A DNA stretch of 64,000 nt, taken from a virus. Made by a program: the position numbers and the translations under genes. This document shows positions 1 to 64,000 of the stretch, one piece after another; within the stretch, counting starts at the first letter, position 1, and every line of letters begins with the position of its first letter. The DNA lies in the IMG/VR virus record IMGVR_UViG_3300032236_001850, positions 364,392 through 428,391 of that record, one strand, 5' to 3'. Under the pieces are notes generated by a model, which was not told the origin of the DNA, did no database searches, and worked only from the letters and a program-made list of their open reading frames with translations.

Positions 1-2
1 GA

Positions 3-401
3 GAGGAAGATTTTGCTACCGGAGCTACTGGGTCTACAAGCTTACCTGTTTCTATGGGAAGCACAGGAGCAACAGCCGCTGCTGTTCCGAACCAAGTCAA
101 TGCTCCTGCGTCATCAATTAGATCGATAATGCCAGCAACGTCAGGATCAGGTACAGCGGGTATAGGTACGCCAACAGCAGCTTCAACAAATCAAACTCTA
201 GCTGGATCCGCTTTAATAGCATCATTGAGTGCTGAAATGAACGGTTATAAAGCTATTGGTTGGGCTGATCAAACAGTAATAGATTATTTCCTTACTCCTG
301 GTAAACCTGGAAGAATAAAATATCCAAATATAACAAAAGCTGATGTTGTTAAAGCTGGTAATGGTATATTAGCGCCTGCATCTTTAAAAAAATTAACTTA
401 A
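3..401 (+). CDS. C-terminal part of an unidentified, probably structural protein (cut by window edge)
   Basis: The frame is open from base 3 without a start, so the gene begins upstream and only about 133 residues are visible. The first ~75 residues are low complexity, rich in Ala, Thr, Ser and Gly, typical of linkers in virion proteins. The last ~60 residues (from ALIASLSAEMNGYKAIGWAD) look globular. It ends 4 bp before the next gene, which has a tail-tube-like character, so a tail or baseplate role is likely but only inferred. An in-frame ATG at 54 exists but nothing favours it as the true start. Confidence 0.6.
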   Translation, partial: EEDFATGATGSTSLPVSMGSTGATAAAVPNQVNAPASSIRSIMPATSGSGTAGIGTPTAASTNQTLAGSALIASLSAEMNGYKAIGWADQTVIDYFLTPGKPGRIKYPNITKADVVKAGNGILAPASLKKLT

Positions 402-405
402 TCCA

Positions 406-954
406 ATGTTATTAAACCCAAAAGGTAATAGTTTTTATTTTGTATTTCCTAAAGGATTTTTCCCTCCTAAAGTTGTTGATAAATATTTGCCTTATATCAA
501 AAAACAACCTGTGCCCTTTGATAATATTAGTGATTACATGAATAGCACAATTCAGACTATAGGGTTTCCTAATATGACGATAGATTCAGTGGAACAGATT
601 AGAAATCTCGGTAAGAAAATATCATACAAGAGTTCAACGAACGTTCAAGATTTATTCTCCCACGATTTTAGTATTGGATTTAAGAATGTCGATGGGTTTA
701 TAAACTATTTCATCATGCTCGATACCATATTACATTTTTTAAATTTTGAAAATCCGGAGTTGAGATTACCAAATTTGCCATTAAGAATAATGGACAATGA
801 AGGAAATATAGTAACATCCGTAACGTTCAAAGAGGTAATATTAACATCATATTCGGAATTGCAATTGAGTTATTCAGCTAATGCAAATCAATTCACACCA
901 TTTACTTTAGGTTTCAAATGTAACTACCTTGATATAGTTCTAGAAGCAAAGTAG
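406..954 (+). CDS. Putative structural protein, possibly tail-tube-like fold
   Basis: 182 residues with no signal peptide or membrane segment. The alternation of hydrophobic strands and the C-terminal pattern FTPFTLGFKCNYLDIVLE remind me of the T4 gp19/gp54 tail-tube fold, but this is an impression, not an alignment. It lies 4 bp behind a low-complexity structural-type gene and before a late-type motif at 954. A baseplate or tail protein is the best guess; the exact role is unknown. Confidence 0.5.
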   Translation: MLLNPKGNSFYFVFPKGFFPPKVVDKYLPYIKKQPVPFDNISDYMNSTIQTIGFPNMTIDSVEQIRNLGKKISYKSSTNVQDLFSHDFSIGFKNVDGFINYFIMLDTILHFLNFENPELRLPNLPLRIMDNEGNIVTSVTFKEVILTSYSELQLSYSANANQFTPFTLGFKCNYLDIVLEAK

Positions 955-961
955 ATATATA
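954..961 (+). promoter_or_regulatory. Late-type promoter motif GATATATA
   Basis: GTAGATATATAC lies 20 bp before the start at 981 and overlaps the stop of the gene before it. It is one member of a repeated GATATATA/GATATAAATA motif set in this window that resembles the T4 late box TATAAATA. Confidence 0.5.
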
Positions 962-980
962 CTTAAACAAACAATTTAAA

Positions 981-1217
981 ATGAAAACATTCTCAAATTT
1001 AAAAGAACTAAACGAAGCAAAATATGGCCAGCCGTTATATAGCGAAAAGGACCATATGAAGAATCTTCTTATTGCTGCTTGTGGTAATGATAGAAGAGTT
1101 CTTGATGACATCGTAGATTGCCTTACTGATGAGCAAGTTAAGTCTTGTTTTACTAAGTTATCTAAAGTGTATGGAACAACAAATTCGGTTGGACAAAAAC
1201 AGGATATTAATCAGTAA
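981..1217 (+). CDS. Small protein with capsid-targeting-like N-terminus
   Basis: 78 residues. The N-terminus MKTFSNLKELNEAKYG closely resembles the T4 internal-protein capsid-targeting sequence, with L-N-E followed by A as a possible prohead-protease site (residues 10-12). The rest (about 65 residues) is unknown and helical-looking, with CGNDRRVLDDIVDCLTDEQVKSCF. A GATATATA late-type motif lies just upstream. Packaging into the head is inferred from the N-terminus and promoter only. Confidence 0.6.
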   Translation: MKTFSNLKELNEAKYGQPLYSEKDHMKNLLIAACGNDRRVLDDIVDCLTDEQVKSCFTKLSKVYGTTNSVGQKQDINQ

Positions 1218-1229
1218 TACATAAATTAT

Positions 1230-1943
1230 ATGAATTTAGTCGGAATCGACTTCTCACTGAATTCTCCAGCTTTTTGTTGTTTTAAGAACAATAGATATAT
1301 ATGGGGATCAGTTTCAAGATCAGACAGAACGTCTGAATCTTTATTAAAAAACAAGAAAAAACCATATTTTATACTTGATTCTAACGATAGCTTTATTGTA
1401 AAGATATTAGAGAAACAGGAATTTACTACAGAGTATTCTGCTAGGGAAAGAGAAAAAATGGGATATTTCTTAGAAATTGTTGAAGTTCTTTGGAATTCTA
1501 TACTTGAGATCATGGGCGATGAGCCATTCCATGTAGCAATGGAGGGTTTAAGTTTTTCGTCCAATGGTAACTCACTTGTAGACATCTCGATGGCAACAGC
1601 TCTACTGAGAGAAAGAATAATAGATAGAATTGGAAGTGAAAATTTTTATGTTTTCTCACCAACAACTCTTAAAAAATTCGCAGTTAAGGGCAACGCAAAA
1701 AAGGATGAATTGTATCACGCATTATATAATTTAAGAGAGGATGAAACAAACTTGAATGTGTTCTGTAAGATATTAGAAGAGAATAAAAACGAATGGATAA
1801 CTAAGGCTAAGGCAATAAACAAGCCAATAGATGATGTTGTCGATTCAACTTGGGTAAACTTGTATTTAAAAGAGGAATTAAGAGGGAATAATGAAATTAT
1901 TAAAGGAAAAAAGAATAACAAAACTACAAAGAAATTGGGATAA
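1230..1943 (+). CDS. RuvC-like Holliday junction resolvase
   Basis: 237 residues with an RNase H-like resolvase layout. The first acidic residue is in MNLVGIDFSLNSPAF (D7), the second in AMEGLSF (E105), a basic segment KGNAKKDEL follows near 153-161, and the last acidic cluster is KPIDDVVDS (D201/D202, D205). This matches the RuvC family, which cuts Holliday junctions. T4 uses the unrelated endonuclease VII (gp49) for resolving branches before packaging, so this protein probably takes that job here. It starts 12 bp after the previous gene and is followed by a clear terminator at 2015. Confidence 0.8.
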   Translation: MNLVGIDFSLNSPAFCCFKNNRYIWGSVSRSDRTSESLLKNKKKPYFILDSNDSFIVKILEKQEFTTEYSAREREKMGYFLEIVEVLWNSILEIMGDEPFHVAMEGLSFSSNGNSLVDISMATALLRERIIDRIGSENFYVFSPTTLKKFAVKGNAKKDELYHALYNLREDETNLNVFCKILEENKNEWITKAKAINKPIDDVVDSTWVNLYLKEELRGNNEIIKGKKNNKTTKKLG

Positions 1944-2014
1944 AATTCTATTGACTCTTTCTGAGCAATCCCCAATAATCGAACAAGCAATCAATATTTT
2001 ATCATATACAATTT

Positions 2015-2045
2015 GACACTAGGTACAACTATCTGGTGTCTTTTT
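2015..2045 (+). terminator. Rho-independent terminator after the resolvase gene
   Basis: An 11-bp stem (two G-T wobbles) with a CAAC loop, 2015-2040, is followed by TTTTT. It separates the resolvase gene from the ssDNA-binding protein gene. Confidence 0.8.
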
Positions 2046-2181
2046 GCTGTTTGGTATTCACCATAAAAAATAAAAAAAATGTAATATTATAAGATTAGAG
2101 GAAACAAAAAGAAAAACAAAAGTAAAATTTAAAGAATTTAAAACAAATTAAAAAACAAAATTAAAAAAAAATTAAGAAAAG
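2046..2181 (+). promoter_or_regulatory. A-rich leader and promoter region of the ssDNA-binding protein gene
   Basis: This 136-bp stretch has no ORF and is about 90% A+T, with long runs of A. A possible -10-like element, TAATATTATAAG, lies near 2082-2093, but there is no clear early (TATATTTG) or late (GATATATA) box. The A-rich, Shine-Dalgarno-free leader is typical of strongly expressed Bacteroidetes genes. It carries the promoter for gene 32 because a terminator closes the unit upstream. Confidence 0.5.
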
Positions 2182-3159
2182 ATGAGTAATTTAGACATTT
2201 TCAATTTAGATGCAGAGGCATTCGTAACAAAAGTTCCAACATCAGGAGGAGACAAAGATGATTTTTATAAACCATACCCAGAAGATGGTAAAGATGGAGT
2301 TTATAAATCATTAATCAGATTCTTACCAAATCCAGAGAATCCAGCAAAATCAAAAATCCACAAATATTATGTTTATTTGAAAGATCCAGTAAGTGGTGAT
2401 GGATTTTCTGCAGACTGTCCTTCAACCGTTGGTAAAAAATCAGTATTAAAGGATTTATTCTGGAAGCTTAAGAATTCACATTCTGCCGCTGACCAGGAGT
2501 TATCTAAAAACTTCGCAAGAAAAGAGGATTTTTATTCTCTAGTTCAAATCGTACAAGATAAAAATAGACCAGAATTGGAAGGCAAAATTATGATCTTTAA
2601 ATTCGGTAAAAAACTTAACGATATGATCGAAGCTCAATTGCAACCAGAATATGGTGCACCTTGTAATCCTTTCGATCTTTTCGAAGGTAGAGAATTTTCT
2701 GTAAGTGTAAGAAAAGTTGGTGAATGGAACAACTACGATCTTTGTTCTTTCGTTGGTGAAAAAACAGCAATCAAAGTTAATGGTAAATCAATGGAGAAAA
2801 ACCAAAAAGATATGGAAGTTATCCTTGCTTACTTAAACGAGGGTCCTAAAAATCTTACTAGCTTTGATTATAAAGACTGGGATGACGATCTTACAGAGAA
2901 AGTTATGAATGTTATTAGAAATAGCGTTCCTGAGCAAAGAGTTCTTAATGAGATCTTAGGTGGAGCTGCTTCAGCACCTTCTAGACCAGCACCTCAAGCT
3001 GCTCCTAGATCATCTGCTCCACAAACAAGTAATTCTGCTAATGATCTTTATGATGAGGTTAGCAACACAAAGGTAAGTGGATATGAAAACACTGCACCTT
3101 CAGCTCCTAGCACAGCTAGTGCAACAAATTCATTAGAGGATCTTTATAACGACCTATAA
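2182..3159 (+). CDS. 32: Single-stranded DNA-binding protein, T4 gp32-like
   Basis: 325 residues, close to T4 gp32 (301). The core segment EGKIMIFKFGKKLNDMIEAQ lines up with the T4 EGKVFKYRFGKK region, and the C-terminus ends DLYNDL as T4 ends DLLNDL, the acidic tail that recruits replication proteins. Residues ~265-310 are a Pro/Ala/Ser linker. The gp32 zinc ligands are not visible: only isolated Cys remain where T4 has its Cys/His cluster. It coats ssDNA during replication and recombination. The gene stands alone between two terminators with its own A-rich leader, consistent with separate high expression. Confidence 0.93.
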   Translation: MSNLDIFNLDAEAFVTKVPTSGGDKDDFYKPYPEDGKDGVYKSLIRFLPNPENPAKSKIHKYYVYLKDPVSGDGFSADCPSTVGKKSVLKDLFWKLKNSHSAADQELSKNFARKEDFYSLVQIVQDKNRPELEGKIMIFKFGKKLNDMIEAQLQPEYGAPCNPFDLFEGREFSVSVRKVGEWNNYDLCSFVGEKTAIKVNGKSMEKNQKDMEVILAYLNEGPKNLTSFDYKDWDDDLTEKVMNVIRNSVPEQRVLNEILGGAASAPSRPAPQAAPRSSAPQTSNSANDLYDEVSNTKVSGYENTAPSAPSTASATNSLEDLYNDL

Positions 3160-3173
3160 TATTTTATAAATAA

Positions 3174-3210
3174 AGGGACATCTCCTTAGACGAGTTGTCC
3201 CTTTTTATTT
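3174..3210 (+). terminator. Rho-independent terminator after gene 32
   Basis: AGGGACA (3174-3180) pairs with TGTCCCT (3196-3202), followed by TTTTATTTT. Confidence 0.85.
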
Positions 3211-3217
3211 TATAGAG

Positions 3218-4282
3218 ATGCAACTAGATAAAATCGAAAAAGCGGTAAGGGATGTCCTGGCTAAGGAATTTTCAGGAAATCCAAATAAACAAATAGTTTA
3301 CAAAGCGGGGAATCGTTTGAATTTCTCGTGCCCTTATTGTGGAGATTCGAATGATGCTAGAAAGAAAAGAGGTAACTTCTATATGGACACTATGGCTTAT
3401 AAATGCTATAATGGTGGATGTGGAATTTACAAGGATTCTATATCCTTCTTTAAGGATTTTTCTCTGTATGGTAGGTTTAGTGGTGACGAGCGAGAGGAAT
3501 TAAGATCAATCATAGATAATAATAAAACAAGAAGAAGATCTGCTATAGGTAAAATAGACATCACTTATTTCTTTGATAATGATATAAGTGATCTTCTGAT
3601 ACCAAGATCAGATTTTATTAAGAAGCTTAGATTGCAGGAAGTTTTTGGTTCGTCCATACACAGGTATATTACTAGAAGACAACAAAAGCCAGATATGAAA
3701 TTTGCTTGGGATCCAAGAAAGGAAAGACTCTTTCTTTTCAATCTTACTCCCGATGAAAAAATAATCGGGCTCCAAGTTAGAAATATGAACTCAATAAAAG
3801 GAAGTTCTAAGTATTTAACTTATAAGCTTAGTGGAATATACGAAAAGCTCTTAAATGTTACCGATGAGACAATTTTAGATAGAGCAAGAGATGTCGATCC
3901 TATATCTAATGTTTTTGGTATTGGTAACTTGGATTTTTCTAGTGATATTACAGTTTTTGAAGGTCCTATGGATTCCTTCTTTTGGCCAAACTCTGTTGGT
4001 TTATGTTCCCTTGAGAATAGATTCCCATTCGATGTTGAAAATAAAAAATACTTCTATGACTGGGATAAAGCTGGTATAGGAAAAAGTATGGATCTCCTAA
4101 GTAAGGGTGAGACTGTTTTCAATTGGGGTAAATTCTTAGAGGAGAATGGAATAACAAAGAATCGAAAATGGGATCTTAATGAACTTGTTGTACATCTAAG
4201 AGCAATAGGAAAAAAGGTTAAAAGAATGGATAATTATTTCACTAATGATATACTTGACCTCAGATATTTTATCAATGACTAA
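3218..4282 (+). CDS. 61: DNA primase, T4 gp61-like
   Basis: 354 residues (T4 gp61 has 342). An N-terminal zinc finger has Cys at about 38, 41, 63 and 68 (CPYCGD ... KCYNGGCG). A TOPRIM domain follows, with the Glu in VFEGPMDSFF near residue 247 and the Asp pair in YDWDKAG near 280. It makes RNA primers for lagging-strand synthesis. It sits between gp32 and the recombination genes uvsY/uvsW and overlaps the next small gene by 8 bp, so it starts a translationally coupled operon. Confidence 0.9.
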   Translation: MQLDKIEKAVRDVLAKEFSGNPNKQIVYKAGNRLNFSCPYCGDSNDARKKRGNFYMDTMAYKCYNGGCGIYKDSISFFKDFSLYGRFSGDEREELRSIIDNNKTRRRSAIGKIDITYFFDNDISDLLIPRSDFIKKLRLQEVFGSSIHRYITRRQQKPDMKFAWDPRKERLFLFNLTPDEKIIGLQVRNMNSIKGSSKYLTYKLSGIYEKLLNVTDETILDRARDVDPISNVFGIGNLDFSSDITVFEGPMDSFFWPNSVGLCSLENRFPFDVENKKYFYDWDKAGIGKSMDLLSKGETVFNWGKFLEENGITKNRKWDLNELVVHLRAIGKKVKRMDNYFTNDILDLRYFIND

Positions 4283-4520
4283 AATTGATCAGGAAAATCT
4301 AATAGAGGATTGGGAGAATGAATTGCTAAAAAATCAGGAATCTAAAATAAAATTCCCGATAATTGTTAAAGGTGATGAATCCTTAAATGTGAATGTGGAT
4401 TTTTCTGAACCAAAAATAAAAGAACCAACCGAGAAAAAGGTTGTTAAAAATAAAAACGAAATCAGGGTTTTAGATCTTCCTAAAAAAAGAAGCTCTAAAA
4501 ACAAACCAAAATTATTTTAA
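4275..4520 (+). CDS. Small charged protein of unknown function
   Basis: 81 residues from the ATG at 4275, which overlaps the end of the primase gene; I prefer it over an earlier ATG at 4245 because of the smaller overlap. It is rich in Lys and Glu (35% or more charged), probably largely disordered, and ends in a basic tail (KKRSSKNKPKLF). Its place between primase and UvsY suggests a replication accessory role, but no family is recognised. Confidence 0.6.
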   Translation: MTKIDQENLIEDWENELLKNQESKIKFPIIVKGDESLNVNVDFSEPKIKEPTEKKVVKNKNEIRVLDLPKKRSSKNKPKLF

Positions 4521-4521
4521 T

Positions 4522-4965
4522 ATGTCTGAACAAAAAGCAGATTTCGGAAAGATTTTCGAAAACGAGAGAGAAGAGTGGAAAGAAAAAATACAGGTGCTCT
4601 CGTTAAATATGAAGGACATCAAAACCTTAGCAAAAGCTCAGGTTGATATGTTCAGTTATAGACAGGTGCTATTGGAATATAGCTATAAATTAGCCGGTAT
4701 AGTTTCCAAATTAAACTCCAAATATAAATCTGACAAGGCACGAAAAATGAGAGAATATTCGGAACAGATGAATGTTAGATATGGAGCAACTGAAAAAATG
4801 TTGCTTATCGAGGGAGATCTGGTTGAGATATCAGAAAAAATGGAACTTGTTGAGAATCATAGAAAATTCATCGATCAGACGATACAGACTGTTGATCACA
4901 TGTTATATGGGGTTAGACAAAGAATAGCTTTGGAGGACTATTTAAGAGGCTCCACTGTAAAATAA
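4522..4965 (+). CDS. uvsY: UvsY-like recombination mediator
   Basis: 147 residues, mostly helical, close to T4 UvsY (137). It has a similar layout: a charged N-terminus, a basic helix (KLNSKYKSDKARKMREYS) near residues 63-80, and a C-terminal helical part. UvsY loads the UvsX recombinase onto gp32-coated ssDNA. The identification leans on position, because uvsW follows at 10 bp as in T4, and on size and composition; direct similarity is weak by eye. Confidence 0.7.
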   Translation: MSEQKADFGKIFENEREEWKEKIQVLSLNMKDIKTLAKAQVDMFSYRQVLLEYSYKLAGIVSKLNSKYKSDKARKMREYSEQMNVRYGATEKMLLIEGDLVEISEKMELVENHRKFIDQTIQTVDHMLYGVRQRIALEDYLRGSTVK

Positions 4966-4975
4966 GAATTATAGC

Positions 4976-6517
4976 ATGTTAAAATTTAGAGTAACTGACG
5001 ATCATCAATGGATGCTCCTATTGGAAGCATTGGACGAGGTTGAGAAAAAACAGGTTGAGATATCTTTAACACAAAAGATACATAATCATTTTTTTCACCC
5101 TTTGGTGAAGAAAAAGATATGGGACGGATCAATATGTTTCATAGAAAAGAAGGGTGGATTTTGGAAGGTTCCAATAGGACTCTGGAGAGAACTTTTAGAT
5201 ATTGGAGAAAAATATAAAATCCAAATCAATATCGAGGGTCTGAATAATGTAATAACCAATGATATAAAACTTGAAGATTTTACTCAATGGGTTATGGAAT
5301 TCTTTGAAGGAGGGATTGGTGGAAATCCAGAAAAGATGCCAAGAGATTATCAAATAGAGACAGCATGGAAAATTCTTAGATATAGATATTCAGTTTCTGA
5401 GGTTGCTACATCATCAGGAAAAACACTTATTTCATTTATGATATTTGCTTATCTCAAATCTAAAGGTCTTGCTAGAAAGATACTTATGATCGTGCCAAAT
5501 TCCAATCTGGTTTTTCAGGGTAATGACGATTTTGAGGAATATGGTCTTGATAAATTGGATGGCGTTAAAATACAGCAAATTGGAGGCGGAAGTAAAATGA
5601 AGGATGGCTGTGATATTATAATAGGAACATACCAATCCCTAGTTAAGAGAGAATCTGATTTTTTCGAGGAGGTTGATTGTGTTTTTATAGATGAGGCACA
5701 TCATACCAATAGTACATCAATAAAGAAGATAGTTTCTCAATGTATGCATTCCAAATGGAGATTTGGCCTTACTGGAACTCTAACAAAAAAAGGGACTGCC
5801 GACTATCTAACAATCCAACAATTTCTTGGACCTTTAGTTATGGAAATACCTCCAAGTTTTCTTTTTGATAATGGATATGCAACTCCAGTTTCCATAAAGG
5901 TTGTCACTATGGATTGGCTTGATCCCGTTTATAAGGAAAAGCTAGCAGATTTAAAACTCAGCGACAATAATGTCGAGGGTAACGAAATTTATAATCTTGA
6001 AAGAAAATTAGTTATTGAAAGCAAGGTTAGGCTAAATTATGTTACAGATTTTATAAATAAAACCTCTAAAAATTCTCTTGTTCTTTTCCAATCAGTTAAG
6101 GAAGAATACGGTAAGCAAATATGGAATCTTCTTAGAGAATTAAATGGCGATAGAGAGGTGTTTTATGTCGATGGCGACACGAGTGAGGCTTTGAGAGAGG
6201 AATATAAGAGAAGAATGTCAATTGGCTCTAATAAGGTCTTAATTGCGACATACGGAACTTTCTCAACAGGTATATCCATAAATAACTTACATAATATATT
6301 TCTTGTTGAGTCCTATAAAAGTGAAATTTTAATTAAACAAAGTTTAGGTAGGGGAATGCGTAAGATGGAGGGCAAGGAAAAAGTTAATGTTATAGATTTC
6401 GTTGATGATTTTAGCACAAGAAAATATAAGAGCTATTTAGCTAAGCATAGTCTGGAAAGAATAGAAATCTACAAGAAGGAAGGTTTTGAATATAAGATTT
6501 ACAATGTTAAACTTTAA
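4976..6517 (+). CDS. uvsW: UvsW-like DNA/RNA helicase
   Basis: 513 residues of superfamily 2 helicase. Q-like motif PRDYQIETAW lies near 123, Walker A region ATSSGKT near 143-149, DEAH box FIDEAHH near 236, motif III GLTGTL near 264, and motif VI SLGRGMRKMEG near 455. T4 UvsW (503 residues) unwinds R-loops and remodels branched DNA, driving the switch to recombination-dependent replication. The N-terminal ~100 residues match the extra N-terminal domain of UvsW. Adjacent uvsY supports the name. Confidence 0.92.
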   Translation: MLKFRVTDDHQWMLLLEALDEVEKKQVEISLTQKIHNHFFHPLVKKKIWDGSICFIEKKGGFWKVPIGLWRELLDIGEKYKIQINIEGLNNVITNDIKLEDFTQWVMEFFEGGIGGNPEKMPRDYQIETAWKILRYRYSVSEVATSSGKTLISFMIFAYLKSKGLARKILMIVPNSNLVFQGNDDFEEYGLDKLDGVKIQQIGGGSKMKDGCDIIIGTYQSLVKRESDFFEEVDCVFIDEAHHTNSTSIKKIVSQCMHSKWRFGLTGTLTKKGTADYLTIQQFLGPLVMEIPPSFLFDNGYATPVSIKVVTMDWLDPVYKEKLADLKLSDNNVEGNEIYNLERKLVIESKVRLNYVTDFINKTSKNSLVLFQSVKEEYGKQIWNLLRELNGDREVFYVDGDTSEALREEYKRRMSIGSNKVLIATYGTFSTGISINNLHNIFLVESYKSEILIKQSLGRGMRKMEGKEKVNVIDFVDDFSTRKYKSYLAKHSLERIEIYKKEGFEYKIYNVKL

Positions 6518-6528
6518 TTTTTATTAGG

Positions 6529-6536
6529 GATATATA
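6529..6536 (+). promoter_or_regulatory. Late-type promoter motif GATATATA
   Basis: TTAGGGATATATAGAAA lies 19 bp before the ATG at 6555, right after uvsW. It heads the block from 6555 to about 10.6 kb. Confidence 0.55.
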
Positions 6537-6554
6537 GAAAAACATTTTTTAGCA

Positions 6555-7103
6555 ATGATTATAAAATCTTTTTCTGAATTTAACGAATCCAATCTGGATG
6601 AATCATATTATGATCAATATCACGAAACCCATGGTAAGACATCTTTTACCAGATGGCTTAGAAAAATAGGTGATAAAATAGGAATAGGAGATAGTGGATA
6701 TACCAGTTACTATGCAGATTCTGATCCCAATTCTGACGCTATACTTAGTGGGAGAAGAGCTATTGCAGCTACTGTAAGTGGACTCGCAAAAGGTACCGCT
6801 TCATTTATAGATTTTTTATCTCCTGGTGAAGATATAAAATCCTGGAAAGATCTTGACAAGGAAGAAATAAAAAGAAGAAAAGAGGAGATTATTAGAAAAT
6901 GGGAAGCTGAGCATATAGAGAATAAACATGTTACTGACCACGATGCCGAGGAATTTTATAAATCTGGAGTTCTTAGAGGGAAAAAATATTTTGGTAACGA
7001 TTTTAAGCCACAAGATCCTAAAAGTAAGGATGAAGAGATATACAGAGATTATCTTAGAGATGTAATGAATACCTATTATAGAAAAACCAAAAAGAAAAAA
7101 TAG
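6555..7103 (+). CDS. Unknown protein with capsid-targeting-like N-terminus
   Basis: 182 residues. The head MIIKSFSEFNESNLDES carries the shared F-x-x-F pattern followed by x-N-E/L-D-E, where a prohead protease could cut. The body has a short hydrophobic stretch (AIAATVSGLAKGTASFIDFL, ~62-81) and a long charged helix, and ends in a basic tail (RKTKKKK). No known domain. It follows a GATATATA motif and is 11 bp before the nucleotidyltransferase gene, so the two are co-expressed. Confidence 0.6.
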   Translation: MIIKSFSEFNESNLDESYYDQYHETHGKTSFTRWLRKIGDKIGIGDSGYTSYYADSDPNSDAILSGRRAIAATVSGLAKGTASFIDFLSPGEDIKSWKDLDKEEIKRRKEEIIRKWEAEHIENKHVTDHDAEEFYKSGVLRGKKYFGNDFKPQDPKSKDEEIYRDYLRDVMNTYYRKTKKKK

Positions 7104-7114
7104 GATGAGTAACG

Positions 7115-8035
7115 ATGAATAGGATACTCAATTTTTCTGATTTTATTTTTGAAGGTGGTGCTGCTATAAAAACTTCCAGAAGAATAAGGGAGGATGAATT
7201 TCCAGAAACACTGAAGAGTATACAGGAAAATCTTTTTCCGCTTATTGGTATGGTTCCTAGCAGAATCAACGATCAATATGTTGTTATTGGTAGTATAGGT
7301 AAAAAACAAAATCCCGAGGATACATCTGGTGATTTAGATATTGGTTATGATGCAATATGGTATTCACAGGATAATGGCATAGAGAAAAAGGAATGTTCTA
7401 GTTTTATTTATGAGAAAATAAAAAATGGGATTGGTGATGTGCTTGGATTTGTACCAGAGATTAATTATATGAGAGGACTTAATATAGTTAGTTTGGGATG
7501 GCCAATAAAGGGTGATGAAAATAACGGTTTGGTTCAGCTTGACCTTATTCCTTTATCTGATATGGCATGGGCTGATTTCATATATTATTCACCAAACTAC
7601 AAAGTTGGTGAGAGTAAATATAAATCCGCTCATAGAAACTGGCTTTTAGCTGCTATATTATCAGCTAGGAAGGAGATTAGAGAAAGAGATCAATTTGGTG
7701 AAATATTGGATTATGATACGCCTGTTCTTATTTTAAGTGATGGTCTATATTGGCACACTAAATCATATAGAGGTAAGATAAAAGACAGATTAAAGAATCC
7801 TAAAAAAATAGAGGGAAGCGAGAGATTTATCACTAATGATCCTCAGGAATTTATAGATTTTGCTTTAGGTAAAGGTTATACGGAAGATGACGTTAAAACT
7901 TTTGAGAAGTTATTTAATATAGTAATTTCACCTGATTTTGAATTAAAAGATAAATTACCAGAAATAAAGGAAAGATTTTTGGAATTTTTACAAAGAGTTG
8001 GACTAGAAATACCTACAGAGGTTAACGAAATATAA
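7115..8035 (+). CDS. Nucleotidyltransferase-fold protein with capsid-targeting-like N-terminus
   Basis: 306 residues. The head MNRILNFSDFIFEGGAA shows F-x-x-F and then I-F-E before Gly, a fit to a prohead-protease site. The body has polymerase-beta-like nucleotidyltransferase marks: GS at 59-60, DLD at 73-75 (SGDLDIGYD) and a third Asp in VQLDLIPL near 144. Family members transfer nucleotides to RNA, proteins or small molecules; the substrate here is unknown. Gene order (nucleotidyltransferase then ligase/NMN adenylyltransferase, 20 bp apart) suggests a joint task on RNA or NAD. The promoter is late type. Confidence 0.7.
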   Translation: MNRILNFSDFIFEGGAAIKTSRRIREDEFPETLKSIQENLFPLIGMVPSRINDQYVVIGSIGKKQNPEDTSGDLDIGYDAIWYSQDNGIEKKECSSFIYEKIKNGIGDVLGFVPEINYMRGLNIVSLGWPIKGDENNGLVQLDLIPLSDMAWADFIYYSPNYKVGESKYKSAHRNWLLAAILSARKEIRERDQFGEILDYDTPVLILSDGLYWHTKSYRGKIKDRLKNPKKIEGSERFITNDPQEFIDFALGKGYTEDDVKTFEKLFNIVISPDFELKDKLPEIKERFLEFLQRVGLEIPTEVNEI

Positions 8036-8055
8036 TAAACATTAAAAAGCTAATT

Positions 8056-10089
8056 ATGGCAGGCATCAGTCATTTATATGATATTTATAACAAAAAGGGT
8101 AAAGATTTTATTGATAATCTCTTTAACTCCTATGTGACAATTAATGAAAAAATGGATGGTTCTGCTTTTGTCTTTGAGAGAGATCCAGAAACGGGCAGAT
8201 TCAATTTTTACAAGAGGGATCAAAGATATCCTATAACTTTAGTTGATCGTACTTTGATGAAATACTACGAGAAGCCCATAAATTATATAGAATCTTTACC
8301 TCCACACATTCTTAAGGAAATTCCTAGAGGATGGAGATTTGGACTTGAATATTTTTCAAACAACCAACCTGTTGAAATTGCTTATGATAGATTACCTAAG
8401 AATAATCTGATACTCTCGTACATCCACACCAAAAACGATAATGGTAAACCTGCATCCACAATACAGGATCAGGAACAACTCGATAATTGGGCAGATTTAC
8501 TTGGTGTTGAAAGACCACCGATCATATTCCAGGGTATGTTAACTGATGATCAGAAAAATCAGATACTTGATTTTTTAAGAACACCCTTTGATCAATTAGT
8601 TTCTGAATTCAAGACTAAAAGCTTTGTTAGGTACATAATTGGGGTTCTTAATCCCGAAGCTAAAACAAGCGCACTTAATAACGATCTTGATAAACCGATA
8701 GAAGGAATAGTCTTTAGATTTGGTGAGGATGATAATGGTAAAGAACCTATTTTATCCAAAATGGTAGATCCGGTTTTCACCGAGATGGCCAAAGAAAAAT
8801 ATAATAAAAGATCGACTGAAAGACCTAGCGATTTTCTGGGTCTAACAATAATGGATATAATGAACTTCATTTTAGAGGAGGGAGTTGAATCTTTCAATGT
8901 TGCCGGCGATACTGATGATGAGAGATACATTTCTTTCATATCTGACGTTTTTGTTAAGTTTCTTTCGGAGTATGCCTATAAATACAGAGGAGCAGATTTT
9001 CAGGAACCTGAATATTTAAAGAAGGATGAATTCAGACTTAATCACGATATGATAAAGGATAAAAGAGTTCTTAAATATCTTGATACTGATGATTCTTACG
9101 AATCTCTATTCAAGCTTATGCTTAATTCTTTTAGAAAAATAAGAAAAAGAGCAAGCGGAATAATAACTCCCGGTATAATAGATCAATTTAATATAGTTGT
9201 TAGTGACATAGAAAGAGTTGTTTCTAAAGAACCTAAACCTGCTATACAAGAGTCCGAAGCTATACCATCATTCATGGATTTCAAGAAAAATAATCTGTCA
9301 TCTAAGAGAATAGATTATGTAACTAGCGAATCTGACAATTCTGAGGAAGCTGATACTGATGATCCATTTTATTCATATAACGAGTTCATATCGGCTCTAG
9401 AAACAATAGACACCACCAAGAAAGATAAATCAAAAGAAATCAACGAGGACACTGAGGAGGATAAAAAGAAACTTCAACCTGTTAATCTATTAGTTGGCAG
9501 ATTTCAACCATTCCATAATGGACATTTAAAAATGGTGGATCAGTTATACAAGGAAAATGATCTTCCTAGCATAATTGCAGTTGTGCATCCTGGTCATAAT
9601 AAATCCGGTAAATCCCCATATGATGAAAAATTAATTTCTCGATATATGGAGGGAATAGTTAGAGACAATCCCGGAAAAATAGCTGGCTACTTTGTGGTAA
9701 ATAGAGGTCTTCTAGGACCAATATACGGTAAGGCAAAGGAGCATGGATTTATTCCTAAAGTTATAGGTGCTGGTGATGATAGAATAGAAGATTATAATAA
9801 ACAAGCAGATTATCTTAAAAAAGCTGGAGGTGATTTTCCGGAGGATATAAAAATAGTGCAAACGAAGAGATCTTCCAGTGGAACCGATGTTAGAAAAAAG
9901 ATAGAAGCTGAAGATTATGTTGGTTTCAAGAAACTTGTTCCTCAAGCTGTAGCTAATGTTTATAACTCATTAATAGATGCCCAAAAAGGTAAAGGTATTA
10001 AGGAGGATGAAGAAAAAGAGTTTGATGAGTCGGAACTTATATCAGAATCCATAATCGCTGAAGAGATAGAAAAAAATAACCAAGAATAA
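8056..10089 (+). CDS. Fusion of RNA/DNA-ligase-like adenylyltransferase and NMN-adenylyltransferase-like domain
   Basis: 677 residues. The N-terminal part has covalent nucleotidyltransferase motifs: EKMDGS (motif I, Lys ~32), RFGLEYF near 95 (III), IEGIVFRFG near 215-223 (IV) and a Lys in PILSKMVDP near 234 (V). The C-terminal part has the cytidylyltransferase/NMNAT HxGH motif GRFQPFHNGHL near 480-490 and the late motif SSSGTDVRKK near 605, as in NadM/NadR. Residues ~400-470 are a charged linker containing IPSFMDFKKN, similar to the tag-like motif at the C-termini of two other proteins here. One domain would seal nucleic acid or adenylate a substrate; the other would make NAD or a related dinucleotide. 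The fusion is unusual. Confidence 0.8.
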   Translation: MAGISHLYDIYNKKGKDFIDNLFNSYVTINEKMDGSAFVFERDPETGRFNFYKRDQRYPITLVDRTLMKYYEKPINYIESLPPHILKEIPRGWRFGLEYFSNNQPVEIAYDRLPKNNLILSYIHTKNDNGKPASTIQDQEQLDNWADLLGVERPPIIFQGMLTDDQKNQILDFLRTPFDQLVSEFKTKSFVRYIIGVLNPEAKTSALNNDLDKPIEGIVFRFGEDDNGKEPILSKMVDPVFTEMAKEKYNKRSTERPSDFLGLTIMDIMNFILEEGVESFNVAGDTDDERYISFISDVFVKFLSEYAYKYRGADFQEPEYLKKDEFRLNHDMIKDKRVLKYLDTDDSYESLFKLMLNSFRKIRKRASGIITPGIIDQFNIVVSDIERVVSKEPKPAIQESEAIPSFMDFKKNNLSSKRIDYVTSESDNSEEADTDDPFYSYNEFISALETIDTTKKDKSKEINEDTEEDKKKLQPVNLLVGRFQPFHNGHLKMVDQLYKENDLPSIIAVVHPGHNKSGKSPYDEKLISRYMEGIVRDNPGKIAGYFVVNRGLLGPIYGKAKEHGFIPKVIGAGDDRIEDYNKQADYLKKAGGDFPEDIKIVQTKRSSSGTDVRKKIEAEDYVGFKKLVPQAVANVYNSLIDAQKGKGIKEDEEKEFDESELISESIIAEEIEKNNQE

Positions 10090-10092
10090 AAA

Positions 10093-10638
10093 ATGAAAAA
10101 ATTTATTGCATCGTTTGATCAATTTACAAATCCAATTAATGAAAATGATGGATTTGGTACATCACCATTCCTTATGAAAAAAGTAGGTGATGTTTATCAT
10201 TATTTTTTCAGTCTTGATAGTGAGGACGAAGAACATGAGATGGGATATCATTTAATTATAGGTAAATATTCTGAGAATGAACCTATAGAAGGTGCTAAAA
10301 ATTCATATTGTGTACTCAATATAAATCAGATAGGTCATGAGCTTATTGAAGATATAGCAGTAGATAAGGAGGATATACCTACTCCTGATACAACTGAATT
10401 TTTAGTTGATGGAAATGAGCTTTCAAGATTGGTGGAACAGATCTTTAAATGTGTTCTTGATTATCTTTCGTTGAATCCAAAGGTTGTTAGAATATATGAC
10501 AATTTGCAAGACAATCTGGAGTATAAAGGTAAAGGAGAATATATAGAATATATGAAGTCAATATGTGTGTCCAAACTTGGTAAAAATTGGTCCGTTCAAA
10601 ATGGATCAACACAAAAATCATTAATTTTAAGCAGATAA
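10093..10638 (+). CDS. Unknown protein with capsid-targeting-like N-terminus
   Basis: 181 residues, starting 3 bp after the ligase fusion. The head MKKFIASFDQFTNPINEN has two aromatic anchors and I-N-E, a possible protease site, at residues 16-18. The remainder is an acidic alpha/beta domain without recognisable motifs. It closes the 6555-10638 late-type unit. Confidence 0.6.
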   Translation: MKKFIASFDQFTNPINENDGFGTSPFLMKKVGDVYHYFFSLDSEDEEHEMGYHLIIGKYSENEPIEGAKNSYCVLNINQIGHELIEDIAVDKEDIPTPDTTEFLVDGNELSRLVEQIFKCVLDYLSLNPKVVRIYDNLQDNLEYKGKGEYIEYMKSICVSKLGKNWSVQNGSTQKSLILSR

Positions 10639-10660
10639 GGGAACTTTTTGTAAAATCTTT

Positions 10661-10670
10661 GATATAATAA
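10661..10670 (+). promoter_or_regulatory. Possible late-type promoter (GATATAATAA)
   Basis: TTTGATATAATAATAAATT lies about 22 bp before the histone H1-like gene. It is a weaker relative of the GATATATA motif and could also be read as a plain TATAAT box. Confidence 0.35.
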
Positions 10671-10691
10671 TAAATTAAAATTAAATTTAAA

Positions 10692-10871
10692 ATGGAAAAA
10701 TTCGAACAAATTAAGGCTCTATTAGAGCAAACACAAGGTGATGCTGAGAAATTTTTTAGCAAAGGAAACAGCGCAGCTGGAACTAGAGTTAGAAAAGCTA
10801 TGCAAGAATTAAAAGCTCTTGCTCAGGAAGTAAGAACTGAAGTACAAGATGCTAAAAACAAAGCAGCTTAA
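10692..10871 (+). CDS. Histone H1-like small basic protein (Hc1 family)
   Basis: 59 residues. The pattern EQIKALLEQTQGDAEKFF, then KGNSAAGTRVRKAMQELKAL, then QEVRTEVQDAKNK matches the short histone H1-like proteins found throughout Bacteroidetes. Those proteins bind and compact DNA. The gene stands alone between two AT-rich gaps with a possible late-type promoter. A phage copy could condense phage DNA, help shut off host transcription, or enter the head; none of this is shown by the sequence. Transfer from a Bacteroidetes host is likely. Confidence 0.8.
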   Translation: MEKFEQIKALLEQTQGDAEKFFSKGNSAAGTRVRKAMQELKALAQEVRTEVQDAKNKAA

Positions 10872-10896
10872 TTATTAACCTTTAAAAAAGCATAAC

Positions 10897-11130
10897 ATGA
10901 GCTATTACTTAGCAAAAGTAAGATTCGAATCAGGAGAAGTTAAAAAGAATGGGGATCCAGTTTATACAATATCTCAATTTCTAGTTTCAGCAGAATCTGT
11001 ATTAGACGTGGAAACGAAAGTTGCGTCATATATGGAAGGCACACTAGGAGACTTTGAAACCATCCAGGTTACAAAAACAAAAATAGAAACAGTCATTTAT
11101 GACAAAGAAAGATACGAAGACTCAATCTAA
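10897..11130 (+). CDS. Small conserved protein, DUF4494-like
   Basis: 77 residues. The pattern of an N-terminal strand (YYLAKVRFES), a hydroxyl-rich strand, QFLVSAESVLDVETKV and FETIQVTKTKIETVIYD resembles the DUF4494 repeat unit of Bacteroidetes and their phages. Function unknown. The next gene overlaps its end by 32 bp. Confidence 0.6.
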   Translation: MSYYLAKVRFESGEVKKNGDPVYTISQFLVSAESVLDVETKVASYMEGTLGDFETIQVTKTKIETVIYDKERYEDSI

Positions 11131-11359
11131 ATCGGCCGATACTAATTCCTATGTTCCGCCGCAATCACCAATAGCAATACAACCAGGAGATACCGGGTTT
11201 GCTACAGTAGGTAAGGCATATAATAGATTTATATGGACATTCGGAGATTGGTATAAAAAGAAGAAGAAGATAATCAATCCGGATACAAATTGGGATCTTA
11301 ATAAGAAACCAATGTCAGACTCAGACTGGGAAAAGAAAAAAAAGGACTTATACTTATAA
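11099..11359 (+). CDS. Small unknown protein
   Basis: 86 residues with a disordered polar N-terminus (TKKDTKTQSKS), a central FIWTFGDWYKKKKK, and a short charged tail. The start overlaps the upstream gene by 32 bp and the stop lies inside the stem of a terminator. No family recognised. Confidence 0.55.
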   Translation: MTKKDTKTQSKSADTNSYVPPQSPIAIQPGDTGFATVGKAYNRFIWTFGDWYKKKKKIINPDTNWDLNKKPMSDSDWEKKKKDLYL

Positions 11360-11371
11360 GTCCTTTTTTTT
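11343..11371 (+). terminator. Rho-independent terminator
   Basis: A perfect 10-bp stem AGGACTTATA/TATAAGTCCT with a 2-base loop is followed by seven T. The stop codon of the gene ending at 11359 lies inside it. Confidence 0.9.
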
Positions 11372-11375
11372 GTTG

Positions 11376-11383
11376 GATATATA
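11376..11383 (+). promoter_or_regulatory. Late-type promoter motif GATATATA
   Basis: TTGGATATATACAT sits directly behind a strong terminator and 18 bp before the ATG at 11402, so it must start the 11402-12941 unit. Confidence 0.6.
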
Positions 11384-11401
11384 CATAAAATAAATCAAGA
11401 T

Positions 11402-11782
11402 ATGCCCTCAGTTAGTATAGCCCAACAAAGATTAATGGCCCAAGCCTATGCAGTTAAAATAGGAGAATTATCACCATCTAAACTCAATCCTAAATACAGA
11501 GATGAGATAGTTAAATTGTCTAAGAATATGACTGAAAAAGAGCTGAAAGCTTTTGCTTCTACAAAATATAAGAATACTAAGAAGAAGCTTCCAGATCATG
11601 TTAACGAAGAGGATATGCCAATTAGCCTTGAACCAGTTAGCTCCGCAGGAATACCTAAATTTCAACCTAAGGGACCTGGTAAGATAGTTCCGTATTTGGA
11701 CACAGATTCCAAACAAACTAAAAAAGGTAAAAAAAATCTAGCTAATCTTAAGGATTATAGAGACTGGCTTTCAGGTAAGTAA
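11402..11782 (+). CDS. DUF3008-like small phage protein
   Basis: 126 residues. The start MPSVSIAQQRLMAQAYAVK and the segment MTEKELKAFASTKYKN match the small phage proteins of the DUF3008 type (typical PAVSKAQQRLMG... FAKTKHKGLP). Function unknown. First gene behind a late-type motif; 1 bp before the next gene. A mid-region VNEEDMP could be a secondary protease site but this is weak. Confidence 0.65.
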   Translation: MPSVSIAQQRLMAQAYAVKIGELSPSKLNPKYRDEIVKLSKNMTEKELKAFASTKYKNTKKKLPDHVNEEDMPISLEPVSSAGIPKFQPKGPGKIVPYLDTDSKQTKKGKKNLANLKDYRDWLSGK

Positions 11783-11783
11783 G

Positions 11784-12209
11784 ATGAAAAAGCAGATGAA
11801 AAATCTTCTGAATTTTAAATCATATTCACCCGAATATGAATATAAAACCGAGTACAGAAGAGAAATTGAATTGGATCGTGTAAGAAAATCTAGAGAATAT
11901 AGAAGACTATTGGCTCTTGGATTCGATGAGGACACTTCACATCAGCAGGAAATAAACAACACTATGAAGTTTGTCAGAAGTGTTAAGAAACAAAAAGAGA
12001 TTGGGCATGGTGACGTCTTTTATACCATACATCCATCAGGTACGGTTAGAAGATATAATCCAATAAAATCAAAGGAAGTAAAAGAAGGAAACGGTAACGA
12101 TATAAAAAAATTCTCAGCACCTTTTAAATCTGCTAAGGATTATGCTAAAGGATTAAATTTTCTTTGGCAGTATCTAAAAAGAAAAGAGGCTAGAGGAGAT
12201 TACAGATAA
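11784..12209 (+). CDS. Unknown protein, capsid-targeting-like N-terminus (weak)
   Basis: 141 residues, basic. The head MKKQMKNLLNFKSYSPEYEY resembles the shared N-terminal pattern if read from the second Met, though the L/I-x-E site is missing. The rest is rich in Arg, Lys and Tyr, compatible with nucleic-acid contact. Co-transcribed with the DUF3008-like gene. Confidence 0.55.
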   Translation: MKKQMKNLLNFKSYSPEYEYKTEYRREIELDRVRKSREYRRLLALGFDEDTSHQQEINNTMKFVRSVKKQKEIGHGDVFYTIHPSGTVRRYNPIKSKEVKEGNGNDIKKFSAPFKSAKDYAKGLNFLWQYLKRKEARGDYR

Positions 12210-12211
12210 TT

Positions 12212-12439
12212 ATGTGCGGATGCGGATCACCAAATGCTGTAGAGATCAGAAACATGACTCCCAGCAAAGAAGTCAGTAAGATTTTAAATTCATGGATTAT
12301 TGATAATATGGGTAGGAAATTACTCATAGATAGTCCGATATACGATAGCTATAATGATATAATAGGCTACGTAACAAAAAATGAGTCTGGTAATATAGTT
12401 AGAATATTTGCCAAGAATATAAAAGAAATATTAGAATAA
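12212..12439 (+). CDS. Small unknown protein
   Basis: 75 residues, N-terminus MCGCGSPNA with a CxC pair, then a short alpha/beta domain. Two base pairs separate it from the previous gene, one from the next. The neighbouring gene is extremely Cys-rich, so a shared metal-binding theme is possible but unproven. Confidence 0.55.
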   Translation: MCGCGSPNAVEIRNMTPSKEVSKILNSWIIDNMGRKLLIDSPIYDSYNDIIGYVTKNESGNIVRIFAKNIKEILE

Positions 12440-12440
12440 T

Positions 12441-12941
12441 ATGTTTTACCCAACAGGAAATAGTACAAATGGAAGAAAATTAGTTTGTATCGATGACGAA
12501 AGAAAAAATTTAGATGAATGTCTAGATGAATGCAACTGTAACGAGTCTTGTGATTGTGACGATTGCAACTGTAACGAATCTTGCAATTGTGTCGAGAATT
12601 GGCTTGGTGAGAATAATTACTGTGTTGAAAAATGGCAACTAAAAAAGTATCTTAATGATAGAGGACTAAAAATGCAAAAACTCGATGAGGACATGGACGG
12701 AGGAGCAGCTCCAGCAGCTGGACTTGCAACACTGGGTAATGTGGGCGGAATGGGAAATCCAGCACCCCCTACTAATGGTGGTACAAACGCAGGTTTCTAT
12801 GACGGTTCAAAAAATGGAAGCGGAGATAGGTTTGGCACGTTAACTGTTGGTACAGGCGCAGCTAATAAGAAAGGTAAAAGAAAAAAGAAAATGATTTCCT
12901 ACAAAGAATTTGTTGATAAAAATAGAAAGAAAAAGAAATAA
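12441..12941 (+). CDS. Cysteine-repeat protein with Gly-rich middle and basic, tag-like C-terminus
   Basis: 166 residues. Residues ~27-50 hold a Cys cluster from an 11-residue repeat (CNCNESCDCDD), encoded by a 33-bp tandem repeat (12531 and 12564). A metal cluster or disulfide knot is likely. The middle (~75-135) is Gly/Ala/Pro-rich. The C-terminus is very basic and contains MISYKEFVDKN, which resembles a capsid-targeting sequence placed at the wrong end. Last gene of the late-type unit before a terminator. Function unknown. Confidence 0.6.
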   Translation: MFYPTGNSTNGRKLVCIDDERKNLDECLDECNCNESCDCDDCNCNESCNCVENWLGENNYCVEKWQLKKYLNDRGLKMQKLDEDMDGGAAPAAGLATLGNVGGMGNPAPPTNGGTNAGFYDGSKNGSGDRFGTLTVGTGAANKKGKRKKKMISYKEFVDKNRKKKK

Positions 12942-12943
12942 TA

Positions 12944-12970
12944 AAATCTCCCAATTGGGAGATTTTTTTT
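12944..12970 (+). terminator. Rho-independent terminator
   Basis: AAATCTCCC (12944-12952), loop AATT, GGGAGATTT (12957-12965), then a T run. Confidence 0.9.
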
Positions 12971-12995
12971 ATCCGCAAATATTTTTTACATTGCG
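12962..12995 (+). promoter_or_regulatory. Early, host-like promoter
   Basis: T-run, ATCCGCAAAT, then TACATTGCG at 12987-12995. It matches the T-run/CCGAAT/TATATTTGC layout seen at six other sites, with two changes in the -7 box. It drives the glycosylase gene at 13011. Confidence 0.6.
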
Positions 12996-13010
12996 TGAAA
13001 ATTAAAAGAT

Positions 13011-13400
13011 ATGTCCAGAGAGATACTGATACAAGAAAATTATCCTAATGAACCTTGGAAAATGCTCGTTTGTTGTATATTATTAAACCAATCCCATAAT
13101 AGATCTGTACGACCGATTTTAGACGCCGTATTTGAATTTATTCCTGATCCTGATTCTGCAATCAAGTGTGATGTTGAAAGTCTAGCAGCGATCATAAAAC
13201 CAACCGGTTTGTACAACGTAAAGGCTAGAAGAATAAAATGGATGAGTGTGGGATACAAAAAAGGCTTTAAAAGAGTTACCGATCTACCAGGAATAGGTTT
13301 ATATGGTAATGAATCCTGGGAGATATTTGTTAATGGTAATCTCGACATAAAGCCAACGGATAAAAAGCTTAGAGCTTATTTGGATGCCGTTTTATTTTGA
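13011..13400 (+). CDS. MBD4-like HhH-GPD DNA glycosylase
   Basis: 129 residues, i.e. a bare catalytic domain. It follows the MBD4 catalytic domain: PWKMLVCCILLNQ (~15-27), IIKPTGLYNVKARRI (~61-75), the helix-hairpin-helix loop LPGIGLYGNESW (~92-103), and PTDKKLRAYL with the catalytic-type Asp117. There is no HhH Lys, so it should be monofunctional. MBD4 relatives remove T, U or 5-hydroxymethyl-U opposite G. Given the dCMP-hydroxymethylase-like gene at 39428, repair of deaminated hydroxymethyl-C is a natural role (inference). It has an early promoter and meets the minus-strand gene at 13392 end to end with a 9-bp overlap. Confidence 0.8.
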   Translation: MSREILIQENYPNEPWKMLVCCILLNQSHNRSVRPILDAVFEFIPDPDSAIKCDVESLAAIIKPTGLYNVKARRIKWMSVGYKKGFKRVTDLPGIGLYGNESWEIFVNGNLDIKPTDKKLRAYLDAVLF

Positions 13401-14363
13401 TATTTTTACTCTTAGATTTATTGGTTCTTTAAGTACTGGATTTGAAACATAGAAAGGTTTTGCAACTTCACATTTCACAAACTTTTTATTTTCACCTAAT
13501 GGTAGATATATTACATCACCAGGTTTAAACATCTTGTGAATTTTTAATTTTTTACCATCTCTTTCGAATTCAAGATCCATTTCTATATGATCGTCAAATA
13601 TTGCCCAATTATCTGTTCTACCAAATTTTTTGAATTTCTTATTAATGATTCTGAAAACCTTACCTGTAACAAATCCATCTTCCCCTAATTTGGATGCAAA
13701 TTTTATAGGTTTACCTTTCTTAAGATTATAAGTTTTTATTTTTGAATTATCAAGACCAAAGCTTTCTTTTGGTACTTTCTTTGATTCTTCTTCTGTGAGA
13801 ACTGTACCATCACTTGATATAAACAATTTAAAATCGTAGTTTTCCTTAGGTTTGGTAACAATATATTTGAGTTTTTCCTCATCGTATTTCACCTTACTTA
13901 ATCCTGCATGAAATTCTATTGACTTGTTTATTTCTTCGTGTGACTCGTCATCTTTAAAAATTCTTATAGTTCTTGCTATATTTTCAATAATTGGGATGTA
14001 AATCTGATTTCCCTCTTTTGCTGATTGCTCGGCTTTTAGATTAGCTGGAACATAAACATTTAGTGGATAAAATTTACCCATAAATTTAAAATGTGTTTCC
14101 ATCATGGGATAACCGGTTGCTGTTTTGTCTGGGAATTTTAACCATTTAAGAACCTCATTCAGTCTATGGTCATATTCCTTTGCAAGTAAATCAGCGCAAG
14201 ATTTTTTAATTTCCTCTATTTTTCCGTTATCGAAATAATTAGACAACATGGTGGGAAAATCTATATTTTCTGGTTTGTAAAATCTTTCAATCTCCTCAAC
14301 ATCAACCTTTATGGTTAATCTTGCTTCATTTATCCAACCCTGAAATTTTTTTAAATTGTTCAT
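13392..14363 (-). CDS. Unknown protein with capsid-targeting-like N-terminus
   Basis: 323 residues. The head MNNLKKFQGWINEARLT is one of the clearest copies: basic residues, F, W, then I-N-E before Ala. The rest has no motif I know; it contains many Lys and strands, with a possible beta-barrel-like C-terminal half (KPIKFASKLGEDGFVTGKVF). It lies on the minus strand, overlapping by 1 bp the stop of another gene with the same head. Likely packaged late protein (inference). Confidence 0.6.
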   Translation of the reverse strand: MNNLKKFQGWINEARLTIKVDVEEIERFYKPENIDFPTMLSNYFDNGKIEEIKKSCADLLAKEYDHRLNEVLKWLKFPDKTATGYPMMETHFKFMGKFYPLNVYVPANLKAEQSAKEGNQIYIPIIENIARTIRIFKDDESHEEINKSIEFHAGLSKVKYDEEKLKYIVTKPKENYDFKLFISSDGTVLTEEESKKVPKESFGLDNSKIKTYNLKKGKPIKFASKLGEDGFVTGKVFRIINKKFKKFGRTDNWAIFDDHIEMDLEFERDGKKLKIHKMFKPGDVIYLPLGENKKFVKCEVAKPFYVSNPVLKEPINLRVKISK

Positions 14364-14668
14364 TATTCTTTTTTCTTTGAATTTTTTGCTTGAAATGTTG
14401 TTTTTAGATATTCTGTTATATCTGATCCTGATTTCTTATCTTCATTCAGAAACTTATTAAATTCCTCGGATTTGCCACATTCATCTAAGAAATCATGAAA
14501 GTAGGCTTCTTCGTACATGGCATCTATAGTTTCTGGCATTGTTGGATCTGCGCTCTGGTAGTTTCTGCTATTTACTTTGGTCTGATAAGAATCACCTGGA
14601 ACATCAATACTTCCTGGAGAATCAATCCATTCATTAACAAAACCTTTAAATTTTTGTAAATTTTTCAT
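14363..14668 (-). CDS. Small acidic protein with capsid-targeting-like N-terminus
   Basis: 101 residues. The head MKNLQKFKGFVNEWIDS carries V-N-E where T4 internal proteins have I-A-E. The body is acidic with no known domain. First gene of a two-gene minus-strand unit starting 3 bp downstream of a late-type box. Confidence 0.6.
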   Translation of the reverse strand: MKNLQKFKGFVNEWIDSPGSIDVPGDSYQTKVNSRNYQSADPTMPETIDAMYEEAYFHDFLDECGKSEEFNKFLNEDKKSGSDITEYLKTTFQAKNSKKKE

Positions 14669-14670
14669 AT

Positions 14671-14682
14671 TATTTATATATC
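14671..14682 (-). promoter_or_regulatory. Late-type promoter motif GATATATAAATA (minus strand)
   Basis: Read on the minus strand this is GATATATAAATAA, the copy closest to both the GATATATA set and T4 TATAAATA. It is placed directly before the start at 14668, leaving an almost leaderless or very short-leader transcript. Confidence 0.6.
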
Positions 14683-14737
14683 TGCCCGGAACATAAGTTT
14701 ATTATGATGTAAAACATATACATTAAAATATTTCTGA

Positions 14738-16144
14738 ATGATTATTGATATAGAGAATAAGGGAAGCTACTTAAATGTATCGCACTTCGGCCCTGAAGGA
14801 GAACTTGCATTCCTACACGTCCCAATACCTGAGGAGGAAAGATTTAATTGGGAAAAATGCAATCCTGGAGATCCTAAGAGGGATAAGGAATGGACAAACT
14901 GGAAGGGAGAACCAGTAAAGAAGGTAAAGACCGAAAGATATGACAAATATCGTATGGCTCAAATCCTAATGGAAGCTCCGGATGAATTAACAAAGCCCTT
15001 ATGGGAATATCAGGAACCTAAGAAATACTTCGTCGATATAGAGGTTGAGATAACCGAAGATAAAGCTGCATCACTGGATACTGAGAATGCTAGAAATAGG
15101 GTTCTTTCAATAGGTATTGGAACCGATAAAAGAAAAATATTAATTCTTGGACTCGACCCATTAACACCGGAACAGCAGGGAAGTATTTTTAATAAACTAA
15201 ACTCATATTTCGAAAAAACCGGAGACGAGTGGAGTTTCAAATATAAACAATTTGAAACCGAGTATGATATGATGTACACCTTTTTCCGTGAGCTTGGTCC
15301 TAAAATGTCAACCATTACTGGATGGAACTGGCTTGGGTATGACTGGCCATATTTGGTTAATAGAGCTAAAAGACTTGGAATAGATCCAAAAATAATATCT
15401 CCTGGAAAAACCCTTATTGGCAAGGGACAATTACCACAGCACCTATTGATGTTTGACTACTTGGAGATTTATAAAAAATGGGACAGAGTTATTAAAATCA
15501 AGGAAAGTAATAGACTTGATTATGTTGCAGAAAAAGCTGTTGGTTTCAAGAAGATAACTTATGATGGAACACTGAGAGATTTATACCAATCAAATTTTGA
15601 AGATTTTATCTACTATAATGCTGTCGATTGTGCTCTAGTTCACTATATAGATCAGAAGCTTAAAACCATGCAAACTTTCTTTAAGATTGCGATGATATCT
15701 GGTGTTGAAATAAATAGATGTCTTTCTCCTGTTTGGTCCACTGAGGTTCTTATGATGAAGAAATTTCTGGAAAGAAAACAGGTTCTTACCGCTGAGAAAA
15801 AAGAGGAGGTTCATGTTAAATTTGCTGGTGGATACGTTAAAGATCCTATAAAGGGATTGCATGGTTGGGTAGCATGTTACGATTTTGCTTCGCTATATCC
15901 TAATACAATGGTACAGTGGGGAATTTCACCTGAATCTTATAAAGGAAAAAATCTATTGAATCCTAAGGAAGCTTGGATAAAATGTGCTTCCGGTGCATAC
16001 TTTGGAAATGATGACGATAACCCAATATTAAAAATAATAATCAAGGATTTATATTCCAGAAGAAGAAAAACTAAGGATAAAATGCTTGAATTAGAGCTAG
16101 AAATTGATGCTTTGAAAAAAGAATTGGCCAAGGCGAAAAATTAA
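14738..16144 (+). CDS. 43: DNA polymerase (family B), N-terminal half: exonuclease and motif A
   Basis: 468 residues matching the first half of T4 gp43 (898 residues). Exo I VDIEVEI holds D100 and E102; Exo II GWNWLGYDWPYL lies near 195-206; Exo III YNAVDCALV near 290; polymerase motif A DFASLYPNTM near 382-391. It then enters the first fingers helix and stops after a charged coiled-coil end (KMLELELEIDALKKEL). Motifs B and C are absent here and are found in the gene at 30471. The stop is genuine: no frameshift restores the reading frame and a late-type box follows. Active polymerase must need both chains. Confidence 0.93.
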   Translation: MIIDIENKGSYLNVSHFGPEGELAFLHVPIPEEERFNWEKCNPGDPKRDKEWTNWKGEPVKKVKTERYDKYRMAQILMEAPDELTKPLWEYQEPKKYFVDIEVEITEDKAASLDTENARNRVLSIGIGTDKRKILILGLDPLTPEQQGSIFNKLNSYFEKTGDEWSFKYKQFETEYDMMYTFFRELGPKMSTITGWNWLGYDWPYLVNRAKRLGIDPKIISPGKTLIGKGQLPQHLLMFDYLEIYKKWDRVIKIKESNRLDYVAEKAVGFKKITYDGTLRDLYQSNFEDFIYYNAVDCALVHYIDQKLKTMQTFFKIAMISGVEINRCLSPVWSTEVLMMKKFLERKQVLTAEKKEEVHVKFAGGYVKDPIKGLHGWVACYDFASLYPNTMVQWGISPESYKGKNLLNPKEAWIKCASGAYFGNDDDNPILKIIIKDLYSRRRKTKDKMLELELEIDALKKELAKAKN

Positions 16145-16176
16145 CGTATTAGTCTCGGTAGATCTGAATCTGGGTT

Positions 16177-16184
16177 GATATATA
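16177..16184 (+). promoter_or_regulatory. Late-type promoter motif GATATATA
   Basis: GTTGATATATAAAATCC lies about 60 bp before the start of the pyrophosphatase gene at 16246, in a 101-bp gap that has no other feature. The downstream genes are not obviously late, so this copy may be chance. Confidence 0.35.
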
Positions 16185-16245
16185 AAATCCAAGAGCGATC
16201 TAGAGTCTAGTAATAAGATTATGAAATTAACAAAAATTAAATAAA

Positions 16246-16713
16246 ATGGCTAACATTGACAACAGTTGCTCAGAGTTAAATATCGAGGATCTTTATTCAA
16301 AAAGTAGTGACACTCTTGGGGACATACTGAATTTACAAGCAGACACGCAAAGGAATGTTTATAATTATAACTTCGATGAAATGAATCTTCGAGAAGTTAT
16401 GGAATTTTGGCATATGAACACTCATGCAATGATAGATGAGATTCATGAAGCAACAGATGCTCTTGGCGGAATTAAGGATGGCAACGGTAATGCGATTTGG
16501 AAAAAATGGAAACAAGCTTATGATACCTACGGGTCTAAAAAATTCTCAGACCTATCACCAAGCGATCAACTTGAATGTAAATTCGAGGTTATAGATATGC
16601 TTCATTTTTTCATGAATTATGCAATATCTATAGGTATGACACCATCTGAAATGTACAATATGTACATGAGTAAAAACCTGGAAAACAGGAGAAGACAACA
16701 AAATAATTATTAA
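16246..16713 (+). CDS. 56: All-alpha dNTP pyrophosphatase, T4 gp56 / dimeric dUTPase-like
   Basis: 155 residues. The MazG/dUTPase-type metal motif is visible: [14 protein letters not shown] with E-x-x-E spacing near 66-72, and [16 protein letters not shown] with E...D near 109-113. Dimeric dUTPases and T4 gp56 belong to this fold; gp56 destroys dCTP and dUTP, keeping normal C out of hydroxymethyl-C DNA and supplying dCMP/dUMP. The gene sits 14 bp ahead of nrdB, fitting nucleotide metabolism. Substrate (dUTP only, or dCTP as well) cannot be told from the sequence. Confidence 0.75.
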
Positions 16714-16727
16714 AAAAAATTAAAAAA

Positions 16728-17711
16728 ATGGAAGGAAGATACTCTTTACCAGAACCCATTCTGACTAATAACCCAGGCAGGTTCGTTATTTTTCCTATTG
16801 AGCACCATGATATATGGAAGCGATATAAGGAACAAGAAGCATGTATATGGACGGCGGAAGAAATAGATCTTTCTGCTGATCTTAACGATTGGAGAAATAA
16901 ACTAAATGACGATGAGAGATATTTCATCAAAAACGTCTTAGCTTTTTTTGCTGCATCGGATGGAATAGTTAATGAAAATTTAGCTGAGAATTTTGTGGCT
17001 GAAGTTCAATATGCAGAAGCAAAGTTTTTCTATGGCTTCCAAATCATGATGGAGAATATACACTCTGAAACATATTCATTGCTTATAGACACCTACATAC
17101 AAGATCCAGCGGAAAAGGATAGACTTTTTAATGCTATAGAAACAATACCAGCTGTTAAGAAAAAAGCTGAGTGGGCATTAAATTGGATATCAAATGCTAG
17201 CTTCCAAGAGAGACTTATTGCTTTTGCTGCTGTGGAAGGTATATTTTTTAGTGGATCCTTTTGTTCCATTTTCTGGATGAAAAAAAGAGGTCTTTTACCT
17301 GGTTTATGTTTCTCTAATGAGATGATTTCTAGAGATGAAGGTATGCACTGTGATTTTGCGGTACTGTTACACAACGAACATTTAGCTAACAAAGTTTCTG
17401 AAGAAAGAATAAAGGAAATAATCACAAGCGCATTAGATATAGAAAAAGAATTTATAACTGAATCTTTACCTGTTAGATTGATTGGTATGAATCAGGATCT
17501 TATGAAACAATATCTTGAATTTGTTGCTGATAGATTACTTGTTGATCTTGGTTGTTCAAAAGTTTATAATTCGACATGTCCATTCGATTTCATGGAGAAT
17601 ATAGCTTTACAAGGTAAAACTAATTTCTTTGAAAAAAGAACTGGTGATTACCAAAAATCTGGAATAATGAATAAGAATTCAGATACGTTCGAGATGAATG
17701 ATGACTTTTAA
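16728..17711 (+). CDS. nrdB: Class I ribonucleotide reductase small subunit
   Basis: 327 residues. Diiron ligand segments are present: ENIHSETYS and RDEGMHCDF, with the first Glu in the [15 protein letters not shown] helix. It houses the tyrosyl radical or metal cofactor that activates NrdA. Of usual length, directly followed by nrdA at 22 bp. The order nrdB-nrdA is reversed relative to the usual bacterial nrdAB. Confidence 0.95.
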
Positions 17712-17733
17712 AAATAAAAAATTAACTTAAAAT

Positions 17734-20226
17734 ATGTTTGTAACCAAAAGAGATGGCTCGAGAGAAGCTGTTAGATTTGAAAAAATATCGAATAGAATAA
17801 GAAAAATGACGTATGGTTTAAATACTGATTACGTCGATGCAATGGAAGTGGCTCAGAAGGTTATTGCTGGAATTTACGATGGTATATCAACACAGGAGCT
17901 TGATAACCTTACAGCAGAAACTGCAGCTTCCCTTATTCCTAGACATCCTGACTATTCCATATTGGCTTCCAGAATAGCGGTATCGAGACTACATAAAACA
18001 ACTAAGAAAAAATTCTCAGAAACAATACAGGATCTTTATGATTACATAGATCCAGAAACAAATCAACCTGCTGGTTTGATCAACGATCTTACTTATGAGG
18101 TTGTGATGAAAAATAAACAGAAACTTGACGGAGCAATTATACATGAAAGGGATTTCGATTTTGAATATTTTGGCTTTAGAACACTTGAGAAAAGTTATCT
18201 GTTAAAAACCAATGGACAAGTTTGCGAATCACCGCAGCACATGTACATGCGTGTAGCCGCGGGAATATGGGGTGATGATATAAAGAGTGTTATTAAAACT
18301 TACGAGCTTTTATCAACACATATGATGACTCATGCTACTCCTACGTTATTTAATGCAGGTACCAAGAAACCTCAGTTATCGTCATGTTTCTTATTAATGA
18401 TGTCAGATGATTCTATTCCTGGTATTTATAAAACCCTTTCTGACGTTGCAATCATATCACAAAATGCTGGTGGTATCGGTCTTGCTATACATAACGTGAG
18501 AGGAACTGGTTCCTATATTAGAGGAACTAACGGTACTTCCAATGGAATAGTTCCAATGCTTAAGGTGTTTAATGAAACTGCTAGATATGTTGATCAGGGC
18601 GGAGGTAAAAGAAAGGGATCTTTTGCCATCTATGTTGAGCCTTGGCATTCAGATATTGAAGATTTTATAGAGCTTAGAAAAAATCACGGTAAGGAAGAAT
18701 TCAGAGCTAGAGATCTTTTCTTAGCTTTATGGACACCTGATTTATTCATGAAAAGAGTTGAGGAGGATAAAGATTGGAGCTTATTTTCTCCTTCTGAAGT
18801 TCCTGGTCTTTGGGAGTTATATGGCGATGAATTTGAAGCTGCCTATGAGGCTGCAGAAGCTGCAGGTAAAGCTAAAAAAGTAATTAAGGCTAGAGAGCTT
18901 TGGTCTAGAATATTGGATGCACAAATTGAAAATGGAACACCTTATATGCTTTATAAGGATGCTGCAAATAAAAAATCAAATCAAAAGAATCTTGGTACAA
19001 TAAAGAGTTCAAATTTATGTACCGAGATTATGGAATATACTGATAAGGATGAACAAGCAGTTTGTAATCTTGCTTCTATACCAGTTAATAAATTTCTTAA
19101 ATCCACTGACAATAGAACAGCAAAAATAACCAGAGGAAGATGTGAAGTTGACCATCAAGCTCTTTATGATGTTTCATATCAAACAACTCTAAATCTTAAT
19201 AAGGTAATAGATGTTAATTATTATCCCACAGCAGAAACTAAAAAATCAAATTTAAGACACAGACCTATAGGTATAGGTATTCAAGGACTTGCTGATTTAT
19301 TTGCAATTATAGGTATTCCTTTCGCTTCTCCTGAAGCTAAAAGAATAAACGAAGAAGTATTTGAAACCATATATTTTGCTGCAATGAGTGCTTCTGTTGC
19401 ACTTGCTAAGAAGGATGGAGCTTATGAAACTTTCCAAGGTTCACCTCTATCTAATGGTGAATTTCAATTTAATTTATGGGGATTCAATGACGAACAGTTG
19501 TCGGGAAGATGGGATTGGTCTAAACTTAGAAAGGATGTAATGAAAAATGGAGCTAGAAATTCATTATTACTAGCACCTATGCCAACAGCTTCAACAGCTC
19601 AGATTATGGGTAACAATGAAGCTTTCGAACCATTCACCTCGAATATATACACTAGAAGAACTCTAAGTGGTGAATTTATAGTCATAAACAAACACCTTGT
19701 GAAGGATCTTATTTCTCTAGGTTTATGGAGTGAAGATATGAAAAATCTTATAGTTCTAAATAAAGGATCTGTTCAGAATATAGAACAAATTCCTGAAAGT
19801 TTGCGTGAGGTTTATAGAACAGTTTGGGAAATAAAGCAGAAAGATCTTATAGATATGTCAGCAGGAAGAGGTAAATTTATATGTCAATCACAGTCTCTCA
19901 ATTTATTTATAGAAAATGTGAATTCAGCTAAATTGACTTCTGCGCATTTTTATTCATGGAAAGCAGGACTTAAAACAGGAATGTACTATCTAAGAACTAA
20001 AGCAGCAGTTGATGCTCAAGCAGGTCTTGGTATAGATATGGAGAAGGCTAAGAAAGCTATGAAGGAATCAAAAGAAATTAAGATAACTCCAGAACCAGTA
20101 AACACACCAAATGTTTTGGTTAACGGTATGACTAGCGAAGAACTTAGTAAAGCTGCTGAAGATGTACTTTCCGGTGTTGCTTGCAGTCTTGACGATCCGG
20201 AAGGATGCGAAATGTGCGGCTCCTAA
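17734..20226 (+). CDS. nrdA: Class I ribonucleotide reductase large subunit
   Basis: 830 residues. An N-terminal ATP-cone (FVTKRDGSREAVRFEK) suggests allosteric control by dATP. Catalytic segments: SSCFLLMM (first active-site Cys), NLCTEI (thiyl-radical Cys region) and PMPTASTAQIMGNNEAFEP. The C-terminus ends CEMCGS, the swinging CxxC redox tail that is recharged by thioredoxin or glutaredoxin. It reduces NDPs to dNDPs for phage DNA synthesis. No intein or insertion seen. Confidence 0.96.
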   Translation: MFVTKRDGSREAVRFEKISNRIRKMTYGLNTDYVDAMEVAQKVIAGIYDGISTQELDNLTAETAASLIPRHPDYSILASRIAVSRLHKTTKKKFSETIQDLYDYIDPETNQPAGLINDLTYEVVMKNKQKLDGAIIHERDFDFEYFGFRTLEKSYLLKTNGQVCESPQHMYMRVAAGIWGDDIKSVIKTYELLSTHMMTHATPTLFNAGTKKPQLSSCFLLMMSDDSIPGIYKTLSDVAIISQNAGGIGLAIHNVRGTGSYIRGTNGTSNGIVPMLKVFNETARYVDQGGGKRKGSFAIYVEPWHSDIEDFIELRKNHGKEEFRARDLFLALWTPDLFMKRVEEDKDWSLFSPSEVPGLWELYGDEFEAAYEAAEAAGKAKKVIKARELWSRILDAQIENGTPYMLYKDAANKKSNQKNLGTIKSSNLCTEIMEYTDKDEQAVCNLASIPVNKFLKSTDNRTAKITRGRCEVDHQALYDVSYQTTLNLNKVIDVNYYPTAETKKSNLRHRPIGIGIQGLADLFAIIGIPFASPEAKRINEEVFETIYFAAMSASVALAKKDGAYETFQGSPLSNGEFQFNLWGFNDEQLSGRWDWSKLRKDVMKNGARNSLLLAPMPTASTAQIMGNNEAFEPFTSNIYTRRTLSGEFIVINKHLVKDLISLGLWSEDMKNLIVLNKGSVQNIEQIPESLREVYRTVWEIKQKDLIDMSAGRGKFICQSQSLNLFIENVNSAKLTSAHFYSWKAGLKTGMYYLRTKAAVDAQAGLGIDMEKAKKAMKESKEIKITPEPVNTPNVLVNGMTSEELSKAAEDVLSGVACSLDDPEGCEMCGS

Positions 20227-20240
20227 AAAAATAAATTGTA

Positions 20241-20909
20241 ATGGAAAACAACAAATGGTTTAATGACGATGTCATAAAAAAATTCGATGAATTTTTAAAC
20301 GAGAGAGAATTACCAGATTCTCAGGGGGATGTACTAGTTATGCTAGGAGCTCCTGGCTCCGGTAAAGGAACACTTTCAAAACAGCTGAATGAAAAATTTG
20401 GGATAAATCATATATCAACTGGTGATCTAATAAGAAAATCCGATGATCCTGAATTGAAGAAAATAGTTGAGTCAGGAAAGTTCATATCCGATGAAATGAT
20501 GCTTAAAATGCTAAGAAAAGAGCTAAAAAAGCTTGATCTTAATAAAGGTATAATTTTTGATGGATATCCAAGAACAATAAAACAAGCGAGAAAGCTTGAT
20601 TCGTTATTGGGTAAATTGGGTCTTGGTTTAAATCATGCTATATTTATGGATCTTCCGGAGGATAAGGCTAAGGAGAGAATAAGAAATAGAGCTAAGAAGG
20701 AGGGAAGAAAGGATGATGCAAGTGATGAGGTTATAGATAAAAGATTTGCCGAATATCACGAGAAAACTTTTCCTCTTGTTGATTTTTACAAGAAAAGCAG
20801 AAAATTAATAAAAATTGATGCTGATCTTGGTATGGAAGGAGTTCTTAAATCCATAGTTAAAAAGTTGGGTCTTAAAAAACCTAAAAAGAATAGAGATGAA
20901 AAAATCTAG
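20241..20909 (+). CDS. adk: Adenylate kinase with an extra N-terminal tag-like extension
   Basis: 222 residues. The kinase starts at VLVMLGAPGSGKGT (P-loop 36-44), then HISTGDLIR, the GIIFDGYPRT segment, a short lid (RAKKEGRKDDAS) and DKRFAEYHEKT. It interconverts adenine nucleotides or phosphorylates dNMPs for the neighbouring reductase. The 30-residue extension before the P-loop contains KKFDEFLNERELP, which looks like the capsid-targeting head with an L-N-E site, 12 residues inside the chain. Cleavage there would leave an intact kinase. No late-type box is seen nearby, so packaging is uncertain. Ends in a basic tail. Confidence 0.88.
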   Translation: MENNKWFNDDVIKKFDEFLNERELPDSQGDVLVMLGAPGSGKGTLSKQLNEKFGINHISTGDLIRKSDDPELKKIVESGKFISDEMMLKMLRKELKKLDLNKGIIFDGYPRTIKQARKLDSLLGKLGLGLNHAIFMDLPEDKAKERIRNRAKKEGRKDDASDEVIDKRFAEYHEKTFPLVDFYKKSRKLIKIDADLGMEGVLKSIVKKLGLKKPKKNRDEKI

Positions 20910-21549
20910 TGAAGATTTTGTAAAATCGATAAAGGAAAAAGTAAATCAACAAAAGAATATAGAAATAATCCAGAGAAATCTACTACATGATTCTCTGGAT
21001 TATTTTTCTTCTGTGATTCTACAGGATGGTGAAATAGAGATAAGAAGTTGCAAGAAATTTGATTCTGGTGAAATGAATTGTTTTCTTAATCTCTACAGCG
21101 AACATGATTCTATACCAGATCAGATAGATTCAATATTACATAAAAACAATCTTGAATTCAAAAATTTAAGACTGGATGAAAGAAAATTGATATATTGTGT
21201 TAATTTTGGAAATAATATATTGTCCTCAGCACATAACGACAACTGGATATTTTTAGAATTTTATTTAAAAGGTAAACATATATTCGAATGTAAAATTTCC
21301 TCTAAATTGGGATCGATTGATTATTCTCTATATGATAGTAAATATTTTAATATAAAATTCTGGGTGTTTGACGGTGAATCATTTAATAAATATGAAATTC
21401 CTCTAATAAATATAAACAGAAATAAAAGAGGAATAACAAGATCACTCGATGAAAAGTATTCTGCTTCTATAAAATTTGATCAAATAGGTGAGGTTGAATC
21501 CATAAAAGTTACTAAAAAAAGGGAGCAAAACCAAACAACTAAGCTATAA
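20896..21549 (+). CDS. Unknown protein
   Basis: 217 residues, overlapping the kinase gene by 14 bp. Beta-rich middle (FLEFYLKGKHIFECKISSKL), basic C-terminus, no signal peptide or known motif. Its coupling to adk gives no functional hint that I can support. Confidence 0.55.
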   Translation: MKKSSEDFVKSIKEKVNQQKNIEIIQRNLLHDSLDYFSSVILQDGEIEIRSCKKFDSGEMNCFLNLYSEHDSIPDQIDSILHKNNLEFKNLRLDERKLIYCVNFGNNILSSAHNDNWIFLEFYLKGKHIFECKISSKLGSIDYSLYDSKYFNIKFWVFDGESFNKYEIPLININRNKRGITRSLDEKYSASIKFDQIGEVESIKVTKKREQNQTTKL

Positions 21550-21565
21550 TATTAAAAAGCTTTAA

Positions 21566-22834
21566 ATGAGTACTAAAAATAAAAAGAAACAGAAAAAAGT
21601 AGCATCACCTATTAGTATCCCTAGGCCAATCCCCAATAACGTTCAAGTTATAGATCTTTGTTTGGTTATGATTGTTAAAGACGAGGAAGACACCATGGAA
21701 AGATGTCTTAGAGCAGTTGCTCCTTATATTAAATATTGGGTGATTGTTGATACAGGTTCCAAAGATAAAACCATAGAGGTAATAAATAAAACGATGGAAT
21801 CTTTGGGTATTCCTGGAGAACTTCACGAAAGACCTTGGGTAAACTTTGAAGTTAATAGAACGGAAAGTTTAAATCTAGCTAAAGGAAAATGTGATTATAG
21901 ATGGATAATAGATGCGGATGATACATTCATACCTGAAAATCCAAACATTAATCCATTTGCTGGTCTTGATAAAGGCCCTGATTGTTACCAGGTATTATAT
22001 AAATTGAATAATCTTCAATACCACAGAGCCCAAATAGTTAAATCTGACCAAAATTGGGTTTATAAAGGTGTACTGCACGAGTATCTTCATTTGGAAGATA
22101 ATAGAGGTGAAATATTTCAGGGACAGATACCAAATGCTTTTGTTATAGCTGATATCTCGCCTCTTAAAAGAGCTGCTTCACTTGAGGAAAAATATGCAAA
22201 TGATGCAAAAATACTTGAAAAAGCACTTATTGATGAGCCTAATAATGAGAGATATATGTTTTATCTAGCTCAGAGTTATAGAGATTCTGATCAGCTTGAA
22301 AAATCTATAGAGGCATACGGCAAAAGAATTGATATGGGTGGATGGGAAGAGGAGGTTTATTATTCCATGTATATGATTGCTAAAATGAGAGAAAAGATGG
22401 GTGCGCCGATAGAGGAAGTTGCTAATCTTTATTCCAGAGCATGGGAATATAGACCTTCTAGATTAGAAGCAGTTTTCCACACTATGAGAAAATATCGGGA
22501 ACAGAAAAGATTTCTGATTGCATTTGCATATGGTGATGTCGCTATAAAAACAAGAGGAACCCAGGATATACTTTTTATCGAGGCTGAGATATGGCAATGG
22601 AGATTGCTCGATGAATACTCTTTAGCTGCACATTATATCGGAAATCCAGAAATAGCATTGGAAAAAACAAATGCCATTATAACTGCTCCGTTTTTCAAAA
22701 CCCTTCCTATGGATGAGCAAAATAGATTAAATAAAAACATGGATTTTTATAGAAAAGCTGCACAGGAAAAAGCTAAACAGGTACAACTTGCAAACATGAA
22801 TGCTAAACCACAACCTAAGAATAGAAAAAAGTAA
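21566..22834 (+). CDS. Family 2 glycosyltransferase with TPR-like C-terminus
   Basis: 422 residues. A GT-A domain occupies ~28-190: LCLVMIVKDEEDTMERCL, VIVDTGSKDKT, and the metal-binding DADD in RWIIDADDTF near 116. The remainder shows TPR-like helical pairs (NERYMFYLAQSYRDSDQLEKSIEAY). Such enzymes transfer sugars to proteins, lipids or polysaccharides; TPR-bearing ones often target proteins. In this phage the acceptor could be DNA hydroxymethyl-C, virion proteins or host surface glycans; the sequence does not decide. It ends 12 bp before a late-type box. Confidence 0.8.
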   Translation: MSTKNKKKQKKVASPISIPRPIPNNVQVIDLCLVMIVKDEEDTMERCLRAVAPYIKYWVIVDTGSKDKTIEVINKTMESLGIPGELHERPWVNFEVNRTESLNLAKGKCDYRWIIDADDTFIPENPNINPFAGLDKGPDCYQVLYKLNNLQYHRAQIVKSDQNWVYKGVLHEYLHLEDNRGEIFQGQIPNAFVIADISPLKRAASLEEKYANDAKILEKALIDEPNNERYMFYLAQSYRDSDQLEKSIEAYGKRIDMGGWEEEVYYSMYMIAKMREKMGAPIEEVANLYSRAWEYRPSRLEAVFHTMRKYREQKRFLIAFAYGDVAIKTRGTQDILFIEAEIWQWRLLDEYSLAAHYIGNPEIALEKTNAIITAPFFKTLPMDEQNRLNKNMDFYRKAAQEKAKQVQLANMNAKPQPKNRKK

Positions 22835-22845
22835 TCTAATTACTG

Positions 22846-22853
22846 GATATATA
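22846..22853 (+). promoter_or_regulatory. Late-type promoter motif GATATATA
   Basis: TACTGGATATATACTAT is 22 bp before the ATG at 22875. The unit it starts is a single gene closed by a terminator at 23430, which makes the assignment firm. Confidence 0.6.
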
Positions 22854-22874
22854 CTATAAAAATTAGGAAGTAAA

Positions 22875-23408
22875 ATGAGACACCTTTTGGAATTTGAATC
22901 TTATGAAGGCTTAGATGAAGCTGGAATACCAATATATAATGCTGATGACTTTAGAAGGAGTCCTTCCAGTGAACCTGAGGATGAGGTATCAACCACTAAA
23001 ATCTTCTCCTATATAAAGGATCTATTGGAACAACAAAAAGCTGGACAGATAGAAGAAATCAGTATGACTGTGGATTTACCATTACAAGGTAAAAAAGCTC
23101 CACAACACGTTCTTGATACTCTTGACGCTGAAAGAAAAAGAATAGAGAAAGAACAGTATGCTATTAGAGGTAGCAGAACAGAAGCAGCTGATGTTGCTCC
23201 TGGTGATAATATCTACGGTGGTGAAGGTAGAAATCTTTTTGTTGATAGTGAGTATATAGTTACAGGAATCACCAATTTGGATGGAACAGATTACATTATA
23301 GGATTACCGGTTTCTAAGAAAAAAGAAGCTTTTAGTTCCCCTGAATCTATAGCTTATTATTCAACTTTTATAGAACCTAAACAAATAGAAGAAGTTTTTT
23401 ATTCATAG
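22875..23408 (+). CDS. Unknown protein with capsid-targeting-like N-terminus
   Basis: 177 residues. The head MRHLLEFESYEGLDEAGIP has F-x-x-Y and L-D-E before Ala. The rest is acidic alpha/beta with no known motif; the last ~60 residues (GGEGRNLFVDSEYIVTGITN) look like a small beta domain. Transcribed alone from a late-type box to a terminator. Confidence 0.6.
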   Translation: MRHLLEFESYEGLDEAGIPIYNADDFRRSPSSEPEDEVSTTKIFSYIKDLLEQQKAGQIEEISMTVDLPLQGKKAPQHVLDTLDAERKRIEKEQYAIRGSRTEAADVAPGDNIYGGEGRNLFVDSEYIVTGITNLDGTDYIIGLPVSKKKEAFSSPESIAYYSTFIEPKQIEEVFYS

Positions 23409-23429
23409 ATAGAAAAATATAAATTAAAA

Positions 23430-23456
23430 CCCTCAATTAAACATTGAGGGTTTTTT
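23430..23456 (+). terminator. Rho-independent terminator
   Basis: CCCTCAAT (23430-23437), loop TAAAC, ATTGAGGG (23443-23450), then TTTTTT. Confidence 0.92.
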
Positions 23457-23505
23457 ATTGAAATTAATTTTCGAAAAAGCATATAATATTAAACATAAAA
23501 TTAAA

Positions 23506-25290
23506 ATGGATAACAAAAAGGTCAATAAAACTATAGAGGTACTTACTGATTTTGAGCATATCATTAAAAGACCAACGATGTATGTTGGATCTGTTAAGAA
23601 GAGTGAGGAAACATTACCCATAATAGGCGACGGCTTCATTAAGGCTGTAAATAAGGAACATTCCATCGGGATGTATAAATTGTTTGATGAAGTGTTTGCA
23701 AATTCAGTAGACGAAGCGAAAAGGATGTCTACGTCAATGAAGACGATCATCGTTGAAGTCGATAGCAAGGAAAATCTTGTTTCCATAACTGACACCGGTG
23801 ATGGGTTCACTAACGGATCAACAATAAACAAAAAGAGTAAGTTAACTAATATAGAGACGGCTGTTTCGATGCTTAGAGCAGGTTCTAATTTTGATAATGA
23901 CGATATAGCGGAATCTATAGTTGGTACAAATGGTATGGGTGTATCTCTAGTTAATGCTTTATCGAATATGTTTGAGATAGAAACAACAAATGCTAATGAA
24001 ACGTATTTGCAAACCTGGACATCTTTTAAATCCAATAAAGCAACAATAACACCGAAGAAGAAGGGCACAAAAACAGGAACGAGAGTTTCTTTTATACCGA
24101 ATTCATCAGTCTTTGACAATTCAAAGTGGGACTATTCAACCATAATATCGTATCTTTGTTTGAAAAAGAGAGTTCTAGAAACTGAGGAAAAAACTGCATC
24201 TCTGAAGATCGAGTTTATCTGGAATGGTAAGAGTGAAATTATAGAATCTGGACTTAAGCCAGATTGGTCTGCAAAAGCAAATATTGGTGAAATTCTAATC
24301 TGGGAAAAAAGACCAGAATCCGGAACCTTTTCTTTTGTTAATAGTGCACTTTGTACCGGGATACACCAAAAGATAATACAAGATAAAATAAACATAGAAC
24401 TGGATGACACACTAGGTCATCATTTTTATGATACACTAATTATCCTAAATATGTCACCAAGTATAGTTAGATTTGGTGATCAGAATAAAACTAAATTTGT
24501 TTCTAAGAGGGAGGAAGTTGAACCGACCATAATGAGACACTTCGATTCTGTTCTGAATAAATTCTTTAAAAGTGACGTTTACAAGAAAATTAAAAAATCC
24601 GTTGACGATAGGAGAAAGGAATCTGAATTAAAGAAAATTAGGAAAGAAAAGAAAGGTATTAGAATCAAGAATTCGAATAAGTACTTTCCACCAACAGCAA
24701 TGAGAGCTGAAAATCTTTTTATAGTTGAAGGTTTAAGTGCAATGGGATCAATATTACAAAAAAGAGATCCTAAAAAGGATGGTGTTTATGCACTTAAGGG
24801 TAAGATAAAAAATGCTAGAAGTCTTTCAGATTTATCTGACAATAGAGAAATTCTCGAGCTCATGCAGATATTGAATTTAGATCCTGAAGGTCAGAATTTA
24901 ACCTGCCCATTTGAAAAAGTTGTTATAGCTACAGACCAGGATCCGGATGGTGCACATATTACTTCACTTCTGATAAATCTTTTCTATACTTGGTTTCCGT
25001 GGATGATCAAACAAAACCGAATACATTTTCTTGATACCCCGTTAGTAACGGTGGGTGATCGTGTTAAAAAATATTATTATTCTCTTGATGAATTTAAAAA
25101 GGCAAAAGGAGACAAAAATAATGTTAGGTACCTTAAGGGACTTGGTTCACTATCCTTGGAGGATTGGGATCATGTTATGAGTAATAGAAGAGTTACTGTA
25201 CTTAGAGAAGATCCAGCCACCAAAAAACATTTAGAGATGGCATTCGGAAAGTTATCAAGTGAAAGAAAAAAATGGCTAAGCTCCATGTAA
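23506..25290 (+). CDS. 39: Type II DNA topoisomerase large subunit, T4 gp39-like (ATPase plus TOPRIM)
   Basis: 594 residues from the ATG at 23506; a TTG at 23458 lies directly behind the terminator and is unlikely. GHKL ATPase marks: RPTMYVGSV, EVFANSVDEAKR and TDTGDGF, then GTNGMGVSLVNALS. A TOPRIM domain follows with IVEGLSAMGS and ATDQDPDGAHI. T4 splits this polypeptide into gp39 and gp60, whereas here ATPase and TOPRIM are one chain. With the gp52-like subunit at 28265 it forms the phage topoisomerase. The 50-bp leader is AT-rich, with a possible CATATAATATT -10 element. Confidence 0.93.
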   Translation: MDNKKVNKTIEVLTDFEHIIKRPTMYVGSVKKSEETLPIIGDGFIKAVNKEHSIGMYKLFDEVFANSVDEAKRMSTSMKTIIVEVDSKENLVSITDTGDGFTNGSTINKKSKLTNIETAVSMLRAGSNFDNDDIAESIVGTNGMGVSLVNALSNMFEIETTNANETYLQTWTSFKSNKATITPKKKGTKTGTRVSFIPNSSVFDNSKWDYSTIISYLCLKKRVLETEEKTASLKIEFIWNGKSEIIESGLKPDWSAKANIGEILIWEKRPESGTFSFVNSALCTGIHQKIIQDKINIELDDTLGHHFYDTLIILNMSPSIVRFGDQNKTKFVSKREEVEPTIMRHFDSVLNKFFKSDVYKKIKKSVDDRRKESELKKIRKEKKGIRIKNSNKYFPPTAMRAENLFIVEGLSAMGSILQKRDPKKDGVYALKGKIKNARSLSDLSDNREILELMQILNLDPEGQNLTCPFEKVVIATDQDPDGAHITSLLINLFYTWFPWMIKQNRIHFLDTPLVTVGDRVKKYYYSLDEFKKAKGDKNNVRYLKGLGSLSLEDWDHVMSNRRVTVLREDPATKKHLEMAFGKLSSERKKWLSSM

Positions 25291-25330
25291 ATATTTTTTT
25301 ATATCGAATAAATAATTTATATTTGCATAA
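25291..25330 (+). promoter_or_regulatory. Early, host-like promoter
   Basis: ATTTTTTT, ATATCGAATAAA, then TATATTTGC with the -7 box at 25318-25325. It lies between the topoisomerase gene and uvsE. The -7 box matches the Bacteroidetes primary sigma consensus TAnnTTTG. Confidence 0.75.
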
Positions 25331-25338
25331 AAAATAAC

Positions 25339-26292
25339 ATGGATAGAAAATTAGGTTACTGCTGCATCAACATGACTCTTTCTGAGAGCAAAGAAAAGAT
25401 CACTACAAACAGAGGAATGGTTAAGAAAACATTCACCGAAAAGGGATTGGACTATGTTTCTGATCTTGCTTTGCAAAACGTTAAGGATCTTAGAAAAATA
25501 CTAGAGTGGAATCATGCTAATGGTATAGGAATGTATAGAATGTCGAGTGATATGTTCCCATGGTGTTCTGAGTATGAAATATCTGATCTTAAGGACTATT
25601 CCGAGATATGCGGAATACTTAAAGGCTGCGGAGATTTTGTTAAATCCGTTGAACAGAGAATAACCTTCCATCCCTCACCTTATGGGGTTCTTGCTTCTGA
25701 AAGACCCGATGTTGTAGTGAAAGCAATAAAGGAATTATCACAGCATGGTGAGATAATGGATATGATGGGATTGGATAGATCTGTTTATTACCCGATCAAT
25801 ATTCATGTTAATACAACAAAGCCAGATAAAGAAACAGCAGCAAACAGATTTTGTGAGAATTTTGAATTGTTACCAGATTCTGTTAAGACAAGGTTGGTTG
25901 TAGAGGTAGATGACAAGAAATCACAATATACCTCTCTTGATTTGCATAGAATGATTTATTCTAAAATTGGAATACCAGTTACTTTCGACTATTTGCATAA
26001 CGAATGCAATCCACCAGAGAATATTTGCGAAGAGGCATCGCTTAGAGTTTGTTTATCCACGTGGCCAGAGAACATACCAGCAATTACCCATTACTCGGAT
26101 TCTAAGAGAATGTTTGAGGATTCGACAGCTAAAGAGGTTGCTCATTCTGATTGGGTTTGGAGAGGACCCGAAACTTATGACCTTTTATTCGATATAGAAT
26201 TCGAAATAAAAATGAAAGAGAAAGCTCTATTGAAATATATGGAGGAAAAAAATAATAAATTATATGAGCGAGAATGTAATACAGGAATTTGA
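25339..26292 (+). CDS. uvsE: UV damage endonuclease (UvsE/UVDE family)
   Basis: 317 residues, TIM-barrel type. Recognisable: KLGYCCINMTL at the start, LRKILEWNHANGIGMYRMSSDMFPW near 50-74, HPSPYGVLAS near 113, NIHVN near 154, VEVDDKK near 195 and a HYSDSKR near 258. These carry the metal-binding His/Glu/Asp of the family. UVDE nicks DNA 5' of UV photoproducts and other lesions, starting an excision path independent of UvrABC. T4 itself uses the unrelated DenV. Driven by an early promoter. Confidence 0.9.
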   Translation: MDRKLGYCCINMTLSESKEKITTNRGMVKKTFTEKGLDYVSDLALQNVKDLRKILEWNHANGIGMYRMSSDMFPWCSEYEISDLKDYSEICGILKGCGDFVKSVEQRITFHPSPYGVLASERPDVVVKAIKELSQHGEIMDMMGLDRSVYYPINIHVNTTKPDKETAANRFCENFELLPDSVKTRLVVEVDDKKSQYTSLDLHRMIYSKIGIPVTFDYLHNECNPPENICEEASLRVCLSTWPENIPAITHYSDSKRMFEDSTAKEVAHSDWVWRGPETYDLLFDIEFEIKMKEKALLKYMEEKNNKLYERECNTGI

Positions 26293-26497
26293 GGATTCGT
26301 TATCCAATAATATCCAGAATCCCGACATAAAATATAGTTTGGATAGAGTTATAGAGGGAGAAGTTAAGTATGGATATTTAACTGAGAAATTCGGAAAGGA
26401 AAGGGTTGATGCTCTTGTTTCCGATTTTCTATTTTTATCTGATTTTGACTTTTTCCTTAAAATAAAAGAAAAATTAGAAAATAATGGGAATGATTAG
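26264..26497 (+). CDS. Small unknown helical protein
   Basis: 77 residues, overlapping uvsE by 29 bp and the next gene by 14 bp. Acidic and helical (DALVSDFLFLSDFDFFLKIKEKLE). It may be a distant relative of the adjacent YE-x-C family small proteins, but lacks the Cys. Confidence 0.5.
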   Translation: MSENVIQEFEDSLSNNIQNPDIKYSLDRVIEGEVKYGYLTEKFGKERVDALVSDFLFLSDFDFFLKIKEKLENNGND

Positions 26498-26840
26498 CTT
26501 TAATGGTGGATTTGGTGGATTTCCAACTCATCCCCAATATGGTATATTAAAAAAACATATTGAAAGATCCATCCAGGATATATTTTTAAACTCATTAAGA
26601 GATCGTATGGATGATCTCGTTTATGTTTTCGATAACACTGAACAGATAGATTCCTTTATAGGAAGGATGCTTAAATATTGGGAGGGAACAGAAAATTATG
26701 AAACGTGCATGGAAATAAAAAATCTTTCCGAACCACTTAAAACTAAATGGAAGGGTAAGGGAGTTCTTGAACCTGGAGAAGCCTCCATAAAAATAAAGGA
26801 TATTTTTAAATCCACACAGAATAATGAAGGACCACTATAA
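26484..26840 (+). CDS. Small protein of a four-member paralogous family (ExYExC motif)
   Basis: 118 residues. The segment [27 protein letters not shown] matches in pattern three genes at 41184, 41487 and 41674 (a helix with Y/W, E, then YE-x-C and a following helix). Function unknown. The N-terminus [13 protein letters not shown] is glycine-rich. It ends inside the start of dnaJ (17-bp overlap), so the two are translationally coupled. Confidence 0.55.
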
Positions 26841-27867
26841 AACATTAGGATTATCTAAAAATGCAACGGCTGACGAAATAAAGAAAGCTTACAGAAAATT
26901 AGCAGTTAAATACCATCCTGATAAAACTGGTAATGATCCTGTTTTGGAGGGTAAATTCAAGGAGATTAACGAAGCATATGAAATTCTATCTGACCCCAAG
27001 AAAAGAGAAAATTACGATACTCCAAATTCTTTCGGAGGAAGTTTTAACTGGGGTGGTAGCAATCAGGGTAATCCTTTCCAGAATGCGGATTTTGGAAATT
27101 TCTGGGGTGCTGGTAGAGGTTCTGCAAATCCATTCGGTAATCAAAGGATTAGAAAGGGAAACAATATAAACGTATATGTCACTGTTTCGTTGGAAGAGAT
27201 GATGTCTGGAACTAACAAAAAAGTTAGAGTGAATCGTGCGACACAATGTTTGGATTGTAGTGGTACTGGTGCAGAATTTGGACACACTAATGATTGTGAC
27301 GAATGTCATGGTTCTGGTAAGAAGACGAGAACAGTAAATCATGCTTTTGGTGTGATGGAGTCCGTTGAGGATTGTAGAAAATGTACAGGAAGCGGAAAGG
27401 TATCTGAGCATAAATGTTCCTTTTGTAGCGGGAGTGGTACAATAAGAAAAGACGAGGAGATGGAAATAAATATACCTAAGGGATCCATATCTGGGGTTTC
27501 ATATATGGTTATGAGTAAGGGTGATTGGTTAAAATCCCCATGTAATCCCGGAGATCTTATAGTTAATATTAATGAATTTTTACATCCAGTTTATACGAGG
27601 GATGGAAATAATCTTATCCATGATGCACAGATCTCTTTCAAGGACGCCTGTCTTGGTACCGAGATAGAAATTAGCAATTTAAAGGGCTCAGCATATAGAA
27701 TCAAAATACCCGCGGGTACTTCGTCCGGCAAAATCTTCAGATTACCAGGAAAGGGTATACCTGAATTTAATGGTTTTGGTAGTGGTGATATACTAGTTAA
27801 AGCACATATAAAAATACCTACCGATTTAAACGAAGAGCAAATAAATGCTCTTGAATACTTTTCATAA
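26824..27867 (+). CDS. dnaJ: DnaJ-type co-chaperone
   Basis: 347 residues with full type I layout: J domain with YHPDKTG (HPD loop near 33-35), a G/F-rich stretch at ~66-110, four zinc motifs [24 protein letters not shown] and CSFCSGSG (~140-205), then the two beta-domains ending near 345. It should stimulate host DnaK. A complete phage-encoded DnaJ is uncommon; a role in replisome or virion protein folding is inferred. The dimerisation tail is short compared with bacterial DnaJ (~375). Confidence 0.93.
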
Positions 27868-28208
27868 TGAATATACTTTTTATACTTTTCGTTGGTTGGT
27901 GTATAACATCAACCACAGTGAATGCTGATGTATTAGATCCAATAAGAAATTATCTATTAGTTAAATCACCAAAATTATCTAAGCTTATGACATGCGTTAG
28001 ATGTCTTGGTTTTTGGGTTGGTGCTCTTCTTTTTGGTGTTATAAATTATCTTGGTAATCTTGATTCTTTTTTTGGCTTACCCATTTATTTTAATTATTTC
28101 ATTTTTCCTTTTGTTCAAAGTTCAAGCGGAGTTATTATGGAATCTGTCCTTGTATTTTTACATAGCAGAAACACTGTTGTTATTAATAACAATGACAATC
28201 CCAAATAA
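27867..28208 (+). CDS. Membrane protein, DUF1360-like
   Basis: 113 residues with two to three hydrophobic segments (~1-18, ~48-63, ~70-100) and the motif TCVRCLGFWVGALLFG (C-x-x-C-x-GFW-x-G), which is typical of the DUF1360 family. The 1-bp overlap (stop/start) with dnaJ shows coupling. Function unknown. Confidence 0.65.
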   Translation: MNILFILFVGWCITSTTVNADVLDPIRNYLLVKSPKLSKLMTCVRCLGFWVGALLFGVINYLGNLDSFFGLPIYFNYFIFPFVQSSSGVIMESVLVFLHSRNTVVINNNDNPK

Positions 28209-28264
28209 TTTCAAAAAGTTAAGAAACAATATCAAAAATGAACATAAAATAATAAAATCTTTAT

Positions 28265-29668
28265 ATGAACAATCATTTAAACATCACGGATCAAATAAAC
28301 ACTCAGTATAGATCCTATGCTCTTTATGTTTTGCAAAGTAGAGGTATACCAAATTTTTATGATTCATTAACCCCAGTTCAGAGATTAATACTTGAGAATT
28401 CACCAAGCAGATTTAGTAAAACTGTTGGTCTTGTTGGTGAAGTAATTAAAACCGGATTATATCATCATGGTGATTCATCCCTGGCCGGAGCTATTTCTAA
28501 ATTGGCTAGACCTTTTGGTTGTTCCTATGGAATATTGGAGGGTGATGGTTTTTTCGGTTCACCTGTAAATCCAAGTCCGTCCGCACCGAGATATACTGCT
28601 GTTAAGATAAATCAAAAAATCAGAGATATTATAACCAAGAATTCTGATCTAAACGAAAAGAATGAGGAAGGTGGACATGATTGGGTGCACGTTGAGGTTC
28701 CTATCGGTTTATTAACACATATTGTTGGTATAGCAGTTGGATATAGAAGTAATATACTTCCTAGAAAATTCGAGGACATAGTTGAATACCTACAAGGCTC
28801 TACAAAGCTTTTAAAGCCCCATTTTAAGGACTTTAGCGGAAAGATAAGCAAATATATGAATGAGGAGAATTCGTGGCTGCTAGAGAGCGGTTTTGAGGTT
28901 GATTCACATAGAAAGATAATAAGAATATTTGATCTTCCGCCAGTTATGAGATATGACAGTTTCATTAACAAACTGGAATTAAAATTGGAGAAATCTGGAT
29001 ATGATTACAGAATAGAAAATAAGTCTCAAAGTAAGTGTGAATTGGCAGTCCAAATAAAGGGTAACGTTACATCGGAAACATTCACAGCTATAGCTGATCA
29101 TATTTCCAAGCTTACTAAAATTATAGTTAAGGAGGATGTTATATTTGTTAGGGATGGTAATGTAATGGAATTTGGTTCGGTTAAGGAGTATCTAGATCAC
29201 TTTAAACAACATCTGGAGTTAGTTAAGCTTAAAAGGATAATTAGAGATAATGAGGATAATATTAGAGAACTTAAATTTCTAGAAGCTAAGCTTCTTTTTC
29301 TTAATTTTATGATTGAAAAGAAAAGAAAAAATGATGAGATAATTAAATTTCTATCAGATTTTGAATCTTGGATATCCTCTAGACTACAAAGAATAGAAAT
29401 AGTAAAGTTATCTCCTGAATACATTAAGGAAACTAAAGAAGCTATAGACTCTATAAAAAAGGAGATTGAAAAAATTAAAAAATCAATATCAGCACAAGAA
29501 AAGATCTATAAGAAGGTATCTGCCGATGTGGAAAAACTAGGTAACGGAGCTTCTAAAAAAATACAAAATAGTTTATTTGAAACATATCATGATGATGGAA
29601 TAGAGGTATTCCAAGTTAATGAGGAGGAATTTGAAGAAACAACAGAGGAAGAAAACGAAGAATTTTAA
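28265..29668 (+). CDS. 52: Type II DNA topoisomerase medium subunit, T4 gp52-like
   Basis: 467 residues, GyrA/ParC-like breakage-reunion part. It begins with YRSYALYVLQSRGIPNFYDSLTPVQR, a family hallmark. The catalytic Tyr lies in SAPRYTAVKI near residue 110, and IREL..LEAKLLFLN helices form the coiled coil near 340-450. The tail is acidic (EEFEETTEEENEEF). It works with the gp39-like subunit at 23506. The two genes are separated by uvsE, dnaJ and others. Confidence 0.93.
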   Translation: MNNHLNITDQINTQYRSYALYVLQSRGIPNFYDSLTPVQRLILENSPSRFSKTVGLVGEVIKTGLYHHGDSSLAGAISKLARPFGCSYGILEGDGFFGSPVNPSPSAPRYTAVKINQKIRDIITKNSDLNEKNEEGGHDWVHVEVPIGLLTHIVGIAVGYRSNILPRKFEDIVEYLQGSTKLLKPHFKDFSGKISKYMNEENSWLLESGFEVDSHRKIIRIFDLPPVMRYDSFINKLELKLEKSGYDYRIENKSQSKCELAVQIKGNVTSETFTAIADHISKLTKIIVKEDVIFVRDGNVMEFGSVKEYLDHFKQHLELVKLKRIIRDNEDNIRELKFLEAKLLFLNFMIEKKRKNDEIIKFLSDFESWISSRLQRIEIVKLSPEYIKETKEAIDSIKKEIEKIKKSISAQEKIYKKVSADVEKLGNGASKKIQNSLFETYHDDGIEVFQVNEEEFEETTEEENEEF

Positions 29669-29689
29669 TAATTAAATATTTTAATAAAA

Positions 29690-30457
29690 ATGAGGTTAAG
29701 AATAACAAGTATACCTAATTTGATTGTCTTTTTGAAAAGACTAAAAGCAGTAGAAAAAAGTGTTATATTGGAAATAAACAAAGATAATATTTTCAGTAAA
29801 GTTCACACACCAGATAAGGCAACAATGAAATATTCGAGTCTTGATATGGACAAAGTTTTTGAAACAAATTTCGATTGGACTTCAATTAAGCATGATCGTG
29901 TTAAAATTGGACTTAATGATGTTACCAGATTAATGGAAGCATTTAAACACTTCAGACCTGAAGAGGAAGTTAATTTGGAACTCGACATTGCAACAGTTGA
30001 CGATTCTAGTGTTTCCACTGAATTAAGACTTGTTTCTCCATCGTTGACTATTAGATTAAGATGTTCTGATCTTACTATGCTTTCCTATGTTGAGGATAAG
30101 ATATTATCAATGGTTCATTCTAAGGATGATTGTCTTGTTAATTTCAAAATGTATCAATCAGATTTCACGACAATCAGTTCACTTTGTGGAATGGACAGCG
30201 ATAGCCAGGAGATACTTTGTTTTGAAATTGATGATAAAACGGTTCATGCAATAGGTAACTCGTTCAATTATAAATTGAATATAGGCTCTAGTGAAATTAT
30301 ATTAGATGATAGCGACAAAGAAACTGCTAACATTTACAAAAGTCAGCTTGGGTATATGGAATCTGAATTTTGTGATGTTTTTGTGCATGATAATAGATTA
30401 GTTTTATTTTCGGAACAATCTGCAACTTCCATAGCAATAGGTTTAGTTGAGAAATAA
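29690..30457 (+). CDS. 45: Sliding clamp, T4 gp45-like (probable)
   Basis: 255 residues (T4 gp45: 228). The alternation of strands fits a PCNA/gp45 clamp: KSVILEINKDNIFSKVHTPD at ~24-43, KIGLNDVTRLMEAFKHF at ~70-86 and a C-terminal NRLVLFSEQSATSIAIGLVEK. It has no catalytic motif. Location immediately upstream of the polymerase C-terminal half, 14 bp apart, supports a clamp. By-eye similarity alone is limited. Confidence 0.7.
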   Translation: MRLRITSIPNLIVFLKRLKAVEKSVILEINKDNIFSKVHTPDKATMKYSSLDMDKVFETNFDWTSIKHDRVKIGLNDVTRLMEAFKHFRPEEEVNLELDIATVDDSSVSTELRLVSPSLTIRLRCSDLTMLSYVEDKILSMVHSKDDCLVNFKMYQSDFTTISSLCGMDSDSQEILCFEIDDKTVHAIGNSFNYKLNIGSSEIILDDSDKETANIYKSQLGYMESEFCDVFVHDNRLVLFSEQSATSIAIGLVEK

Positions 30458-30470
30458 TAATTGATAGAAA

Positions 30471-31616
30471 ATGACTCCAGAAGAAATTAAAGAGATTGAA
30501 GAAAAAATAGAGAGGCTCACCGCTCTTAAAAATGAGTATAAGAACGAGGAGCAAGCAGTAAAGTTAACAATGAACTCCATCTATGGAGCGATTGGTAACA
30601 ACTATTTCGTTTGCTTCAATCCTGATGTTGCCGAGGCGGTAACCCTCCAGGGTCAGGATCTTATCAAATACTCTGAAAAAATATTACATAAGTATTTCCA
30701 TGAACATTGGCATCTTGACACGGAGCTGCACGAAAAACTTGGATTGACTCAGGTTAAAAGAGTTACAAATCCATTAGTCGTTTATGGAGATACTGATTCT
30801 AATTATGTTACATTTCAGGAGGTGGTGGATTCCTGTGATTATCAGGGGGATGCTAAGGATCTAATTATTAAGATAAATCAATATAGACTTAATGATTATC
30901 TTAAAAAATGTTTTGATATCTACTCCAAAAAATGGAACACCGAGAACTATCAGGATTTTGAGCTTGAAACACTTGCTATAAATGCTATATTTCTCGGTAA
31001 GAAAAAATATGTTGCAAATCTTGTTTATGATTCGGGATTGCACATGGAACCTCTTTCAACATTAAAAACCACTGGTGTTGAGATGATTAAGGGAGGTACA
31101 CCGCCTTTCGTTAGAGAGAAACTTATCTACTTAACCAAATTGATCTTTAGTAAAGGTAGATCTTTCGATATACGTGAGTTTGTGAAGGAACTTAAATCAA
31201 TTAAGAAGGAGTTCAAGTTACAGGAACCTCAGAATATATCGGCTTCCATAAATGTGAATAGCTATGATAAGATACTGAACGATACAACAGGATTTGAAGT
31301 TGCTAAGGCTTGTCCTATACATGTTAGAGCATCAGGTTATCACAACTATCTTTTGAACAATTCACCATACAAGACCAAGTACTCGCTCATCCGTGCGGGA
31401 GATAAAGTTAATTTATATTTTGTAAAAACTAAAAATATAAATGATAGTAACATATTTGCATATCCACAGGGAACATTTCCGTACGAATTTGCTCCGCCTT
31501 TGGATTACGATGAACAATTCACAAAAACCATTCTTGATCCCATAAACAGATTCATCGAGGTGATGGGATACAACCAAATAAGTCCCAATCTATTTATGGT
31601 TAACGCTCTTTTTTAA
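30471..31616 (+). CDS. 43: DNA polymerase (family B), C-terminal half: motifs B and C, palm and thumb
   Basis: 381 residues. It opens with a charged helix (MTPEEIKEIEEKIERLTALK), then motif B KLTMNSIYGAIGNNYF near 31-46, motif C VVYGDTDSNYV near 103-113, and the thumb. The C-terminus NQISPNLFMVNALF resembles the clamp-binding tail of T4 gp43 (ASLDFLF). Together with the gene at 14738 it sums to 849 residues, near gp43 (898). Its first helix would pair with the last helix of the N-terminal chain as the two antiparallel fingers helices. Placed next to the clamp gene. Confidence 0.93.
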   Translation: MTPEEIKEIEEKIERLTALKNEYKNEEQAVKLTMNSIYGAIGNNYFVCFNPDVAEAVTLQGQDLIKYSEKILHKYFHEHWHLDTELHEKLGLTQVKRVTNPLVVYGDTDSNYVTFQEVVDSCDYQGDAKDLIIKINQYRLNDYLKKCFDIYSKKWNTENYQDFELETLAINAIFLGKKKYVANLVYDSGLHMEPLSTLKTTGVEMIKGGTPPFVREKLIYLTKLIFSKGRSFDIREFVKELKSIKKEFKLQEPQNISASINVNSYDKILNDTTGFEVAKACPIHVRASGYHNYLLNNSPYKTKYSLIRAGDKVNLYFVKTKNINDSNIFAYPQGTFPYEFAPPLDYDEQFTKTILDPINRFIEVMGYNQISPNLFMVNALF

Positions 31617-31617
31617 T

Positions 31618-31887
31618 ATGGATAATTTTTTTGAAAATCTGGATAAAGATGATTTTGGAGATTATGTTGTTTTGCTTATAGAAGAAGCAAACTATATAAT
31701 ACACAATAGAGTTGAATATCTTAAGGATAAGAGAATGTCAGAGGATGAAAAAATCGATAGGCTTAAGGAGCTTATGGATTTTTTCATTCTTGAGGATCAT
31801 ATGATAATTTATGATGATCTTTGGTCCATCATGAATATGATACTTCTCAAAAAATATATCCAGTGTAGCGCATCTGATCTTATATAA
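31618..31887 (+). CDS. Small acidic helical protein, unknown
   Basis: 89 residues, mostly Asp/Glu/Leu/Ile, likely all helical. It starts 1 bp after the polymerase stop, so it is co-translated. The C-terminal half (LKELMDFFILEDHMIIYDD) faintly recalls the ExYExC family without the Cys. Function unknown. Confidence 0.55.
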   Translation: MDNFFENLDKDDFGDYVVLLIEEANYIIHNRVEYLKDKRMSEDEKIDRLKELMDFFILEDHMIIYDDLWSIMNMILLKKYIQCSASDLI

Positions 31888-31902
31888 TTGTATTGTCTTT
31901 AG

Positions 31903-31910
31903 GATATATA
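31903..31910 (+). promoter_or_regulatory. Late-type promoter motif GATATATA
   Basis: TTTAGGATATATACATG lies 20 bp before the RimK-RimB fusion gene and after the end of the polymerase unit. Confidence 0.6.
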
Positions 31911-31929
31911 CATGATAAAATAATCAAGG

Positions 31930-33405
31930 ATGATGATATCAAAAAATGTACTGGACTTTTCCTCTTTTCTAAACGAAGCAAAATCCAATGCTGTTCAGGT
32001 AATTATGCTAATAGGAGGTGGAACCAATGAGTTCTCAAGATCCTTTGAAGCAGAGTGTAAGAAGAAAAAAATAAAGGTAACTGTATTTGACGTTGATCTT
32101 GCCGAAGTTACCAGAAATAAAACCGGTGGTGGACACACAGTAACGGAAGGCAAAAAAATTGCTTCCATAGATCCATCAAATACTGTTGTTATTGCTAGAT
32201 CTGGGTGTCTTAAGAGCACACATAATAAGGAGCTTCTTATGGAGCTTGAAAATTCTAAATATTATGTTGTGAATAGATTAAGACCGATGGAAATATGTGA
32301 AAATAAATACATCACATCAGAGTTTCTTGAAAATTTAGATTTACCCGTTCCTAGATATTCTCTTATAGCATCTGAAGATCATATAGATGCAGCAGTTAAA
32401 AAAATCGGTGGTAAATTTCCAGTTGTTATGAAACTTCTTACTGGATCTCAAGGTATTGGTGTTTCCATTATTGATTCTCCAAATTCACTTAAATCTGTTT
32501 ATCAAACAATTAAAAAACTTGACGAGAAGAGTGAGGTATTAATACAGGAAAAAATAGAATCCAAATACGATCTAAGGATACATGTTATTATTAGAGACAC
32601 AAGTATTAAAAATATAAATAACACTGATAACTTCAAGGTTATTGGTGCTATGAGAAGAAATGCAGTTGGTAAGGATTTCAGAACAAATTATTCCCTTGGT
32701 GGAACGGTATCTAATGTTAAACTTAGTAAGGAAGTAATTGAAACAGCAATTAAAGCTGCTAGTGCAGTTGGATGTAATTGGTGTGGTGTTGATATAATGA
32801 TCGACGAGAAAACTAAAAAACCTTACATATTGGAAGTTAATTCATCTCCTGGTACTGAGGGCATATCTAAAGCATTAGGTAAACCTATTGTGGATGATGT
32901 TATAAAATTTGTAATGAACAGAGAAAATTGGGTTATACCTTCATCAGAAGTTGGTTACTTAGAGGTTATGGAAATAGAGGGTCTAGGTAAGGTGATAGCT
33001 AAATTTGATACTGGTAATGGTACTCTTTGTTGTTGTTTACATGGTGATAAATTGGAGGTTAAAGGTAAAACCTTACATTTCCAAATAGGTCATAAAAAAT
33101 TCACAAAAAAAATAACTGGATATACTGATGTTTCTGGTGGTATGCACACTAAAGGAACAAAGAAAATGCCAACGGTTAAGATGGATTTAAAATTTGATGG
33201 TGCATGGACAAAAGATGTTGATGTTGCAATAGTAGATAGAACAGATAAGAGCACACCATTTTTAGTTAATAGAAAAACTATGAGACAAATGAATGTTATA
33301 GTAAATCCAAACACAAAATTCATAGTTACTGAAAATTTTGACGATAGATATAGTCAATATACATCAAAAGGAAAACCTCATGCAGGTATTGAATTTGAAA
33401 AATAA
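31930..33405 (+). CDS. RimK-like ATP-grasp ligase fused to RimB-like retropepsin domain, with capsid-targeting-like N-terminus
   Basis: 491 residues. The head MMISKNVLDFSSFLNEAKSN has F-x-x-F and L-N-E before Ala (14-16); cutting there leaves the first strand of the enzyme (VQVIMLIGGG) intact. Residues ~20-330 are a RimK-type glutamate ligase: GKFPVVMKLLTGSQGIGV, LIQEKIESKYDLRIHVI, GAMRRNAVG and metal ligands in YILEVNSSPG. Residues ~335-470 match RimB-type (DUF785) aspartic proteases: GYLEVMEIEGLG, AKFDTGNGT near 360 and LVNRKTMRQMNV. RimK adds glutamates to ribosomal protein S6 and RimB trims them. Fusing both in one phage protein with a packaging tag is striking. Start could also be the second ATG at 31933. 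Confidence 0.82.
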   Translation: MMISKNVLDFSSFLNEAKSNAVQVIMLIGGGTNEFSRSFEAECKKKKIKVTVFDVDLAEVTRNKTGGGHTVTEGKKIASIDPSNTVVIARSGCLKSTHNKELLMELENSKYYVVNRLRPMEICENKYITSEFLENLDLPVPRYSLIASEDHIDAAVKKIGGKFPVVMKLLTGSQGIGVSIIDSPNSLKSVYQTIKKLDEKSEVLIQEKIESKYDLRIHVIIRDTSIKNINNTDNFKVIGAMRRNAVGKDFRTNYSLGGTVSNVKLSKEVIETAIKAASAVGCNWCGVDIMIDEKTKKPYILEVNSSPGTEGISKALGKPIVDDVIKFVMNRENWVIPSSEVGYLEVMEIEGLGKVIAKFDTGNGTLCCCLHGDKLEVKGKTLHFQIGHKKFTKKITGYTDVSGGMHTKGTKKMPTVKMDLKFDGAWTKDVDVAIVDRTDKSTPFLVNRKTMRQMNVIVNPNTKFIVTENFDDRYSQYTSKGKPHAGIEFEK

Positions 33406-33420
33406 AAATAAATAAATAGA

Positions 33421-33648
33421 ATGGAAAACTTAAGAGAATTCGGAAAAATTAACTCTAGATTAAGCGAGTCCGAAGAAAAAGCAGAAAAAGACGAAAAGAT
33501 CCAAGTTTTGCTTTCTGGTGAAGATTTAAGTGATCTAACAAGAAAGATAGCGAAAAAAGCTTTATCTAAAGGTGAAGCTCCTGTATCTGTATCTCACTAT
33601 GTTAGATCACTAATTAGAAGAGATCTTGGTAAAACTACTAAAGACTAA
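33421..33648 (+). CDS. Small basic-tailed protein, capsid-targeting-like head, possible ribbon-helix-helix
   Basis: 75 residues. The head MENLREFGKINSRLSESEEK has F and an L-S-E site. The C-terminal half (LTRKIAKKALSKG...SHYVRSLIRRDLG) resembles a ribbon-helix-helix DNA-binding unit. Follows the RimK-RimB gene by 15 bp in the same late-type unit. Its stop overlaps that of the opposite-strand acidic gene. Confidence 0.55.
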   Translation: MENLREFGKINSRLSESEEKAEKDEKIQVLLSGEDLSDLTRKIAKKALSKGEAPVSVSHYVRSLIRRDLGKTTKD

Positions 33649-34124
33649 TTCTTACCGAAAAAATCAGTGTATGATAAAACCCTACGGTCATTAGATTGTG
33701 GGGTTTCTTCTTGATTACCAGTTTCCATCTCTGCATCATCAGGTTCAGATAAATCATCTTCATCCTCCTCGTCGTAATCTGCATCGTCGTCATCCTCATA
33801 CTCCTCATCTGGATTTTCTACCTCCTCGTCATCCTCGTACTCTTCGTCTGGATTTTCTACCTCTTCATCATCATCGTAGTCTGAGTTGTCTTCATCTTCC
33901 TCATACTCTGAGTCGTCATAGTCCTCATCCTCCTCGTCGTATTCATCATCATAATCCTCATCTTCTGATTCGTCGTCATATGTTTCATAATCATCGTTAC
34001 CGTAGTCTGAGTCATCGGTATCATAAGTTTCATACTCCTCTCCATATTCACCTGATTGTGAATCGTCACCAGATAGATATGAATCGTCATTAATAAACTC
34101 GTCTTCTTCTTTTAAATGTTTCAT
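33645..34124 (-). CDS. Extremely acidic repeat protein with tag-like ends
   Basis: 159 residues, well over half Asp/Glu plus many Tyr. A 39-bp tandem repeat (33799-33837 and 33838-33876) encodes 13 residues (EVENPDEEYEDDE-like). The N-terminus MKHLKEEDEFINDDSYL partly fits the capsid-targeting pattern (I-N-D rather than I-N-E), and the C-terminus ends VLSYTDFFGKN, close to the MISYKEFVDKN end of the Cys-repeat protein. Such a polyanion could mimic DNA, neutralise packaged basic proteins or bind metal; all inference. A late-type box lies 26 bp upstream on the same strand. Confidence 0.65.
   Translation of the reverse strand: MKHLKEEDEFINDDSYLSGDDSQSGEYGEEYETYDTDDSDYGNDDYETYDDESEDEDYDDEYDEEDEDYDDSEYEEDEDNSDYDDDEEVENPDEEYEDDEEVENPDEEYEDDDDADYDEEDEDDLSEPDDAEMETGNQEETPQSNDRRVLSYTDFFGKN
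33799..33876 (-). repeat. 39-bp tandem repeat, two copies, coding
   Basis: Copies 33799-33837 and 33838-33876 differ mainly at third codon positions. They encode the NPDEEYEDD repeat of the acidic protein, so the repeat is maintained at protein level. Confidence 0.85.
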
Positions 34125-34150
34125 AGTTTTAATATTTATAAATTAGAATA

Positions 34151-34158
34151 TATATATC
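34151..34158 (-). promoter_or_regulatory. Late-type promoter motif, possibly bidirectional
   Basis: The minus strand reads GTAGATATATATATTC, 26 bp before the acidic gene at 34124. The plus strand of the same AT block (GAATATATATATC) is about 25 bp before the ATG at 34183, whose product also has the tag-like head. One block may serve both. Confidence 0.5.
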
Positions 34159-34182
34159 TACTTTAAATTAAACTGTGTTATT

Positions 34183-34494
34183 ATGTCCGCTATACTGGAA
34201 TTTTCCGAATTTAATGATTCTAATCTAACAGATTCTGAAATGAGAACGATTAAGGAATGGGTTAAGAAATATGAAAAATATTTTAATTTTCACGATGGTG
34301 AAAATTTTGATTCCTCTATAGATCAGTTAGCATCAGATGTTATGTCACAGACTGGCATAGATCAATCAAAAACTAATGATGTTGTTTCTTATCTTGAGGA
34401 GCTATATTCACTGTCGGACGGATTATCTGTTGTTATGGCACCGGATAGACAATTTCAAGATACCGATATAGACCAATTAACAAGATTTTGGTAA
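34183..34494 (+). CDS. Small acidic protein with capsid-targeting-like N-terminus
   Basis: 103 residues. The head MSAILEFSEFNDSNLTDSEM closely parallels the head of the gene at 6555 (SFSEFNESNLDES). The rest is acidic and helical, with no known domain. Divergent from the acidic repeat gene, sharing an AT-rich late-type promoter block. Confidence 0.6.
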   Translation: MSAILEFSEFNDSNLTDSEMRTIKEWVKKYEKYFNFHDGENFDSSIDQLASDVMSQTGIDQSKTNDVVSYLEELYSLSDGLSVVMAPDRQFQDTDIDQLTRFW

Positions 34495-34506
34495 AAATAT
34501 CAGGTA

Positions 34507-34546
34507 AATAATTTTTTTAATTCGTGATCTTTCCATATATTTGCGT
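34507..34546 (+). promoter_or_regulatory. Early, host-like promoter
   Basis: AAATAATTTTTTTAATTCGTG, then TATATTTGCG with the -7 box at 34536-34543. It starts the 34562 unit. Confidence 0.75.
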
Positions 34547-34561
34547 CATAATTAAAGAAGA

Positions 34562-35479
34562 ATGAAACCAGTTAAAGCAATATATGTGGATTGGCATATG
34601 CCAAAAAAGGATGCTGGGAAGAATATACCAGAAAAAAGACCATGGGAGATTGCCATGATTATAAGATCCGTTTATTTTGCTAAAAAATATAATGATCTTT
34701 CACCGGTTCTTTATTGTGATCCTGATACATATTCATATTATGACGAGATTGGATTACTTAAACATTTCGACGAGGTTAAACCCATATTACCAACAAATCT
34801 TAATTTTGATGCCTCTGTATTCTGGGCTGCTGGAAAATTTTATGCAATTCTTGATTGTAATGAGCCCTTTATATTAATAGATCTTGATGCTGAGGTTAGA
34901 TTCAAAATAGATTTTGGTGATTGTGATATTTACTGTACACATCTGGAAAAAGTAATTAAGGATGATTTAAAATTCTATCCTGATGCTGAATATCTGGATC
35001 GGGATAACTATATAGCAAATAAATTTGGTATAACCTGGAGCAATCATGCTTGTAACACATGTTTACTTGCTTTTAACGATCTTGATTTTGCCAAGGAGTA
35101 TGCAACTATGGCTTTGGATTTTATCGATCATATTTATGAACTTAATCCAGCATTTAGCAATGTTTCGTACATTGTTTTAATAGAGCAAAGATTCCTTTAT
35201 GATTTGGCAATGAGTAGAGGAAAAAAGATAAATTGTCTCATTAGTGGAAACTATTTACCAACGAATCATACCGTTGGACTTCCTTCCTTTGAAGATTCAG
35301 ATGTTGATGAAATTGCGGATAAGGGATTTTTCCATGTTTGGGGTTTTAAAAACGACATAAAAAGAAGTAAGGATGTCGAGGATTCCTTTCTTGGTGATCT
35401 TGTAACTGGTGTTGATGACATACATAATGATCTTATTTACTCAATTTCCATGAACCATAAATTATATATAGATAAATAA
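34562..35479 (+). CDS. DUF6734-like, possible GT-A glycosyltransferase-fold protein
   Basis: 305 residues. The pattern VFWAAGKFYAI followed by PFILIDLDAEV (D-x-D like) near 100-117 resembles DUF6734 proteins of Bacteroidetes, which look like GT-A folds. Also present: SNHACNTCLLAF and FLYDLAMSRG. A sugar-transfer role is possible but not shown. Transcribed from an early promoter. Confidence 0.6.
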   Translation: MKPVKAIYVDWHMPKKDAGKNIPEKRPWEIAMIIRSVYFAKKYNDLSPVLYCDPDTYSYYDEIGLLKHFDEVKPILPTNLNFDASVFWAAGKFYAILDCNEPFILIDLDAEVRFKIDFGDCDIYCTHLEKVIKDDLKFYPDAEYLDRDNYIANKFGITWSNHACNTCLLAFNDLDFAKEYATMALDFIDHIYELNPAFSNVSYIVLIEQRFLYDLAMSRGKKINCLISGNYLPTNHTVGLPSFEDSDVDEIADKGFFHVWGFKNDIKRSKDVEDSFLGDLVTGVDDIHNDLIYSISMNHKLYIDK

Positions 35480-35513
35480 TGAATTGGTTTTGGAAGATCA
35501 AGATAACGATTTG

Positions 35514-35633
35514 ATGAACGAAGCTAAGAAATTGGCTGATGAACTCGGTATTACACTAACAGAGGTAATGTTAACACCAAGATTATTAAATCTTATAAGT
35601 AAAATCATTCAGGAAAAACGAAACAAATCATAG
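35514..35633 (+). CDS. Very small ORF ahead of the tmRNA
   Basis: 39 codons from the ATG at 35514 (a TTG at 35484 could extend it by ten). MNEAKKLADELGITLTEVML and the remainder read like a compact helical peptide. Its codon use fits its neighbours. It is open and plausible but has no homologue I recognise. Confidence 0.45.
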   Translation: MNEAKKLADELGITLTEVMLTPRLLNLISKIIQEKRNKS

Positions 35634-35657
35634 GATTGTTTCTTTAATATATTAAAC

Positions 35658-36119
35658 GGGCCAACACGGTATTGATTGGCAGAGTTCGTTCTTTGAGATG
35701 CAGGCAGAGTTAGTATTGGAAACTCTTAAATAACCTATACAACGCTTTAAACGGCAAAAACAACGTTTGGGAAACTATCAACGCGTTTGGTACTCCCGTA
35801 GCTAAGACTGAGCTTGCGATAGCGGCATAGTCGACCTGGTCTCACTTACCAAGGAAAGTAAAGGTGAAAATCCCGGGTGGCTCCCTCAAGACTTCGGTCG
35901 TCGTCAAGGCGTACCTTGAGCATCCAGATCCTAGAGATCTATACAGGGGGTGAAAGAAAACCGTTTTAGAAACATGTACGTAACATGTTGTTCCGACGTA
36001 TGATACCTTTAGTCGTAAAAGAAGGGAATTATTTGGTAGCATTAGAAAAAGTTACTAAGCCTGTGAATGAGTCCTTTGGCTATCTGAACAAGACGAGGGT
36101 TCGAATCCCTCTTGGTCCA
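35658..36119 (+). ncRNA. ssrA: Transfer-messenger RNA (tmRNA)
   Basis: The 5' GGGCCAA (35658-35664) pairs with TTGGTCC (36112-36118) to make a seven-pair acceptor stem with a G3-U70 pair, the alanine identity element. The T arm is GAGGG-TTCGAAT-CCCTC (36095-36111). CCA is not encoded. Between them is a tag reading frame, 35753-35830, starting GGC (GKNN) and ending LAIAA then TAG. The host-like tag would be about 9 residues (GENNYALAA type), but this one is 25. The region is clearly richer in G+C than its surroundings. A terminator follows at 36129. tmRNA with SmpB rescues stalled ribosomes and marks the peptide for proteolysis; SmpB is not in this window. Confidence 0.88.
35753..35830 (+). 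other. Predicted tmRNA tag reading frame
   Basis: Twenty-five codons plus TAG inside the tmRNA. The first residues GKNN resemble the GENN start of Bacteroidetes tags, and the last residues AIAA resemble the ALAA protease signal. The middle (VWETINAFGTPVAKTEL) is extra. The resume codon is inferred by analogy; GCT at 35744 would add three residues. Confidence 0.6.
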
Positions 36120-36128
36120 CACGGAATT

Positions 36129-36158
36129 TCGAGGATCTTAATCGATCCTCGATTTTTT
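36129..36158 (+). terminator. Rho-independent terminator of the tmRNA gene
   Basis: TCGAGGATC (36129-36137) pairs with GATCCTCGA (36144-36152), followed by TTTTTT. Confidence 0.92.
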
Positions 36159-36185
36159 ATTAAATTAACTAAATCAAATCAAAAA

Positions 36186-36566
36186 ATGGAAGCTGTAATT
36201 ATTTTATTAGTGTGTATCGTATTACCTGTTGTTATAATGGTAATAGGTATTAAGAAATCGAAAAAAGAAAGAATCGAGGAAAGAGACGAAATGTTTTATG
36301 AAGGTGACGTAAAGTTTGGAGAAAATGCTGACGGTACACCAATAGAAATCAATGACACTCCTGCTCCTATAGATGCTGTTGAAGAGGTTACTAAAATATT
36401 AACTGATGAGGTTGAAAAGATAACAAAGCCTAAAAAGAAAAAACCAGGTAGAAAGAAAAAATCTGAATTTCCTATAGAACCAGTAGCACCTAAACCAAAA
36501 TCAAAAAGAGGTAGAAAACCAAAGAATAAAGATAAGAAAGGTGGAGATCAGATGTTATTAAGCTAA
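36186..36566 (+). CDS. Membrane-anchored Lys-rich protein with AT-hook-like motifs
   Basis: 126 residues from the ATG at 36186; a longer frame runs back into the tmRNA and is not credible. One N-terminal transmembrane helix (~2-21) is followed by KKSKKERIEE, an acidic/Pro linker and a basic tail with KKKPGRKKKS and KSKRGRKPKNK. The latter resembles AT-hook minor-groove binders. Tethering DNA to the membrane is a reasonable guess, no more. A terminator follows. Confidence 0.6.
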   Translation: MEAVIILLVCIVLPVVIMVIGIKKSKKERIEERDEMFYEGDVKFGENADGTPIEINDTPAPIDAVEEVTKILTDEVEKITKPKKKKPGRKKKSEFPIEPVAPKPKSKRGRKPKNKDKKGGDQMLLS

Positions 36567-36605
36567 TACTATAAACTTAATAATTCACTATTGATTTACA
36601 TCATA

Positions 36606-36637
36606 AGGCTCTATAATATTTTAATAGAGCCTTTTTT
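36606..36637 (+). terminator. Rho-independent terminator
   Basis: AGGCTCTAT (36606-36614) pairs with ATAGAGCCT (36624-36632), followed by TTTTT. Confidence 0.9.
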
Positions 36638-36657
36638 ATTATATCTAAATTATACCT

Positions 36658-37098
36658 ATGAAATTTTTAATCGCATTATTATTTTTTATATCCTTTGGAT
36701 ATTCACAAAAGTCTGGTATTTGTGGTGCATCCTTTTCATATTCTAAGAAAAGTAACAGTATCCTACTAAATACCCCTATTTCATTATTTCAAACCGAGGA
36801 TGCAGATTACCACGTTAGAGTTAGGCTGAGAAGAGAAGTTCCGATTGGTGCGATTAATGGTGTTGAATATGGAAACATGATAGAACAACCATTTTTTGAA
36901 TATGATGGTTATAAAACATCCATGTTTTGGGCATTTAGCACATTAACATCAGTAAAACATAAAGTAAAAAAGAAAGGCACAATAGACACTAATTTTGAAC
37001 TATTTTACACCAAAAAAGGTGAGTATTTTATGACAATAGATAAAATGTGCTATGATAATGTAATAGAATCAAATGAGGTTTCAATAACAATAAAATAA
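36658..37098 (+). CDS. Secreted or periplasmic small protein
   Basis: 146 residues with a clear signal peptide (MKFLIALLFFISFGYSQ, cleavage probably before QKSG). The mature part is beta-rich with three Cys and no known domain. Its stop overlaps the start of the ATP-grasp gene. It resembles in style the secreted protein at 53991. An envelope-directed function (exclusion or lysis control) is possible. Confidence 0.6.
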   Translation: MKFLIALLFFISFGYSQKSGICGASFSYSKKSNSILLNTPISLFQTEDADYHVRVRLRREVPIGAINGVEYGNMIEQPFFEYDGYKTSMFWAFSTLTSVKHKVKKKGTIDTNFELFYTKKGEYFMTIDKMCYDNVIESNEVSITIK

Positions 37099-37835
37099 TG
37101 GAAGCATTTTTAGAAAAGATAAATGGCGAGTGGTTGGATGATTTTGTTTATATAGCAAAACAACCATTAATAGATATGGGATATAAAATAGTCCCGTATG
37201 ATGGTGATGATTTGGAACACACGCTAGTGATGAGAAATCCAGATCCCAACACTGATATTTGTATAGGATCTGTGCAGGGAACTGAAAGATTTTTTCAAGC
37301 CTGTGGAGTTGAGATCCCTAAATATTTGGGTTATCCTGAGCAGCTTAGAAAGTATCTTGGTAGAAAAATAGAAACAACAACCTTTGGGGAACTTGGTACA
37401 GATTTTCCATATTTTGTGAAGCCTGCTGAATCTATTAAAATGTTTACCGGTGATGTTGTGGATAATTCTAAACATCTTGAATACCTGGTTGCTTTTGATA
37501 AATGCCTTCCAGATACACCCGTTATAAAATCAGAGGTCATGGAATTTCTCTCAGAATATAGAGTTTTTGTTAGTCATGGTAAAATCTATGACGTTAAACA
37601 CTACAAAGGAACATGGAAGGAACATATTAGCTCTAATATCATTGAGTTAATGGTTAAGGATTACACAGACTGTCCTTCTGCATACACATTGGATGTGGGT
37701 CTGAATTCAAAAGGTCTAACAAAGTTAGTTGAGGTGAATGATATGTGGGCTATAGGATCTTATGGTATGGATGGAAGGGACTATGCATTATTGTGTGCCA
37801 GAAGAATGAAAGAAATATTAAAAAATTATAAATAA
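37098..37835 (+). CDS. ATP-grasp protein, R2K/DUF4343 type
   Basis: 245 residues. Features of the compact R2K-clade ATP-grasp ligases: DFPYFVKPAESIKMFTG (nucleotide Lys) near 97-113, SEVMEFLSEYRVFVSHGKIYDVKHY near 141-168, and metal ligands in LVEVNDMWAIGSYGMDG near 212-228. Such proteins join a carboxylate to an amine and are often found in phages, with unknown targets. It is unrelated in detail to the RimK-type gene at 31930, so the phage has two ATP-grasp ligases. Confidence 0.75.
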   Translation: MEAFLEKINGEWLDDFVYIAKQPLIDMGYKIVPYDGDDLEHTLVMRNPDPNTDICIGSVQGTERFFQACGVEIPKYLGYPEQLRKYLGRKIETTTFGELGTDFPYFVKPAESIKMFTGDVVDNSKHLEYLVAFDKCLPDTPVIKSEVMEFLSEYRVFVSHGKIYDVKHYKGTWKEHISSNIIELMVKDYTDCPSAYTLDVGLNSKGLTKLVEVNDMWAIGSYGMDGRDYALLCARRMKEILKNYK

Positions 37836-37870
37836 TTTTTTTATTCCGAATTTTTAATCTATATTTGCAT
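37834..37870 (+). promoter_or_regulatory. Early, host-like promoter
   Basis: AATTTTTTTATTCCGAATTT..., then TATATTTGCAT with the -7 box at 37860-37867. Nearly identical to the copies at 47031 and 57711. Confidence 0.8.
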
Positions 37871-37886
37871 CACTAAATTTAAAATT

Positions 37887-38393
37887 ATGAGCTTGAGACA
37901 TCTAAAAAAAAGAATTAGTTTGGCCATGCCTAAACTTAAAAGAACAGTTAAAAGAGATATTTTTCAAATGTGTCCTAAGATGACAAGGGAGGAGAGGGCA
38001 ATATCTGCAATGATACGAAATCTTTTGAGCAATCAGGAGAATAGAATAATTTACTCCATAAGAAGTAAATCTATAAGAATCCAAACCAAGGATAAAAAAT
38101 ATGTTGTTTCACTCACAAGCAGCTACATCAGGATAAATTTTGTTTTAATCTCGCTCAATGAAAGAATCGGTAACGTTCTTGTTGACCGAGTTATTGATAG
38201 AATGGAATCGGATATAGCAAATATGGATAATGATGTTATGTCAGATCAGAAAGAGTTTCTATCCGGGATGAATGATGTTTTTGTGAAAGCAAATGTCGAA
38301 TCTGCTAAAAGATCACAGCTGATTAAAAATGCCTCATCCAGAAATATCGAAAGCACACTTTCTAGAATAATGAAAGAACCAATAAATGCCTAA
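37887..38393 (+). CDS. Unknown basic protein
   Basis: 168 residues, basic N-terminal half (KKRISLAMPKLKRTVKRD), central beta hairpin-like part (KSIRIQTKDKKYVVSL) and helical end. No recognisable domain. First gene behind an early promoter, so expected soon after infection; nucleic-acid binding is plausible from charge only. Confidence 0.55.
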   Translation: MSLRHLKKRISLAMPKLKRTVKRDIFQMCPKMTREERAISAMIRNLLSNQENRIIYSIRSKSIRIQTKDKKYVVSLTSSYIRINFVLISLNERIGNVLVDRVIDRMESDIANMDNDVMSDQKEFLSGMNDVFVKANVESAKRSQLIKNASSRNIESTLSRIMKEPINA

Positions 38394-38652
38394 AAACGAA
38401 AGTTACGGAACTCATGAGGAATTGAAGGATGTAGCTGTAATTATGAGAAAAGCAATGTTTGATTTTATAATGGGTAAAATAACAAAGTATGCTTTTCTCC
38501 AGATATATTATGGGTATGAGTGCTTCCTACTTGAACATGGCTATGTCGAGACTGAAGATCCTTATTTTGAGATGGATCTCCCTGATGGTGAAAGATTCGT
38601 TCATGATGCATTATACAACCATAATGTTGTTTGGAAAGAAATTAAAAAATAA
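38386..38652 (+). CDS. Small unknown protein
   Basis: 88 residues, overlapping the previous gene by 8 bp. Acidic, helical first half, with many aromatic residues (YGYECFLLEHGYVETEDPYFEM). No family recognised. Confidence 0.55.
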   Translation: MPKNESYGTHEELKDVAVIMRKAMFDFIMGKITKYAFLQIYYGYECFLLEHGYVETEDPYFEMDLPDGERFVHDALYNHNVVWKEIKK

Positions 38653-38660
38653 ATTATAAT

Positions 38661-39368
38661 ATGTTGAAGATAACACTAATTAGTGATACACACAATAAAC
38701 ATCGTCAGTTAACGGAAGATCTTCCTGGTGGAGATCTTCTTCTTTTTGCTGGTGACATAATGGGTACAGGGTACAAAAAGGAGGAACTTCGGGATTTCTG
38801 TGAATGGTTTAATTCACTGGATCAATATGAAACTAAAATATTCATAGCTGGAAATCACGATCGCATATTCGAAAATTTTCCTGTTGAAGCTAATATGATA
38901 GTTAATGAATATCCAAATATTACCTATCTACAGGATGATTGCGATTCCCATTTTATAAATGGTAGTCAAGATAATTTTGTTAGTATCTATGGATCACCTT
39001 GGCAACCATGGTTTTATAACTGGGCTTTCAATTTACCAAGAAGAGGTCCTGGGCTTATGTCTAAATGGGAAGCTATACCGGAGCTAACAGATATTCTAAT
39101 AACTCATGGTCCAGCTTTCGGATATTTAGATACTGTTGAAGGTAGAAGAAATGAGAATCTTGGGTGTGAATTATTAACCGAGAGAATAAAGGAGATAAAA
39201 CCAAAAATCCACCTTTGTGGCCACATCCATACGGGTTATGGTTATGTTTTCGATGGGGATACACACTTCTTTAATGCGTCGGTTCTTAATGAGGATTATA
39301 ACTATGCTCATAAACCATTTGTCTTCGAATGGGATCCTGTTACTAATGAGATAATTTTTCCGGAATAA
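38661..39368 (+). CDS. Calcineurin-like metallophosphoesterase
   Basis: 235 residues with all metal-binding blocks: ISDTHNKH (~7-14), LFAGDIMG (~28-35), IAGNHDRIF (~63-71), ITHGPAFGYLD (~146-156) and LCGHIHTGYG (~184-193). Closest in style to MPPED1/2-type cytosolic phosphoesterases. Substrate unknown; candidates include cyclic nucleotides, nucleic acid ends or signalling nucleotides used by host defence. Confidence 0.85.
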   Translation: MLKITLISDTHNKHRQLTEDLPGGDLLLFAGDIMGTGYKKEELRDFCEWFNSLDQYETKIFIAGNHDRIFENFPVEANMIVNEYPNITYLQDDCDSHFINGSQDNFVSIYGSPWQPWFYNWAFNLPRRGPGLMSKWEAIPELTDILITHGPAFGYLDTVEGRRNENLGCELLTERIKEIKPKIHLCGHIHTGYGYVFDGDTHFFNASVLNEDYNYAHKPFVFEWDPVTNEIIFPE

Positions 39369-39427
39369 ATTCATATACTGTTGAAATTTATCCAGATTTT
39401 TGTCATATAAAAAGACAAACATCATAA

Positions 39428-40207
39428 ATGAAAACCTTCTCTAAACCTTCTGAAGCAATAAAATGGACAAAGGAAAGACTATCCAATTATGGATATGTTG
39501 TTAAAACCGAAAGATGGCAAGGCATCGAATCACCCGACGACATGTGGGAAACTATGAATCATTCTTTTCAGTTTTTTATACCTGATACACTAGAGGAACT
39601 TAAAGAGGAGGTTAGACCAAACCTTCCCTGGGCTGATGATCATTTCGGTGAAAGAATTAGTGGAAGTCCACTTAATCCGCCGCCTTCTCATAATTGGTGG
39701 CCATTTGCCCAAAAGAATAACGAACAGTTTGGTGGTAACGAAAAATTCTCTCATACATATCCAGAGAGAATATGGCCAAAGAATGCTGGTGAAAATGGAG
39801 ATGATGCTATACTTTCTGGTATTAGATTTGCTTATGGTGATTTTGGAGATGTTATAGATTTAATGTATAGAGAACCTTTCACTAGACAAGCATTTTTACC
39901 CATATGGTTTCCCGAAGATACTGGTACAGTTCATGGAGAAAGGGTTCCATGCACAATAGGTTATCACTTTATGAGAAGAGGTGAAAATCTTCATATTGTT
40001 TATTATATCAGATCCTGCGATTACATAAGACACTTCAGGGACGATGTTTATATGGCCTGTAGAAAGCTGATGTATATCCTGGATATGTTGAAGCTAAGAG
40101 ATTGGGAAAGATGGAAAGATGTTAAACCTGGATATTTTGCAATGCACATAACTTCGTTACATTGTTTCAATAGTGAGAAAGGAATATTAAAACAATCAAA
40201 ATTATAA
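39428..40207 (+). CDS. dCMP hydroxymethylase-like enzyme (thymidylate synthase superfamily)
   Basis: 259 residues (T4 gp42: 246). The region RVPCTIGYHFMRRGENLHI aligns with T4 gp42 MCTNTVQYLIRDKKINA, giving the catalytic Cys. YYIRSCDYIRHFRDDVYMA aligns with NMRSNDVVFGFRNDYAW. The Asp in RDDVY matches the gp42 Asp that replaces the Asn of thymidylate synthase and selects cytosine. The end GYFAMHITSLHCFN fits GSIIWNVGSLHVYS. I infer dCMP to hydroxymethyl-dCMP conversion; a regular ThyA is encoded separately at 52115. Other hydroxymethylated or methylated pyrimidines remain possible. Confidence 0.68.
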   Translation: MKTFSKPSEAIKWTKERLSNYGYVVKTERWQGIESPDDMWETMNHSFQFFIPDTLEELKEEVRPNLPWADDHFGERISGSPLNPPPSHNWWPFAQKNNEQFGGNEKFSHTYPERIWPKNAGENGDDAILSGIRFAYGDFGDVIDLMYREPFTRQAFLPIWFPEDTGTVHGERVPCTIGYHFMRRGENLHIVYYIRSCDYIRHFRDDVYMACRKLMYILDMLKLRDWERWKDVKPGYFAMHITSLHCFNSEKGILKQSKL

Positions 40208-40209
40208 AG

Positions 40210-40497
40210 ATGGAAAAACCTGTAATATTAGGACCGGATTTCAAGGCCATAAACGAACCTTCGGAAAGCATAAAAAAGCACTATGCTAAACTTTATGAAA
40301 GAAATCAAAATAAATTCATAAGAAGATCCAAACTTGAACAATCCCACTTGGGAAGTGAGTTTGAACACAATGGTAGAACCCTTAGACTTATAGGATCAGC
40401 TGATAGTGATAGAATGGTGGTTGTTGACGAATCAGATAACACTTACTATTTTATACATTCGGATATCCCAACCAATGCAATATTAAACAAAGAATAA
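40210..40497 (+). CDS. Small unknown protein
   Basis: 95 residues starting 2 bp after the hydroxymethylase-like gene. Basic N-terminal helix (KKHYAKLYERNQNKFIRRSKLEQ) followed by a small beta domain (GRTLRLIGSADSDRMVVVDE). Translational coupling suggests an accessory role, unproven. Confidence 0.5.
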   Translation: MEKPVILGPDFKAINEPSESIKKHYAKLYERNQNKFIRRSKLEQSHLGSEFEHNGRTLRLIGSADSDRMVVVDESDNTYYFIHSDIPTNAILNKE

Positions 40498-40501
40498 GAT
40501 T

Positions 40502-40723
40502 TTGTTAGAATATTATATAAAAACTATAGACCCAAGATCACATATAGGCGTATGTGAAATTATCTCTTTAATGGGGATAGAAATACTTGAGGATGGATTT
40601 GGTGATTCTACTGATGATTACTATGGTATTTTTAAAGTTTTCTCTGATACTGATGCTCTTGACGTTCTTTCCGACCTTCCGGATGTCCAAATAGATTTTC
40701 CTAGCGAAAGAGTAATTAGATAA
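40502..40723 (+). CDS. Small acidic protein (TTG start likely)
   Basis: 73 residues if translation begins at the TTG at 40502; no in-frame ATG gives a sensible product. Acidic, alpha/beta (YYGIFKVFSDTDALDVLSDL). Unknown. Confidence 0.4.
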   Translation: MLEYYIKTIDPRSHIGVCEIISLMGIEILEDGFGDSTDDYYGIFKVFSDTDALDVLSDLPDVQIDFPSERVIR

Positions 40724-40741
40724 AAATCCTGATAATACTTG

Positions 40742-40749
40742 GATATATA
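40742..40749 (+). promoter_or_regulatory. Late-type promoter motif GATATATA
   Basis: CTTGGATATATAAGTC is about 47 bp before the ATG at 40796 and ahead of a holin-like gene, which suits late timing. Confidence 0.5.
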
Positions 40750-40795
40750 AGTCAAATAAACTTTAGGTGTATTGGGCGATAAACCAAAAGTAATT

Positions 40796-41179
40796 ATGGA
40801 CGAAAAAGAAATAACTCAAGCTTTTCTGATGAAGGAGATATTAGGCGAGATCAAAGATCTCAAATCTAATATGCCTAATGGAGAAATAAAAATTCTTCAA
40901 ACCAGCATGGATGATATAAAGAGGGAGCAAAAATCCATCAAAGATGACATGTCTGATATAAAGAAGAAATTATTAGATCCAGATGATGGTGTAATAGTAA
41001 AGGTTAACGAAAACACAAAGTTTAGGATCCAAGAACAGGATCGCTATGACGATTATATGCAATTCACTATCGATATTCAGGAGATGAAAACCTGGAAGAA
41101 GGGAGTTAATCAGGCATTGTGGATTCTTTTCGGTGCACTCATAGCAGTAGCTGCTAAAGTAATATTTGGCGTAGGGTAA
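40796..41179 (+). CDS. Coiled-coil protein with C-terminal membrane anchor, possible holin or holin-associated
   Basis: 127 residues from the ATG at 40796 (a TTG at 40772 would add eight). A helical, heptad-rich N-terminal two thirds (DIKREQKSIKDDMSDIKKKL) leads to a single transmembrane helix near the C-terminus (NQALWILFGALIAVAAKVIF). This layout is shared by XhlA-like phage lysis proteins. It follows a late-type box. Function is inferred from topology; no lysin gene is seen nearby. Confidence 0.5.
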   Translation: MDEKEITQAFLMKEILGEIKDLKSNMPNGEIKILQTSMDDIKREQKSIKDDMSDIKKKLLDPDDGVIVKVNENTKFRIQEQDRYDDYMQFTIDIQEMKTWKKGVNQALWILFGALIAVAAKVIFGVG

Positions 41180-41183
41180 TATC

Positions 41184-41480
41184 ATGGATATAGATTCACA
41201 CACATTTAGAGATTTTATTTATATAAAAGATAAAAGTGGTGTGTATCTTGGTGATCTTTTTTACGAGAGAATTAAATTAGCTCTAGCAAAGAATAAAAAA
41301 CTAGCTTCCCTTTTTACCTCGGTGGATAATGATCCAAACAACCCAGGCACCTCACAAATATTTATGTGCACTATAGAGAGTGAAAATTTTCCCACATTTC
41401 TTCGAGAATATTTAAGCTGGTGTGAATCCAAGGAGGATTACGAGAAATGTTCAGAAATAATGAGTTTAAATATTTTATGA
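41184..41480 (+). CDS. Small protein of the ExYExC paralogous family
   Basis: 98 residues. C-terminal signature LREYLSWCESKEDYEKCSEIMSL. The two genes that follow and one at 26484 share it. Four bp after the holin-like gene. Function unknown. Confidence 0.55.
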   Translation: MDIDSHTFRDFIYIKDKSGVYLGDLFYERIKLALAKNKKLASLFTSVDNDPNNPGTSQIFMCTIESENFPTFLREYLSWCESKEDYEKCSEIMSLNIL

Positions 41481-41486
41481 TTCATT

Positions 41487-41690
41487 ATGAAAGATTCGGA
41501 TATAAAAAAATATGACATTTACTTAAAATTATATTCCGAAATAATGAGTAATGGGGGAAAAACCAAAACCATTTCGGAAATAAAAGAATGTCTGGAAACT
41601 TTTGAAGCTTTGGAAGATTATGACAAATGTAAGGATCTTCTAAATATCATAAGAATGGAACGTAAGAATAAAGATGTTAATAAACAGTAG
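41487..41690 (+). CDS. Small protein of the ExYExC paralogous family
   Basis: 67 residues, containing CLETFEALEDYDKCKDLLN, the family signature. It overlaps the next paralogue by 17 bp. These look like tandem duplicates that have diverged. Confidence 0.55.
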   Translation: MKDSDIKKYDIYLKLYSEIMSNGGKTKTISEIKECLETFEALEDYDKCKDLLNIIRMERKNKDVNKQ

Positions 41691-41928
41691 AGAGAATCAA
41701 AGATTTGTTTTTGAAAACGCATACAATAGTATGCTTAAATACGGAAAGGAAAGCATGATGTCTCACAAAATATTATCAAGAAGAGACGAGATAGAATCCT
41801 CCATGATAAAATATTATGAATCAACGGAGGAATTTGAAAAGTGTAAATTCATATTGGATTTCTTTAAGGACTTGGAAGAAACACTACAAAAAGGACTGGA
41901 AACGGTTGATATAGAAGACATTAAGTAA
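41674..41928 (+). CDS. Small protein of the ExYExC paralogous family
   Basis: 84 residues, containing SMIKYYESTEEFEKCKFILD. Third tandem member, closed by a strong terminator. Confidence 0.55.
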   Translation: MLINSRENQRFVFENAYNSMLKYGKESMMSHKILSRRDEIESSMIKYYESTEEFEKCKFILDFFKDLEETLQKGLETVDIEDIK

Positions 41929-41943
41929 ATATACCATAAAAAA

Positions 41944-41980
41944 ATAAAGGTTTCAGCAATATTACTGAAACCTTTATTTT
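41944..41980 (+). terminator. Rho-independent terminator
   Basis: A 13-bp perfect stem (ATAAAGGTTTCAG / CTGAAACCTTTAT) with an 8-base loop, followed by TTT. The stem is flanked by A and T runs, so it may work in both directions. Confidence 0.88.
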
Positions 41981-41987
41981 GTTGCTA

Positions 41988-41997
41988 GATATAAATA
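41988..41997 (+). promoter_or_regulatory. Late-type promoter motif GATATAAATA
   Basis: CTAGATATAAATATC, directly after a terminator and 24 bp before the ATG at 42022. It contains the exact T4 late box TATAAATA. Confidence 0.65.
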
Positions 41998-42021
41998 TCA
42001 TTAAACATTAAAAAACAATTA

Positions 42022-43593
42022 ATGAAATTTTCAGATCTAACTACAGAACAGATTACAACAATTTCGGATGTTTATTGGGATAGAAATTTAGCTTGGGATG
42101 ATAGAATGGCCAAACTTAAAAATTATCTAGGTAAATCTGAAAGAACTGTTCAATCCTGGGTTTCCAAATTGGGAATAACGGAGAAGGCTTTGCAAGAATC
42201 CCCGCAATTTATAAAAGCTAAAGAAAGAAAATTCAATAAGAAGAAGAAAAGATTCATTATCACATGGGCTCAGAACGATACGCCTGTACACGATACTTTC
42301 ATCGAGAATATTGAAGCCTATGCTGATTTTATAAATGCAGATATTCATATAATAGCAGGAAGATATAAAAATCCAACATCAGTATTTAGTGATAGGAATT
42401 ATGATACTTGGTCGGAAAGAATCGAACAGTATTTGGATGCTGGTAGACACGAGGTTCATAAGCACATGTGGATCATGTCCGATGTTAAGATTCAACCAAC
42501 TGCGGTGGATCCAATGACAGGATTACAAGGTATGAGTGGTATAAATTCATGCGTTTTTGGATCACCCAAGGTTCACATGGAAACAATTCCCGTATTGGAG
42601 GGAAATCTACCAAAGATGATGATGACTACTGGAGCATGTACAGTTAATAATTATACAGATTCTAAAGCTGGTAAAAAAGGTGAATTTCACCACACTCTTG
42701 GTTTTGTTGTTATAGAAATAAAGGACAAGGACACATTCTTTGCCAGACAAGTTACTGCAAATGATTATGGTGATTTCACGGATCTTTATTATAATGTTTC
42801 CTATGATGCAGGTGAGGAGAGAGGTTTGGTAAAAAGAATCGAAAAGGTTTCTGCTGCCATATTAGGAGACCTACACTATGGTCAACATGACGAGAGAGTG
42901 ATAAGTAAGACTTTGGATTTATTTTCTCTTATACATCCAGAAAACGTTGTTTTACACGATGTCTTTGATGGTCTTTCAATTAACCATCACGAATCGAAAG
43001 ATCCGTTCATTCAATTCCAAAGGGAGATTGATGGAACTAACTCACTAAAGAAGGAAGTTGATGAAATGCTGGAAGGCTTAGAGGTATTTAAAGATTATAA
43101 TACAATCATAGTTAGAAGTAACCACGATGACTTTTTGGACAGATGGTTAAAAGGCACAGACTGGAGAAAAGCTTCAACGTTAAAGAACTCAATAGAGTAC
43201 ATGGAATACAGTGCTTTGTTACTTAAAGGTAAAGCACCAAATGGTATAATCCCATATCTAATAAATGAAAAATTCCCAAATTATATAACTTTAGGTCGTA
43301 GCGATAGTTTTGTTATAAATGGATGGGAACTTGGACAACATGGTGATATAGGTTCCAATGGAACTAGAGGATCATTACTTCAGTTTAGAAAATTAAACAC
43401 AAAGATAGTTGTTGGCCACTATCATTCACCAGGTAGAAAAGACGGAGCTTTAGCCGTTGGTACATCAACCAAATTAAGAGTTAATTACAACATAGGACCT
43501 AGTGGATGGCTTCAATCTCACGTCATTATACATGAGGATGGGAAAGCACAACATATAAACTTCATAAAAGGAGAATTTACAACTTTAAAATAA
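42022..43593 (+). CDS. Large metallophosphoesterase with N-terminal helix-turn-helix
   Basis: 523 residues. Residues 1-55 look like a helix-turn-helix (MAKLKNYLGKSERTVQSWVS). A middle part (~75-270) is of unknown fold. From ~275 the metal blocks appear: ILGDLHYGQHD, LHDVFDGLSINHHE, VRSNHDDFLDRWL, LGQHGDIGSNG and VGHYHSPGRKDGA. This is a calcineurin-like nuclease or phosphatase domain. A HTH joined to a phosphoesterase suggests action on DNA or RNA at specific sites. Late-type box upstream; RNase HII follows 6 bp downstream. Confidence 0.75.
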   Translation: MKFSDLTTEQITTISDVYWDRNLAWDDRMAKLKNYLGKSERTVQSWVSKLGITEKALQESPQFIKAKERKFNKKKKRFIITWAQNDTPVHDTFIENIEAYADFINADIHIIAGRYKNPTSVFSDRNYDTWSERIEQYLDAGRHEVHKHMWIMSDVKIQPTAVDPMTGLQGMSGINSCVFGSPKVHMETIPVLEGNLPKMMMTTGACTVNNYTDSKAGKKGEFHHTLGFVVIEIKDKDTFFARQVTANDYGDFTDLYYNVSYDAGEERGLVKRIEKVSAAILGDLHYGQHDERVISKTLDLFSLIHPENVVLHDVFDGLSINHHESKDPFIQFQREIDGTNSLKKEVDEMLEGLEVFKDYNTIIVRSNHDDFLDRWLKGTDWRKASTLKNSIEYMEYSALLLKGKAPNGIIPYLINEKFPNYITLGRSDSFVINGWELGQHGDIGSNGTRGSLLQFRKLNTKIVVGHYHSPGRKDGALAVGTSTKLRVNYNIGPSGWLQSHVIIHEDGKAQHINFIKGEFTTLK

Positions 43594-43599
43594 AAATCA

Positions 43600-44187
43600 A
43601 TGTTCAATAATATAGACGTTTCTCAATTGAAACTAGTAGCCGGAGTGGATGAAGTTGGACGTGGATGCCTTTCAGGCGCGGTTGTAGCTGCAGCTGTTAT
43701 ATTGCCACCTGGATTTAATGATCCTAGAATAAAAGATAGCAAAAAAATTAAAAGCCTTAAGAAAAGAGAGGAAGCAGAAAAAATCATAATGGATAATGCT
43801 ATTTGTTGGGGTATAGGTGCAGCTTCACCGGAGGAAGTTGATAGGATAAATATACTACAAGCAACTTTTTTAGCAATGAAAAGAGCTCTAGATTGTTGTG
43901 GTAAGGTTCCTGAATTTTTGTACATTGATGGTGACAAATTTCCTGGATACAACGGAATACCATACGAATGTGTTATAAAAGGTGATTCCCTAATACCTTC
44001 AATTGCAGCAGCATCCATACTTGCTAAAGTTCACAGAGATAGGTTAATGAAATCTTTGGATAATGAATTTCCTAAATATGGCTGGATAACAAATGTTGGT
44101 TATGGAACAGCAGACCACATAAAGGCCATAAAGGAAATAGGTATAACAAAACATCACAGAAAAACTTTCTGTCAAAATTTTATTTAA
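43600..44187 (+). CDS. rnhB: Ribonuclease HII
   Basis: 195 residues. The family start AGVDEVGRGCLSGAVVAAAV carries the DE pair (D17/E18), DSKKIKSLKKREE follows, then YIDGDKFPG and SIAAASILAKVHRDR. It removes RNA primers and single ribonucleotides from DNA. T4 instead uses its FEN-like RNase H, so a host-type RNase HII is a replacement or addition. Length is normal for RnhB. Confidence 0.93.
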   Translation: MFNNIDVSQLKLVAGVDEVGRGCLSGAVVAAAVILPPGFNDPRIKDSKKIKSLKKREEAEKIIMDNAICWGIGAASPEEVDRINILQATFLAMKRALDCCGKVPEFLYIDGDKFPGYNGIPYECVIKGDSLIPSIAAASILAKVHRDRLMKSLDNEFPKYGWITNVGYGTADHIKAIKEIGITKHHRKTFCQNFI

Positions 44188-44188
44188 T

Positions 44189-44512
44189 ATGGAAAACAAC
44201 GAAGAAAAAGAATTTTTAGTGGCTGACGAGTTTAGCATCATGGATGAGGATCAAATCCAAAAAGTAATAGGAGTAGAAAATTATGACCAAGCTGAATGGT
44301 GCTTCCAGTTTGACGACGAGGACCCAATCGTTATTGCCTGGAGCAATGATCAGAACGAACCTGGAGAATTAACTTTCATGTTGAAAGCAAACAGTGAAAG
44401 TAGAATAGCTTTCCAATCTGAGGATGGTTCTAAAACTCTAAGAATATTTGCAAGATCCATGTCCGAAGAGAAAAGACAAGAATTAGGTAGAAGCAATAAT
44501 TCTGAAAAATAA
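44189..44512 (+). CDS. Small acidic unknown protein
   Basis: 107 residues, acidic, 1 bp after rnhB. A central beta-rich part (AEWCFQFDDEDPIVIAWSND) and a charged tail. No family recognised. Confidence 0.55.
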   Translation: MENNEEKEFLVADEFSIMDEDQIQKVIGVENYDQAEWCFQFDDEDPIVIAWSNDQNEPGELTFMLKANSESRIAFQSEDGSKTLRIFARSMSEEKRQELGRSNNSEK

Positions 44513-44544
44513 TTACAAAGATCTATAAAAATTTATAATTTTTT

Positions 44545-44553
44545 GGTATATAC
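44545..44553 (+). promoter_or_regulatory. Weak late-type motif GGTATATAC
   Basis: TTTTGGTATATACAACT, 18 bp before the ATG at 44572, differs from GGATATATAC at one position. Confidence 0.4.
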
Positions 44554-44571
44554 AACTAAAAAAAGTTAATA

Positions 44572-45021
44572 ATGAAAAGTAATTATTTTTTAACAGTTGA
44601 CTTAACGTCAAATAAAAAATTCCTCAAGGATCAAATAGAAGAAATAAAATCCAATTTAGAACTCAATGAGGATTTCCTAAAATTCTGTACTTTATTTAGC
44701 ACAGCATTAGATGTGAATTTTAACGGCTATGTTGAAATTTATATTGAAGACCAACCATTCGATAATGACATTTTAAGTGAAGTTGAGGATTTGGTTGAAA
44801 ATCTAGATTCATTCATTCCAGGAGGTTGGGTTAGCGATTCTAAAATAGAATGGATAAGCGAAATTCCAGATCAAACATACGTTTGGTTTAAGGATGGAAG
44901 TGAATGGTCAAGCGTGGTTAGAGAACACGACAGAGGATTCATAGGAGAAGAGGAAGAATGGGACGATGATTCTACAGATTCTTACAGTTCTTATGATGAT
45001 TATGATGAAGATTCCTGGTAA
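44572..45021 (+). CDS. Acidic unknown protein
   Basis: 149 residues. A mixed alpha/beta domain of ~125 residues followed by an Asp/Glu/Tyr/Ser tail (EEEEWDDDSTDSYSSYDDYD). The tail recalls the acidic proteins at 33645 and 46514. Unknown function. Confidence 0.55.
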   Translation: MKSNYFLTVDLTSNKKFLKDQIEEIKSNLELNEDFLKFCTLFSTALDVNFNGYVEIYIEDQPFDNDILSEVEDLVENLDSFIPGGWVSDSKIEWISEIPDQTYVWFKDGSEWSSVVREHDRGFIGEEEEWDDDSTDSYSSYDDYDEDSW

Positions 45022-45022
45022 G

Positions 45023-45030
45023 GATATATA
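45023..45030 (+). promoter_or_regulatory. Late-type promoter motif GATATATA
   Basis: GTAAGGATATATAATATC lies directly after the previous stop and about 110 bp before the ATG at 45139, leaving a structured leader. Confidence 0.6.
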
Positions 45031-45047
45031 ATATCAATTGTATTGAA

Positions 45048-45113
45048 GGTGCCTTTAGTACTTGATGTCCCGGGTCTAACGACCCTCGAGATGTTTGAAT
45101 GAGCATCAAAGGG
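45048..45113 (+). promoter_or_regulatory. Structured 5' leader of the zinc-ribbon gene
   Basis: The leader holds GGTGCCTTT (45048-45056), an outer stem TTGATG/CATCAA (45062-45067 and 45104-45109) and an inner hairpin GGGTC-TAAC-GACCC (45072-45085). GGTGCCTTT is perfectly complementary to the loop of a hairpin behind the gene (46014-46024). CCTTT could alternatively pair with AAAGG at 45108-45112. This layout suggests RNA regulation. Confidence 0.5.
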
Positions 45114-45138
45114 ATTTTAAAAAATAAATAAGGTAAAA

Positions 45139-46002
45139 ATGAAAAACAAAAAACCCGGTATACTTAGCGGAATGACCGTTAGTAAACCACAAGCATGGAT
45201 CGCAGTATCCAACAATCGTCAAAGAATCTATGACGCAAACACAGAAAACGAAAAAGTTTATCTGGAAGACGGACAAGAGTTTCAAATCGAACTCTACAAT
45301 CCCACTGAAATTTCTTATGTAGCTAAGATCTACGTAAATGGTCAGCTTATTAGCTCCTCTGGTTTGGTTTTAAAACCAGGACAGAGATATTTCCTTGATC
45401 GATTCATAGATGAAAACAAAAAACTAGTTTTCTCCACTTATGATGTCGAAAACACAGCAGGGGCTAAGGCTGCAATTGCAAAAAATGGTGATCTGAGAGT
45501 TGATTTCCATGCGGAGTATTTCCAAAACTTTGCTTGGACAGCGGGAACGGGTACGGTAACAACTTGGGGTCTTCCTCATACTCTTACAGTAAACACCCCA
45601 CCATTCTTTAGAGATTATGGTAATTATTCCACACCAGTCTCTACATTTACCACTGCAACAACAGGTAACATAACTTACACTAGCGGAACAACAAACACAT
45701 ACTTTTGTTCAAATAGTGGAACTTTATCAACCAATATTAATTCTAGTTCTACAAGATCTAAATCTTCAAAAAGTATAGAGACAGGAAGAATAGAAAAAGG
45801 TGGTAAATCAAATCAAAGTTTCGATAATGATAACGGAACCTATAATTCATATGCTTCCTGGAGTTCTGCTTATAAAATACTTCCAAGATCAGCTAAGCCT
45901 GTGGAGGTTTCCGAAATCAGATCATATTGTCCAGGATGTGGTACCAGAATGAAAAAACAAAACTGGAAATTTTGCCCTACATGTGGGGAGTCACTAGACT
46001 AA
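45139..46002 (+). CDS. Phage protein with C-terminal zinc ribbon, possible virion surface protein
   Basis: 287 residues. A beta-rich N-terminal domain (~1-115; FQIELYNPTEISYVAKIYVNG, LKPGQRYFLDRF) is followed by a Thr/Ser/Asn-rich middle and a C-terminal zinc ribbon CPGCGTRMKKQNWKFCPTC (~267-285). Proteins with this beta-domain and ribbon occur in many large phages; the function is unknown. Late-type box, abundance-type leader and beta/Ser/Thr composition suggest a decoration or adhesion protein. The UTRs are unusual. Confidence 0.6.
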   Translation: MKNKKPGILSGMTVSKPQAWIAVSNNRQRIYDANTENEKVYLEDGQEFQIELYNPTEISYVAKIYVNGQLISSSGLVLKPGQRYFLDRFIDENKKLVFSTYDVENTAGAKAAIAKNGDLRVDFHAEYFQNFAWTAGTGTVTTWGLPHTLTVNTPPFFRDYGNYSTPVSTFTTATTGNITYTSGTTNTYFCSNSGTLSTNINSSSTRSKSSKSIETGRIEKGGKSNQSFDNDNGTYNSYASWSSAYKILPRSAKPVEVSEIRSYCPGCGTRMKKQNWKFCPTCGESLD

Positions 46003-46006
46003 TCTA

Positions 46007-46031
46007 GTATCGTACAAAGGCACCACGATAC
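46007..46031 (+). promoter_or_regulatory. 3' hairpin with loop complementary to the gene's own leader
   Basis: Stem GTATCGT/ACGATAC (46007-46013, 46025-46031), loop ACAAAGGCACC. Nine loop bases AAAGGCACC match the leader sequence GGTGCCTTT at 45048. No T run follows, so it is not a standard terminator. Confidence 0.6.
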
Positions 46032-46051
46032 AATAAAATTTAATCTAAGTG

Positions 46052-46059
46052 GATATATA
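46052..46059 (+). promoter_or_regulatory. Late-type promoter motif GATATATA
   Basis: AAGTGGATATATAATAAT lies 18 bp before the ATG at 46077. Confidence 0.6.
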
Positions 46060-46076
46060 ATAATAAAATCTACAAA

Positions 46077-46469
46077 ATGGAAAGAATAAAAAGTTTTGAT
46101 TTATTTGAGGATGAAAGTATTGGTCCTCCTGAACAAAAAATATACAGTAAATATTACCAGGGACCTTCTGCCTGGCCTACAGTTGTTGATGCGTTAGCTA
46201 TTATTAGTAAAAATCAAAACGGAGATGGAGATGGAGATGGTTTAGTAAAGCCATCACAGGAGCTAGTTGATTTTATTAAAGACAACAGTTCGGAGGATGG
46301 ATTAGATAGTTCAATAGCAGGATTTTTTACTGAAATATTGAAAGCAGTTAAAATTGCTAATAGTAGTTTATATACCAAACTGGGTGGAGAATCAATGATT
46401 AGAGCTATTGAGGGAATGCAGAACGATTACGTTGCTACCCACAACACAGATGGTACTAAAAAATTCTAA
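46077..46469 (+). CDS. Unknown protein with capsid-targeting-like N-terminus
   Basis: 130 residues. The head MERIKSFDLFEDESIG has F-x-x-F and L-F-E before Asp. The next gene begins with a near copy of it (MERIASFEQF), suggesting duplication of the tag. The body is helical and has a short Gly-Asp repeat (GDGDGDG). Function unknown. Confidence 0.6.
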   Translation: MERIKSFDLFEDESIGPPEQKIYSKYYQGPSAWPTVVDALAIISKNQNGDGDGDGLVKPSQELVDFIKDNSSEDGLDSSIAGFFTEILKAVKIANSSLYTKLGGESMIRAIEGMQNDYVATHNTDGTKKF

Positions 46470-46513
46470 ATCATTAGAAAGCAGCAAAGATAAATTAAAA
46501 AAAATACACAAAA

Positions 46514-46948
46514 ATGGAAAGAATAGCTTCATTTGAACAATTCAAAAGAAATGGCGCATCAATGGATGAATATAATTCTGAGATAGAGGCAACAAACGAA
46601 AATAGTACGGATGACAAAAAACATTATATGTTTTTTAGAAATGTGCAATCAATCAAGCACTATATTGATGAGATCATGAAAATGGACAAAGATAAAATCG
46701 ATGAACTTCTTGAGGATGGTCATGATTGGGCTGCTGATCACATATCAACCGCTAAAACAGACATTGAGGAAGTTGCTGAATGGTTAAGAGACGAATTTGA
46801 AGATGCAGAGGAATCTGACGATGAGGAAGAAAATGAACCGGAGGAAGCAGAAGAAACTGAGGAGGAACCAGAAGGTGAGGAATCTGATGAAACAGGAGAA
46901 GAACCAGAAGGGGAGGAAGAGGAAAAAACAGGAAAGGAACCTCTATAA
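46514..46948 (+). CDS. Acidic-tailed protein with capsid-targeting-like N-terminus
   Basis: 144 residues. The head MERIASFEQFKRNGAS is similar to its neighbour's, but the L/I-x-E site is unclear. A helical middle is followed by ~50 residues of Glu-rich tail with EEPEGEE repeats. As with the other polyanionic proteins here, it could offset basic proteins in the head or mimic DNA (inference). A terminator follows. Confidence 0.6.
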   Translation: MERIASFEQFKRNGASMDEYNSEIEATNENSTDDKKHYMFFRNVQSIKHYIDEIMKMDKDKIDELLEDGHDWAADHISTAKTDIEEVAEWLRDEFEDAEESDDEEENEPEEAEETEEEPEGEESDETGEEPEGEEEEKTGKEPL

Positions 46949-46967
46949 TTCCAAATAAATAAAAACA

Positions 46968-46992
46968 AAACCAGCCAAAGGCTGGTTTTTTT
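46968..46992 (+). terminator. Rho-independent terminator
   Basis: AAACCAGCC (46968-46976), loop AAA, GGCTGGTTT (46980-46988), then T run. Confidence 0.92.
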
Positions 46993-47029
46993 GTGAAACA
47001 TAATTATTATTTAAAATATGATATCTGAT

Positions 47030-47066
47030 TATTTTTTTAATCCGAATTTTTAAATTATATTTGCAT
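47030..47066 (+). promoter_or_regulatory. Early, host-like promoter
   Basis: ATTTTTTTAATCCGAATTTTTAAAT, then TATATTTGCAT with the -7 box at 47056-47063. It starts a long run of small genes. Confidence 0.8.
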
Positions 47067-47081
47067 TCTAAAAGATTGAAT

Positions 47082-47255
47082 ATGGAAACAACACACCTCG
47101 CATTGAACGTATTAGGCTGGATATTCTTGATTGGTTCATGGATAATTTATTTTTTTAATAAAAAGAAAGAAATGCGTCTTTTCAAAGTACAACTTGCAGT
47201 TAATGTATTAGCATTAATTTGCTTTGCTGCTAATCTAATATTAAAATTTGTTTAA
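47082..47255 (+). CDS. Small membrane protein, two helices
   Basis: 57 residues from the ATG at 47082; an upstream TTG would overlap the promoter. Two hydrophobic helices (~6-23 and ~38-55) are joined by a KKKEMR loop. First gene behind an early promoter. Unknown function; early small membrane proteins often act in exclusion. Confidence 0.6.
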   Translation: METTHLALNVLGWIFLIGSWIIYFFNKKKEMRLFKVQLAVNVLALICFAANLILKFV

Positions 47256-47887
47256 TGACTGATTTAGCAGAGGATACTAGGGACTTTTTTGAGGATCTGA
47301 AAAACAGACCAAGACCAAACTTCTTCAGAAGAGTGTGGCTTTGGTGGGATCATGATGGTAGATATGCGCATAAAACTTTTGCCAATGGTGTAAAGAATCT
47401 TTGGTATTGGTTTCCTGTAATATGGAAAGATAGAAACTGGGATAGTCATTATCTTTTTGAGATAATGAAGCATAAATTGGTTTCTCAGTCTAATTACATA
47501 GGCAGAAGAGATTTTCATACTAGAGCACAACAGGATGCTCGTAATATGAGAATCTGTGTTAAACTGATTCAAAACATACAGGATGACGTTTACACCCTGG
47601 AGTATATGGACTATGCTAAAGATAGACATTGGTTCGAACCTTGTAATGATGGCACAGGAAACTCAACCTGGGAATCCGAAAACATCTGGGAGAAGTATGA
47701 TGATTACTTCAAAAAATACCCACTTGTCTACAAAAGAGTAATGAACGGAGAAGGATTTACCTCCTTGGAAGGTAGAGAAGACGATAAGCACGTGATTGCT
47801 TTGAGTATGGCTCACTTAAATCACCAAAGAGCTAAGTCTCTATTGTTTAAAATAATGGACACCCAAATCGAGGGGTGGTGGGACTAG
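47255..47887 (+). CDS. Conserved-looking phage protein of unknown function
   Basis: 210 residues, rich in Trp, Tyr, Arg and Asp (RRVWLWWDHDGRYAHKTF; KHKLVSQSNYIGRRDFHTR). Such proteins recur in large tailed phages as I remember them, always without function. Overlaps the previous gene by one base. Confidence 0.6.
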   Translation: MTDLAEDTRDFFEDLKNRPRPNFFRRVWLWWDHDGRYAHKTFANGVKNLWYWFPVIWKDRNWDSHYLFEIMKHKLVSQSNYIGRRDFHTRAQQDARNMRICVKLIQNIQDDVYTLEYMDYAKDRHWFEPCNDGTGNSTWESENIWEKYDDYFKKYPLVYKRVMNGEGFTSLEGREDDKHVIALSMAHLNHQRAKSLLFKIMDTQIEGWWD

Positions 47888-47888
47888 T

Positions 47889-48032
47889 ATGGGATGGTTA
47901 ATAATTTTAATAGTTGCTGCGGCAGTTATAGGATGCTGCGTTATGTGGGTTACCGGAATACATCACATGAATAAACATTTTCCAAATTATAAAGCTGAGG
48001 ATTTTTTAAATGATAAAGAAGACGATGAATAG
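47889..48032 (+). CDS. Very small single-helix membrane protein
   Basis: 47 codons from the ATG at 47889, one base after the previous stop. N-terminal helix MGWLIILIVAAAVIGCCVMW, then a short charged tail. It fills an otherwise empty gap and overlaps the next start, so it is likely real. Confidence 0.6.
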   Translation: MGWLIILIVAAAVIGCCVMWVTGIHHMNKHFPNYKAEDFLNDKEDDE

Positions 48033-48447
48033 AAAACTTAATGATCACATAGGTGAAGTAATAGGCGATTCAAATGAACCTGAAAAATCACCCAGGGTCC
48101 ACCACGAAAGTAGATTTTTTGGTGATATCTATTTTAAAAGAAAAAAATCCAAGATTGACAAAATCGTGGATGAGTGTAAAAAGGCCACACCTTACGAGAT
48201 CTGGGAGGGAATAAGAGATAATTTTGTTTTTGGATTTTTAGGTGCAATGCTTGTTGTTTTTATTGCTACTCGTACCGATGTTGCTGTCCTATTAGGTTAT
48301 TTCCTTTATTATTCATTTATGGGTAAGATTGTAAATAGGCCAAAATATGTTACAGATCTTGGAAAACTTATTGTCTTTCCAATTCCTTCCGCCCTCGGTG
48401 CATTTACAGGATATAAGGTGTCATACATTCTACTACATTTAATTTAA
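48010..48447 (+). CDS. Membrane protein, unknown
   Basis: 145 residues from 48010; the ATG at 48025 gives a smaller overlap and is equally possible. A polar N-terminus (~60 residues) precedes two to three membrane helices (FVFGFLGAMLVVFIA; VAVLLGYFLYY; IPSALGAFTGYKVSYILL). No family recognised. Confidence 0.6.
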   Translation: MIKKTMNRKLNDHIGEVIGDSNEPEKSPRVHHESRFFGDIYFKRKKSKIDKIVDECKKATPYEIWEGIRDNFVFGFLGAMLVVFIATRTDVAVLLGYFLYYSFMGKIVNRPKYVTDLGKLIVFPIPSALGAFTGYKVSYILLHLI

Positions 48448-48458
48448 ACTAACAATCT

Positions 48459-48956
48459 ATGTCATACTCAAGATGGTCAAATAGTCGATGGTATACATTC
48501 TGGACTTCCTTTAGTGGTGACACTAAGGAATCTCAGGCTTTCGAGGTGATGATAGATTTTGCTAGAAGCAGAGTATTTACATACTCAGAGTTAACTAAAA
48601 ATATAGACGGGTGTCTTACTGAAATACAGAAACTGTGTGCAAATCCAATCGAATACAGTTCACCTCAAGAAATAATAACAGAGGAACCTAAAAAAGAACA
48701 AACCACCATATTTGATAGAATGATTTATGTAACTGAGATATCCGGACCAGATCCAGCAACGGATGAAGAACTGGCTGAGCTTAGGATTTACATGGAGAAT
48801 TTTATTACTGACGTTGATTGGGACTATTCAATACCAGGAAAACTTATTGATTTTCTAATATCAGAAACAAGACTCAGTAAATTTGGATGGTGGCTAAAGT
48901 TTAAACTTGAACCTAAAAGGAAAAAATATGCAGGAAGCAGTTATAGAGAAATGTGA
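48459..48956 (+). CDS. Unknown protein
   Basis: 165 residues. Begins MSYSRWSNSRWYTFW, a short aromatic motif also seen in small phage proteins, then acidic helices. Overlaps the next gene by 29 bp. Function unknown. Confidence 0.55.
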   Translation: MSYSRWSNSRWYTFWTSFSGDTKESQAFEVMIDFARSRVFTYSELTKNIDGCLTEIQKLCANPIEYSSPQEIITEEPKKEQTTIFDRMIYVTEISGPDPATDEELAELRIYMENFITDVDWDYSIPGKLIDFLISETRLSKFGWWLKFKLEPKRKKYAGSSYREM

Positions 48957-49233
48957 TGATTGTGATGCTCCCGCGGTGTGGTTTTACATGCCTGGAGACT
49001 ATCAAAGATGTGATGAGCATGTCCATAGGGGATGTAGCTGCAATCATAGATATGTTAGTCCCGATGCGTACCATCCACCACTGAAAGAAGCGGATCTTCC
49101 ATATTCTGAAGGAGTTGAAAATGTTGATTGGAAATGGTTGGATGACGAAAAAACACATTGGTGTAGAATAGACAGTAAAGGTAGGGAATGGCCATGCTGC
49201 GAATGGGATTATGATGGTCCAGATATGGACTAA
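48928..49233 (+). CDS. Small Cys-rich, probably zinc-binding protein
   Basis: 101 residues from the ATG at 48928 (a TTG at 48907 is less likely). Cys pairs CDDCDAP, the segment RCDEHVHRGCSCNHR, and a late WPCCEWD suggest one or two zinc sites. A similar Cys/His layout is common in phage-encoded small proteins. Function unknown. Confidence 0.6.
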   Translation: MQEAVIEKCDDCDAPAVWFYMPGDYQRCDEHVHRGCSCNHRYVSPDAYHPPLKEADLPYSEGVENVDWKWLDDEKTHWCRIDSKGREWPCCEWDYDGPDMD

Positions 49234-49361
49234 AATAAGCTCGTTTAAGGGACTTTATTTTTTTCGTGTATGTTTTTAATCTAAACCGTTTTTGATTTGG
49301 ATGCGATAAAGTAAACGACCAATTAAGTATTAATGAGAGTATATCTATAAAAATAAAATAT
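49234..49361 (+). promoter_or_regulatory. AT-rich intergenic region, promoter likely but not identified
   Basis: 128 bp without an ORF. A T run (TTATTTTTTTCG) near 49255 and GAGAGTATATCTATAAAA near 49335 could belong to promoters. Neither matches the early or late motif well. Confidence 0.3.
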
Positions 49362-49793
49362 ATGAACAGTGAAATTATCAAGGAAAAATTAGGTGAGAAA
49401 TCAATCTGGAACGATTCAGATTTCGCAGAAGCTTTCGATAAGTACAAAGATGAGCACACATCGGAAATTACTGAAACTAATAAACCTTGGAGGTATGATA
49501 TAGACCCGGAAGATCTTGGGCTCGGAGAGCTGAAAGTGGAACCGGTTTTTATGTATAATGGGAATCCTCAAACATGTAGACTTACGAAGCTTCCGATATT
49601 TAGAAACACGGATCTTAATAAGAACTTCTCACAAATAAAACCCAAGAAGCTTAGTAAAGAATTAGCTTCGTATGTAAAAGAAAACTACACCCACGTTAAC
49701 AGTATAATTGAACATAGGCAATCAGCAATCGTTGCTGACAGAGTTATAGATATGGTTTATTATATGATCCACGGTGTTAAAATTGGATATTAA
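49362..49793 (+). CDS. Unknown protein
   Basis: 143 residues, acidic first half (WNDSDFAEAFDKYKDEH), basic second half (SQIKPKKLSKELASYVKENY). No domain recognised. Its stop overlaps the next start. Confidence 0.55.
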   Translation: MNSEIIKEKLGEKSIWNDSDFAEAFDKYKDEHTSEITETNKPWRYDIDPEDLGLGELKVEPVFMYNGNPQTCRLTKLPIFRNTDLNKNFSQIKPKKLSKELASYVKENYTHVNSIIEHRQSAIVADRVIDMVYYMIHGVKIGY

Positions 49794-50026
49794 TGGAAAC
49801 AACTAAACCACTAAGACAAGTTGGTGATAAGGTCTTATTAGACGGATACACCTCAATGGCTCAGCAGAATGCTGAGATAGTAACAATCAAAAAAGTTGAT
49901 TGGAGATTTGATGAAAAGACTGGAGAGAAATTCCCAATCTATCATATCGGCGACGGTGAATGGTATGACGGCAGAGATGGCGGATGCTATAGTAAAAAAC
50001 AATCAATGTATTATTTAGATCTATGA
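49793..50026 (+). CDS. Small beta-rich unknown protein
   Basis: 77 residues. LRQVGDKVLLDGYTS and the Gly-rich GDGEWYDGRDGGCYS suggest an SH3-like small barrel, but no specific family. Four-base overlap with the next gene. Confidence 0.55.
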   Translation: METTKPLRQVGDKVLLDGYTSMAQQNAEIVTIKKVDWRFDEKTGEKFPIYHIGDGEWYDGRDGGCYSKKQSMYYLDL

Positions 50027-50511
50027 AAATATCAAAACAAGACAAACTATTACCTCATTTAGGTTTATTAAACTTTGAGGGTGATGCTGTAAGAGCATAC
50101 AAAAAACCAGACGGTGATCGCTACATCATAGTGGACGAAAGACTTGAAATTATAGCAGAGTGGGATTCTCTTGAGATCTTTGAGTTTATAAGAGGTGATT
50201 TTGCAGTAACTACTAGTTACGGTAAGGATTACAGATACACAGACTGGAACGACGATTGCAAGCCAAGGAAAGAAGTATTGGATCTTTTCATTGGTATAGT
50301 TGATTTACCTGAAGTGGTTAAGAGATTATCAGCCCTTGCTTCTGGTTTAAGCGAGGAAGATCTTGGTAGACATTCAATAGAAAGCATACAACTAATATCG
50401 GAAAAAACCATGCCACCCGTTCTTTGTGTTAAGTATAAGGACGAGGTAATTGAAAGTTTCAAGGATATTAGTGAGATGGTTAGATTCATGGAGGCTTTGA
50501 AAAATGGTTAA
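50023..50511 (+). CDS. Unknown protein
   Basis: 162 residues, alpha/beta. N-terminal beta part (RYIIVDERLEIIAEWDSLE) and helical end ([13 protein letters not shown]). Coupled at both ends by overlaps. Unknown. Confidence 0.55.
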   Translation: MKISKQDKLLPHLGLLNFEGDAVRAYKKPDGDRYIIVDERLEIIAEWDSLEIFEFIRGDFAVTTSYGKDYRYTDWNDDCKPRKEVLDLFIGIVDLPEVVKRLSALASGLSEEDLGRHSIESIQLISEKTMPPVLCVKYKDEVIESFKDISEMVRFMEALKNG

Positions 50512-50686
50512 TGAGAATGTAAGAGTTGGATTTAGATCAGATGATCCCAACTTTGATTGGCAATCTGTTATCGGGAAACAACCCGGATATGAGTTTGTAA
50601 GATCAAGAACCATAGAAAACAACGAGAATCCAAACTGGCCAAAATGGACAATTATTATTGATTATAAAAGAAATAAAATTAAATAA
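50504..50686 (+). CDS. Small unknown protein
   Basis: 60 residues, polar, overlapping the previous gene by 8 bp and ending 1 bp before the cyclophilin start. Nothing recognised. Confidence 0.5.
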
Positions 50687-50687
50687 A

Positions 50688-51119
50688 ATGAGTAAAGTAA
50701 AAATTTCAACAGACAAAGGTGATATGGTTGCAGAACTATATGACAACGAAACACCAATCACAGCAGGCAATTTTTTAAAATTAGCTAATGATGGATTCTA
50801 TAACGGACTAAATTTCCATAGAGTTATCCCTAATTTTGTTATCCAAGGTGGATGTCCAACAGGTACTGGTCAAGGTGGACCTGGTTATAATATCCCTTGT
50901 GAGGTAACTGCACCAAATCAATTCCACGACAGAGGAGTTCTTTCTATGGCACATGCCGGAAGAAACACAGGAGGATCCCAGTTCTTTATTTGTCACAGCA
51001 GACAAAACACAGCTCACTTGGACGGTAACCACACATGCTTTGGTAAGGTAACTGAGGGTCTAGATGTTATCGACCAGATCCAGCAAGGTGACAAGATAAT
51101 ATCAATTTCTGAAATATAA
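50688..51119 (+). CDS. Cyclophilin-type peptidyl-prolyl isomerase
   Basis: 143 residues from the ATG at 50688. All core motifs are present: [56 protein letters not shown] and [11 protein letters not shown]. The catalytic Arg of FHRVI is kept. It speeds proline isomerisation during folding. Very compact, like bacterial single-domain cyclophilins. Unusual in phages; together with DnaJ it gives this phage two folding helpers. Confidence 0.93.
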
Positions 51120-51125
51120 TCCAAT

Positions 51126-51473
51126 ATGAGTGGAGGTCACTGGGAATATTTGCAATATAGATTCACTGATGTTGCCGAAGATATAGAAAAGCTGGTTGTT
51201 AAAAACGGCCAGCCTAAAACCGAGGAGGAAAAGAAATATGAGAATTGGCACGATTCCGAATGGTATGAGAAGTACCCGGAGGAGAATTTTCACCATAAAT
51301 ATTCCGATGAAGTTATAGAAGAGTTTAAAAAGGGAGCAGCGGCAATAAAACTAGCTCAGATCTATATGCAAAGATTGGATTGGCTGCTATCTGGTGACGA
51401 TGGTGAAGAATCATTTATAAGTAGATTGAGAGAGGATTTAAAAAAATTGGAAGATGAAAACATACGAGGATAA
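51126..51473 (+). CDS. Conserved small phage protein (SGGHWEY type)
   Basis: 115 residues. The start MSGGHWEYLQYRFTDVAEDI is a recurring signature of small phage proteins of unknown function. The C-terminal half is helical and acidic. Confidence 0.65.
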   Translation: MSGGHWEYLQYRFTDVAEDIEKLVVKNGQPKTEEEKKYENWHDSEWYEKYPEENFHHKYSDEVIEEFKKGAAAIKLAQIYMQRLDWLLSGDDGEESFISRLREDLKKLEDENIRG

Positions 51474-51717
51474 AATAAAAGAAACCATCGATTCCATCTG
51501 TGATGAACACAAATTGGCAAAGCCGATCACAGTTCCATCCGCAGGTAAACTTATCTATGAATATAGGGGAATTGATACCGCAATTGAATTGTTTGAAGGT
51601 GCTGCTAATGAAACTAAATCTAATATATTTAGATCGTCAGCGTTTGAATCAACATTAGAATCTATATTAATGCCAATAAAAACAGGAATAAAATGGGAGC
51701 CGAATCACAAAAAATAG
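51454..51717 (+). CDS. Small unknown protein
   Basis: 87 residues, overlapping its neighbours by 20 and 25 bp. Mixed helical; no motif recognised. Confidence 0.5.
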   Translation: MKTYEDKIKETIDSICDEHKLAKPITVPSAGKLIYEYRGIDTAIELFEGAANETKSNIFRSSAFESTLESILMPIKTGIKWEPNHKK

Positions 51718-51893
51718 TTACTTGGAAATTGGATTATAATGACACTAATCCGGAAGCCCTTTCTGATTATCTTAAATTAGAATCTGAAAATGGATGGGGT
51801 GTTCATTTAATACAACCGACACTTTTTGGTAATGATCCATACGGACCAAAGAAACTTCTTATGGCCGTAATAATATTTAGAAAATATGAATAA
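51693..51893 (+). CDS. Small unknown protein
   Basis: 66 residues. VTWKLDYNDTNPEALSDYLK, then ENGWGVHLIQPTLFG and a basic strand end, suggesting a small ferredoxin-like fold of the kind used by many short Bacteroidetes proteins. Unknown. Confidence 0.5.
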   Translation: MGAESQKIVTWKLDYNDTNPEALSDYLKLESENGWGVHLIQPTLFGNDPYGPKKLLMAVIIFRKYE

Positions 51894-52131
51894 TTCTGAT
51901 AACAAAATACCAGAACTTAATCTAAAGATGGAAACTAGGACTATGGAAGCAAAGACTAGAGTACTACGTACTCCTTATGTTTTAGTAACAACTCCTTATA
52001 TGATACTTTCTGATAAAGATGGAACTAGAAGAGTGTGGACAAGAAACAAAAGAAGCATAATTCTGTATTATCTTTATAAAATAACAAGGATTGAATGGTT
52101 TATAAAAAAATATAATGAACAGGCTAGATAA
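51886..52131 (+). CDS. Small basic unknown protein
   Basis: 81 residues, Arg/Lys/Tyr-rich second half (RRVWTRNKRSIILYYLYKITR). Overlaps thyA by 17 bp. Unknown. Confidence 0.5.
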   Translation: MNNSDNKIPELNLKMETRTMEAKTRVLRTPYVLVTTPYMILSDKDGTRRVWTRNKRSIILYYLYKITRIEWFIKKYNEQAR

Positions 52132-53365
52132 ACAATACACAGATCTACTTGCAACCATATTGGAGCATGGGGTAGATAAAAAAGATAGAACAGGAACCGG
52201 CACAAGGTCAATATTTGGTTATACCATCCGACATAATATGAAAGATGGGTTTCCACTTCTTACAACCAAGAAAATGTCATTCAAAACAATCGTAACAGAA
52301 CTTATCTGGTTCTTACGAGGTGATACAAACATTAAGTTTTTGGTTGATAATAATTGTCATATTTGGGATGGTGATGCTTATAAAGCGTTTGGAAAATGGA
52401 AACAAGAAACAGACGCTAAAATAAGAAAAGAAAACCCAACAATAGATTTTCAGCCTTTGGAATATGAATCACAAGAAGAATTTATCAACAAAATAAAAAC
52501 AGATGATGAGTTTGCTAAGAAGTGGGGTGAGTTAGGTCCAATTTATGGAGCTCAATGGAGAAGTTGGGGAGAACATTTACCTCAGGATCCTCAATATAAA
52601 TTAGCAGCTAGAACATATATCGATCAGATCCATAACTCTATAGATTTGCTTATAATTGACCCTGACTCAAGAAGAAACAGAGTTTCAGCATGGAATGTTG
52701 GTGAACTGAACATGATGGTTCTTCCGCCATGTCATACTGATTTTCAATTTTATTCCGTTGAGATGACAAACGAAGAAAGGTGTCAATATTTTGCAAGTAG
52801 TCTGAATAAGAATATTTCATTTACAAAAAATCTTACCAATAAAAAACTTGATGAACTTGGTTGTCCCTCACGTAGATTGTCACTAATGTGGAATCAGCGT
52901 TCGGTAGATACTTTCTTGGGTTTACCCTTTAATATTGCTTCCTATGGATTATTATTAGAAATAATTGGGAGATGTGTTAATATGATTCCTGACCAGTTGA
53001 TTGGTAATTTGGGTGATGTTCATTTGTATTCAAATCACATTCAGCAAGCTAAAGAACAGATTGGAAGAAAATATACACACGAGGAAAGAACCTCCATGTT
53101 GATCTCCGCTATGGGTGAAGAAAAATATAATAAAGCACTTGGTGAACTGATGCCATTTGGTGGAGGTATGAGTGAATATTATGACTCTTATAACATACCT
53201 CACAGAACTAGAGAACCCTTTGATTTACCTAAATTGATTCTAAATCCAATATTTTTAGCGGATCTGGAACATAAAGGATTTGATGCAGCTATAAATGGCG
53301 AGATTAATTTCAAAATTGAAAATTATCAAGCTCATCCACATATACCAGCACCTCTAAGCAACTAA
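52115..53365 (+). CDS. thyA: Thymidylate synthase
   Basis: 416 residues, much longer than the usual ~264. Standard ThyA blocks: DRTGTGTRSIFGY, PLLTTKK, ELIWFLRGDTN, DPDSRRNRVSAWN, LPPCHTDFQFY (catalytic Cys), LPFNIASYGLL and QLIGNLGDVHLYSNH. Extra segments sit at ~95-150 (rich in charged residues) and ~320-385 (with GGGMSEYYDSYNIPHRTREP). The active-site Asn in FNIASY marks it as a true dUMP methylase, in contrast to the Asp of the gp42-like protein at 39428. Followed two genes on by DHFR, completing the folate cycle. Confidence 0.94.
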   Translation: MNRLDKQYTDLLATILEHGVDKKDRTGTGTRSIFGYTIRHNMKDGFPLLTTKKMSFKTIVTELIWFLRGDTNIKFLVDNNCHIWDGDAYKAFGKWKQETDAKIRKENPTIDFQPLEYESQEEFINKIKTDDEFAKKWGELGPIYGAQWRSWGEHLPQDPQYKLAARTYIDQIHNSIDLLIIDPDSRRNRVSAWNVGELNMMVLPPCHTDFQFYSVEMTNEERCQYFASSLNKNISFTKNLTNKKLDELGCPSRRLSLMWNQRSVDTFLGLPFNIASYGLLLEIIGRCVNMIPDQLIGNLGDVHLYSNHIQQAKEQIGRKYTHEERTSMLISAMGEEKYNKALGELMPFGGGMSEYYDSYNIPHRTREPFDLPKLILNPIFLADLEHKGFDAAINGEINFKIENYQAHPHIPAPLSN

Positions 53366-53369
53366 AGAT

Positions 53370-53570
53370 ATGAGAAAATTTTTATTAATAACGGGTATCC
53401 TTTCCGTAGCTAGCTTTTACATTTGCGGAGCATTTGCATTTGGCGATGCTTTAGCAAAAGAATCTGAATTAAGAGCACACAGAGAACATGTAAGATTCGA
53501 AAGAGACAGCTTACAATTAGAAATCTATAAAAAACAATTAAAGAATGAAAGCAATAATAGCAGTAAATGA
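53370..53570 (+). CDS. Small membrane-anchored or secreted protein
   Basis: 66 residues. One hydrophobic N-terminal helix (LLITGILSVASFYICGAFAF), then a charged helix. Lies between thyA and the DHFR gene, overlapping the latter by 26 bp. Unknown. Confidence 0.5.
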   Translation: MRKFLLITGILSVASFYICGAFAFGDALAKESELRAHREHVRFERDSLQLEIYKKQLKNESNNSSK

Positions 53571-53928
53571 GCTAGGATACATAGGTCTAAATGATTCACT
53601 TCCTTGGAGATGCTCCGAGGATCTTAAGCACTTCAAGAAAATGACGGATGGTTGCACACTGTTGGTGGGTCATAACACCTCCCAGAAAATGCCACCACTT
53701 CCAGGTAGAACAGTAATTAACGACGAAAGAGGTGTTATCATATCTGAGGGTATAGATTGGTGCATAGGTGGTAAAAAGACCTATGAGAAATACTGTCATC
53801 TATTCACTGAGCTTCACATCTCAAGAATAGAAAACAAATCTGAAGGTGATACAGTTTATCCGGATCTGTCCTCATTGAATCCAGAATGCCAAATTTTTGA
53901 ATATAATTTCAAAGAAAATCAGAAATAA
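53545..53928 (+). CDS. Dihydrofolate reductase, short form
   Basis: 127 residues against ~160 in most bacteria. Core motifs are visible: AIIAVNELGYIGLNDSLPWR, SEDLKHFKKMT (acidic active-site residue), LVGHNTSQKMPPLPGRTVI, and WCIGGKKTYE. The C-terminal strands are trimmed. It regenerates tetrahydrofolate used up by the thymidylate synthase at 52115. Confident family call despite short length. Confidence 0.88.
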   Translation: MKAIIAVNELGYIGLNDSLPWRCSEDLKHFKKMTDGCTLLVGHNTSQKMPPLPGRTVINDERGVIISEGIDWCIGGKKTYEKYCHLFTELHISRIENKSEGDTVYPDLSSLNPECQIFEYNFKENQK

Positions 53929-53963
53929 TTTTTTATTCTCGAGAGCCTGATCTATATTTGTTG
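53928..53963 (+). promoter_or_regulatory. Early, host-like promoter
   Basis: AATTTTTTATTCTCGAGAGCC, then TATATTTGTTG with the -7 box at 53953-53960. Confidence 0.7.
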
Positions 53964-53990
53964 ATATTTTTATATTAAAATCGTTAAAAT

Positions 53991-54500
53991 ATGAGAAATC
54001 TTTTATTGATGCTGATTCTTCTTATGACTTCGCTTGGAGTGTCACAGAACAAATGCACACTGGACGTCAAAAAATATGGACTGATTACTAAACCTGGATA
54101 TCTAAAAACAGGAATACATTTGAATCTCCCAGATAGCTATTACTTTTATCTCGTGGGCGAGAGAATAACACTTGGGATAGAAAGATTCGATAGCATAGCA
54201 CAATTCAGAGGTGTTGAGGAAGATTTTACAAAAATGTACCAAGATAGACTCTGTGAATATATGAGTAAGAAACACGAGGACTGTGGGGACACTGAAATTG
54301 TATATGAAATACAGAATAGTCCAATGTTTGAATACTGTAACGTAACATATTACTACTATGATAGTTACATGTCTACTAATTACATATGTAACTCTTGGTC
54401 AGCAATTAGTGATGGCGATTATGAAATAATTATCACTTCTGACGATAAGATATACTATACAAGAAAGATTAAAGTTAGAAAAGGTAATCTAGTAAAATAA
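53991..54500 (+). CDS. Secreted or periplasmic protein
   Basis: 169 residues with signal peptide MRNLLLMLILLMTSLGVSQ. The mature part has five or more Cys, is beta-rich and tyrosine-rich (VTYYYYDSYMSTNYICNSW). Early promoter. Similar in style to the secreted protein at 36658; both may act in the host envelope. Confidence 0.6.
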   Translation: MRNLLLMLILLMTSLGVSQNKCTLDVKKYGLITKPGYLKTGIHLNLPDSYYFYLVGERITLGIERFDSIAQFRGVEEDFTKMYQDRLCEYMSKKHEDCGDTEIVYEIQNSPMFEYCNVTYYYYDSYMSTNYICNSWSAISDGDYEIIITSDDKIYYTRKIKVRKGNLVK

Positions 54501-54793
54501 TGGATAAAATAATATTGGCACATTATATCAATGTGGGAAACGTTAGTCCCTCCAAGGTAGCTGAGGTACTTTCAAGGATAAGCAAATCTCTAGTTGGTCA
54601 AGATGATGTTCTTCATTACGTTTATCCAATAACACAGGGTGATACTAGGGTCGATTGCATCAATCCAAAATTAGTTACTGGAGATGAATACAAATATGCC
54701 AAAGAGGTTTTATCTTTCAACGAGAAACTAATAAAAACAGTAATTGACAAAAGCATGAACGATTTTAAATTCGATATGCAAAAAATAAAATAA
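54500..54793 (+). CDS. Small unknown protein
   Basis: 97 residues. HYINVGNVSPSKVAEVLSRI and the spacing of strands recall small structured phage proteins, but no family is clear. One-base overlaps at both ends. Confidence 0.55.
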   Translation: MDKIILAHYINVGNVSPSKVAEVLSRISKSLVGQDDVLHYVYPITQGDTRVDCINPKLVTGDEYKYAKEVLSFNEKLIKTVIDKSMNDFKFDMQKIK

Positions 54794-55206
54794 TGGAACT
54801 AATATCATCACACCCAATAAAGAAATCAGATTTAGGATTTCATGGTAATCTATTCGGAGGAAAATTAATGGCCTGGATGGATGCAGGAGCTGCTGTTTAT
54901 GCAATGGAAGCTTGTGATTCACCAAGAATGGTAACTATACTCATAGATAAATGTGTTTTCAAGAAACCTGCCAAGGAAGGACAGATCATTAAGATCTATG
55001 GTGAGGTACTAAGTATTGGTAACACATCAATCACTCTTTATATGGAAGCTAGATCGCATAATGTTTATTCAGGAACACAATCTGTGATTCTGTCAACAAA
55101 TATGAAATTCGTACGAATTGACGAGAATGGTGATCCTATTCCTATCTCCGATAAAGTGAAGGAGAAATACAAGGACAATGGGGAAAAGGAAAAAGAATCC
55201 AGATAG
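54793..55206 (+). CDS. Acyl-CoA thioesterase-like hotdog protein
   Basis: 137 residues. Hotdog acyl-CoA thioesterase (YciA/BFIT type) marks: HPIKKSDLGFHGNLFGGKLMAWMDAGAAVYA, in which the catalytic Asp follows GG-x-LM-x-WMD, and VFKKPAKEGQIIKIYGEV. Such enzymes free fatty acids from CoA. In phages the fold is seldom met; effects on host lipids or CoA pools are possible. Charged C-terminal tail of ~20 residues. Confidence 0.82.
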   Translation: MELISSHPIKKSDLGFHGNLFGGKLMAWMDAGAAVYAMEACDSPRMVTILIDKCVFKKPAKEGQIIKIYGEVLSIGNTSITLYMEARSHNVYSGTQSVILSTNMKFVRIDENGDPIPISDKVKEKYKDNGEKEKESR

Positions 55207-55522
55207 GGATCTGGATAGAAAAAAATGGGCTGATGATCTTATGGGTCGCTACGGTCAATTACAGGAAATAATGGACAATACACCAATTTCTGAAATTGAA
55301 TGGAAACCTGATAATACTGACATTTTCCTACCAATACAAAGAGTTTTTGCAAAAACTGTTGGTCTAGATCTGGTCGAGGTTGCACCAATGTCTGCACCGA
55401 CTGGGATGTTATTCTACATGGATCCAGCTACAATTCTTACCGACGAGGAACAAATTGAGAGAGATGCAGCCAAATGGATGAGAGAAAATATTGAATGGGT
55501 AAAAATAAAATTAGATAAATGA
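55178..55522 (+). CDS. Small protein with a capsid-protein-like segment
   Basis: 114 residues. The segment IQRVFAKTVGLDLVEVAP, followed by MSAPTGMLFYMDP, resembles the N-terminal arm of T4-type major capsid proteins (VGVQPM-x-x-PTGLIFAM in gp23). The rest of the capsid fold is absent, so this is not a capsid protein. It may be a conserved small relative, a decoy, or chance likeness. Overlaps both neighbours. Confidence 0.5.
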   Translation: MGKRKKNPDRDLDRKKWADDLMGRYGQLQEIMDNTPISEIEWKPDNTDIFLPIQRVFAKTVGLDLVEVAPMSAPTGMLFYMDPATILTDEEQIERDAAKWMRENIEWVKIKLDK

Positions 55523-56055
55523 AAAAAACACTAGTTATAAATTTCTACGGAGGACCTGGATCAGGTAAAAGCACAACTGCTGCTCGTATATTTTCAGAGC
55601 TTAAGGATAAAGGATATAATGTCGAACTTGCTACCGAATATGCAAAGGATATGACCTGGCAAAAATCTTTTCATGTTCTTGGAAATCAGGTTTATATATT
55701 TGCTAAACAACAACATAGAATATGGAGACTTGATGGTATGGTTGATATGATAATAACTGATGCGCCTCTATTAAATAGTCTCGTATATGGTGACACTAGT
55801 GATACTTTCAAGTCTCTTGTTATTGAGGAATATTGGAAGAGACCAACTTTCGACGTTTATTTGAATAGGGTAAAGAAATACAATCCTGCAGGAAGATCCC
55901 AGCATCTTGAAGAGGCAATAGAGATAGATAAAATAACAACCAGAAGAGTCGAGGAGGTTAAAGAGTTTGATCTTATAGTCGATGGTGAGAAGAATTCAAC
56001 CGAAGAAATAGTAAACGGCATATTAGAAAAATATAAAGAATTACAAAAATACTAA
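55519..56055 (+). CDS. P-loop kinase-like ATPase (AAA_28 / ribosylnicotinamide-kinase type)
   Basis: 178 residues. Walker A FYGGPGSGKSTTAARIF (~9-25), LATEYAKDMTW near 36, IITDAPLLNSLVYGD near 79-93, and an Arg-bearing YNPAGRSQHLEEA lid near 119. The pattern resembles the C-terminal kinase domain of NadR. If so, it would turn ribosylnicotinamide into NMN, the substrate of the NMNAT-like domain encoded at 8056. A deoxynucleotide kinase is the main alternative. Confidence 0.72.
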   Translation: MKKTLVINFYGGPGSGKSTTAARIFSELKDKGYNVELATEYAKDMTWQKSFHVLGNQVYIFAKQQHRIWRLDGMVDMIITDAPLLNSLVYGDTSDTFKSLVIEEYWKRPTFDVYLNRVKKYNPAGRSQHLEEAIEIDKITTRRVEEVKEFDLIVDGEKNSTEEIVNGILEKYKELQKY

Positions 56056-56057
56056 TA

Positions 56058-56357
56058 ATGATACATTTTTTAAGAAACCCTAAGGGTCAAACACTAATAG
56101 AATGCGAAGCAATGGAGGAAGATCTTAGTGCTTCAATGTATGTTTGGAACTACACAATGGAAGTTCTTTACAGAGCTAAACAATCAACAACTGAGGTTCT
56201 TGAATTTGCACGTACCATGGACGACCTTGATGAGATAAGAGGCCTATGGTGGGAGAAAGCAAGAGACATGGAGGATTGGCAAAGCATAGATGATTTCGTT
56301 GCCCATCATTTCAAAGCTGCTGCTAAAAAATATGATCTGAATTACGTAACGGATTAA
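56058..56357 (+). CDS. Small unknown protein
   Basis: 99 residues, helical, acidic, with repeated Glu/Trp (RGLWWEKARDMEDWQ). Co-translated with the kinase (2 bp apart). Unknown. Confidence 0.55.
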   Translation: MIHFLRNPKGQTLIECEAMEEDLSASMYVWNYTMEVLYRAKQSTTEVLEFARTMDDLDEIRGLWWEKARDMEDWQSIDDFVAHHFKAAAKKYDLNYVTD

Positions 56358-56359
56358 AT

Positions 56360-56488
56360 ATGAAAAAGAGATTTGAATGCCAAAGAAAAAATATGCGATG
56401 TCTAAATTGGACCGCTATTATAACCTGGACTATTATATTTACTATAGCCTATAACCTATTCAAATGGTTATATGGTCTTGTATTTTAA
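56360..56488 (+). CDS. Very small single-helix membrane protein
   Basis: 42 codons. Basic N-terminus (MKKRFECQRKNMR) followed by one membrane helix (WTAIITWTIIFTIAYNLF). Two bp after the upstream stop and ending against the opposite-strand gene. Likely real. Confidence 0.55.
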   Translation: MKKRFECQRKNMRCLNWTAIITWTIIFTIAYNLFKWLYGLVF

Positions 56489-56700
56489 TTTCTATTAGGG
56501 AATAAAGGATCTGGTTGTATATCTGGATCCTTCTTATTCTTTAAATATTCCATGGCGGACATACCGACCTGGTCTATAAAACTTGGCATCTTGAATGGCT
56601 CTCTACATTCACCACCAACATTAACACTCCCCACCAGACCTGGATTCATAGCTTCCAGTCTTTTAGAGATCATGTCTAAATATTCTTGACTTGGTTTCAT
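56485..56700 (-). CDS. Small unknown protein
   Basis: 71 residues, Pro- and Met-rich with no known domain (NPGLVGSVNVGGECREPFKM). Second gene of a minus-strand pair; its start overlaps the upstream stop by one base. Convergent with the small membrane gene. Confidence 0.55.
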   Translation of the reverse strand: MKPSQEYLDMISKRLEAMNPGLVGSVNVGGECREPFKMPSFIDQVGMSAMEYLKNKKDPDIQPDPLFPNRN

Positions 56701-57671
56701 TATTTTAGCTTACCTACTAATTTCTTTATCTTTTCTGGATCTTCCAATAGTCCTGGATTCTGTGCATCATAATCCATGAATTTCTTGCTTAATTTTGGAT
56801 TTTCTAGAACCGCAGTTATTAGATCCATAGCTTTATTGTCCGGTATATTTACTATGGCTTTAAAGAACGTCTTCATGTCAAGGTCATCAAAAAGGGAAAC
56901 TATTCTTTTGCATGCTTCAATTGATAATTCATCATTAATAGATGTTCCATATGTTTTTACGAAAGTTGGGATGTTGACATTCCCTTCCAATATCGATTTT
57001 ATAGCTGATGGTCCTAAATTTATTGCCGATGCATATAAGATGTCCTCAATTATATTTATAACGTCCAATTTTTCTTCTCTTGTATAGAATGGATGATCCT
57101 TGGTTATAACGGTAGCATGAAATCCTCCGTTATAATCATTAACTGTATCCACATTGGGGTTACCATATATCGTTACATAACCAGGTGCAGGAGCGCTCAA
57201 TCTTATTGCCATATTATCAATTAGTTCCTTTGCTGAATCACGTCGAGATGAATATCCTCTGGTTCCTCTATAATGAGGCCATCCGCTAGAAGTGCTCTCA
57301 GCTGGTAAGCTTATATCTGCTTTTCTAAAAGTTCTTTTATTTATAAGATTGCTTATAATATTAACAGTTGATGTTCTTCTTTCTGGTCTTTGTGTAACAA
57401 GACCATTTTCATCGTCTCTATATAAATCAAAATCACTAAATGGAACTAGATCGAATTTCTTTTTTAGCTCAGCAAACTCTGGTATCTGAAGAAGCTCCTC
57501 AAACTTAGGAAGATATTTGGTGATTTCCTTTTTAGGTGGTTTCTTCATACCAGCAAATCCCGACTTCTTAAGAATGTTATTAACCTTCTGTAGCTTTTTA
57601 AAATTTTCTATATCTAGTGGCTTTTCTTCCTCGTTTTCGTTCATGAGGAATTCTTTGAATTTTTTAATCAC
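56700..57671 (-). CDS. Unknown protein with capsid-targeting-like N-terminus
   Basis: 323 residues. The head MIKKFKEFLMNENEEE is the copy closest to T4 MKTYQEFIAEA: basic, F-x-x-F, L, then M-N-E. A basic linker follows, then a large helical domain (LSIEACKRIVSLFDDLDMKTFF) with no family I recognise. Its length equals that of the minus-strand gene at 13392, but the bodies do not look alike. A late-type box lies 19 bp upstream. Confidence 0.6.
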   Translation of the reverse strand: MIKKFKEFLMNENEEEKPLDIENFKKLQKVNNILKKSGFAGMKKPPKKEITKYLPKFEELLQIPEFAELKKKFDLVPFSDFDLYRDDENGLVTQRPERRTSTVNIISNLINKRTFRKADISLPAESTSSGWPHYRGTRGYSSRRDSAKELIDNMAIRLSAPAPGYVTIYGNPNVDTVNDYNGGFHATVITKDHPFYTREEKLDVINIIEDILYASAINLGPSAIKSILEGNVNIPTFVKTYGTSINDELSIEACKRIVSLFDDLDMKTFFKAIVNIPDNKAMDLITAVLENPKLSKKFMDYDAQNPGLLEDPEKIKKLVGKLK

Positions 57672-57689
57672 AGCAATTCTTATTTTATC

Positions 57690-57697
57690 TATATATC
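57690..57697 (-). promoter_or_regulatory. Late-type promoter motif GATATATA (minus strand)
   Basis: The minus strand reads TTTCGATATATAGATAA, 19 bp before the start at 57671. It is back to back with the early promoter for the plus-strand gene at 57763. Confidence 0.6.
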
Positions 57698-57710
57698 GAA
57701 AAAATTGAAT

Positions 57711-57749
57711 ATCATTTTTTTATTTCGAATCTTTTTATTATATTTGCAT
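57711..57749 (+). promoter_or_regulatory. Early, host-like promoter
   Basis: ATCATTTTTTTATTTCGAATC..., then TATATTTGCAT with the -7 box at 57739-57746. Confidence 0.8.
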
Positions 57750-57762
57750 AAAATAATAAATA

Positions 57763-58233
57763 ATGGGAACATACACAGGAATTCATTTGGGTGTCTTCAT
57801 AAAGGTGCCAATAAGGGAAATAGAAATCACAGAAACCAAATTTGTAGATCCCGAGACAGGTAAAACAAAGAAAACCAAATTCTGTCCGGATACTGGTAAA
57901 GAATTTAAAACAGAAACTTTTACTAGAAAAGAGAAAGATTACCCATCTGCTTATATAGAGAAGGAAGGTTATAGAGAGGATGAATTTTGGCAACCTGCAT
58001 ATCATGGAGGTGGAGAGGAGTTTCAGGTTTTTTTATTGAATTCCAAAAATCCTAAGTATGTTATAGATGCTGATGTTGATGATCTTGATTGTATAAACTT
58101 CATCGGTAGAAACAATAACTATGAATCGATAGTTGAGGAATTCACTAAGGAATACGAAAAATATATTAACTATTATAAGGAGCAGTATGGAGAAATCCAA
58201 ATCTGCTACGGTCTAACAATTTATGCACACTAA
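57763..58233 (+). CDS. Unknown protein
   Basis: 156 residues. The start GTYTGIHLGVFIKVPIREIE followed by TKFCPDTGKEFKTETF reads like a small beta domain; a GT-x-TG-x-H-x-G-x-F start is seen in phage proteins of unknown role. First gene behind an early promoter. Confidence 0.55.
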   Translation: MGTYTGIHLGVFIKVPIREIEITETKFVDPETGKTKKTKFCPDTGKEFKTETFTRKEKDYPSAYIEKEGYREDEFWQPAYHGGGEEFQVFLLNSKNPKYVIDADVDDLDCINFIGRNNNYESIVEEFTKEYEKYINYYKEQYGEIQICYGLTIYAH

Positions 58234-58234
58234 A

Positions 58235-58690
58235 ATGAAAAAAATTAGAAATGCTGTTTTCGAAACTAACAGCTCAAGTTCACACAGTATCTCAGTTTCG
58301 GATGTAAATTCTGACGAATTGATGGATAACGTCATGGTCATGGATGAAAATGATAATGTCGTAGTGGAACCCGGAGAATTTGGATGGGAGGAAGAAGTTT
58401 ATAATGATTCTGTGACGAAGGCAAGTTATATGCTTACTTATATTAAGAATTACTGTGGTGACAGGGAATCAGAATTCGAGGAGATGCTTAAGGATGTAAT
58501 CAAGGAGCAAACAGGATGCAACGATGTTATCTTTAATGAATCTGGTGACAAATACTATAATTATGGTTATATCGATCATCAGTCATCATCAAACGATCAG
58601 CTTCACTGGGTTTTTGAGAATAAAGAAACACTTAGACAGTTTATTTTCAACAGAGAATCAATACTAGAGACAGACAATGACAACCATTAA
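58235..58690 (+). CDS. Conserved phage protein with FETNSSSSHS motif
   Basis: 152 residues from the ATG at 58235. The N-terminal KKIRNAVFETNSSSSHSISV is a signature I know from many phage and plasmid proteins of unknown function. The remainder is acidic. Overlaps the radical SAM gene by 14 bp, so joint function is possible. Confidence 0.65.
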   Translation: MKKIRNAVFETNSSSSHSISVSDVNSDELMDNVMVMDENDNVVVEPGEFGWEEEVYNDSVTKASYMLTYIKNYCGDRESEFEEMLKDVIKEQTGCNDVIFNESGDKYYNYGYIDHQSSSNDQLHWVFENKETLRQFIFNRESILETDNDNH

Positions 58691-59555
58691 TACATACCAA
58701 AATGGTAACACAACCGTTACCCTAATGAGCGATGGTACAAAAATAAGGGAGTATGAAGGTACTCCCGTTGTTTATCATCCAGAAAGCATAGATGTGAAGA
58801 TCACGGACTATTGTGACATGGGATGTGCTTATTGTCACGAGAGCTCCACCAAAGCTGGGGTTCATGGTGATCTTGGCGTGCTTCTTGAAACCCTGAAGGA
58901 TCTTCCTGCCGGTGTGGAGTTAGCTATAGGTGGGGGTAATCCTCTAGCTCATCCGGATCTTATCCCTTTCCTTCAAACCCTGAAGGCAAGAGGTATCGTT
59001 GCAAATCTAACCATAAATCAAGGACATCTTAAAACATTCCAAGATCTTATTGTTTATTTAATCAAGGACAATCTAGTAAAGGGTGTTGGTATTTCTATAA
59101 CCAGCAACAACTTCACTTATGTTAAACCTCTATTGGAAATAAGTGATAATATAGTTTACCATATTATTGCTGGTGTAAACAAGGTGGACGACATGGAAAA
59201 ACTAATCTCACTTGGGAAATGTAAAGTGCTTGTACTTGGATATAAGCATTTTGGATTTGGCGTTAACTTCCATAGCGAAGCGGTGGAGAAAGAAATTAGA
59301 AGATGGTATATTCATTTACCAAAATATCTTGGTAAGTGCGTGGTTTCTTTTGATAATCTAGCAATCGAACAACTTAATGTTAAGAGACTATTCACTAATC
59401 GAGGATGGGAGAAATTCTACATGGGTGATGACTTCTGTTTCACTATGTATATTGACGCTGTTAAGCAAAATTATGCTCCGACCAGTAGAAGTAGTGACCG
59501 AAGATCTTTTGCTCAGTATACGCTGCTAGAATACTTTAATACGGAAAGAAAATAG
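58677..59555 (+). CDS. Radical SAM enzyme
   Basis: 292 residues. The cluster motif CDMGCAYCHE (C-x3-C-x2-C, ~46-53) and the AdoMet segment ELAIGGGNPLAHPDL (~80-94) define the family. The C-terminus (~230-290) has a few more Cys but no clear second cluster. The substrate is unknown. The adjacent NSSSSHS protein could be a partner or target. Confidence 0.82.
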   Translation: MTTINTYQNGNTTVTLMSDGTKIREYEGTPVVYHPESIDVKITDYCDMGCAYCHESSTKAGVHGDLGVLLETLKDLPAGVELAIGGGNPLAHPDLIPFLQTLKARGIVANLTINQGHLKTFQDLIVYLIKDNLVKGVGISITSNNFTYVKPLLEISDNIVYHIIAGVNKVDDMEKLISLGKCKVLVLGYKHFGFGVNFHSEAVEKEIRRWYIHLPKYLGKCVVSFDNLAIEQLNVKRLFTNRGWEKFYMGDDFCFTMYIDAVKQNYAPTSRSSDRRSFAQYTLLEYFNTERK

Positions 59556-59557
59556 CT

Positions 59558-59986
59558 ATGGCAGTAATAGGAATACATTACGATGGCGGCAATTACTACG
59601 ATGATGATGACCAATTAGTTGAATTTCCAATTGGGTATCAAAATGTTTATCTTCATACAGGCAAGGGTGAATTTATATTCGACTCTGGAGATTTTGTGAA
59701 GGATTGGTTTAACGCTAAGAAGAAATATGTTGAGGTTATGGACGAGGAACCATGGCTTTCTGGATCTTCAAGTTGCGATCATTTCATAACAGATGGAGCA
59801 AAATTCGACAGCGCGTATTTACATACAGACGAGGAGGGAAATCCTGAACTTAGATACATTGATTATTCAGATGAAAACTATCTATATAATCAGAGAGATG
59901 TATACGAGAAGGGATGGGAGATGTTTGTGAATCCTGGAGAAACACCGACGTGGAAGGAATTAAGTGAATATTGTAAAAAAGAATAA
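59558..59986 (+). CDS. Unknown acidic protein
   Basis: 142 residues, acidic and aromatic-rich (YDGGNYYDDDDQLVEFPIGY). No known domain; 2 bp after the radical SAM gene. Confidence 0.55.
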   Translation: MAVIGIHYDGGNYYDDDDQLVEFPIGYQNVYLHTGKGEFIFDSGDFVKDWFNAKKKYVEVMDEEPWLSGSSSCDHFITDGAKFDSAYLHTDEEGNPELRYIDYSDENYLYNQRDVYEKGWEMFVNPGETPTWKELSEYCKKE

Positions 59987-59987
59987 T

Positions 59988-61019
59988 ATGAAATTACAAG
60001 ATGTAATAAATGGACTTAATGATGGATCGATAACAATAATGGGAACTCATTATACAAATCCACTTGTTGATAAATTGGAGTATGAGATTAATCATCTCCA
60101 GGATATGATTAAGGAGTATACACAAAAAATAAAGGATAAAGAACCAGAAATTAGAGAGAATCAACATCAGGGAATGCTGGATTGGTACATCAGGGATCTT
60201 AATATGGATCTGGAATTTGGTGATGATCTAATGAGAGCCGAAAATTATTGTTTTGATTGTGACGAACATCTTCGTGTTGTTCTTATTGACGAGAAAACAA
60301 TTGCATATTCAGATCAACATCATTTCTATTCAATAGTATCCGAAAAGAGAGGTGAGGGCAGGAAATTTTTGGTTTCTGACGTGAAGTCTTGTTCCTGTGG
60401 TGATCTTAGAGAAAAATCCAAAATGGTTTCCAGAATAGAGGTTCCAACCGGTGAATTAGTTTTTTCTAACTTCTTCAGAACCAAAGAATTATACTGTGAT
60501 CCTGACAACGAATGGGGTAAACCTGGCATAAATTCTCTTTTGGGTAGAGATGCACTTATGCAGAATTTAGCAACCCGAAATGTTGGGTATGGTCAGATGG
60601 GAAATATGAGTGCTGGTATTTGTAGTAATGGGAGGGATGAGATCTACGTTTGTGACACTTATCCAGTAGCTCTTGATAATGCTAGATACTATGAGGATCA
60701 TCCAGAAAGGCTCGAGGAGATGTCGGAGAAGGAGAAAAGGATGCTTTATAAGGATGTTGAGGACTCTAAAAATCTGGAGAAAAAATTTGAAACCGAAGGA
60801 TTTACAAATCATGGTAATGTTTCAATGAGTGTTTGGAGATGGCAATGTGCGGATAAATCTGTACTTGATGCTCATGGAGAAGATCTGGAAGCACTCAAGA
60901 AGGATTATGTTGATGTTATTACAGTGAAAGTTGAACCTGGAACTTGGGAAATAGAACACTACTACGACTTCCCTTGCAATGGTGATGTCATATATTCTAA
61001 ATTAACAAAAGTAAAATAA
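59988..61019 (+). CDS. Unknown protein with several Cys
   Basis: 343 residues from the ATG at 59988 (a GTG at 59964 is less likely). Coiled-coil-like N-terminal helix (~15-50), then a Cys-containing domain (YCFDCDEHL; KSCSCGDLR) and a helical end. Perhaps zinc-binding. No family recognised. Confidence 0.55.
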   Translation: MKLQDVINGLNDGSITIMGTHYTNPLVDKLEYEINHLQDMIKEYTQKIKDKEPEIRENQHQGMLDWYIRDLNMDLEFGDDLMRAENYCFDCDEHLRVVLIDEKTIAYSDQHHFYSIVSEKRGEGRKFLVSDVKSCSCGDLREKSKMVSRIEVPTGELVFSNFFRTKELYCDPDNEWGKPGINSLLGRDALMQNLATRNVGYGQMGNMSAGICSNGRDEIYVCDTYPVALDNARYYEDHPERLEEMSEKEKRMLYKDVEDSKNLEKKFETEGFTNHGNVSMSVWRWQCADKSVLDAHGEDLEALKKDYVDVITVKVEPGTWEIEHYYDFPCNGDVIYSKLTKVK

Positions 61020-61390
61020 TGGAATATTCTAAGTTTGAGGAGATAATCAAAAGAATGAAAAGCCACGGCGAAAGAAACAGCAAGGCTTATGAACTTAATA
61101 TAGACCTTATTAATTTCTGTGACGATCTGGAAACCATAGTCAGCCTACTTATTCGCGAAGTCTATGGTGAAGAGGGTGCTGGTTGGTTTGATTGGTTCTG
61201 CTTTGATGCGGATTTCGGTGAGAAGGACTGGAGCAAATCTGCAACATACGAAAACGTTAATGGGATTATGAGAAAGATTAAGGAGGAGGGAGATCCAAAA
61301 TGGGGAGCTAGCGACGAAAACGGCAATCCCATTTGTTACTCTGTTAGATCAACGTGGGAATATTTAGAAGCTAACTATAATAAGAAATAA
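61019..61390 (+). CDS. Conserved-looking small phage protein
   Basis: 123 residues. INFCDDLETIVSLLIREVYGEEGAGWFDWFCF is of a type I associate with phage proteins of unknown function. One-base overlap with the previous gene, 1 bp before the glycosylase. Confidence 0.55.
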   Translation: MEYSKFEEIIKRMKSHGERNSKAYELNIDLINFCDDLETIVSLLIREVYGEEGAGWFDWFCFDADFGEKDWSKSATYENVNGIMRKIKEEGDPKWGASDENGNPICYSVRSTWEYLEANYNKK

Positions 61391-61391
61391 A

Positions 61392-62210
61392 ATGCCAGAA
61401 TTACCAGAAGTAGCAAGAACCGTACATTCTTTAAGTCAAATAATAAAAGGTGGTACTTTAGAGGAGGTCATTATCCATTCCGGCCGATATGCAAAGCACG
61501 GTGATCCTGCTGGATTGGAGAATTTTAGAAATGATCTCCCAGCAAAAATAGACGATATTAATTTCCAGGGCAAACTCATAATATTTGAATTTACTGGGAG
61601 TAGCGGAAAGAAGTGGTGGGCTTGGAACACATTAGGTATGTCCGGTGGCTGGAGAAATGATTGGTCTAAACATGGACATGTAGAATTTAGATGTAAGTTT
61701 CTATCTGTTTTCTTCACAGATATACGAAATTTTGGTACACTCAAATTTACTGATAGCCTGGATGAAACGAATAAAAAGAAAAGAACAATTGGACCGAATC
61801 ATTTAAGTGACGAGATTTCTAATGAACTTTTTAAACAAAGGCTGATGAAATATCCAAATAAAACACTGCCAGAGGTTCTAATGAATCAGTCGCTGATAGG
61901 CGGAATCGGAAACTATATAAAGGCTGAGGTTCTTTATAGAGCTGGTGTATCACCACATAGACTTGTTGGCTCTCTTAACGATGAGGAATTTTCAGCTCTG
62001 AATCGAGAAACAAGGGACGTTGTCAGGAGTTCTTATGCCAGAAGAGGTGCAACAATTAGCACATATCGAGACATTGAAGGGAATGGTGGTGAGTTTGTTT
62101 TTTACTTCAAAGTTTATGGTAGACCGATATGTGAAAATGGATACCAAGTAGTTAGAGAAATAACTAAGGATAAAAGAATGACCCACTGGGTACCACAAAT
62201 ACAAAGATAA
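61392..62210 (+). CDS. Fpg/Nei-type DNA glycosylase with zincless finger
   Basis: 272 residues. The invariant start MPELPEVART gives the catalytic Pro1 and Glu2. The H2TH region is LMNQSLIGGIGNYIKAEVLYRAGVSPHR (~160-187). The C-terminal finger YGRPICENGYQVVREITKDKRMTHWVPQIQ keeps the key Arg but lacks the four zinc Cys, as in NEIL1 and Mimivirus-type enzymes. It removes oxidised bases and cuts the strand. Third base- or lesion-repair enzyme in the window besides the MBD4-like and UVDE proteins. Confidence 0.9.
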   Translation: MPELPEVARTVHSLSQIIKGGTLEEVIIHSGRYAKHGDPAGLENFRNDLPAKIDDINFQGKLIIFEFTGSSGKKWWAWNTLGMSGGWRNDWSKHGHVEFRCKFLSVFFTDIRNFGTLKFTDSLDETNKKKRTIGPNHLSDEISNELFKQRLMKYPNKTLPEVLMNQSLIGGIGNYIKAEVLYRAGVSPHRLVGSLNDEEFSALNRETRDVVRSSYARRGATISTYRDIEGNGGEFVFYFKVYGRPICENGYQVVREITKDKRMTHWVPQIQR

Positions 62211-62425
62211 TGCCATACCCAAAGTACAAAAAAGGAGAGAAGGTAGAAATCATTGGTAACACCATTGGTTTTATAAAAGATGGAAAAATTGGACCTTTTT
62301 ATGGAACAATTAGAGAAATTGACGGTAAAGATATTTATATAAAACCTAGATATCAAAGATGGACAGGCCACTGGTATATGTGGGAGATTAAAAAGATTGA
62401 AGATGTCAAAGCGAGCAAGATCTGA
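62210..62425 (+). CDS. Small beta-rich unknown protein
   Basis: 71 residues. PYPKYKKGEKVEIIGNTIGF and GTIREIDGKDIYIKPR suggest a KOW/SH3-like barrel. Overlaps the glycosylase by one base and the AAA+ gene by 23 bp. Confidence 0.55.
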   Translation: MPYPKYKKGEKVEIIGNTIGFIKDGKIGPFYGTIREIDGKDIYIKPRYQRWTGHWYMWEIKKIEDVKASKI

Positions 62426-63419
62426 GGAAATAAGACAAACACTTAAGAAAATTAAAACCTATAGTATGAATGAGTATCACCCAAATCACCCGAGATCCAT
62501 ATCTGAATTATTGGAGGAGGAAGAAGAAACTAAAAGAAAAAATGATTTCACACAGTGGAACATAGTCGGAGATGGTAGTTATATAGCTGCACCTAAAACA
62601 CAGAAGATTTTATTTCCAGGTCTTTATGAACCACACTATAACAATAGAGCTAGTGAATGGGGATTGATGAAACAGGATGTTAATACTGATGAGCTTTATG
62701 AGCTACCAACAAAGGAGATTGAGGTTATCCTAACAGATCTTAAAAGCTTCTGGGATAAGAAGGATGAATATGCAAAGTATAAACTTATGCACAAAAGGGG
62801 TATACTTCTTTACGGAGATCCCGGATGTGGTAAATCTGGTATACTTCAGCTTTGTATGAAACACATCATCAAGGATCTTGGTGGAATAGTGATTAATGTT
62901 AAAGATGAAGATACTGTTAGAGGTTACTTGGAAGTTATTGGTAAACTAAGACAAATCGAACCAGATAGACCAATCATAGTTATCATAGAGGATATTGACG
63001 GTATAGCAGCGGAAGGAAGCTATGTTACATCTCAACTTCTTAACATGTTGGATGGTATTAAGCAAATTGAGAATGTTGTTTATATAGCAACAACAAATTA
63101 CCCTGAGAAGTTAGCGGAAAGGATCACAAACCGTCCGTCTCGCTTCGATAGAAGGTATTATATAGCTCCTCCGTCTCCAGAAGTAAGAATGTCTTATTTG
63201 AAAAATAAACTCGGTAGTGAAGCCGAAATCGACTTTAATATGTGGGTTAAAGATACTGAGGGCATGTCAATCTCTCACCTTAAGGAGCTATTCATATCTG
63301 TTTTCCTATTGGATAATAAATATGAGGAAGCTCTTAAGCATCTGAAGGAACTTAAGAAAACACCGAGAGGGAAGGGACAAAAAGGAGTTGGGTTCAGTAC
63401 ATCTAAAGACAACGATTAG
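62403..63419 (+). CDS. AAA+ ATPase (FtsH/BCS1-like core)
   Basis: 338 residues from the ATG at 62403. Walker A YGDPGCGKSG near 138-147, Walker B IIVIIEDIDGI near 195-205, and the arginine-finger region NRPSRFDRRYYI near 242-253. N-terminal ~110 residues are unknown. It probably remodels a protein complex. The following gene encodes a coiled-coil protein and could be its adaptor. Confidence 0.88.
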   Translation: MSKRARSEEIRQTLKKIKTYSMNEYHPNHPRSISELLEEEEETKRKNDFTQWNIVGDGSYIAAPKTQKILFPGLYEPHYNNRASEWGLMKQDVNTDELYELPTKEIEVILTDLKSFWDKKDEYAKYKLMHKRGILLYGDPGCGKSGILQLCMKHIIKDLGGIVINVKDEDTVRGYLEVIGKLRQIEPDRPIIVIIEDIDGIAAEGSYVTSQLLNMLDGIKQIENVVYIATTNYPEKLAERITNRPSRFDRRYYIAPPSPEVRMSYLKNKLGSEAEIDFNMWVKDTEGMSISHLKELFISVFLLDNKYEEALKHLKELKKTPRGKGQKGVGFSTSKDND

Positions 63420-63421
63420 TC

Positions 63422-63763
63422 ATGAAAAAATACGATAACTCAGTTCTTATTAAATTAAGAAGAACTTACTCTGAAAACGAAGCAGTTATGTGGGCTTTGA
63501 ATAAGCTTAAAGAGATGTATGTTGAGAGAGGGCAGAATAATGCTTATATCCATGAGCTTGAAGACAAAGTTAGAAAATTAGAAAAAGAACTTCTCAAAAG
63601 AGAAAAGCAAGTTCCATTAACAGATGAGCAAAGAAGCGAATATGATCAATATATGAGCATGAAATCAGAGATGGAAAGCAAAACTCAGATGAAGAAAGAA
63701 ATAGAAAGATTAACAAAGGACAACAAGGATCTTGTTGGACGTATAGCTAGAATGCAGCAATAA
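63422..63763 (+). CDS. Coiled-coil protein
   Basis: 113 residues. Long heptad-rich helices (~38-60 and ~75-113; IHELEDKVRKLEKELLKREK). Two bp after the AAA+ gene and overlapping the next start, so a structural partner of the ATPase is a reasonable guess. A similar charged helix is common in phage scaffolding-like proteins. Confidence 0.6.
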   Translation: MKKYDNSVLIKLRRTYSENEAVMWALNKLKEMYVERGQNNAYIHELEDKVRKLEKELLKREKQVPLTDEQRSEYDQYMSMKSEMESKTQMKKEIERLTKDNKDLVGRIARMQQ

Positions 63764-64000
63764 TGAAGGTGGTATTTTTGGACAACGATGGCGTGATTTG
63801 TCTTTCCAATAATTGGGGAGGTAGAACAAGAAAATATGAGGAGTATAGAAAATTGCATCCTGATGCAGTATCATACAAAGAGGTTGACGTTTTTCATAGA
63901 TTTGATAATTTCGACAGAAAGGCTATTAGAGTTCTTAATTCCATCTTGGAAGAAACCGGTGCCGAAATAGTTGTAAGTTCAGATTGGAAGAAGCATGCAA
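63763..64000 (+). CDS. HAD-like hydrolase, N-terminal part (cut by window edge)
   Basis: 79 residues visible. MKVVFLDNDGVICLS is the HAD motif I with an unusual Asn replacing one intermediate residue (D-N-D rather than D-x-D with Val/Met; both Asp kept). ETGAEIVVSSDWKK provides motif II Ser. HAD hydrolases of this form are nucleotidases or RNA-end phosphatases. The C-terminal part lies outside the window. Confidence 0.8.
   Translation, partial: MKVVFLDNDGVICLSNNWGGRTRKYEEYRKLHPDAVSYKEVDVFHRFDNFDRKAIRVLNSILEETGAEIVVSSDWKKHA

What the first reader, a model, noticed from the sequence alone, without database searches (positions are those of the whole stretch)
981..57671. A shared capsid-targeting-like N-terminus on about 15 otherwise unrelated late proteins: a packaged protein arsenal
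Genes at 981, 6555, 7115, 10093, 13392(-), 14363(-), 22875, 31930, 34183, 46077, 46514 and 56700(-) start with a similar ~15-residue head, with weaker copies at 11784, 20241, 33421 and 33645(-). Examples are MKTFSNLKELNEA, MNNLKKFQGWINEA, MKNLQKFKGFVNE, MISKNVLDFSSFLNEA and MIKKFKEFLMNE. T4 internal proteins begin MKTYQEFIAEA, a signal that carries them into the prohead, where gp21 protease cuts after L/I-x-E. The heads here have the same length, charge, aromatic spacing and, in most cases, the L/I/V-x-E site. In several, cutting would leave a complete enzyme domain. If correct, this phage injects nucleotidyltransferase, RimK-RimB, possibly adenylate kinase, acidic proteins and unknowns with its DNA.
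Basis: partly seen in the sequence, partly recalled or inferred. Interest (0 to 1): 0.92.

Follow-up and report, generated by a model that had tools for sequence, protein, structure and literature searches.

The report
Capsid-entry tags on many phage proteins
An uncultured giant virus of bacteria puts a short "load me into the capsid" tag, like the one known from phage T4, on dozens of otherwise unrelated proteins including enzymes, and its capsid scaffold carries 13 tandem copies of the same motif, which suggests how the tags are recognised and which proteins the virus may deliver into its host.

Summary
The window is part of a 434.5-kb phage genome with a T4-type head module: Gp23 capsid protein and a gp21-like S77 protease. 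In 220 kb sampled, 35 of 294 genes carry the head (hydrophobic, Ar-x-x-Ar, then h-x-E) against about 8 expected; seven other aromatic spacings give only 3-13. The aromatics and Glu match the mapped determinants of the T4 IPIII capsid targeting sequence (MKTYQEFIAE; residues 4 and 7 target, 8 and 10 are cut). Anchors are kept in orthologs while neighbours vary (nucleotidyltransferase 17/17, RimK-RimB 5/5); headless homologs show the head is modular. A GGATATATA element 24-32 bp upstream marks headed operons and the core-protease gene, supporting "late". New here: the protease is fused to a predicted scaffold with 13 tandem 14-residue repeats (ISYSEYLAENLDKG), each with the same Ar-x-x-Ar-h-x-E motif, in all full-length orthologs. 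The tags probably mimic the core's own repeat, dock in the prohead core and are cut off. RimK homologs of two marine T4-like phages bear such heads, and a YerA41 homolog was detected in virions by mass spectrometry. Packaging, cleavage and injection here remain unproven.

The parts
981..1217 (+). 78-aa protein, weak head MKTFSNLKELNEA (one aromatic), promoter-like GATATATA upstream
6555..7103 (+). 182-aa protein, head MIIKSFSEFNES; 14/14 orthologs headed, all with the promoter element
7115..8035 (+). nucleotidyltransferase-like protein (GS...SGDLDIGYD motif), head ILNFSDFIFE|GG; 17/17 orthologs headed; headless LAK homolog
   Evidence: head disordered in the AF2 model
10093..10638 (+). 181-aa protein, head FIASFDQFTNPINE; 12/12 family members fit the rule
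11784..12209 (+). basic protein, weaker head MKNLLNFKSY (from 11796)
13392..14363 (-). 323-aa protein, head LKKFQGWINEA; 4/4 orthologs headed
14363..14668 (-). 101-aa protein, head LQKFKGFVNE plus two further internal Ar-x-x-Ar-h-x-E copies; promoter element upstream
20241..20909 (+). adenylate kinase with ~30-aa N-terminal extension carrying FDEFLNE
22875..23408 (+). 177-aa protein, head LLEFESYEGLDEA; promoter element
31930..33405 (+). RimK ATP-grasp with C-terminal DTG domain (RimB-like), head VLDFSSFLNE|A; 5/5 family members headed; promoter element
33421..33648 (+). 75-aa protein, weak head
33645..34124 (-). very acidic protein, weak N-terminal head, C-terminal copy VLSYTDFFGKN-end; promoter element
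34183..34494 (+). 103-aa protein, head ILEFSEF; variant element GAATATATA upstream
46077..46469 (+). 130-aa protein, head IKSFDLFEDE; promoter element
46514..46948 (+). acidic 144-aa protein, head IASFEQF
56700..57671 (-). 323-aa protein, head IKKFKEFLMNE (GTG start); promoter element upstream

Best explanation
The heads are T4-type capsid targeting sequences. Each is a short amphipathic N-terminal segment (hydrophobic, then aromatic-x-x-aromatic, then a hydrophobic-x-Glu cleavage site) on a late protein. The gp21-like protease of this phage is fused to a core scaffold with 13 tandem 14-residue units (ISYSEYLAENLDKG) that carry the same motif. Inferred steps: cargo heads pack against or among these core units and so join the prohead core; at maturation the protease cuts after the Glu of heads and core units, dismantling the core and freeing the cargo inside the head; the freed proteins (RimK-RimB, nucleotidyltransferase, perhaps adenylate kinase, a transglycosylase-like and an L,D-transpeptidase-like enzyme, acidic proteins) then travel with the DNA, and those that can pass the tail enter the host. 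Shown here: the motif, its enrichment, conservation, modularity, shared promoter element, and the protease and core array. Not shown: docking, cutting, packaging, injection.
For: Spacing-specific enrichment. Anchors at -3, 0, +3 conserved in families while intervening residues vary. Match to the T4 IPIII determinants at residues 4, 7, 8 and 10 (PMC9026906) and to T4 ipII/ipIII MKTYQEFIAEA and ipI MKTFKEF; the T4 gp23 segment FGSFLTE-A has the same form (that it is the cleavage site is general knowledge). S77 protease and Gp23 in the same genome; T4 His85 and Ser140 counterparts invariant in 30 orthologs. Core array of 13 units; 10-15 units at 14-aa spacing in all full-length orthologs, also in 636- and 735-kb phages, the latter with many heads. 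Headed genes lie beside the capsid/protease genes; tail clusters show only 2 rule matches in 29 genes. Promoter-like GATATATA: 14/33 headed vs 23/261 other genes within 60 bp; in relatives 98-100% for four headed families and 85% for the core-protease gene, 0-24% elsewhere. Heads on RimK homologs of Mosig (FKNYLEEA) and Melnitz (FSQFITEE), headless NTase in LAK. A RimK-type protein of YerA41 is marked LC-MS/MS-detected in virions (PMC7354516) and its GenBank homolog is annotated structural protein. PAU gp142 and gp154, annotated internal capsid proteins, share a head family MKT-xx-LYEAxLNEA.
Against: No virion proteomics exists for this phage. The head-to-Glu gap varies (0 to about 10 residues) and a clear h-x-E is missing in a few heads. 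Adenylate kinase follows the ribonucleotide reductase gene without its own promoter element, so it may not be late. YerA41 packages its RimK homolog without such a head. Several bodies have no known function. The nearest cultured relatives lack the repeat array although some have heads, so the array is not needed for targeting in all phages. The structure model of the core is low-confidence.
Confidence: 0.82

Rival explanations
1. The heads are prohead-core assembly elements, and most headed proteins are structural or consumed core parts rather than injected effectors; enzymes are carried as passengers or serve head assembly.
For: The 384-, 298- and 86-aa headed proteins next to the capsid gene look helical and charged like core proteins; the core itself is built of the motif; acidic headed proteins resemble the acidic T4 core protein gp67.
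Against: RimK-RimB, AAA+ ATPase, SLT and L,D-transpeptidase-like bodies are complete enzyme domains with no evident head-assembly role; a RimK-type protein is virion-associated in YerA41.
Confidence: 0.3
2. The heads are another localisation signal (for example for the membrane, tail/baseplate, or a replication compartment).
For: Short amphipathic aromatic segments can target membranes; packaging was not tested.
Against: Near absence in tail clusters, the mapped T4 determinants, repetition of the motif inside the protease-core protein, promoter shared with the core-protease gene.
Confidence: 0.07
3. Chance or translation-start composition bias of an AT-rich genome.
For: N-termini are rich in M, K, I, F and E; some listed heads are weak.
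Against: Only the x2 spacing is enriched, and shuffles of the same N-termini do not reach the count; anchors conserved in orthologs at 60-85% identity and below.
Confidence: 0.01

Closest known systems
Phage T4 capsid targeting sequence (IPI, IPII, IPIII, Alt) with gp21 protease
   Same: N-terminal 10-20 residues; aromatics three apart; hydrophobic-x-Glu site; S77 protease; Gp23 capsid; late genes
   Different: T4 has a handful of such proteins, a separate protease and gp22 scaffold, and no tandem motif array; here dozens of heads, on enzymes too, and a protease-core fusion with 13 motif copies
phiKZ/SPN3US ejection-protein propeptides
   Same: Head proteins with propeptides cut by a gp21-related protease and proposed to target the prohead (PMC5694885)
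   Different: Those propeptides are mostly over 100 residues and the phages belong to another lineage
Sphingobacterium phage PAU internal capsid proteins
   Same: Several head-module proteins share one N-terminal head (MKT-xx-LYEAxLNEA); two are annotated internal capsid proteins
   Different: Different head sequence; separate protease without the repeat array
YerA41 phage-particle-associated proteins
   Same: A RimK-type protein and other enzymes found in virions by LC-MS/MS (PMC7354516)
   Different: No such head; a different phage

Membership tests
T4-type capsid targeting sequence | Located at the extreme N-terminus, about 10-20 residues | tested here: met
T4-type capsid targeting sequence | Targeting determinants at positions equivalent to Tyr4 and Phe7 (aromatic-x-x-aromatic) | tested here: met
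   weak in 981, 33421, 33645(-)
T4-type capsid targeting sequence | Processing determinants: hydrophobic-x-Glu after the aromatics | tested here: met
   exact T4 spacing in 7115, 13392(-), 14363(-), 20241, 31930; longer gap in others
T4-type capsid targeting sequence | A gp21-family prohead protease in the same genome | tested here: met
T4-type capsid targeting sequence | Carried by late-expressed proteins | tested here: inconclusive
   shared promoter-like element; no expression data
T4-type capsid targeting sequence | Modular: same head on different bodies, bodies occur without it | tested here: met
T4-type capsid targeting sequence | Protein is found in the prohead or virion | not testable with these tools
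   needs proteomics; only indirect support from YerA41 and PAU annotation
T4-type capsid targeting sequence | Head removed by the protease | not testable with these tools
   needs N-terminal peptide mass spectrometry
T4-type prohead core scaffold/protease | S77 protease domain with the counterparts of T4 His85 and Ser140 | tested here: met
   GELDHP and ISSR invariant in 30 orthologs, T4 sequence read; catalytic role of the T4 residues is general knowledge
T4-type prohead core scaffold/protease | Separate gp22 scaffold | tested here: inconclusive
   protease fused to a repeat region predicted helical at low confidence; no separate gp22 homolog was searched for

The most novel reading that the evidence does not exclude
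Giant phages of this group use a modular import code: cargo tags copy the repeat unit of a protease-fused scaffold, so that any late protein given the tag (about 50 per genome by extrapolation) is loaded into the head, released by the same protease and delivered to the host, including enzymes acting on ribosomes, nucleotides and the cell wall.
Probability: 0.5. Interest if true: 0.9.

Novelty: new variant of a known kind. Interest (0 to 1): 0.8.

Why it matters
The T4 targeting signal has been known since the 1990s, but the papers read here do not state what exactly it binds in the core. A scaffold built from 13 copies of the same motif gives a concrete, testable docking partner. The heads also predict, from sequence alone, which proteins uncultured giant phages carry in their particles, including host-directed enzymes, and they could serve as packaging tags.

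Tried and rejected
Megablast of part of the window (20000-32000) against phage records: no match. T4 late promoter TATAAATA: not enriched; the enriched element is GATATATA. AF2 of the protease-core fusion: low confidence (mean pLDDT 46), used only for the helical tendency. Foldseek of the nucleotidyltransferase: no match below E 0.001; weak matches to nucleotidyltransferases (TglT, LnuA, MenT3) only. Most headed bodies have no Pfam or PHROGs match. Orthologs of 56700(-) not found. LAK phages: no repeat array or head excess seen, also with TAG read as Gln. Mosig and Melnitz: among the genes inspected only RimK carries a clear head; their core proteins hold one copy of a similar motif (YLSYVVEE, YMGYVVEE). 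Literature searches found no description of such a repeat array, but the library is incomplete.

Full report
Setting. The window is G000:C1:364392-428391 of a 434,509-bp virus record. The genome has a T4-type head module at about 284-304 kb: a Gp23 capsid protein and a Peptidase_S77 (gp21-like) protein. Capsid-protein relatives in GenBank are mostly phages of Bacteroidota (Prevotella LAK, Tenacibaculum, Chryseobacterium, Flavobacterium, PAU) and uncultured 462-735 kb phages, so a Bacteroidota host is likely (inference).

Observation. All listed N-termini exist; minus-strand genes were given by their left ends. I turned the head into a rule (hydrophobic 2-3 residues before an aromatic, aromatic-x-x-aromatic near the N-terminus, then a hydrophobic/Asn-Glu step) and varied only the spacing of the aromatics. 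Over 294 genes in 220 kb, spacing x2 gives 35 heads; shuffled N-termini give 8.0 +/- 2.7 (maximum 18) and internal windows predict 7.8. Spacings x0, x1, x3-x7 give 3-13. By family in relatives the numbers are 34 of 277 for x2 and 2-10 for the others. A few of the 35 are chance matches; the excess is about 27, which extrapolates to roughly 50 per genome.

Conservation. In the nucleotidyltransferase family (17 of 17), the 182-aa (14/14), 86-aa (31/31) and RimK (5/5) families, and nearly all of the 298-aa family, the heads are kept. Positions -3 (I/L/V), 0 (F/Y) and +3 (F/Y/W) hardly vary while +1, +2 and the linker to the Glu do. 13392(-) and the L,D-transpeptidase-like protein keep heads in all relatives found. 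The head is modular: the LAK homolog of the nucleotidyltransferase lacks it and begins near the residue after the predicted cut (MSGMAIKGS against FE-GGAAIKTS), and AAA+ ATPase homologs in other phages start close to the ATPase domain, while the copy here has a headed N-terminal extension. In the AF2 model of the nucleotidyltransferase the head is unstructured (pLDDT about 27) and the body partly well ordered.

Match to T4. In T4 IPIII the first ten residues suffice for targeting; residues 4 and 7 are the targeting determinants and 8 and 10 the processing ones (PMC9026906). Read from the T4 record, ipII and ipIII start MKTYQEFIAEA and ipI MKTFKEF. FSSFLNE (RimK), FSDFIFE (nucleotidyltransferase), FQGWINE, FKGFVNE and FDEFLNE have exactly this spacing. 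The T4 gp23 propeptide end, FGSFLTE-A, has it as well.

Core array. The protease of this phage (L006:12799-14763, 654 aa) continues after the protease domain into 13 tandem 14-residue units, consensus I-x-Y-S-E-Y-[LIV]-A-E-N-[LV]-D-K-G, each holding Ar-x-x-Ar-h-x-E (the Y, Y and E columns are fixed by the search pattern, the others are not). All full-length orthologs hold 10-15 matches, nearly all at 14-residue spacing; lower counts occur only in truncated genes. The 636- and 735-kb phages have 11 and 14 matches; the 735-kb phage has many heads (MSTLSHYKNFVNEA, MVKMFREFLNEA, MIKRFNNFVKES). PTm1, MA9V-2, MaF61 and PAU lack the array; LR756500 has a degenerate one. The gp22-type cores of two marine T4-like phages have one similar segment. 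My reading is that the array is an expanded scaffold segment and that heads mimic it; this is inference.

Promoter. GATATATA lies mostly 24-32 bp before the start codon in 14 of 33 headed genes against 23 of 261 others, and several of those others are head, tail or weakly headed genes. In relatives, four headed families have it in 98-100% of members and the core-protease gene in 85%; 21 other families have 0-24%, several being downstream genes of the same operons. The T4 late element TATAAATA is not enriched.

Cargo. In the window: nucleotidyltransferase-like protein, RimK ATP-grasp with a DTG-containing RimB-like C-terminus, adenylate kinase, acidic proteins, unknowns. Outside: AAA+/MoxR-like ATPase, SLT transglycosylase, L,D-transpeptidase/Tlde1-like enzyme, a second NTase-like protein (weak Pfam match) and three helical-looking proteins beside the capsid gene, probably core parts. 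Independent support for RimK: homologs in Pelagibacter phage Mosig and Methylophilales phage Melnitz start with the same kind of head, and YerA41, a different phage, has its RimK-type protein among LC-MS/MS-detected virion proteins (PMC7354516; GenBank calls its homolog a structural protein). That the paper's g112 is the GenBank homolog is inferred from its description and gene order.

Verdict. The heads are very probably T4-type capsid targeting sequences; packaging and cleavage are likely; injection of the enzymes is plausible but unproven. Novel are the scale, the cargo types and the protease-core fusion with a tandem array of the same motif.

Noticed in passing
L006:12799-14763 (G000:C1 296799-298763): Protease-scaffold fusion with 13 tandem 14-aa units carrying the head motif; unit number varies 10-15 among relatives.
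   Followed up: yes
window 12441-12941 (+) and 33645-34124 (-): C-terminal copies of the motif: ...MISYKEFVDKNRKKKK-end and ...RVLSYTDFFGKN-end; perhaps C-terminal targeting signals.
   Followed up: no
24-32 bp upstream of many genes, e.g. window 6555, 22875, 31930: Promoter-like (G)GATATATA element, conserved in relatives, candidate late promoter.
   Followed up: partly
L008:7289-8182 (G000:C1 about 87.3-88.2 kb): Second Gp23-like protein (297 aa), perhaps a vertex or decoration protein.
   Followed up: no
L123:14039-14620 (-): Headed protein with LYHGN near the N-terminus, reminiscent of ADP-ribosyltransferases; no Pfam match.
   Followed up: no
L120 (phage PAU) gp142, gp150, gp152, gp153, gp154: PAU has its own shared head MKT-xx-LYEAxLNEA on several head-module proteins.
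   Followed up: partly
L006:14781-16505 N-terminus: Capsid protein N-terminus YDTWSPLIE and conserved HSLNE-SAG look like core-contact and cleavage sites.
   Followed up: partly

Follow-up and report, generated by a model that had tools for sequence, protein, structure and literature searches.

What would a huge phage do with a nucleotidyltransferase and a ligase fused to an adenylyltransferase-like domain, encoded side by side between two genes that resemble no family? The question is raised by a four-gene cassette at 6555-10638 of the window, by which we mean the whole 64-kb stretch of DNA analyzed here, bases 364,392-428,391 of the 434.5-kb record of a T4-type huge phage. A first-pass annotation, made from the sequence of the window alone, had suggested RNA repair, capping of RNA ends with NAD-type nucleotides, or the countering of NAD-depleting defence. 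RNA repair is the best-supported of these guesses, and the reading developed below is that the cassette may be a late, head-packaged enzyme set for the repair of nucleic-acid ends, most likely those of RNA, a proposal to which we give a little less than an even chance.

The cassette and its upstream box

The four genes, here called A to D, are all open reading frames (ORFs) separated by gaps of 11, 20 and 3 bp, and they stand behind one copy of GATATATA, as first annotated (Table 1). A UvsW-like helicase gene ends 37 bp before the cassette, which is preceded by SSB-, primase-, UvsY- and UvsW-like genes. The sequence GATATATA occurs 13 times in the window against 5.8 expected, and lies no more than 60 bp upstream of 10 of the 103 window ORFs, where 0.6 would be expected. 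Across the genome it was found upstream of 32 of 81 ORFs with tag-like N-termini vs 36 of 511 untagged ORFs (odds ratio 8.6, p = 4e-13), an enrichment that agrees with the earlier description of the locus as a late cassette of tagged proteins. The untagged ORFs with the box upstream include the prohead protease gene and several long ORFs resembling tail or fibre genes in kind. From its distribution, GATATATA behaves as a late promoter.

Elsewhere the same genome encodes a Peptidase_S77 (gp21-type) prohead protease at 296.9 kb and Gp23 at 299.1 kb, 31 tRNA genes, two RNA ligases besides gene C, a separate ATP-dependent DNA ligase, and NadV; the HxGH domain of gene C is the only CTP_transf_like match in the genome. 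No tRNA gene adjoins the cassette and none is present in the 64-kb window.

Table 1. Features of the cassette, with positions in the window
Feature	Position	Strand	Basis or detail
Candidate late-promoter box, GATATATA	6529..6536	+	Window counts; genome-wide tie to tagged and virion genes
Gene A, 182 aa, with putative N-terminal capsid-targeting tag (MIIKSFSEFNESNLDE)	6555..7103	+	Conserved order; no family match
Gene B, 306 aa, polX-like nucleotidyltransferase, predicted catalytic D73, D75, D143	7115..8035	+	Homologue alignment, structure model
Putative capsid-targeting tag of B (MNRILNFSDFIFE), predicted cut after E13	7115..7153	+	EGG invariance, model disorder, untagged relatives
Gene C, 677 aa, predicted ligase - linker - HxGH adenylyltransferase fusion	8056..10089	+	
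Predicted ligase domain of C, residues 1-392 (KMDG 8149-8160; EGIVF; SKMV)	8056..9231	+	Foldseek, invariant residues
Linker of C, residues 393-473	9232..9474	+	Predicted cut after E399; E425; two putative targeting motifs
Predicted HxGH adenylyltransferase domain of C, residues 474-648 (GRFQPFHNGH 9496-9525; GxDRxxxY; SGTDVR)	9475..9999	+	
Gene D, 181 aa, with putative N-terminal capsid-targeting tag ending INE/NDGFG (predicted cut at /)	10093..10638	+	

Capsid-targeting signals

The first ten residues of T4 IPIII are enough for packaging, with residues 4 and 7 responsible for targeting, and the T4 gp21 protease cuts after L/I-x-E (PMC9026906). The N-termini of A, B and D fit these published rules, an FxxF motif being followed by a cut site after Glu, and we identify them as T4-type capsid-targeting sequences; the first-pass annotation had seen the tags but missed this identity. 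Neither A nor D belongs to any family in Pfam, PHROGs, NCBIfam or PADLOC. In B the tag reads FSDFIFE/GG (predicted cut at the slash), that is, an aromatic residue, a Phe three residues later and then Ile-x-Glu. Residues E13, G14 and G15 are invariant in 26 homologues, most of which also have L/IxE before the GG, and residues 1-15 are disordered in the structure model of B (mean pLDDT 90). Untagged relatives of B start with MGG or MSG and were found in Agrobacterium phage Atu_ph07, Sinorhizobium phage Phosso and the Lak phages, and further in Stenotrophomonas phage Moby, Xanthomonas phage X1 and a Vibrio phage. The tag of B therefore ends where the untagged relatives begin, suggesting that it was added exactly before the old N-terminus, which cleavage by the protease would restore.

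Gene C has no tag at its N-terminus; instead, two tag-like motifs are found between its domains, S405-F406-x-x-F409 (PSFMDF) and SYNEFISALE (residues 440-449), neither of them noted in the first-pass annotation. The linker is modelled as disordered except for short helices at 406-413 and 439-449, at the targeting motifs. All 37 homologues have F406 and F409, and 36 of the 37 have E399, E425 and F444, in what is otherwise the least conserved part of the protein (0.49 vs 0.74 and 0.61 for the other parts). We infer that cuts after E399 and before the HxGH domain would free both enzymes of C inside the head.

Tag-like N-termini are not confined to the cassette. They were found on 14.8% of the ORFs in the genome against 5.8% in an internal-stretch control, which suggests that the phage probably packs many proteins. 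Since the cassette enzymes carry this head-loading label, they are probably injected with the viral DNA.

Gene B is a polX-like nucleotidyltransferase

The earlier call of a nucleotidyltransferase was upheld: B is of the pol-beta type, with the motifs GSIGKK...SGDLD...QLDLIP, and its catalytic positions (G59-S60, D73, D75 and D143) are invariant in the 26 homologues. No Pfam match was obtained at E 1, including to the RlaP and polymerase X models. Profile comparison of B gave 98.9% with the Atu_ph07 and Phosso proteins and 99.8% with those of the Lak phages, and 93% was obtained between the Atu_ph07/Phosso and Moby/X1/Vibrio groups; a B-like gene is also present in Vibrio phage phiKT1024. The model of B aligned with the Atu_ph07 protein in BFVD at TM 0.78. 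Its top structural alignments were to PolX of African swine fever virus (ASFV; Z 9.7, 166 residues aligned at rmsd 3.6) and to the DNA polymerases beta and lambda, with Z 9.7-9.2 and rmsd 3.6-5 overall, and its Foldseek matches were weak (E above 0.01, TM 0.33-0.38).

In jumbo phages, pol-beta nucleotidyltransferases have been described as partners of RNA ligases (Iyer et al., PMC7824862). However, B is polX-like and nearest to X-family DNA polymerases, so that it fits DNA as well as RNA, and the cassette might instead repair ends or gaps in the incoming genome, a polX-like gap-filler acting with a ligase by the logic of the ASFV PolX-ligase pair. The structural matches and the SGD-L-D signature of B are in keeping with such a role, as are the position of the cassette after the SSB-, primase-, UvsY- and UvsW-like genes and a protein resembling a PD-(D/E)xK nuclease (by eye; no Pfam match) that adjoins the ligase in several phages. 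The fold resemblance of B has a low TM, though, and DNA repair would leave the HxGH domain unexplained. The ligase of C, moreover, matches RNA ligases, and the phage has a DNA ligase of its own. It is because of the RNA-ligase fold, the separate DNA ligase, and the 31 tRNA genes and two further RNA ligases that RNA is favoured over DNA, and we consider DNA repair unlikely, if not strongly so.

Gene C joins a ligase to an HxGH domain

The fusion of a KxDG ligase to an HxGH adenylyltransferase was confirmed, KMDG (motif I, residues 32-35) and GRFQPFHNGH (residues 481-490) being encoded by one ORF whose product matches the fold of T4 RNA ligase 2 (Rnl2). In the structure model of C (mean pLDDT 77.6), residues 1-390 matched full-length Rnl2 by Foldseek (2hvr_A, E 1.1e-6; 2hvq, E 4e-6), a match that includes the C-terminal domain but with large rmsd across domains. 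The best 50 PDB matches of C consisted of RNA ligases, HxGH-type enzymes and one stray, with no DNA ligase among them. K32-x-D-G, E98, E216-G217 and K235 (motifs I, III, IV and V, in order) are invariant in 20 active homologues, and this motif order arose by chance in 0 of 500 shuffles; motif V of the homologues is SKMV or AKMV, and the second Lys of KxK is absent. The score against Pfam RNA_ligase was 23-25.5 bits, below the gathering cut-off of 27, and sequence profile searches of the PDB with the ligase and B alignments gave chance matches only; the folds of both were assigned from structure prediction. On this basis the N-terminal domain of C is predicted to be an Rnl2-like ligase.

The HxGH domain scored 24.9 bits against Pfam CTP_transf_like, above the cut-off of 21, and residues from about 474 to 648 match the archaeal NMNAT fold with TM 0.72. 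The structural alignments reached Z 15.2 with archaeal NMNAT, 15.4 with NadD and 14.4 with PPAT, and the domain keeps GRFQPFHxGH, NPF and SxxxxR motifs. It could thus be an NMN adenylyltransferase that works with NadV to restore NAD+, either as a counter to NAD-depleting defence or to supply ADP-ribosylation, a role proposed in cyanophage papers (PMC9602691, PMC10665884) and consistent with the presence of NadV and the lack of a second CTP_transf_like match in the genome. The closest folds are archaeal NMNATs, as are the closest cellular sequences; the matches listed from a search of 85,000 cellular genomes with C were cellular NMNATs only, with no ligase-NMNAT fusion among them. Cellular NMNATs conserve a Trp that stacks on the nicotinamide. 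This Trp was found in 93% of 76 cellular NMNAT-like sequences but in 0 of 27 phage sequences, which have an alignment gap there and share an invariant GxDR motif of their own. Against the archaeal NMNAT equivalog TIGR01527 the domain scored 28 bits, far from the cut-off of 181, and PPAT folds match almost as well as those of NMNATs. HxGH is also degenerate or absent in four phages that keep NadV (LR756500, LR745206, LR756504 and LR756501), while cyanophages have HxGH without NadV, suggesting that HxGH goes with B and the ligase and not with NadV. Service to NadV as the main reading was rejected on this co-occurrence. The NAD synthesis envisaged in the first-pass annotation is weakened by these results, and we regard NAD supply as distinctly unlikely.

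Conserved gene order and co-decay

A tblastn-type search identified 78 IMG/VR loci with a relative of C, mostly full length and with 94-40% identity. A search of other phages for the same gene order, as the first-pass annotation had proposed, found it in about 70 IMG/VR loci. The order in nearly all is helicase - A - B - C - D - Hc1-like gene, with one clade having an extra gene of 140-160 aa between B and C, and wherever B was found and the contig was long enough, C lay directly or one gene downstream of it.

All 51 intact C proteins encoded beside B keep the ligase Lys and HxGH. Fifty of these are cleanly classified distinct proteins, while the 51st (L166) has EKLDA yet keeps both; a 52nd (L117) comes from a contig whose frames are broken. 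Eight distinct C proteins have no B in the available stretch; HxGH is lost in seven of them, and five of the seven have also lost the Lys, whereas the eighth (L024) keeps both and has Gly in place of the motif Ia Arg. In LR756500 no B is nearby and C has ENLDG and FTLGH. Phages of 634-735 kb encode a ligase-fold C with EDIQG and a C-terminal targeting-like motif but no HxGH domain. Because related sequences share the losses, this co-decay represents a handful of independent events and not 60. It suggests a single pathway to which B, the ligase and the HxGH domain all contribute.

The first-pass annotation had held that its proposal would be refuted if homologues lacked the motif I Lys or HxGH. 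Such loss does occur, among the megaphages and in a single distant clade, but in every case the adjoining nucleotidyltransferase has gone as well, a pattern that points to a common pathway and does not speak against function. The occurrence of fusions in either order and of neighbouring genes in unrelated phages (below), together with the co-decay, likewise indicates that the domains of C are functionally linked and not accidental neighbours.

In some phages, it appears from these sequences, C is retained as a pseudoenzyme, and it may therefore also have a structural role. A stronger version would make C mainly a head-core protein, with the ligase fold as scaffold and the enzymes incidental or vestigial. 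The 634-735 kb phages, in which C is kept without motif I or HxGH, would fit this version, as would the decayed L062 clade, which retains the linker motifs. On the other hand, neither Lys nor HxGH is missing from any of the 50 cleanly classified C proteins encoded beside B, and the active set shows no variation at the Lys, EG and HxGH/R positions, so that a mainly structural role seems highly improbable.

Recurrence in other phages and in virions

A reversed fusion, HxGH followed by a KLDG ligase, was found in Microcystis phage Mel-JY01 (WWT39297), and the domains stand in this order also in a 915-aa protein of huge phage LR756508. In Moby and X1 the set comprises four genes, for a B-like protein, the nuclease-looking protein, a KxDG ligase and an HxGH protein, while Atu_ph07 and Phosso have a ligase and a B-like gene. 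In many cyanophages a KWDG gene (DUF6267, PF19782) directly precedes an HxGH gene with a capsid-targeting N-terminus, and the phrog_455 profile joins DUF6267 and HxGH in one, in the same order as C. Relatives of HxGH were found in 378 phage records and relatives of DUF6267 in 470; in P-SSM2 and Bellamy no HxGH gene adjoins DUF6267, and no B-type gene was found beside the cyanophage DUF6267/HxGH genes. Of 13 ligase-like proteins of other phages, 12 have ligase motifs I, IV and V arranged in that order, and profile comparison of the C ligase with those of Moby, X1, cyanophages (DUF6267) and Mel-JY01 gave no significant alignment. Since these ligases do not align, we describe a repeated association in terms of motif order and position and make no claim of common descent.

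In published virion mass spectrometry, HxGH proteins of S-SCSM1, S-SZBM1 and S-CREM2 are reported from virions (PMC9602691, PMC9146016, PMC10665884), with the authors' caution that co-purification is possible. Their N-termini, MKSFLQFLKEA, MRFRQFIIEA and MKNFSSFLTEA, respectively, are all capsid-targeting-like. The virion list for S-CREM2 also contains gp156 (PMC10665884), a nucleotidyltransferase-fold protein (PF01909). No capsid tag is present on the ligase-like neighbours of the cyanophage HxGH genes, and the listed virion proteins that were examined do not include S-SZBM1_141.

A proposed pathway

The tags, the protease and capsid genes, the late promoter, the enzyme types, and the co-conservation, co-decay and recurrence described above are features read from sequence, and with them in mind we infer packaging, cleavage and injection in this phage as follows. 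A, B and D would be taken into the prohead by their N-terminal tags and C by its two linker motifs. The gp21-type protease would trim after Glu, exposing Gly-Gly on B, and the same trimming could split C into its ligase and its HxGH domain. The capsid would hold the trimmed enzymes until injection delivers them, along with the DNA, into a new host. There B, the ligase and the HxGH domain would work in a single pathway to repair or remodel broken ends of nucleic acid, the likely target being RNA, for example tRNA cut by host ribonucleases; B would restore missing nucleotides and the ligase would seal. The HxGH domain may make or resolve an adenylylated nucleotide needed in the same pathway. RNA as the substrate and this role of the HxGH domain are conjecture.

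HxGH domains and ligases of these types both form nucleotide-adenylate pyrophosphate bonds. A more specific version, which we consider quite improbable and which would amount to a previously undescribed chemistry, is that these two act in succession on one nucleic-acid end to add or take off a 5'-5' nucleotide cap. B would supply the terminal nucleotide, and RNA or DNA ends would thereby be protected or repaired within minutes of the start of infection.

The first-pass annotation knew of no described system of this composition, and we likewise found no paper on the module in the literature searched. Its ingredients, though, are widespread, and the components, capsid targeting and virion NMNAT-like proteins, those of cyanophages included, are already known; it is the joint module, the internal targeting signals and the co-decay that appear to be without prior description in that literature. 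The analysis links many phage proteins annotated as "hypothetical" or "cytidyltransferase", including those of hundreds of cyanophage genomes, to the idea of end-processing enzymes that are carried in the head for injection. On this view DUF6267 should be a ligase-type enzyme, NAD synthesis need not be the function of the NMNAT-like proteins in cyanophage virions, and a fusion protein may carry its targeting signals internally. If the proposed pathway is correct, phages arrive with repair enzymes before any gene expression, and host defences that cut RNA or DNA would have to be judged against injected repair enzymes.

Comparison with known systems

The GS...GDxD...D motifs and pol-beta fold of B are shared with X-family polymerases and with RlaP, the pol-beta family for which an association with RNA ligases of phages has been reported (PMC7824862). 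B differs from both in lacking a Pfam match to either, in its N-terminal Gly-Gly signature, and in having its closest relatives among the proteins of Atu_ph07, Phosso and the Lak phages. The ligase of C resembles the T4 RNA ligase 2 family in its fold over full-length Rnl2, its KxDG, motif III Glu, EG and motif V Lys, but it falls below the Pfam RNA_ligase gathering score, has KMV instead of KxK in motif V, and is fused to an HxGH domain and accompanied by capsid-targeting motifs. Archaeal NadM shares with the HxGH domain the fold (TM 0.72) and the GRFQPFHxGH, NPF and SGTxxR motifs, while the phage domain lacks the conserved Trp, has a phage-specific GxDRxxxY and fails the curated model.

Among phage proteins, the "cytidyltransferases" of phrog_395, phrog_3041 and phrog_455, among which are the NMNAT-like virion proteins of cyanophages, belong to the HxGH family with GxDR and SxxxxR, and they have a targeting sequence directly before the domain and a DUF6267 ligase-motif gene just upstream. 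They differ from C in that DUF6267 does not align with its ligase and in that the ligase-like and HxGH genes are separate in most cyanophages. The T4 internal head proteins (IPI-III, Alt) have in common with the cassette a short N-terminal FxxF...E signal, a gp21-type protease and late expression. Unlike them, the cassette has nucleic-acid enzymes as its cargo and C has its signals inside the protein, and about 80 ORFs with such tag-like N-termini are present in this one genome.

Tagged proteins and late-promoter box

Capsid-targeting-like N-termini of the T4 type were found on about 80 ORFs across the 434.5-kb T4-type phage genome that contains the window (G000). The same genome has 31 tRNA genes and codes for NadV, another two RNA ligases and a second Gp23-like protein. 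GATATATA occurs at window position 6529 and upstream of 67 further ORFs of G000, with a spacing to the start codon of 4 or about 18-24 bp, and behaves as the late promoter for the window's phage group.

Features of the window, of G000 and of the compared phage loci (L numbers)
Feature	Location	Remark
Adenylate kinase	window 20241-20909	capsid-targeting-like N-terminus
RimK-like ATP-grasp enzyme	window 31930-33405	capsid-targeting-like N-terminus
Tagged ORF	window 22875-23408	capsid-targeting-like N-terminus
Tagged ORF	window 46077-46469	capsid-targeting-like N-terminus
DnaQ-like exonuclease	G000 103412-104257	capsid-targeting-like N-terminus
L,D-transpeptidase/Tlde1-like protein	G000 229735-230541	capsid-targeting-like N-terminus
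tRNA genes, two RNA ligases, NadV, second Gp23-like	G000 210-229 kb; 43.4 kb; 23.9 kb; 80.0-81.3 kb; 87.3 kb	
Hc1 family protein, histone H1-like	window 10692-10871	Pfam E 5.8e-26
UvsW-like helicase	L005:5520-6458; L006	apparent interruption
Tag-like DUF2201 metallopeptidase, VWA protein, tagged AAA ATPase	L064:10037-13518; L066	C-D insertion, decayed clade
140-160 aa gene	L031:7546-7998 and relatives	between B and C
855-aa ORF	L022:6420-8984	at the position of C
Megaphage ligase-fold C relatives	L002:7836-9158; L003:7908-9263; L004:7962-9323	
DUF6267	L195:2848-3759; L280:2980-4179; L285:5478-6671	

Variation within and around related cassettes

The Hc1 family gene lies directly 3' of the cassette (genes A-D) and is kept in relatives. 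The UvsW-like helicase of two related loci, L005 and L006, is apparently interrupted at DEA|HH, a break that looks like the end of an intein (..NGILVSN-C).

Three protein types are inserted between C, the ligase-adenylyltransferase fusion, and D in the clade of C relatives with lost catalytic motifs. One clade, that of L031 and its relatives, carries a gene between C and the nucleotidyltransferase gene B; it ends just upstream of the C start and is retained even where B has been lost. The ORF at the position of C in L022, where a separate D gene is absent downstream, is possibly an in-frame C-D fusion.

Megaphage relatives of C, and DUF6267

Megaphages of 634-735 kb retain a relative of C as a ligase-fold pseudoenzyme with a targeting-like C-terminus. 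Ligase motifs I, IV and V are present in DUF6267 (PF19782), and the cyanophage family is probably an unrecognised ligase-type nucleotidyltransferase.

Follow-up and report, generated by a model that had tools for sequence, protein, structure and literature searches.

A RimK–RimB fusion protein of a giant T4-like virus, with a capsid-targeting-like leader, as a candidate virion-delivered polyglutamate ligase and protease

RimK extends the C-terminus of ribosomal protein S6 with glutamates; RimB takes these off again and also stimulates the formation of poly-glutamate (PMC7343187, PMC11957791). In 2008, Monier, Claverie and Ogata reported phage RimK in ocean contigs beside regA, some copies carrying a C-terminal DUF785 domain (PF05618), and noted the reverse domain order in bacteria and the phage order in haloarchaea (PMC2530865). 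Their report dealt with metagenome fragments and called the C-terminal domain unknown, and it contained no packaging signal, protease assignment, virion link or jumbo phages (PMC2530865). Little and colleagues identified RimB as a retropepsin in 2025, and found the protease of bacterial RimBK to be active, with no ligase activity seen (PMC11957791). Desulfotalea psychrophila DP2392 RimBK joins RimB and RimK in one chain, as the protein studied here does, and its RimB part cuts polyglutamylated RpsF (PMC11957791). The RimK–RimB fusion was described in these papers (PMC2530865, PMC11957791) before the original prediction was made for the present locus; the packaging evidence seems to be new within the literature searched.

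Packaged proteins are exemplified by phage T4. The T4 internal proteins IPII and IPIII bear a removable N-terminal leader, [YF]xxF[IL]xE, in a genome that also encodes a head protease, and both features recur in the context of the present gene. Residues 4 and 7 of the IPIII leader act in targeting and residues 8 and 10 in processing, and the head protease gp21 cleaves after L/I-x-E (PMC9026906). T4 Alt is an ejected protein-modifying enzyme with ADP-ribosyltransferase chemistry, whereas the protein described here is a predicted ligase–protease and a candidate for packaging and ejection.

In this study, a window of 64,000 nucleotides was analysed, namely positions 364392-428391 of a virus record of 434,509 bases. 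The record carries T4-type replication genes, and its source is a giant T4-like virus of bacteria. The gene of interest, here RimKB, was found as the original prediction had placed it, together with the following features:

31903 to 31910, + strand: GATATATA, a motif resembling a late promoter, with the RimKB start codon 19 nt downstream
31930 to 33405, + strand: RimK–RimB fusion gene (RimKB), 491 aa
31930 to 31977, + strand: capsid-targeting-like leader, residues 1-16, with a predicted cut before A17
31990 to 32928, + strand: RimK-type ATP-grasp ligase domain, residues about 21-333
32833 to 32853, + strand: EVNSSPG motif, residues 302-308
32938 to 33339, + strand: RimB/RloA-type retropepsin domain, residues about 337-470
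33007 to 33015, + strand: predicted catalytic DTG, residues 360-362, followed by N363

The best explanation of this locus, which we consider reasonably probable, is that RimKB is an Alt-like polyglutamate writer and eraser delivered by the virion. A DNA search with the 20 kb around RimKB against phage records gave no match. Scans of viral contigs returned 408 encoded relatives, from which 80 loci were kept and 49 non-redundant proteins were defined; identities within the family go down to 34%, and one member that is cut short by a frame change (L070) was kept as read.

The N-terminal half of RimKB is a RimK-type ATP-grasp ligase by sequence and fold. Residues 124-326 match PF08443 (E=1.2e-32; 113.5 against a cut-off of 21 bits), and the score against the RimK-type family model TIGR00768 is marginally above its cut-off (143.9 against 143.4 bits). 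An AlphaFold2 model built with 43 relatives was confident over nearly the whole chain (mean pLDDT 88.8), and its closest solved fold was E. coli RimK (5zct, TM 0.87, E=6e-23), and the complex of RimK with RpsF (5zk6) also ranked in the first five structural matches. E302 and N304 of RimKB align with E260 and N262 of E. coli RimK. Among the 49 non-redundant phage relatives, the ATP/Mg catalytic set K168, R243, R251, N253, D288, E302 and N304 is invariant, as are R216, S305, S306 and G308, and the proline of EVNSSPG is kept in 48.

The C-terminal half is a RimB/RloA-type retropepsin domain, an assignment carried by the profile of the family. RimKB alone matches PF05618 weakly (E=0.02) and does not reach the gathering score (15.0-18.3 against 27 bits); among the 28 members of a profile of the phage domain, 22 match PF05618 at E<=0.01 (best 3.5e-10). 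This 28-sequence profile matches the RloA-type structures 9g59 (3e-13) and 9g58 (2e-10) and the related structure 2pma (4e-11) over the whole domain, with DTG and two arginine positions aligned. RimKB and the RimB/RloA retropepsins (9g58, 9g59; PMC12239564) have in common the fold by profile, DTG and, it appears, conserved arginines; the known enzymes stand alone, and RloA is secreted, whereas RimKB is fused. DTGN occurs in all 48 phage relatives that retain the protease domain; this asparagine differs from the alanine after DTG in RloA-type enzymes, to which the RloA paper draws attention (PMC12239564). Mutants of R114 and R137 showed that both residues matter for polyglutamate cleavage by RloA (PMC12239564). 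The polyglutamate-contacting K46, R114 and R137 of RloA were matched to RimKB by counting along the aligned 2pma/9g59: R437, the putative equivalent of R137, is present in 48/48 relatives and the arginine matching R114 in 45/48, the RimKB of the window having M413 instead. K358, matched to K46, is kept in 42/48. The original prediction had proposed a ligase with EVNSSPG and a retropepsin-like domain with DTG near residue 360, and had named as refuting a C-terminal part unlike RimB or the loss of ATP-grasp or aspartate residues in homologues; by profile the C-terminal part is RimB/RloA-like, and these residues are conserved. A chance reading of the domains is ruled out by the Pfam/NCBIfam matches, residue conservation, profile match and fold match.

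The amino acid that is ligated is less closely defined by these models, and the strongest rival, which we regard as unlikely, is that the ligase half attaches an amino acid other than glutamate, or produces a free peptide, with the protease half as a peptide trimmer. Relatives in the RimK superfamily (LysX, MptN, CofF and peptide ligases) do so, and RimB has a stimulating effect on the formation of free poly-glutamate by RimK (PMC11957791). Of the NCBIfam models, RimKB reaches the cut-off of the broad RimK family alone; every equivalog model fails, including the S6-specific glutamate ligase NF007764 (89.5 against 331 bits, far below), and the MptN model scores higher (132 bits). Against this, the protease half is similar to enzymes that cleave runs of glutamate (PMC12239564), R437 is invariant with K358 and the R114 equivalent mostly kept, and RimK, including its complex with RpsF, is the top structural match.

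The phage proteins form a lineage of their own, although strict monophyly is not proven. Two bacterial RimBK (L116, L119) and three haloarchaeal RimKB (L126-L128) were included in the tree, and neither group clusters with the phage proteins. The phage proteins had their own fork with 98/98 support in a first tree; in a second, two archaeal RimK sequences fell among the deepest, unresolved phage branches, which is why the monophyly is qualified. Bacterial RimBK has RimB first, opposite to RimKB, and no leader, and its RimK part groups with ordinary bacterial RimK in the two sequences placed, so that capture of a bacterial RimBK is ruled out by domain order and tree. The haloarchaeal RimK-DUF785 proteins have the order of RimKB, RimK followed by a DTG-containing RimB-like domain, but are distant, cellular, leaderless and on a separate branch; an origin from them has no support in the tree, in which the group is thinly sampled by three sequences. 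The marine RimK-DUF785 of 2008, which has the same domain order and a T4-like context beside regA, very likely belongs to this family, for which Pelagibacter phage Mosig is the example in the present data. Methylophage Melnitz has a RimK-only protein inside the phage group, which suggests loss of the protease half. The cyanophage 'ribosomal protein S6 glutaminyl transferase' of S-RIM8 and S-RIM32, near gp23 in S-RIM32, is also a phage RimK, but is about 290 aa long, consists of RimK only and groups with Pseudoalteromonas RimK, thereby pointing to a separate acquisition and a separate lineage. The sole bacterial-genome match with the C-terminal domain (L093) proved to be a pelagiphage contig in a MAG; the S6 of that MAG does not end in glutamate, and no inference was drawn since the MAG need not be the host. 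Some relatives depart from the common architecture. A second RimK-like ATP-grasp gene lies directly downstream of RimKB at L009:7346-8314; its product has a leader-like N-terminus (FKDY) and its branch is very long. The RimKB genes at L077:908-3076 and L078:1728-3896 encode about 230 extra N-terminal residues that resemble a nucleotidyltransferase by eye (FTFGRFQPPTIGH).

The N-terminus of RimKB reads F10-S-S-F13-L14-N-E16, followed by A17. The original prediction had taken LNE (residues 14-16) for a packaging tag, and the comparison gave stronger support than that prediction could have known. IPII and IPIII of T4, translated from NC_000866, share this pattern at residues 4-11 (aromatic-x-x-F-I-x-E|A), and the targeting and processing positions of IPIII correspond to the conserved aromatic, aromatic, I/L and E of the RimKB leaders. 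The strict motif is present in 34/49 relatives and a loose form in 7 more. With open reading frame starts picked mechanically and shared descent ignored, [FY]xx[FYW][LIVMF]xE occurs near the N-terminus in 35/52 relatives, compared with 40/985 neighbouring genes and 35/5331 internal windows; a tag common to all genes is thereby ruled out, since 67% of the family but 4% of the neighbours carry it. The leader is kept though the rest of RimKB has diverged to 34-46% identity across phages; some members of this diverse family begin MEKFKSFITEAK. Residues 1-18 are the sole long stretch of the model with pLDDT below 50, which fits a removable leader. Given the likeness of this leader to the tags that load proteins into the T4 head, RimKB is probably injected with the viral DNA.

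A head maturation (gp21-type) protease that could recognise such a leader is encoded in the record (PF03420, E=9e-10; phrog_207), and the major capsid protein gene comes after it:

G000:C1:296799-298763 (= L124:16800-18764): head protease with repeats, 654 aa

The chain of this protease continues into 13 tandem 14-residue repeats (residues 298-472), [YF]xxY[LVI][AG]E-NLDK-xI, so that the motif of the cargo leader is repeated in a scaffold-like protein. We consider it a candidate fusion of protease and scaffold that carries its own mimics of the cargo and its own cleavage sites; five matches to the repeat motif are present in the protease of a relative (L066). In the sister clade of L051 and L066, RimKB adjoins the protease-scaffold and gp23 (capsid) genes, and further genes with an F-x-x-F-[LIV]-x-E start lie close to it. 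Eight consecutive genes at L051:12219-15911, near the capsid gene, have F-x-[ED]-F-[LIV]-N-E near the N-terminus and likely form an island of capsid-targeted proteins. Two tandem portal-protein genes were also observed at G000:C1:282552-285843 (phrog_213, E=3e-55 and 5e-68).

Other genes of the window have similar starts. An adenylate kinase at 20241-20909 (+; PF00406, E=4e-39) has an N-terminal FDEFLNE leader and is possibly another packaged enzyme. Leader-like N-termini were also noted at 6555-8035, 13392-14668 (-), 22875-23408, 46077-46948 and 56700-57671 (-); 14363-14668 has a weak Pfam match below the cut-off, and the other leader-bearing genes of this set have none. The leader-bearing genes that lack an assigned function are candidates for injected proteins.

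The motif GATATATA is probably the late promoter of this jumbo phage group, judging from where it occurs. It precedes RimKB in 23 relatives, compared with 42/434 other + strand genes in those loci, and 13 copies were counted in the window against 5.8 expected. Sites in the window were as follows:

954, 6529, 11376, 22846, 31903, 40742 and 46052, + strand: GATATATA
14675, 34151 and 57690, - strand: GATATATA

On both strands, GATATATA stands about 17-26 nt before the portal, head-protease and many leader-bearing genes, and a leader-like start is found in 5/9 window genes with the motif compared with 8/97 without it (p=0.001). None of the named replication genes of the window (the gp43 pieces, topoisomerase II subunits and ribonucleotide reductase) is preceded by it. 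The T4 late-promoter sequence TATAAATA has six + strand matches in the window, none of them before RimKB, where GATATATA stands instead.

Immediately beyond RimKB, two small genes complete the neighbourhood:

33421 to 33648, + strand: 75-aa gene directly downstream of RimKB, kept in 18 loci of the jumbo clade
33645 to 34124, - strand: gene convergent with RimKB, encoding a very acidic protein of 159 aa and preceded by a separate GATATATA at 34151-34158 (-)

The 75-aa product has a faint likeness to transcription regulators (phrog_536, E=0.015). The acidic protein is 53% D/E and ends in RVLSYTDFF; in 15 relatives an acidic minus-strand gene with an RVLxFxDF-like C-terminal end lies 180-313 bp downstream of RimKB. 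By analogy with the acidic core proteins of T4, it could be a prohead core protein. This conserved gene, with its own GATATATA and C-terminal F-x-D-F motif, would be one possible substrate if RimKB entered the prohead and glutamylated or trimmed a phage core or scaffold protein during assembly, with no part as a host-takeover effector, and the head-locus linkage of RimKB in another clade is in keeping with such a role. We nevertheless judge it improbable: the acidic gene was found in the jumbo clade alone, whereas RimKB is far wider, and the C-termini of the acidic proteins (D, N, Q, K, I, S and others) offer no conserved glutamate acceptor.

The wider surroundings of RimKB are of the replication type. 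Polymerase and sliding-clamp-like genes are syntenic with it in the window, and topoisomerase II subunits and ribonucleotide reductase lie near the gp43 pieces; the DNA polymerase gp43 itself is split into two genes about 14 kb apart (14738-16144 and 30471-31616). In Pelagibacter phage Mosig and its relatives, RimKB and regA are coupled within the replication cluster, and gp43 and gp45 are syntenic in Mosig. Yersinia phage YerA41 has a full-length homologue (33.5% identity over 91% of the query) annotated as a structural protein, which was equated by name and gene order with g112, 'Ribosomal protein modification protein', a middle-expressed gene beside ribonucleotide reductase whose product was detected in phage particles by LC-MS/MS (PMC7354516). 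The F-x-x-F leader is absent from its N-terminus. The particle list also includes replication enzymes (PMC7354516), so that g112 may be carry-over, and its detection is support and not proof. A gene annotated as a mono-ADP-ribosylating toxin lies about 1.4 kb from this homologue (L003:10764-11138). The synteny with regA, gp43 and gp45, and with the polymerase and clamp-like genes of the window, together with middle expression in YerA41, would suit an ordinary intracellular accessory gene of the replication and translation-control region, whose product modifies host ribosomes once expressed and has an incidental leader, but we judge this improbable given a leader kept when the rest diverged to about 35% identity, a separate late-type promoter within the replication cluster and head-gene linkage elsewhere.

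The virion-delivered polyglutamate writer and eraser accounts for the domains and catalytic residues, the match and conservation of the leader, the repeats of the head protease, the shared promoter motif, the head-gene linkage of L051/L066 and the presence of YerA41 g112 in particles. What the sequences themselves show is that both domains keep their catalytic residues, that RimKB has the leader and the promoter motif, and that it is linked to head genes in a sister clade. The remaining steps we infer. RimKB would be transcribed late from the GATATATA promoter, and its F-x-x-F-L-x-E leader would co-assemble with the prohead scaffold, that is, the protease-scaffold with its 13 motif copies. The head protease would cut after E16, and the mature protein would be ejected with the DNA into the next host; delivery of this kind, as for Alt, is what the packaging evidence suggests. 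There, the RimK domain with ATP would ligate glutamates onto the C-terminus of a target protein, possibly S6 or another protein of host translation. The aspartic protease of RimB type, as a dimer, would trim long chains. With both activities in one chain, one polypeptide would set and limit the tail, and tail length could be set without host RimA or c-di-GMP.

Several observations weigh against this explanation. The coupling to regA in Mosig and middle expression in YerA41 are neither typical of late expression, and the YerA41 homologue lacks the leader and comes from particles that contain replication enzymes. The S6 equivalog score falls short, M413 occupies the R114 position, and bacterial RimBK has no detected RpsF ligase activity (PMC11957791). 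Ribosomal protein S6 is a plausible substrate; a phage-encoded S6 was sought in the record and none was found, which rejects that form of the substrate. The interpretation given in the original prediction is supported for the domain fusion and the packaging tag. Its action on ribosomal S6, where the score is far below that of the specific model and the record has no S6, or on RNA polymerase is conjectural, as are glutamate as the added residue and action at the first moment of infection. The wider proposal, that widespread T4-like and jumbo phages package and inject a self-contained polyglutamate writer and eraser, which puts a new tag on a host protein of translation or transcription ahead of any phage gene expression, is offered tentatively.

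No function has been demonstrated for phage RimK since it became known in 2008, and the head-cargo evidence provides a concrete hypothesis for it. If true, RimKB would be an Alt-like takeover effector in which amino-acid ligation replaces ADP-ribosylation, a reversible protein tailing system that arrives with the DNA, and a new chemistry for virion-borne host takeover. It could also help to find a role of RimK and RimB beyond S6 modification, and the combined signature of leader and GATATATA could be used to catalogue all the proteins that these uncultured jumbo phages inject.
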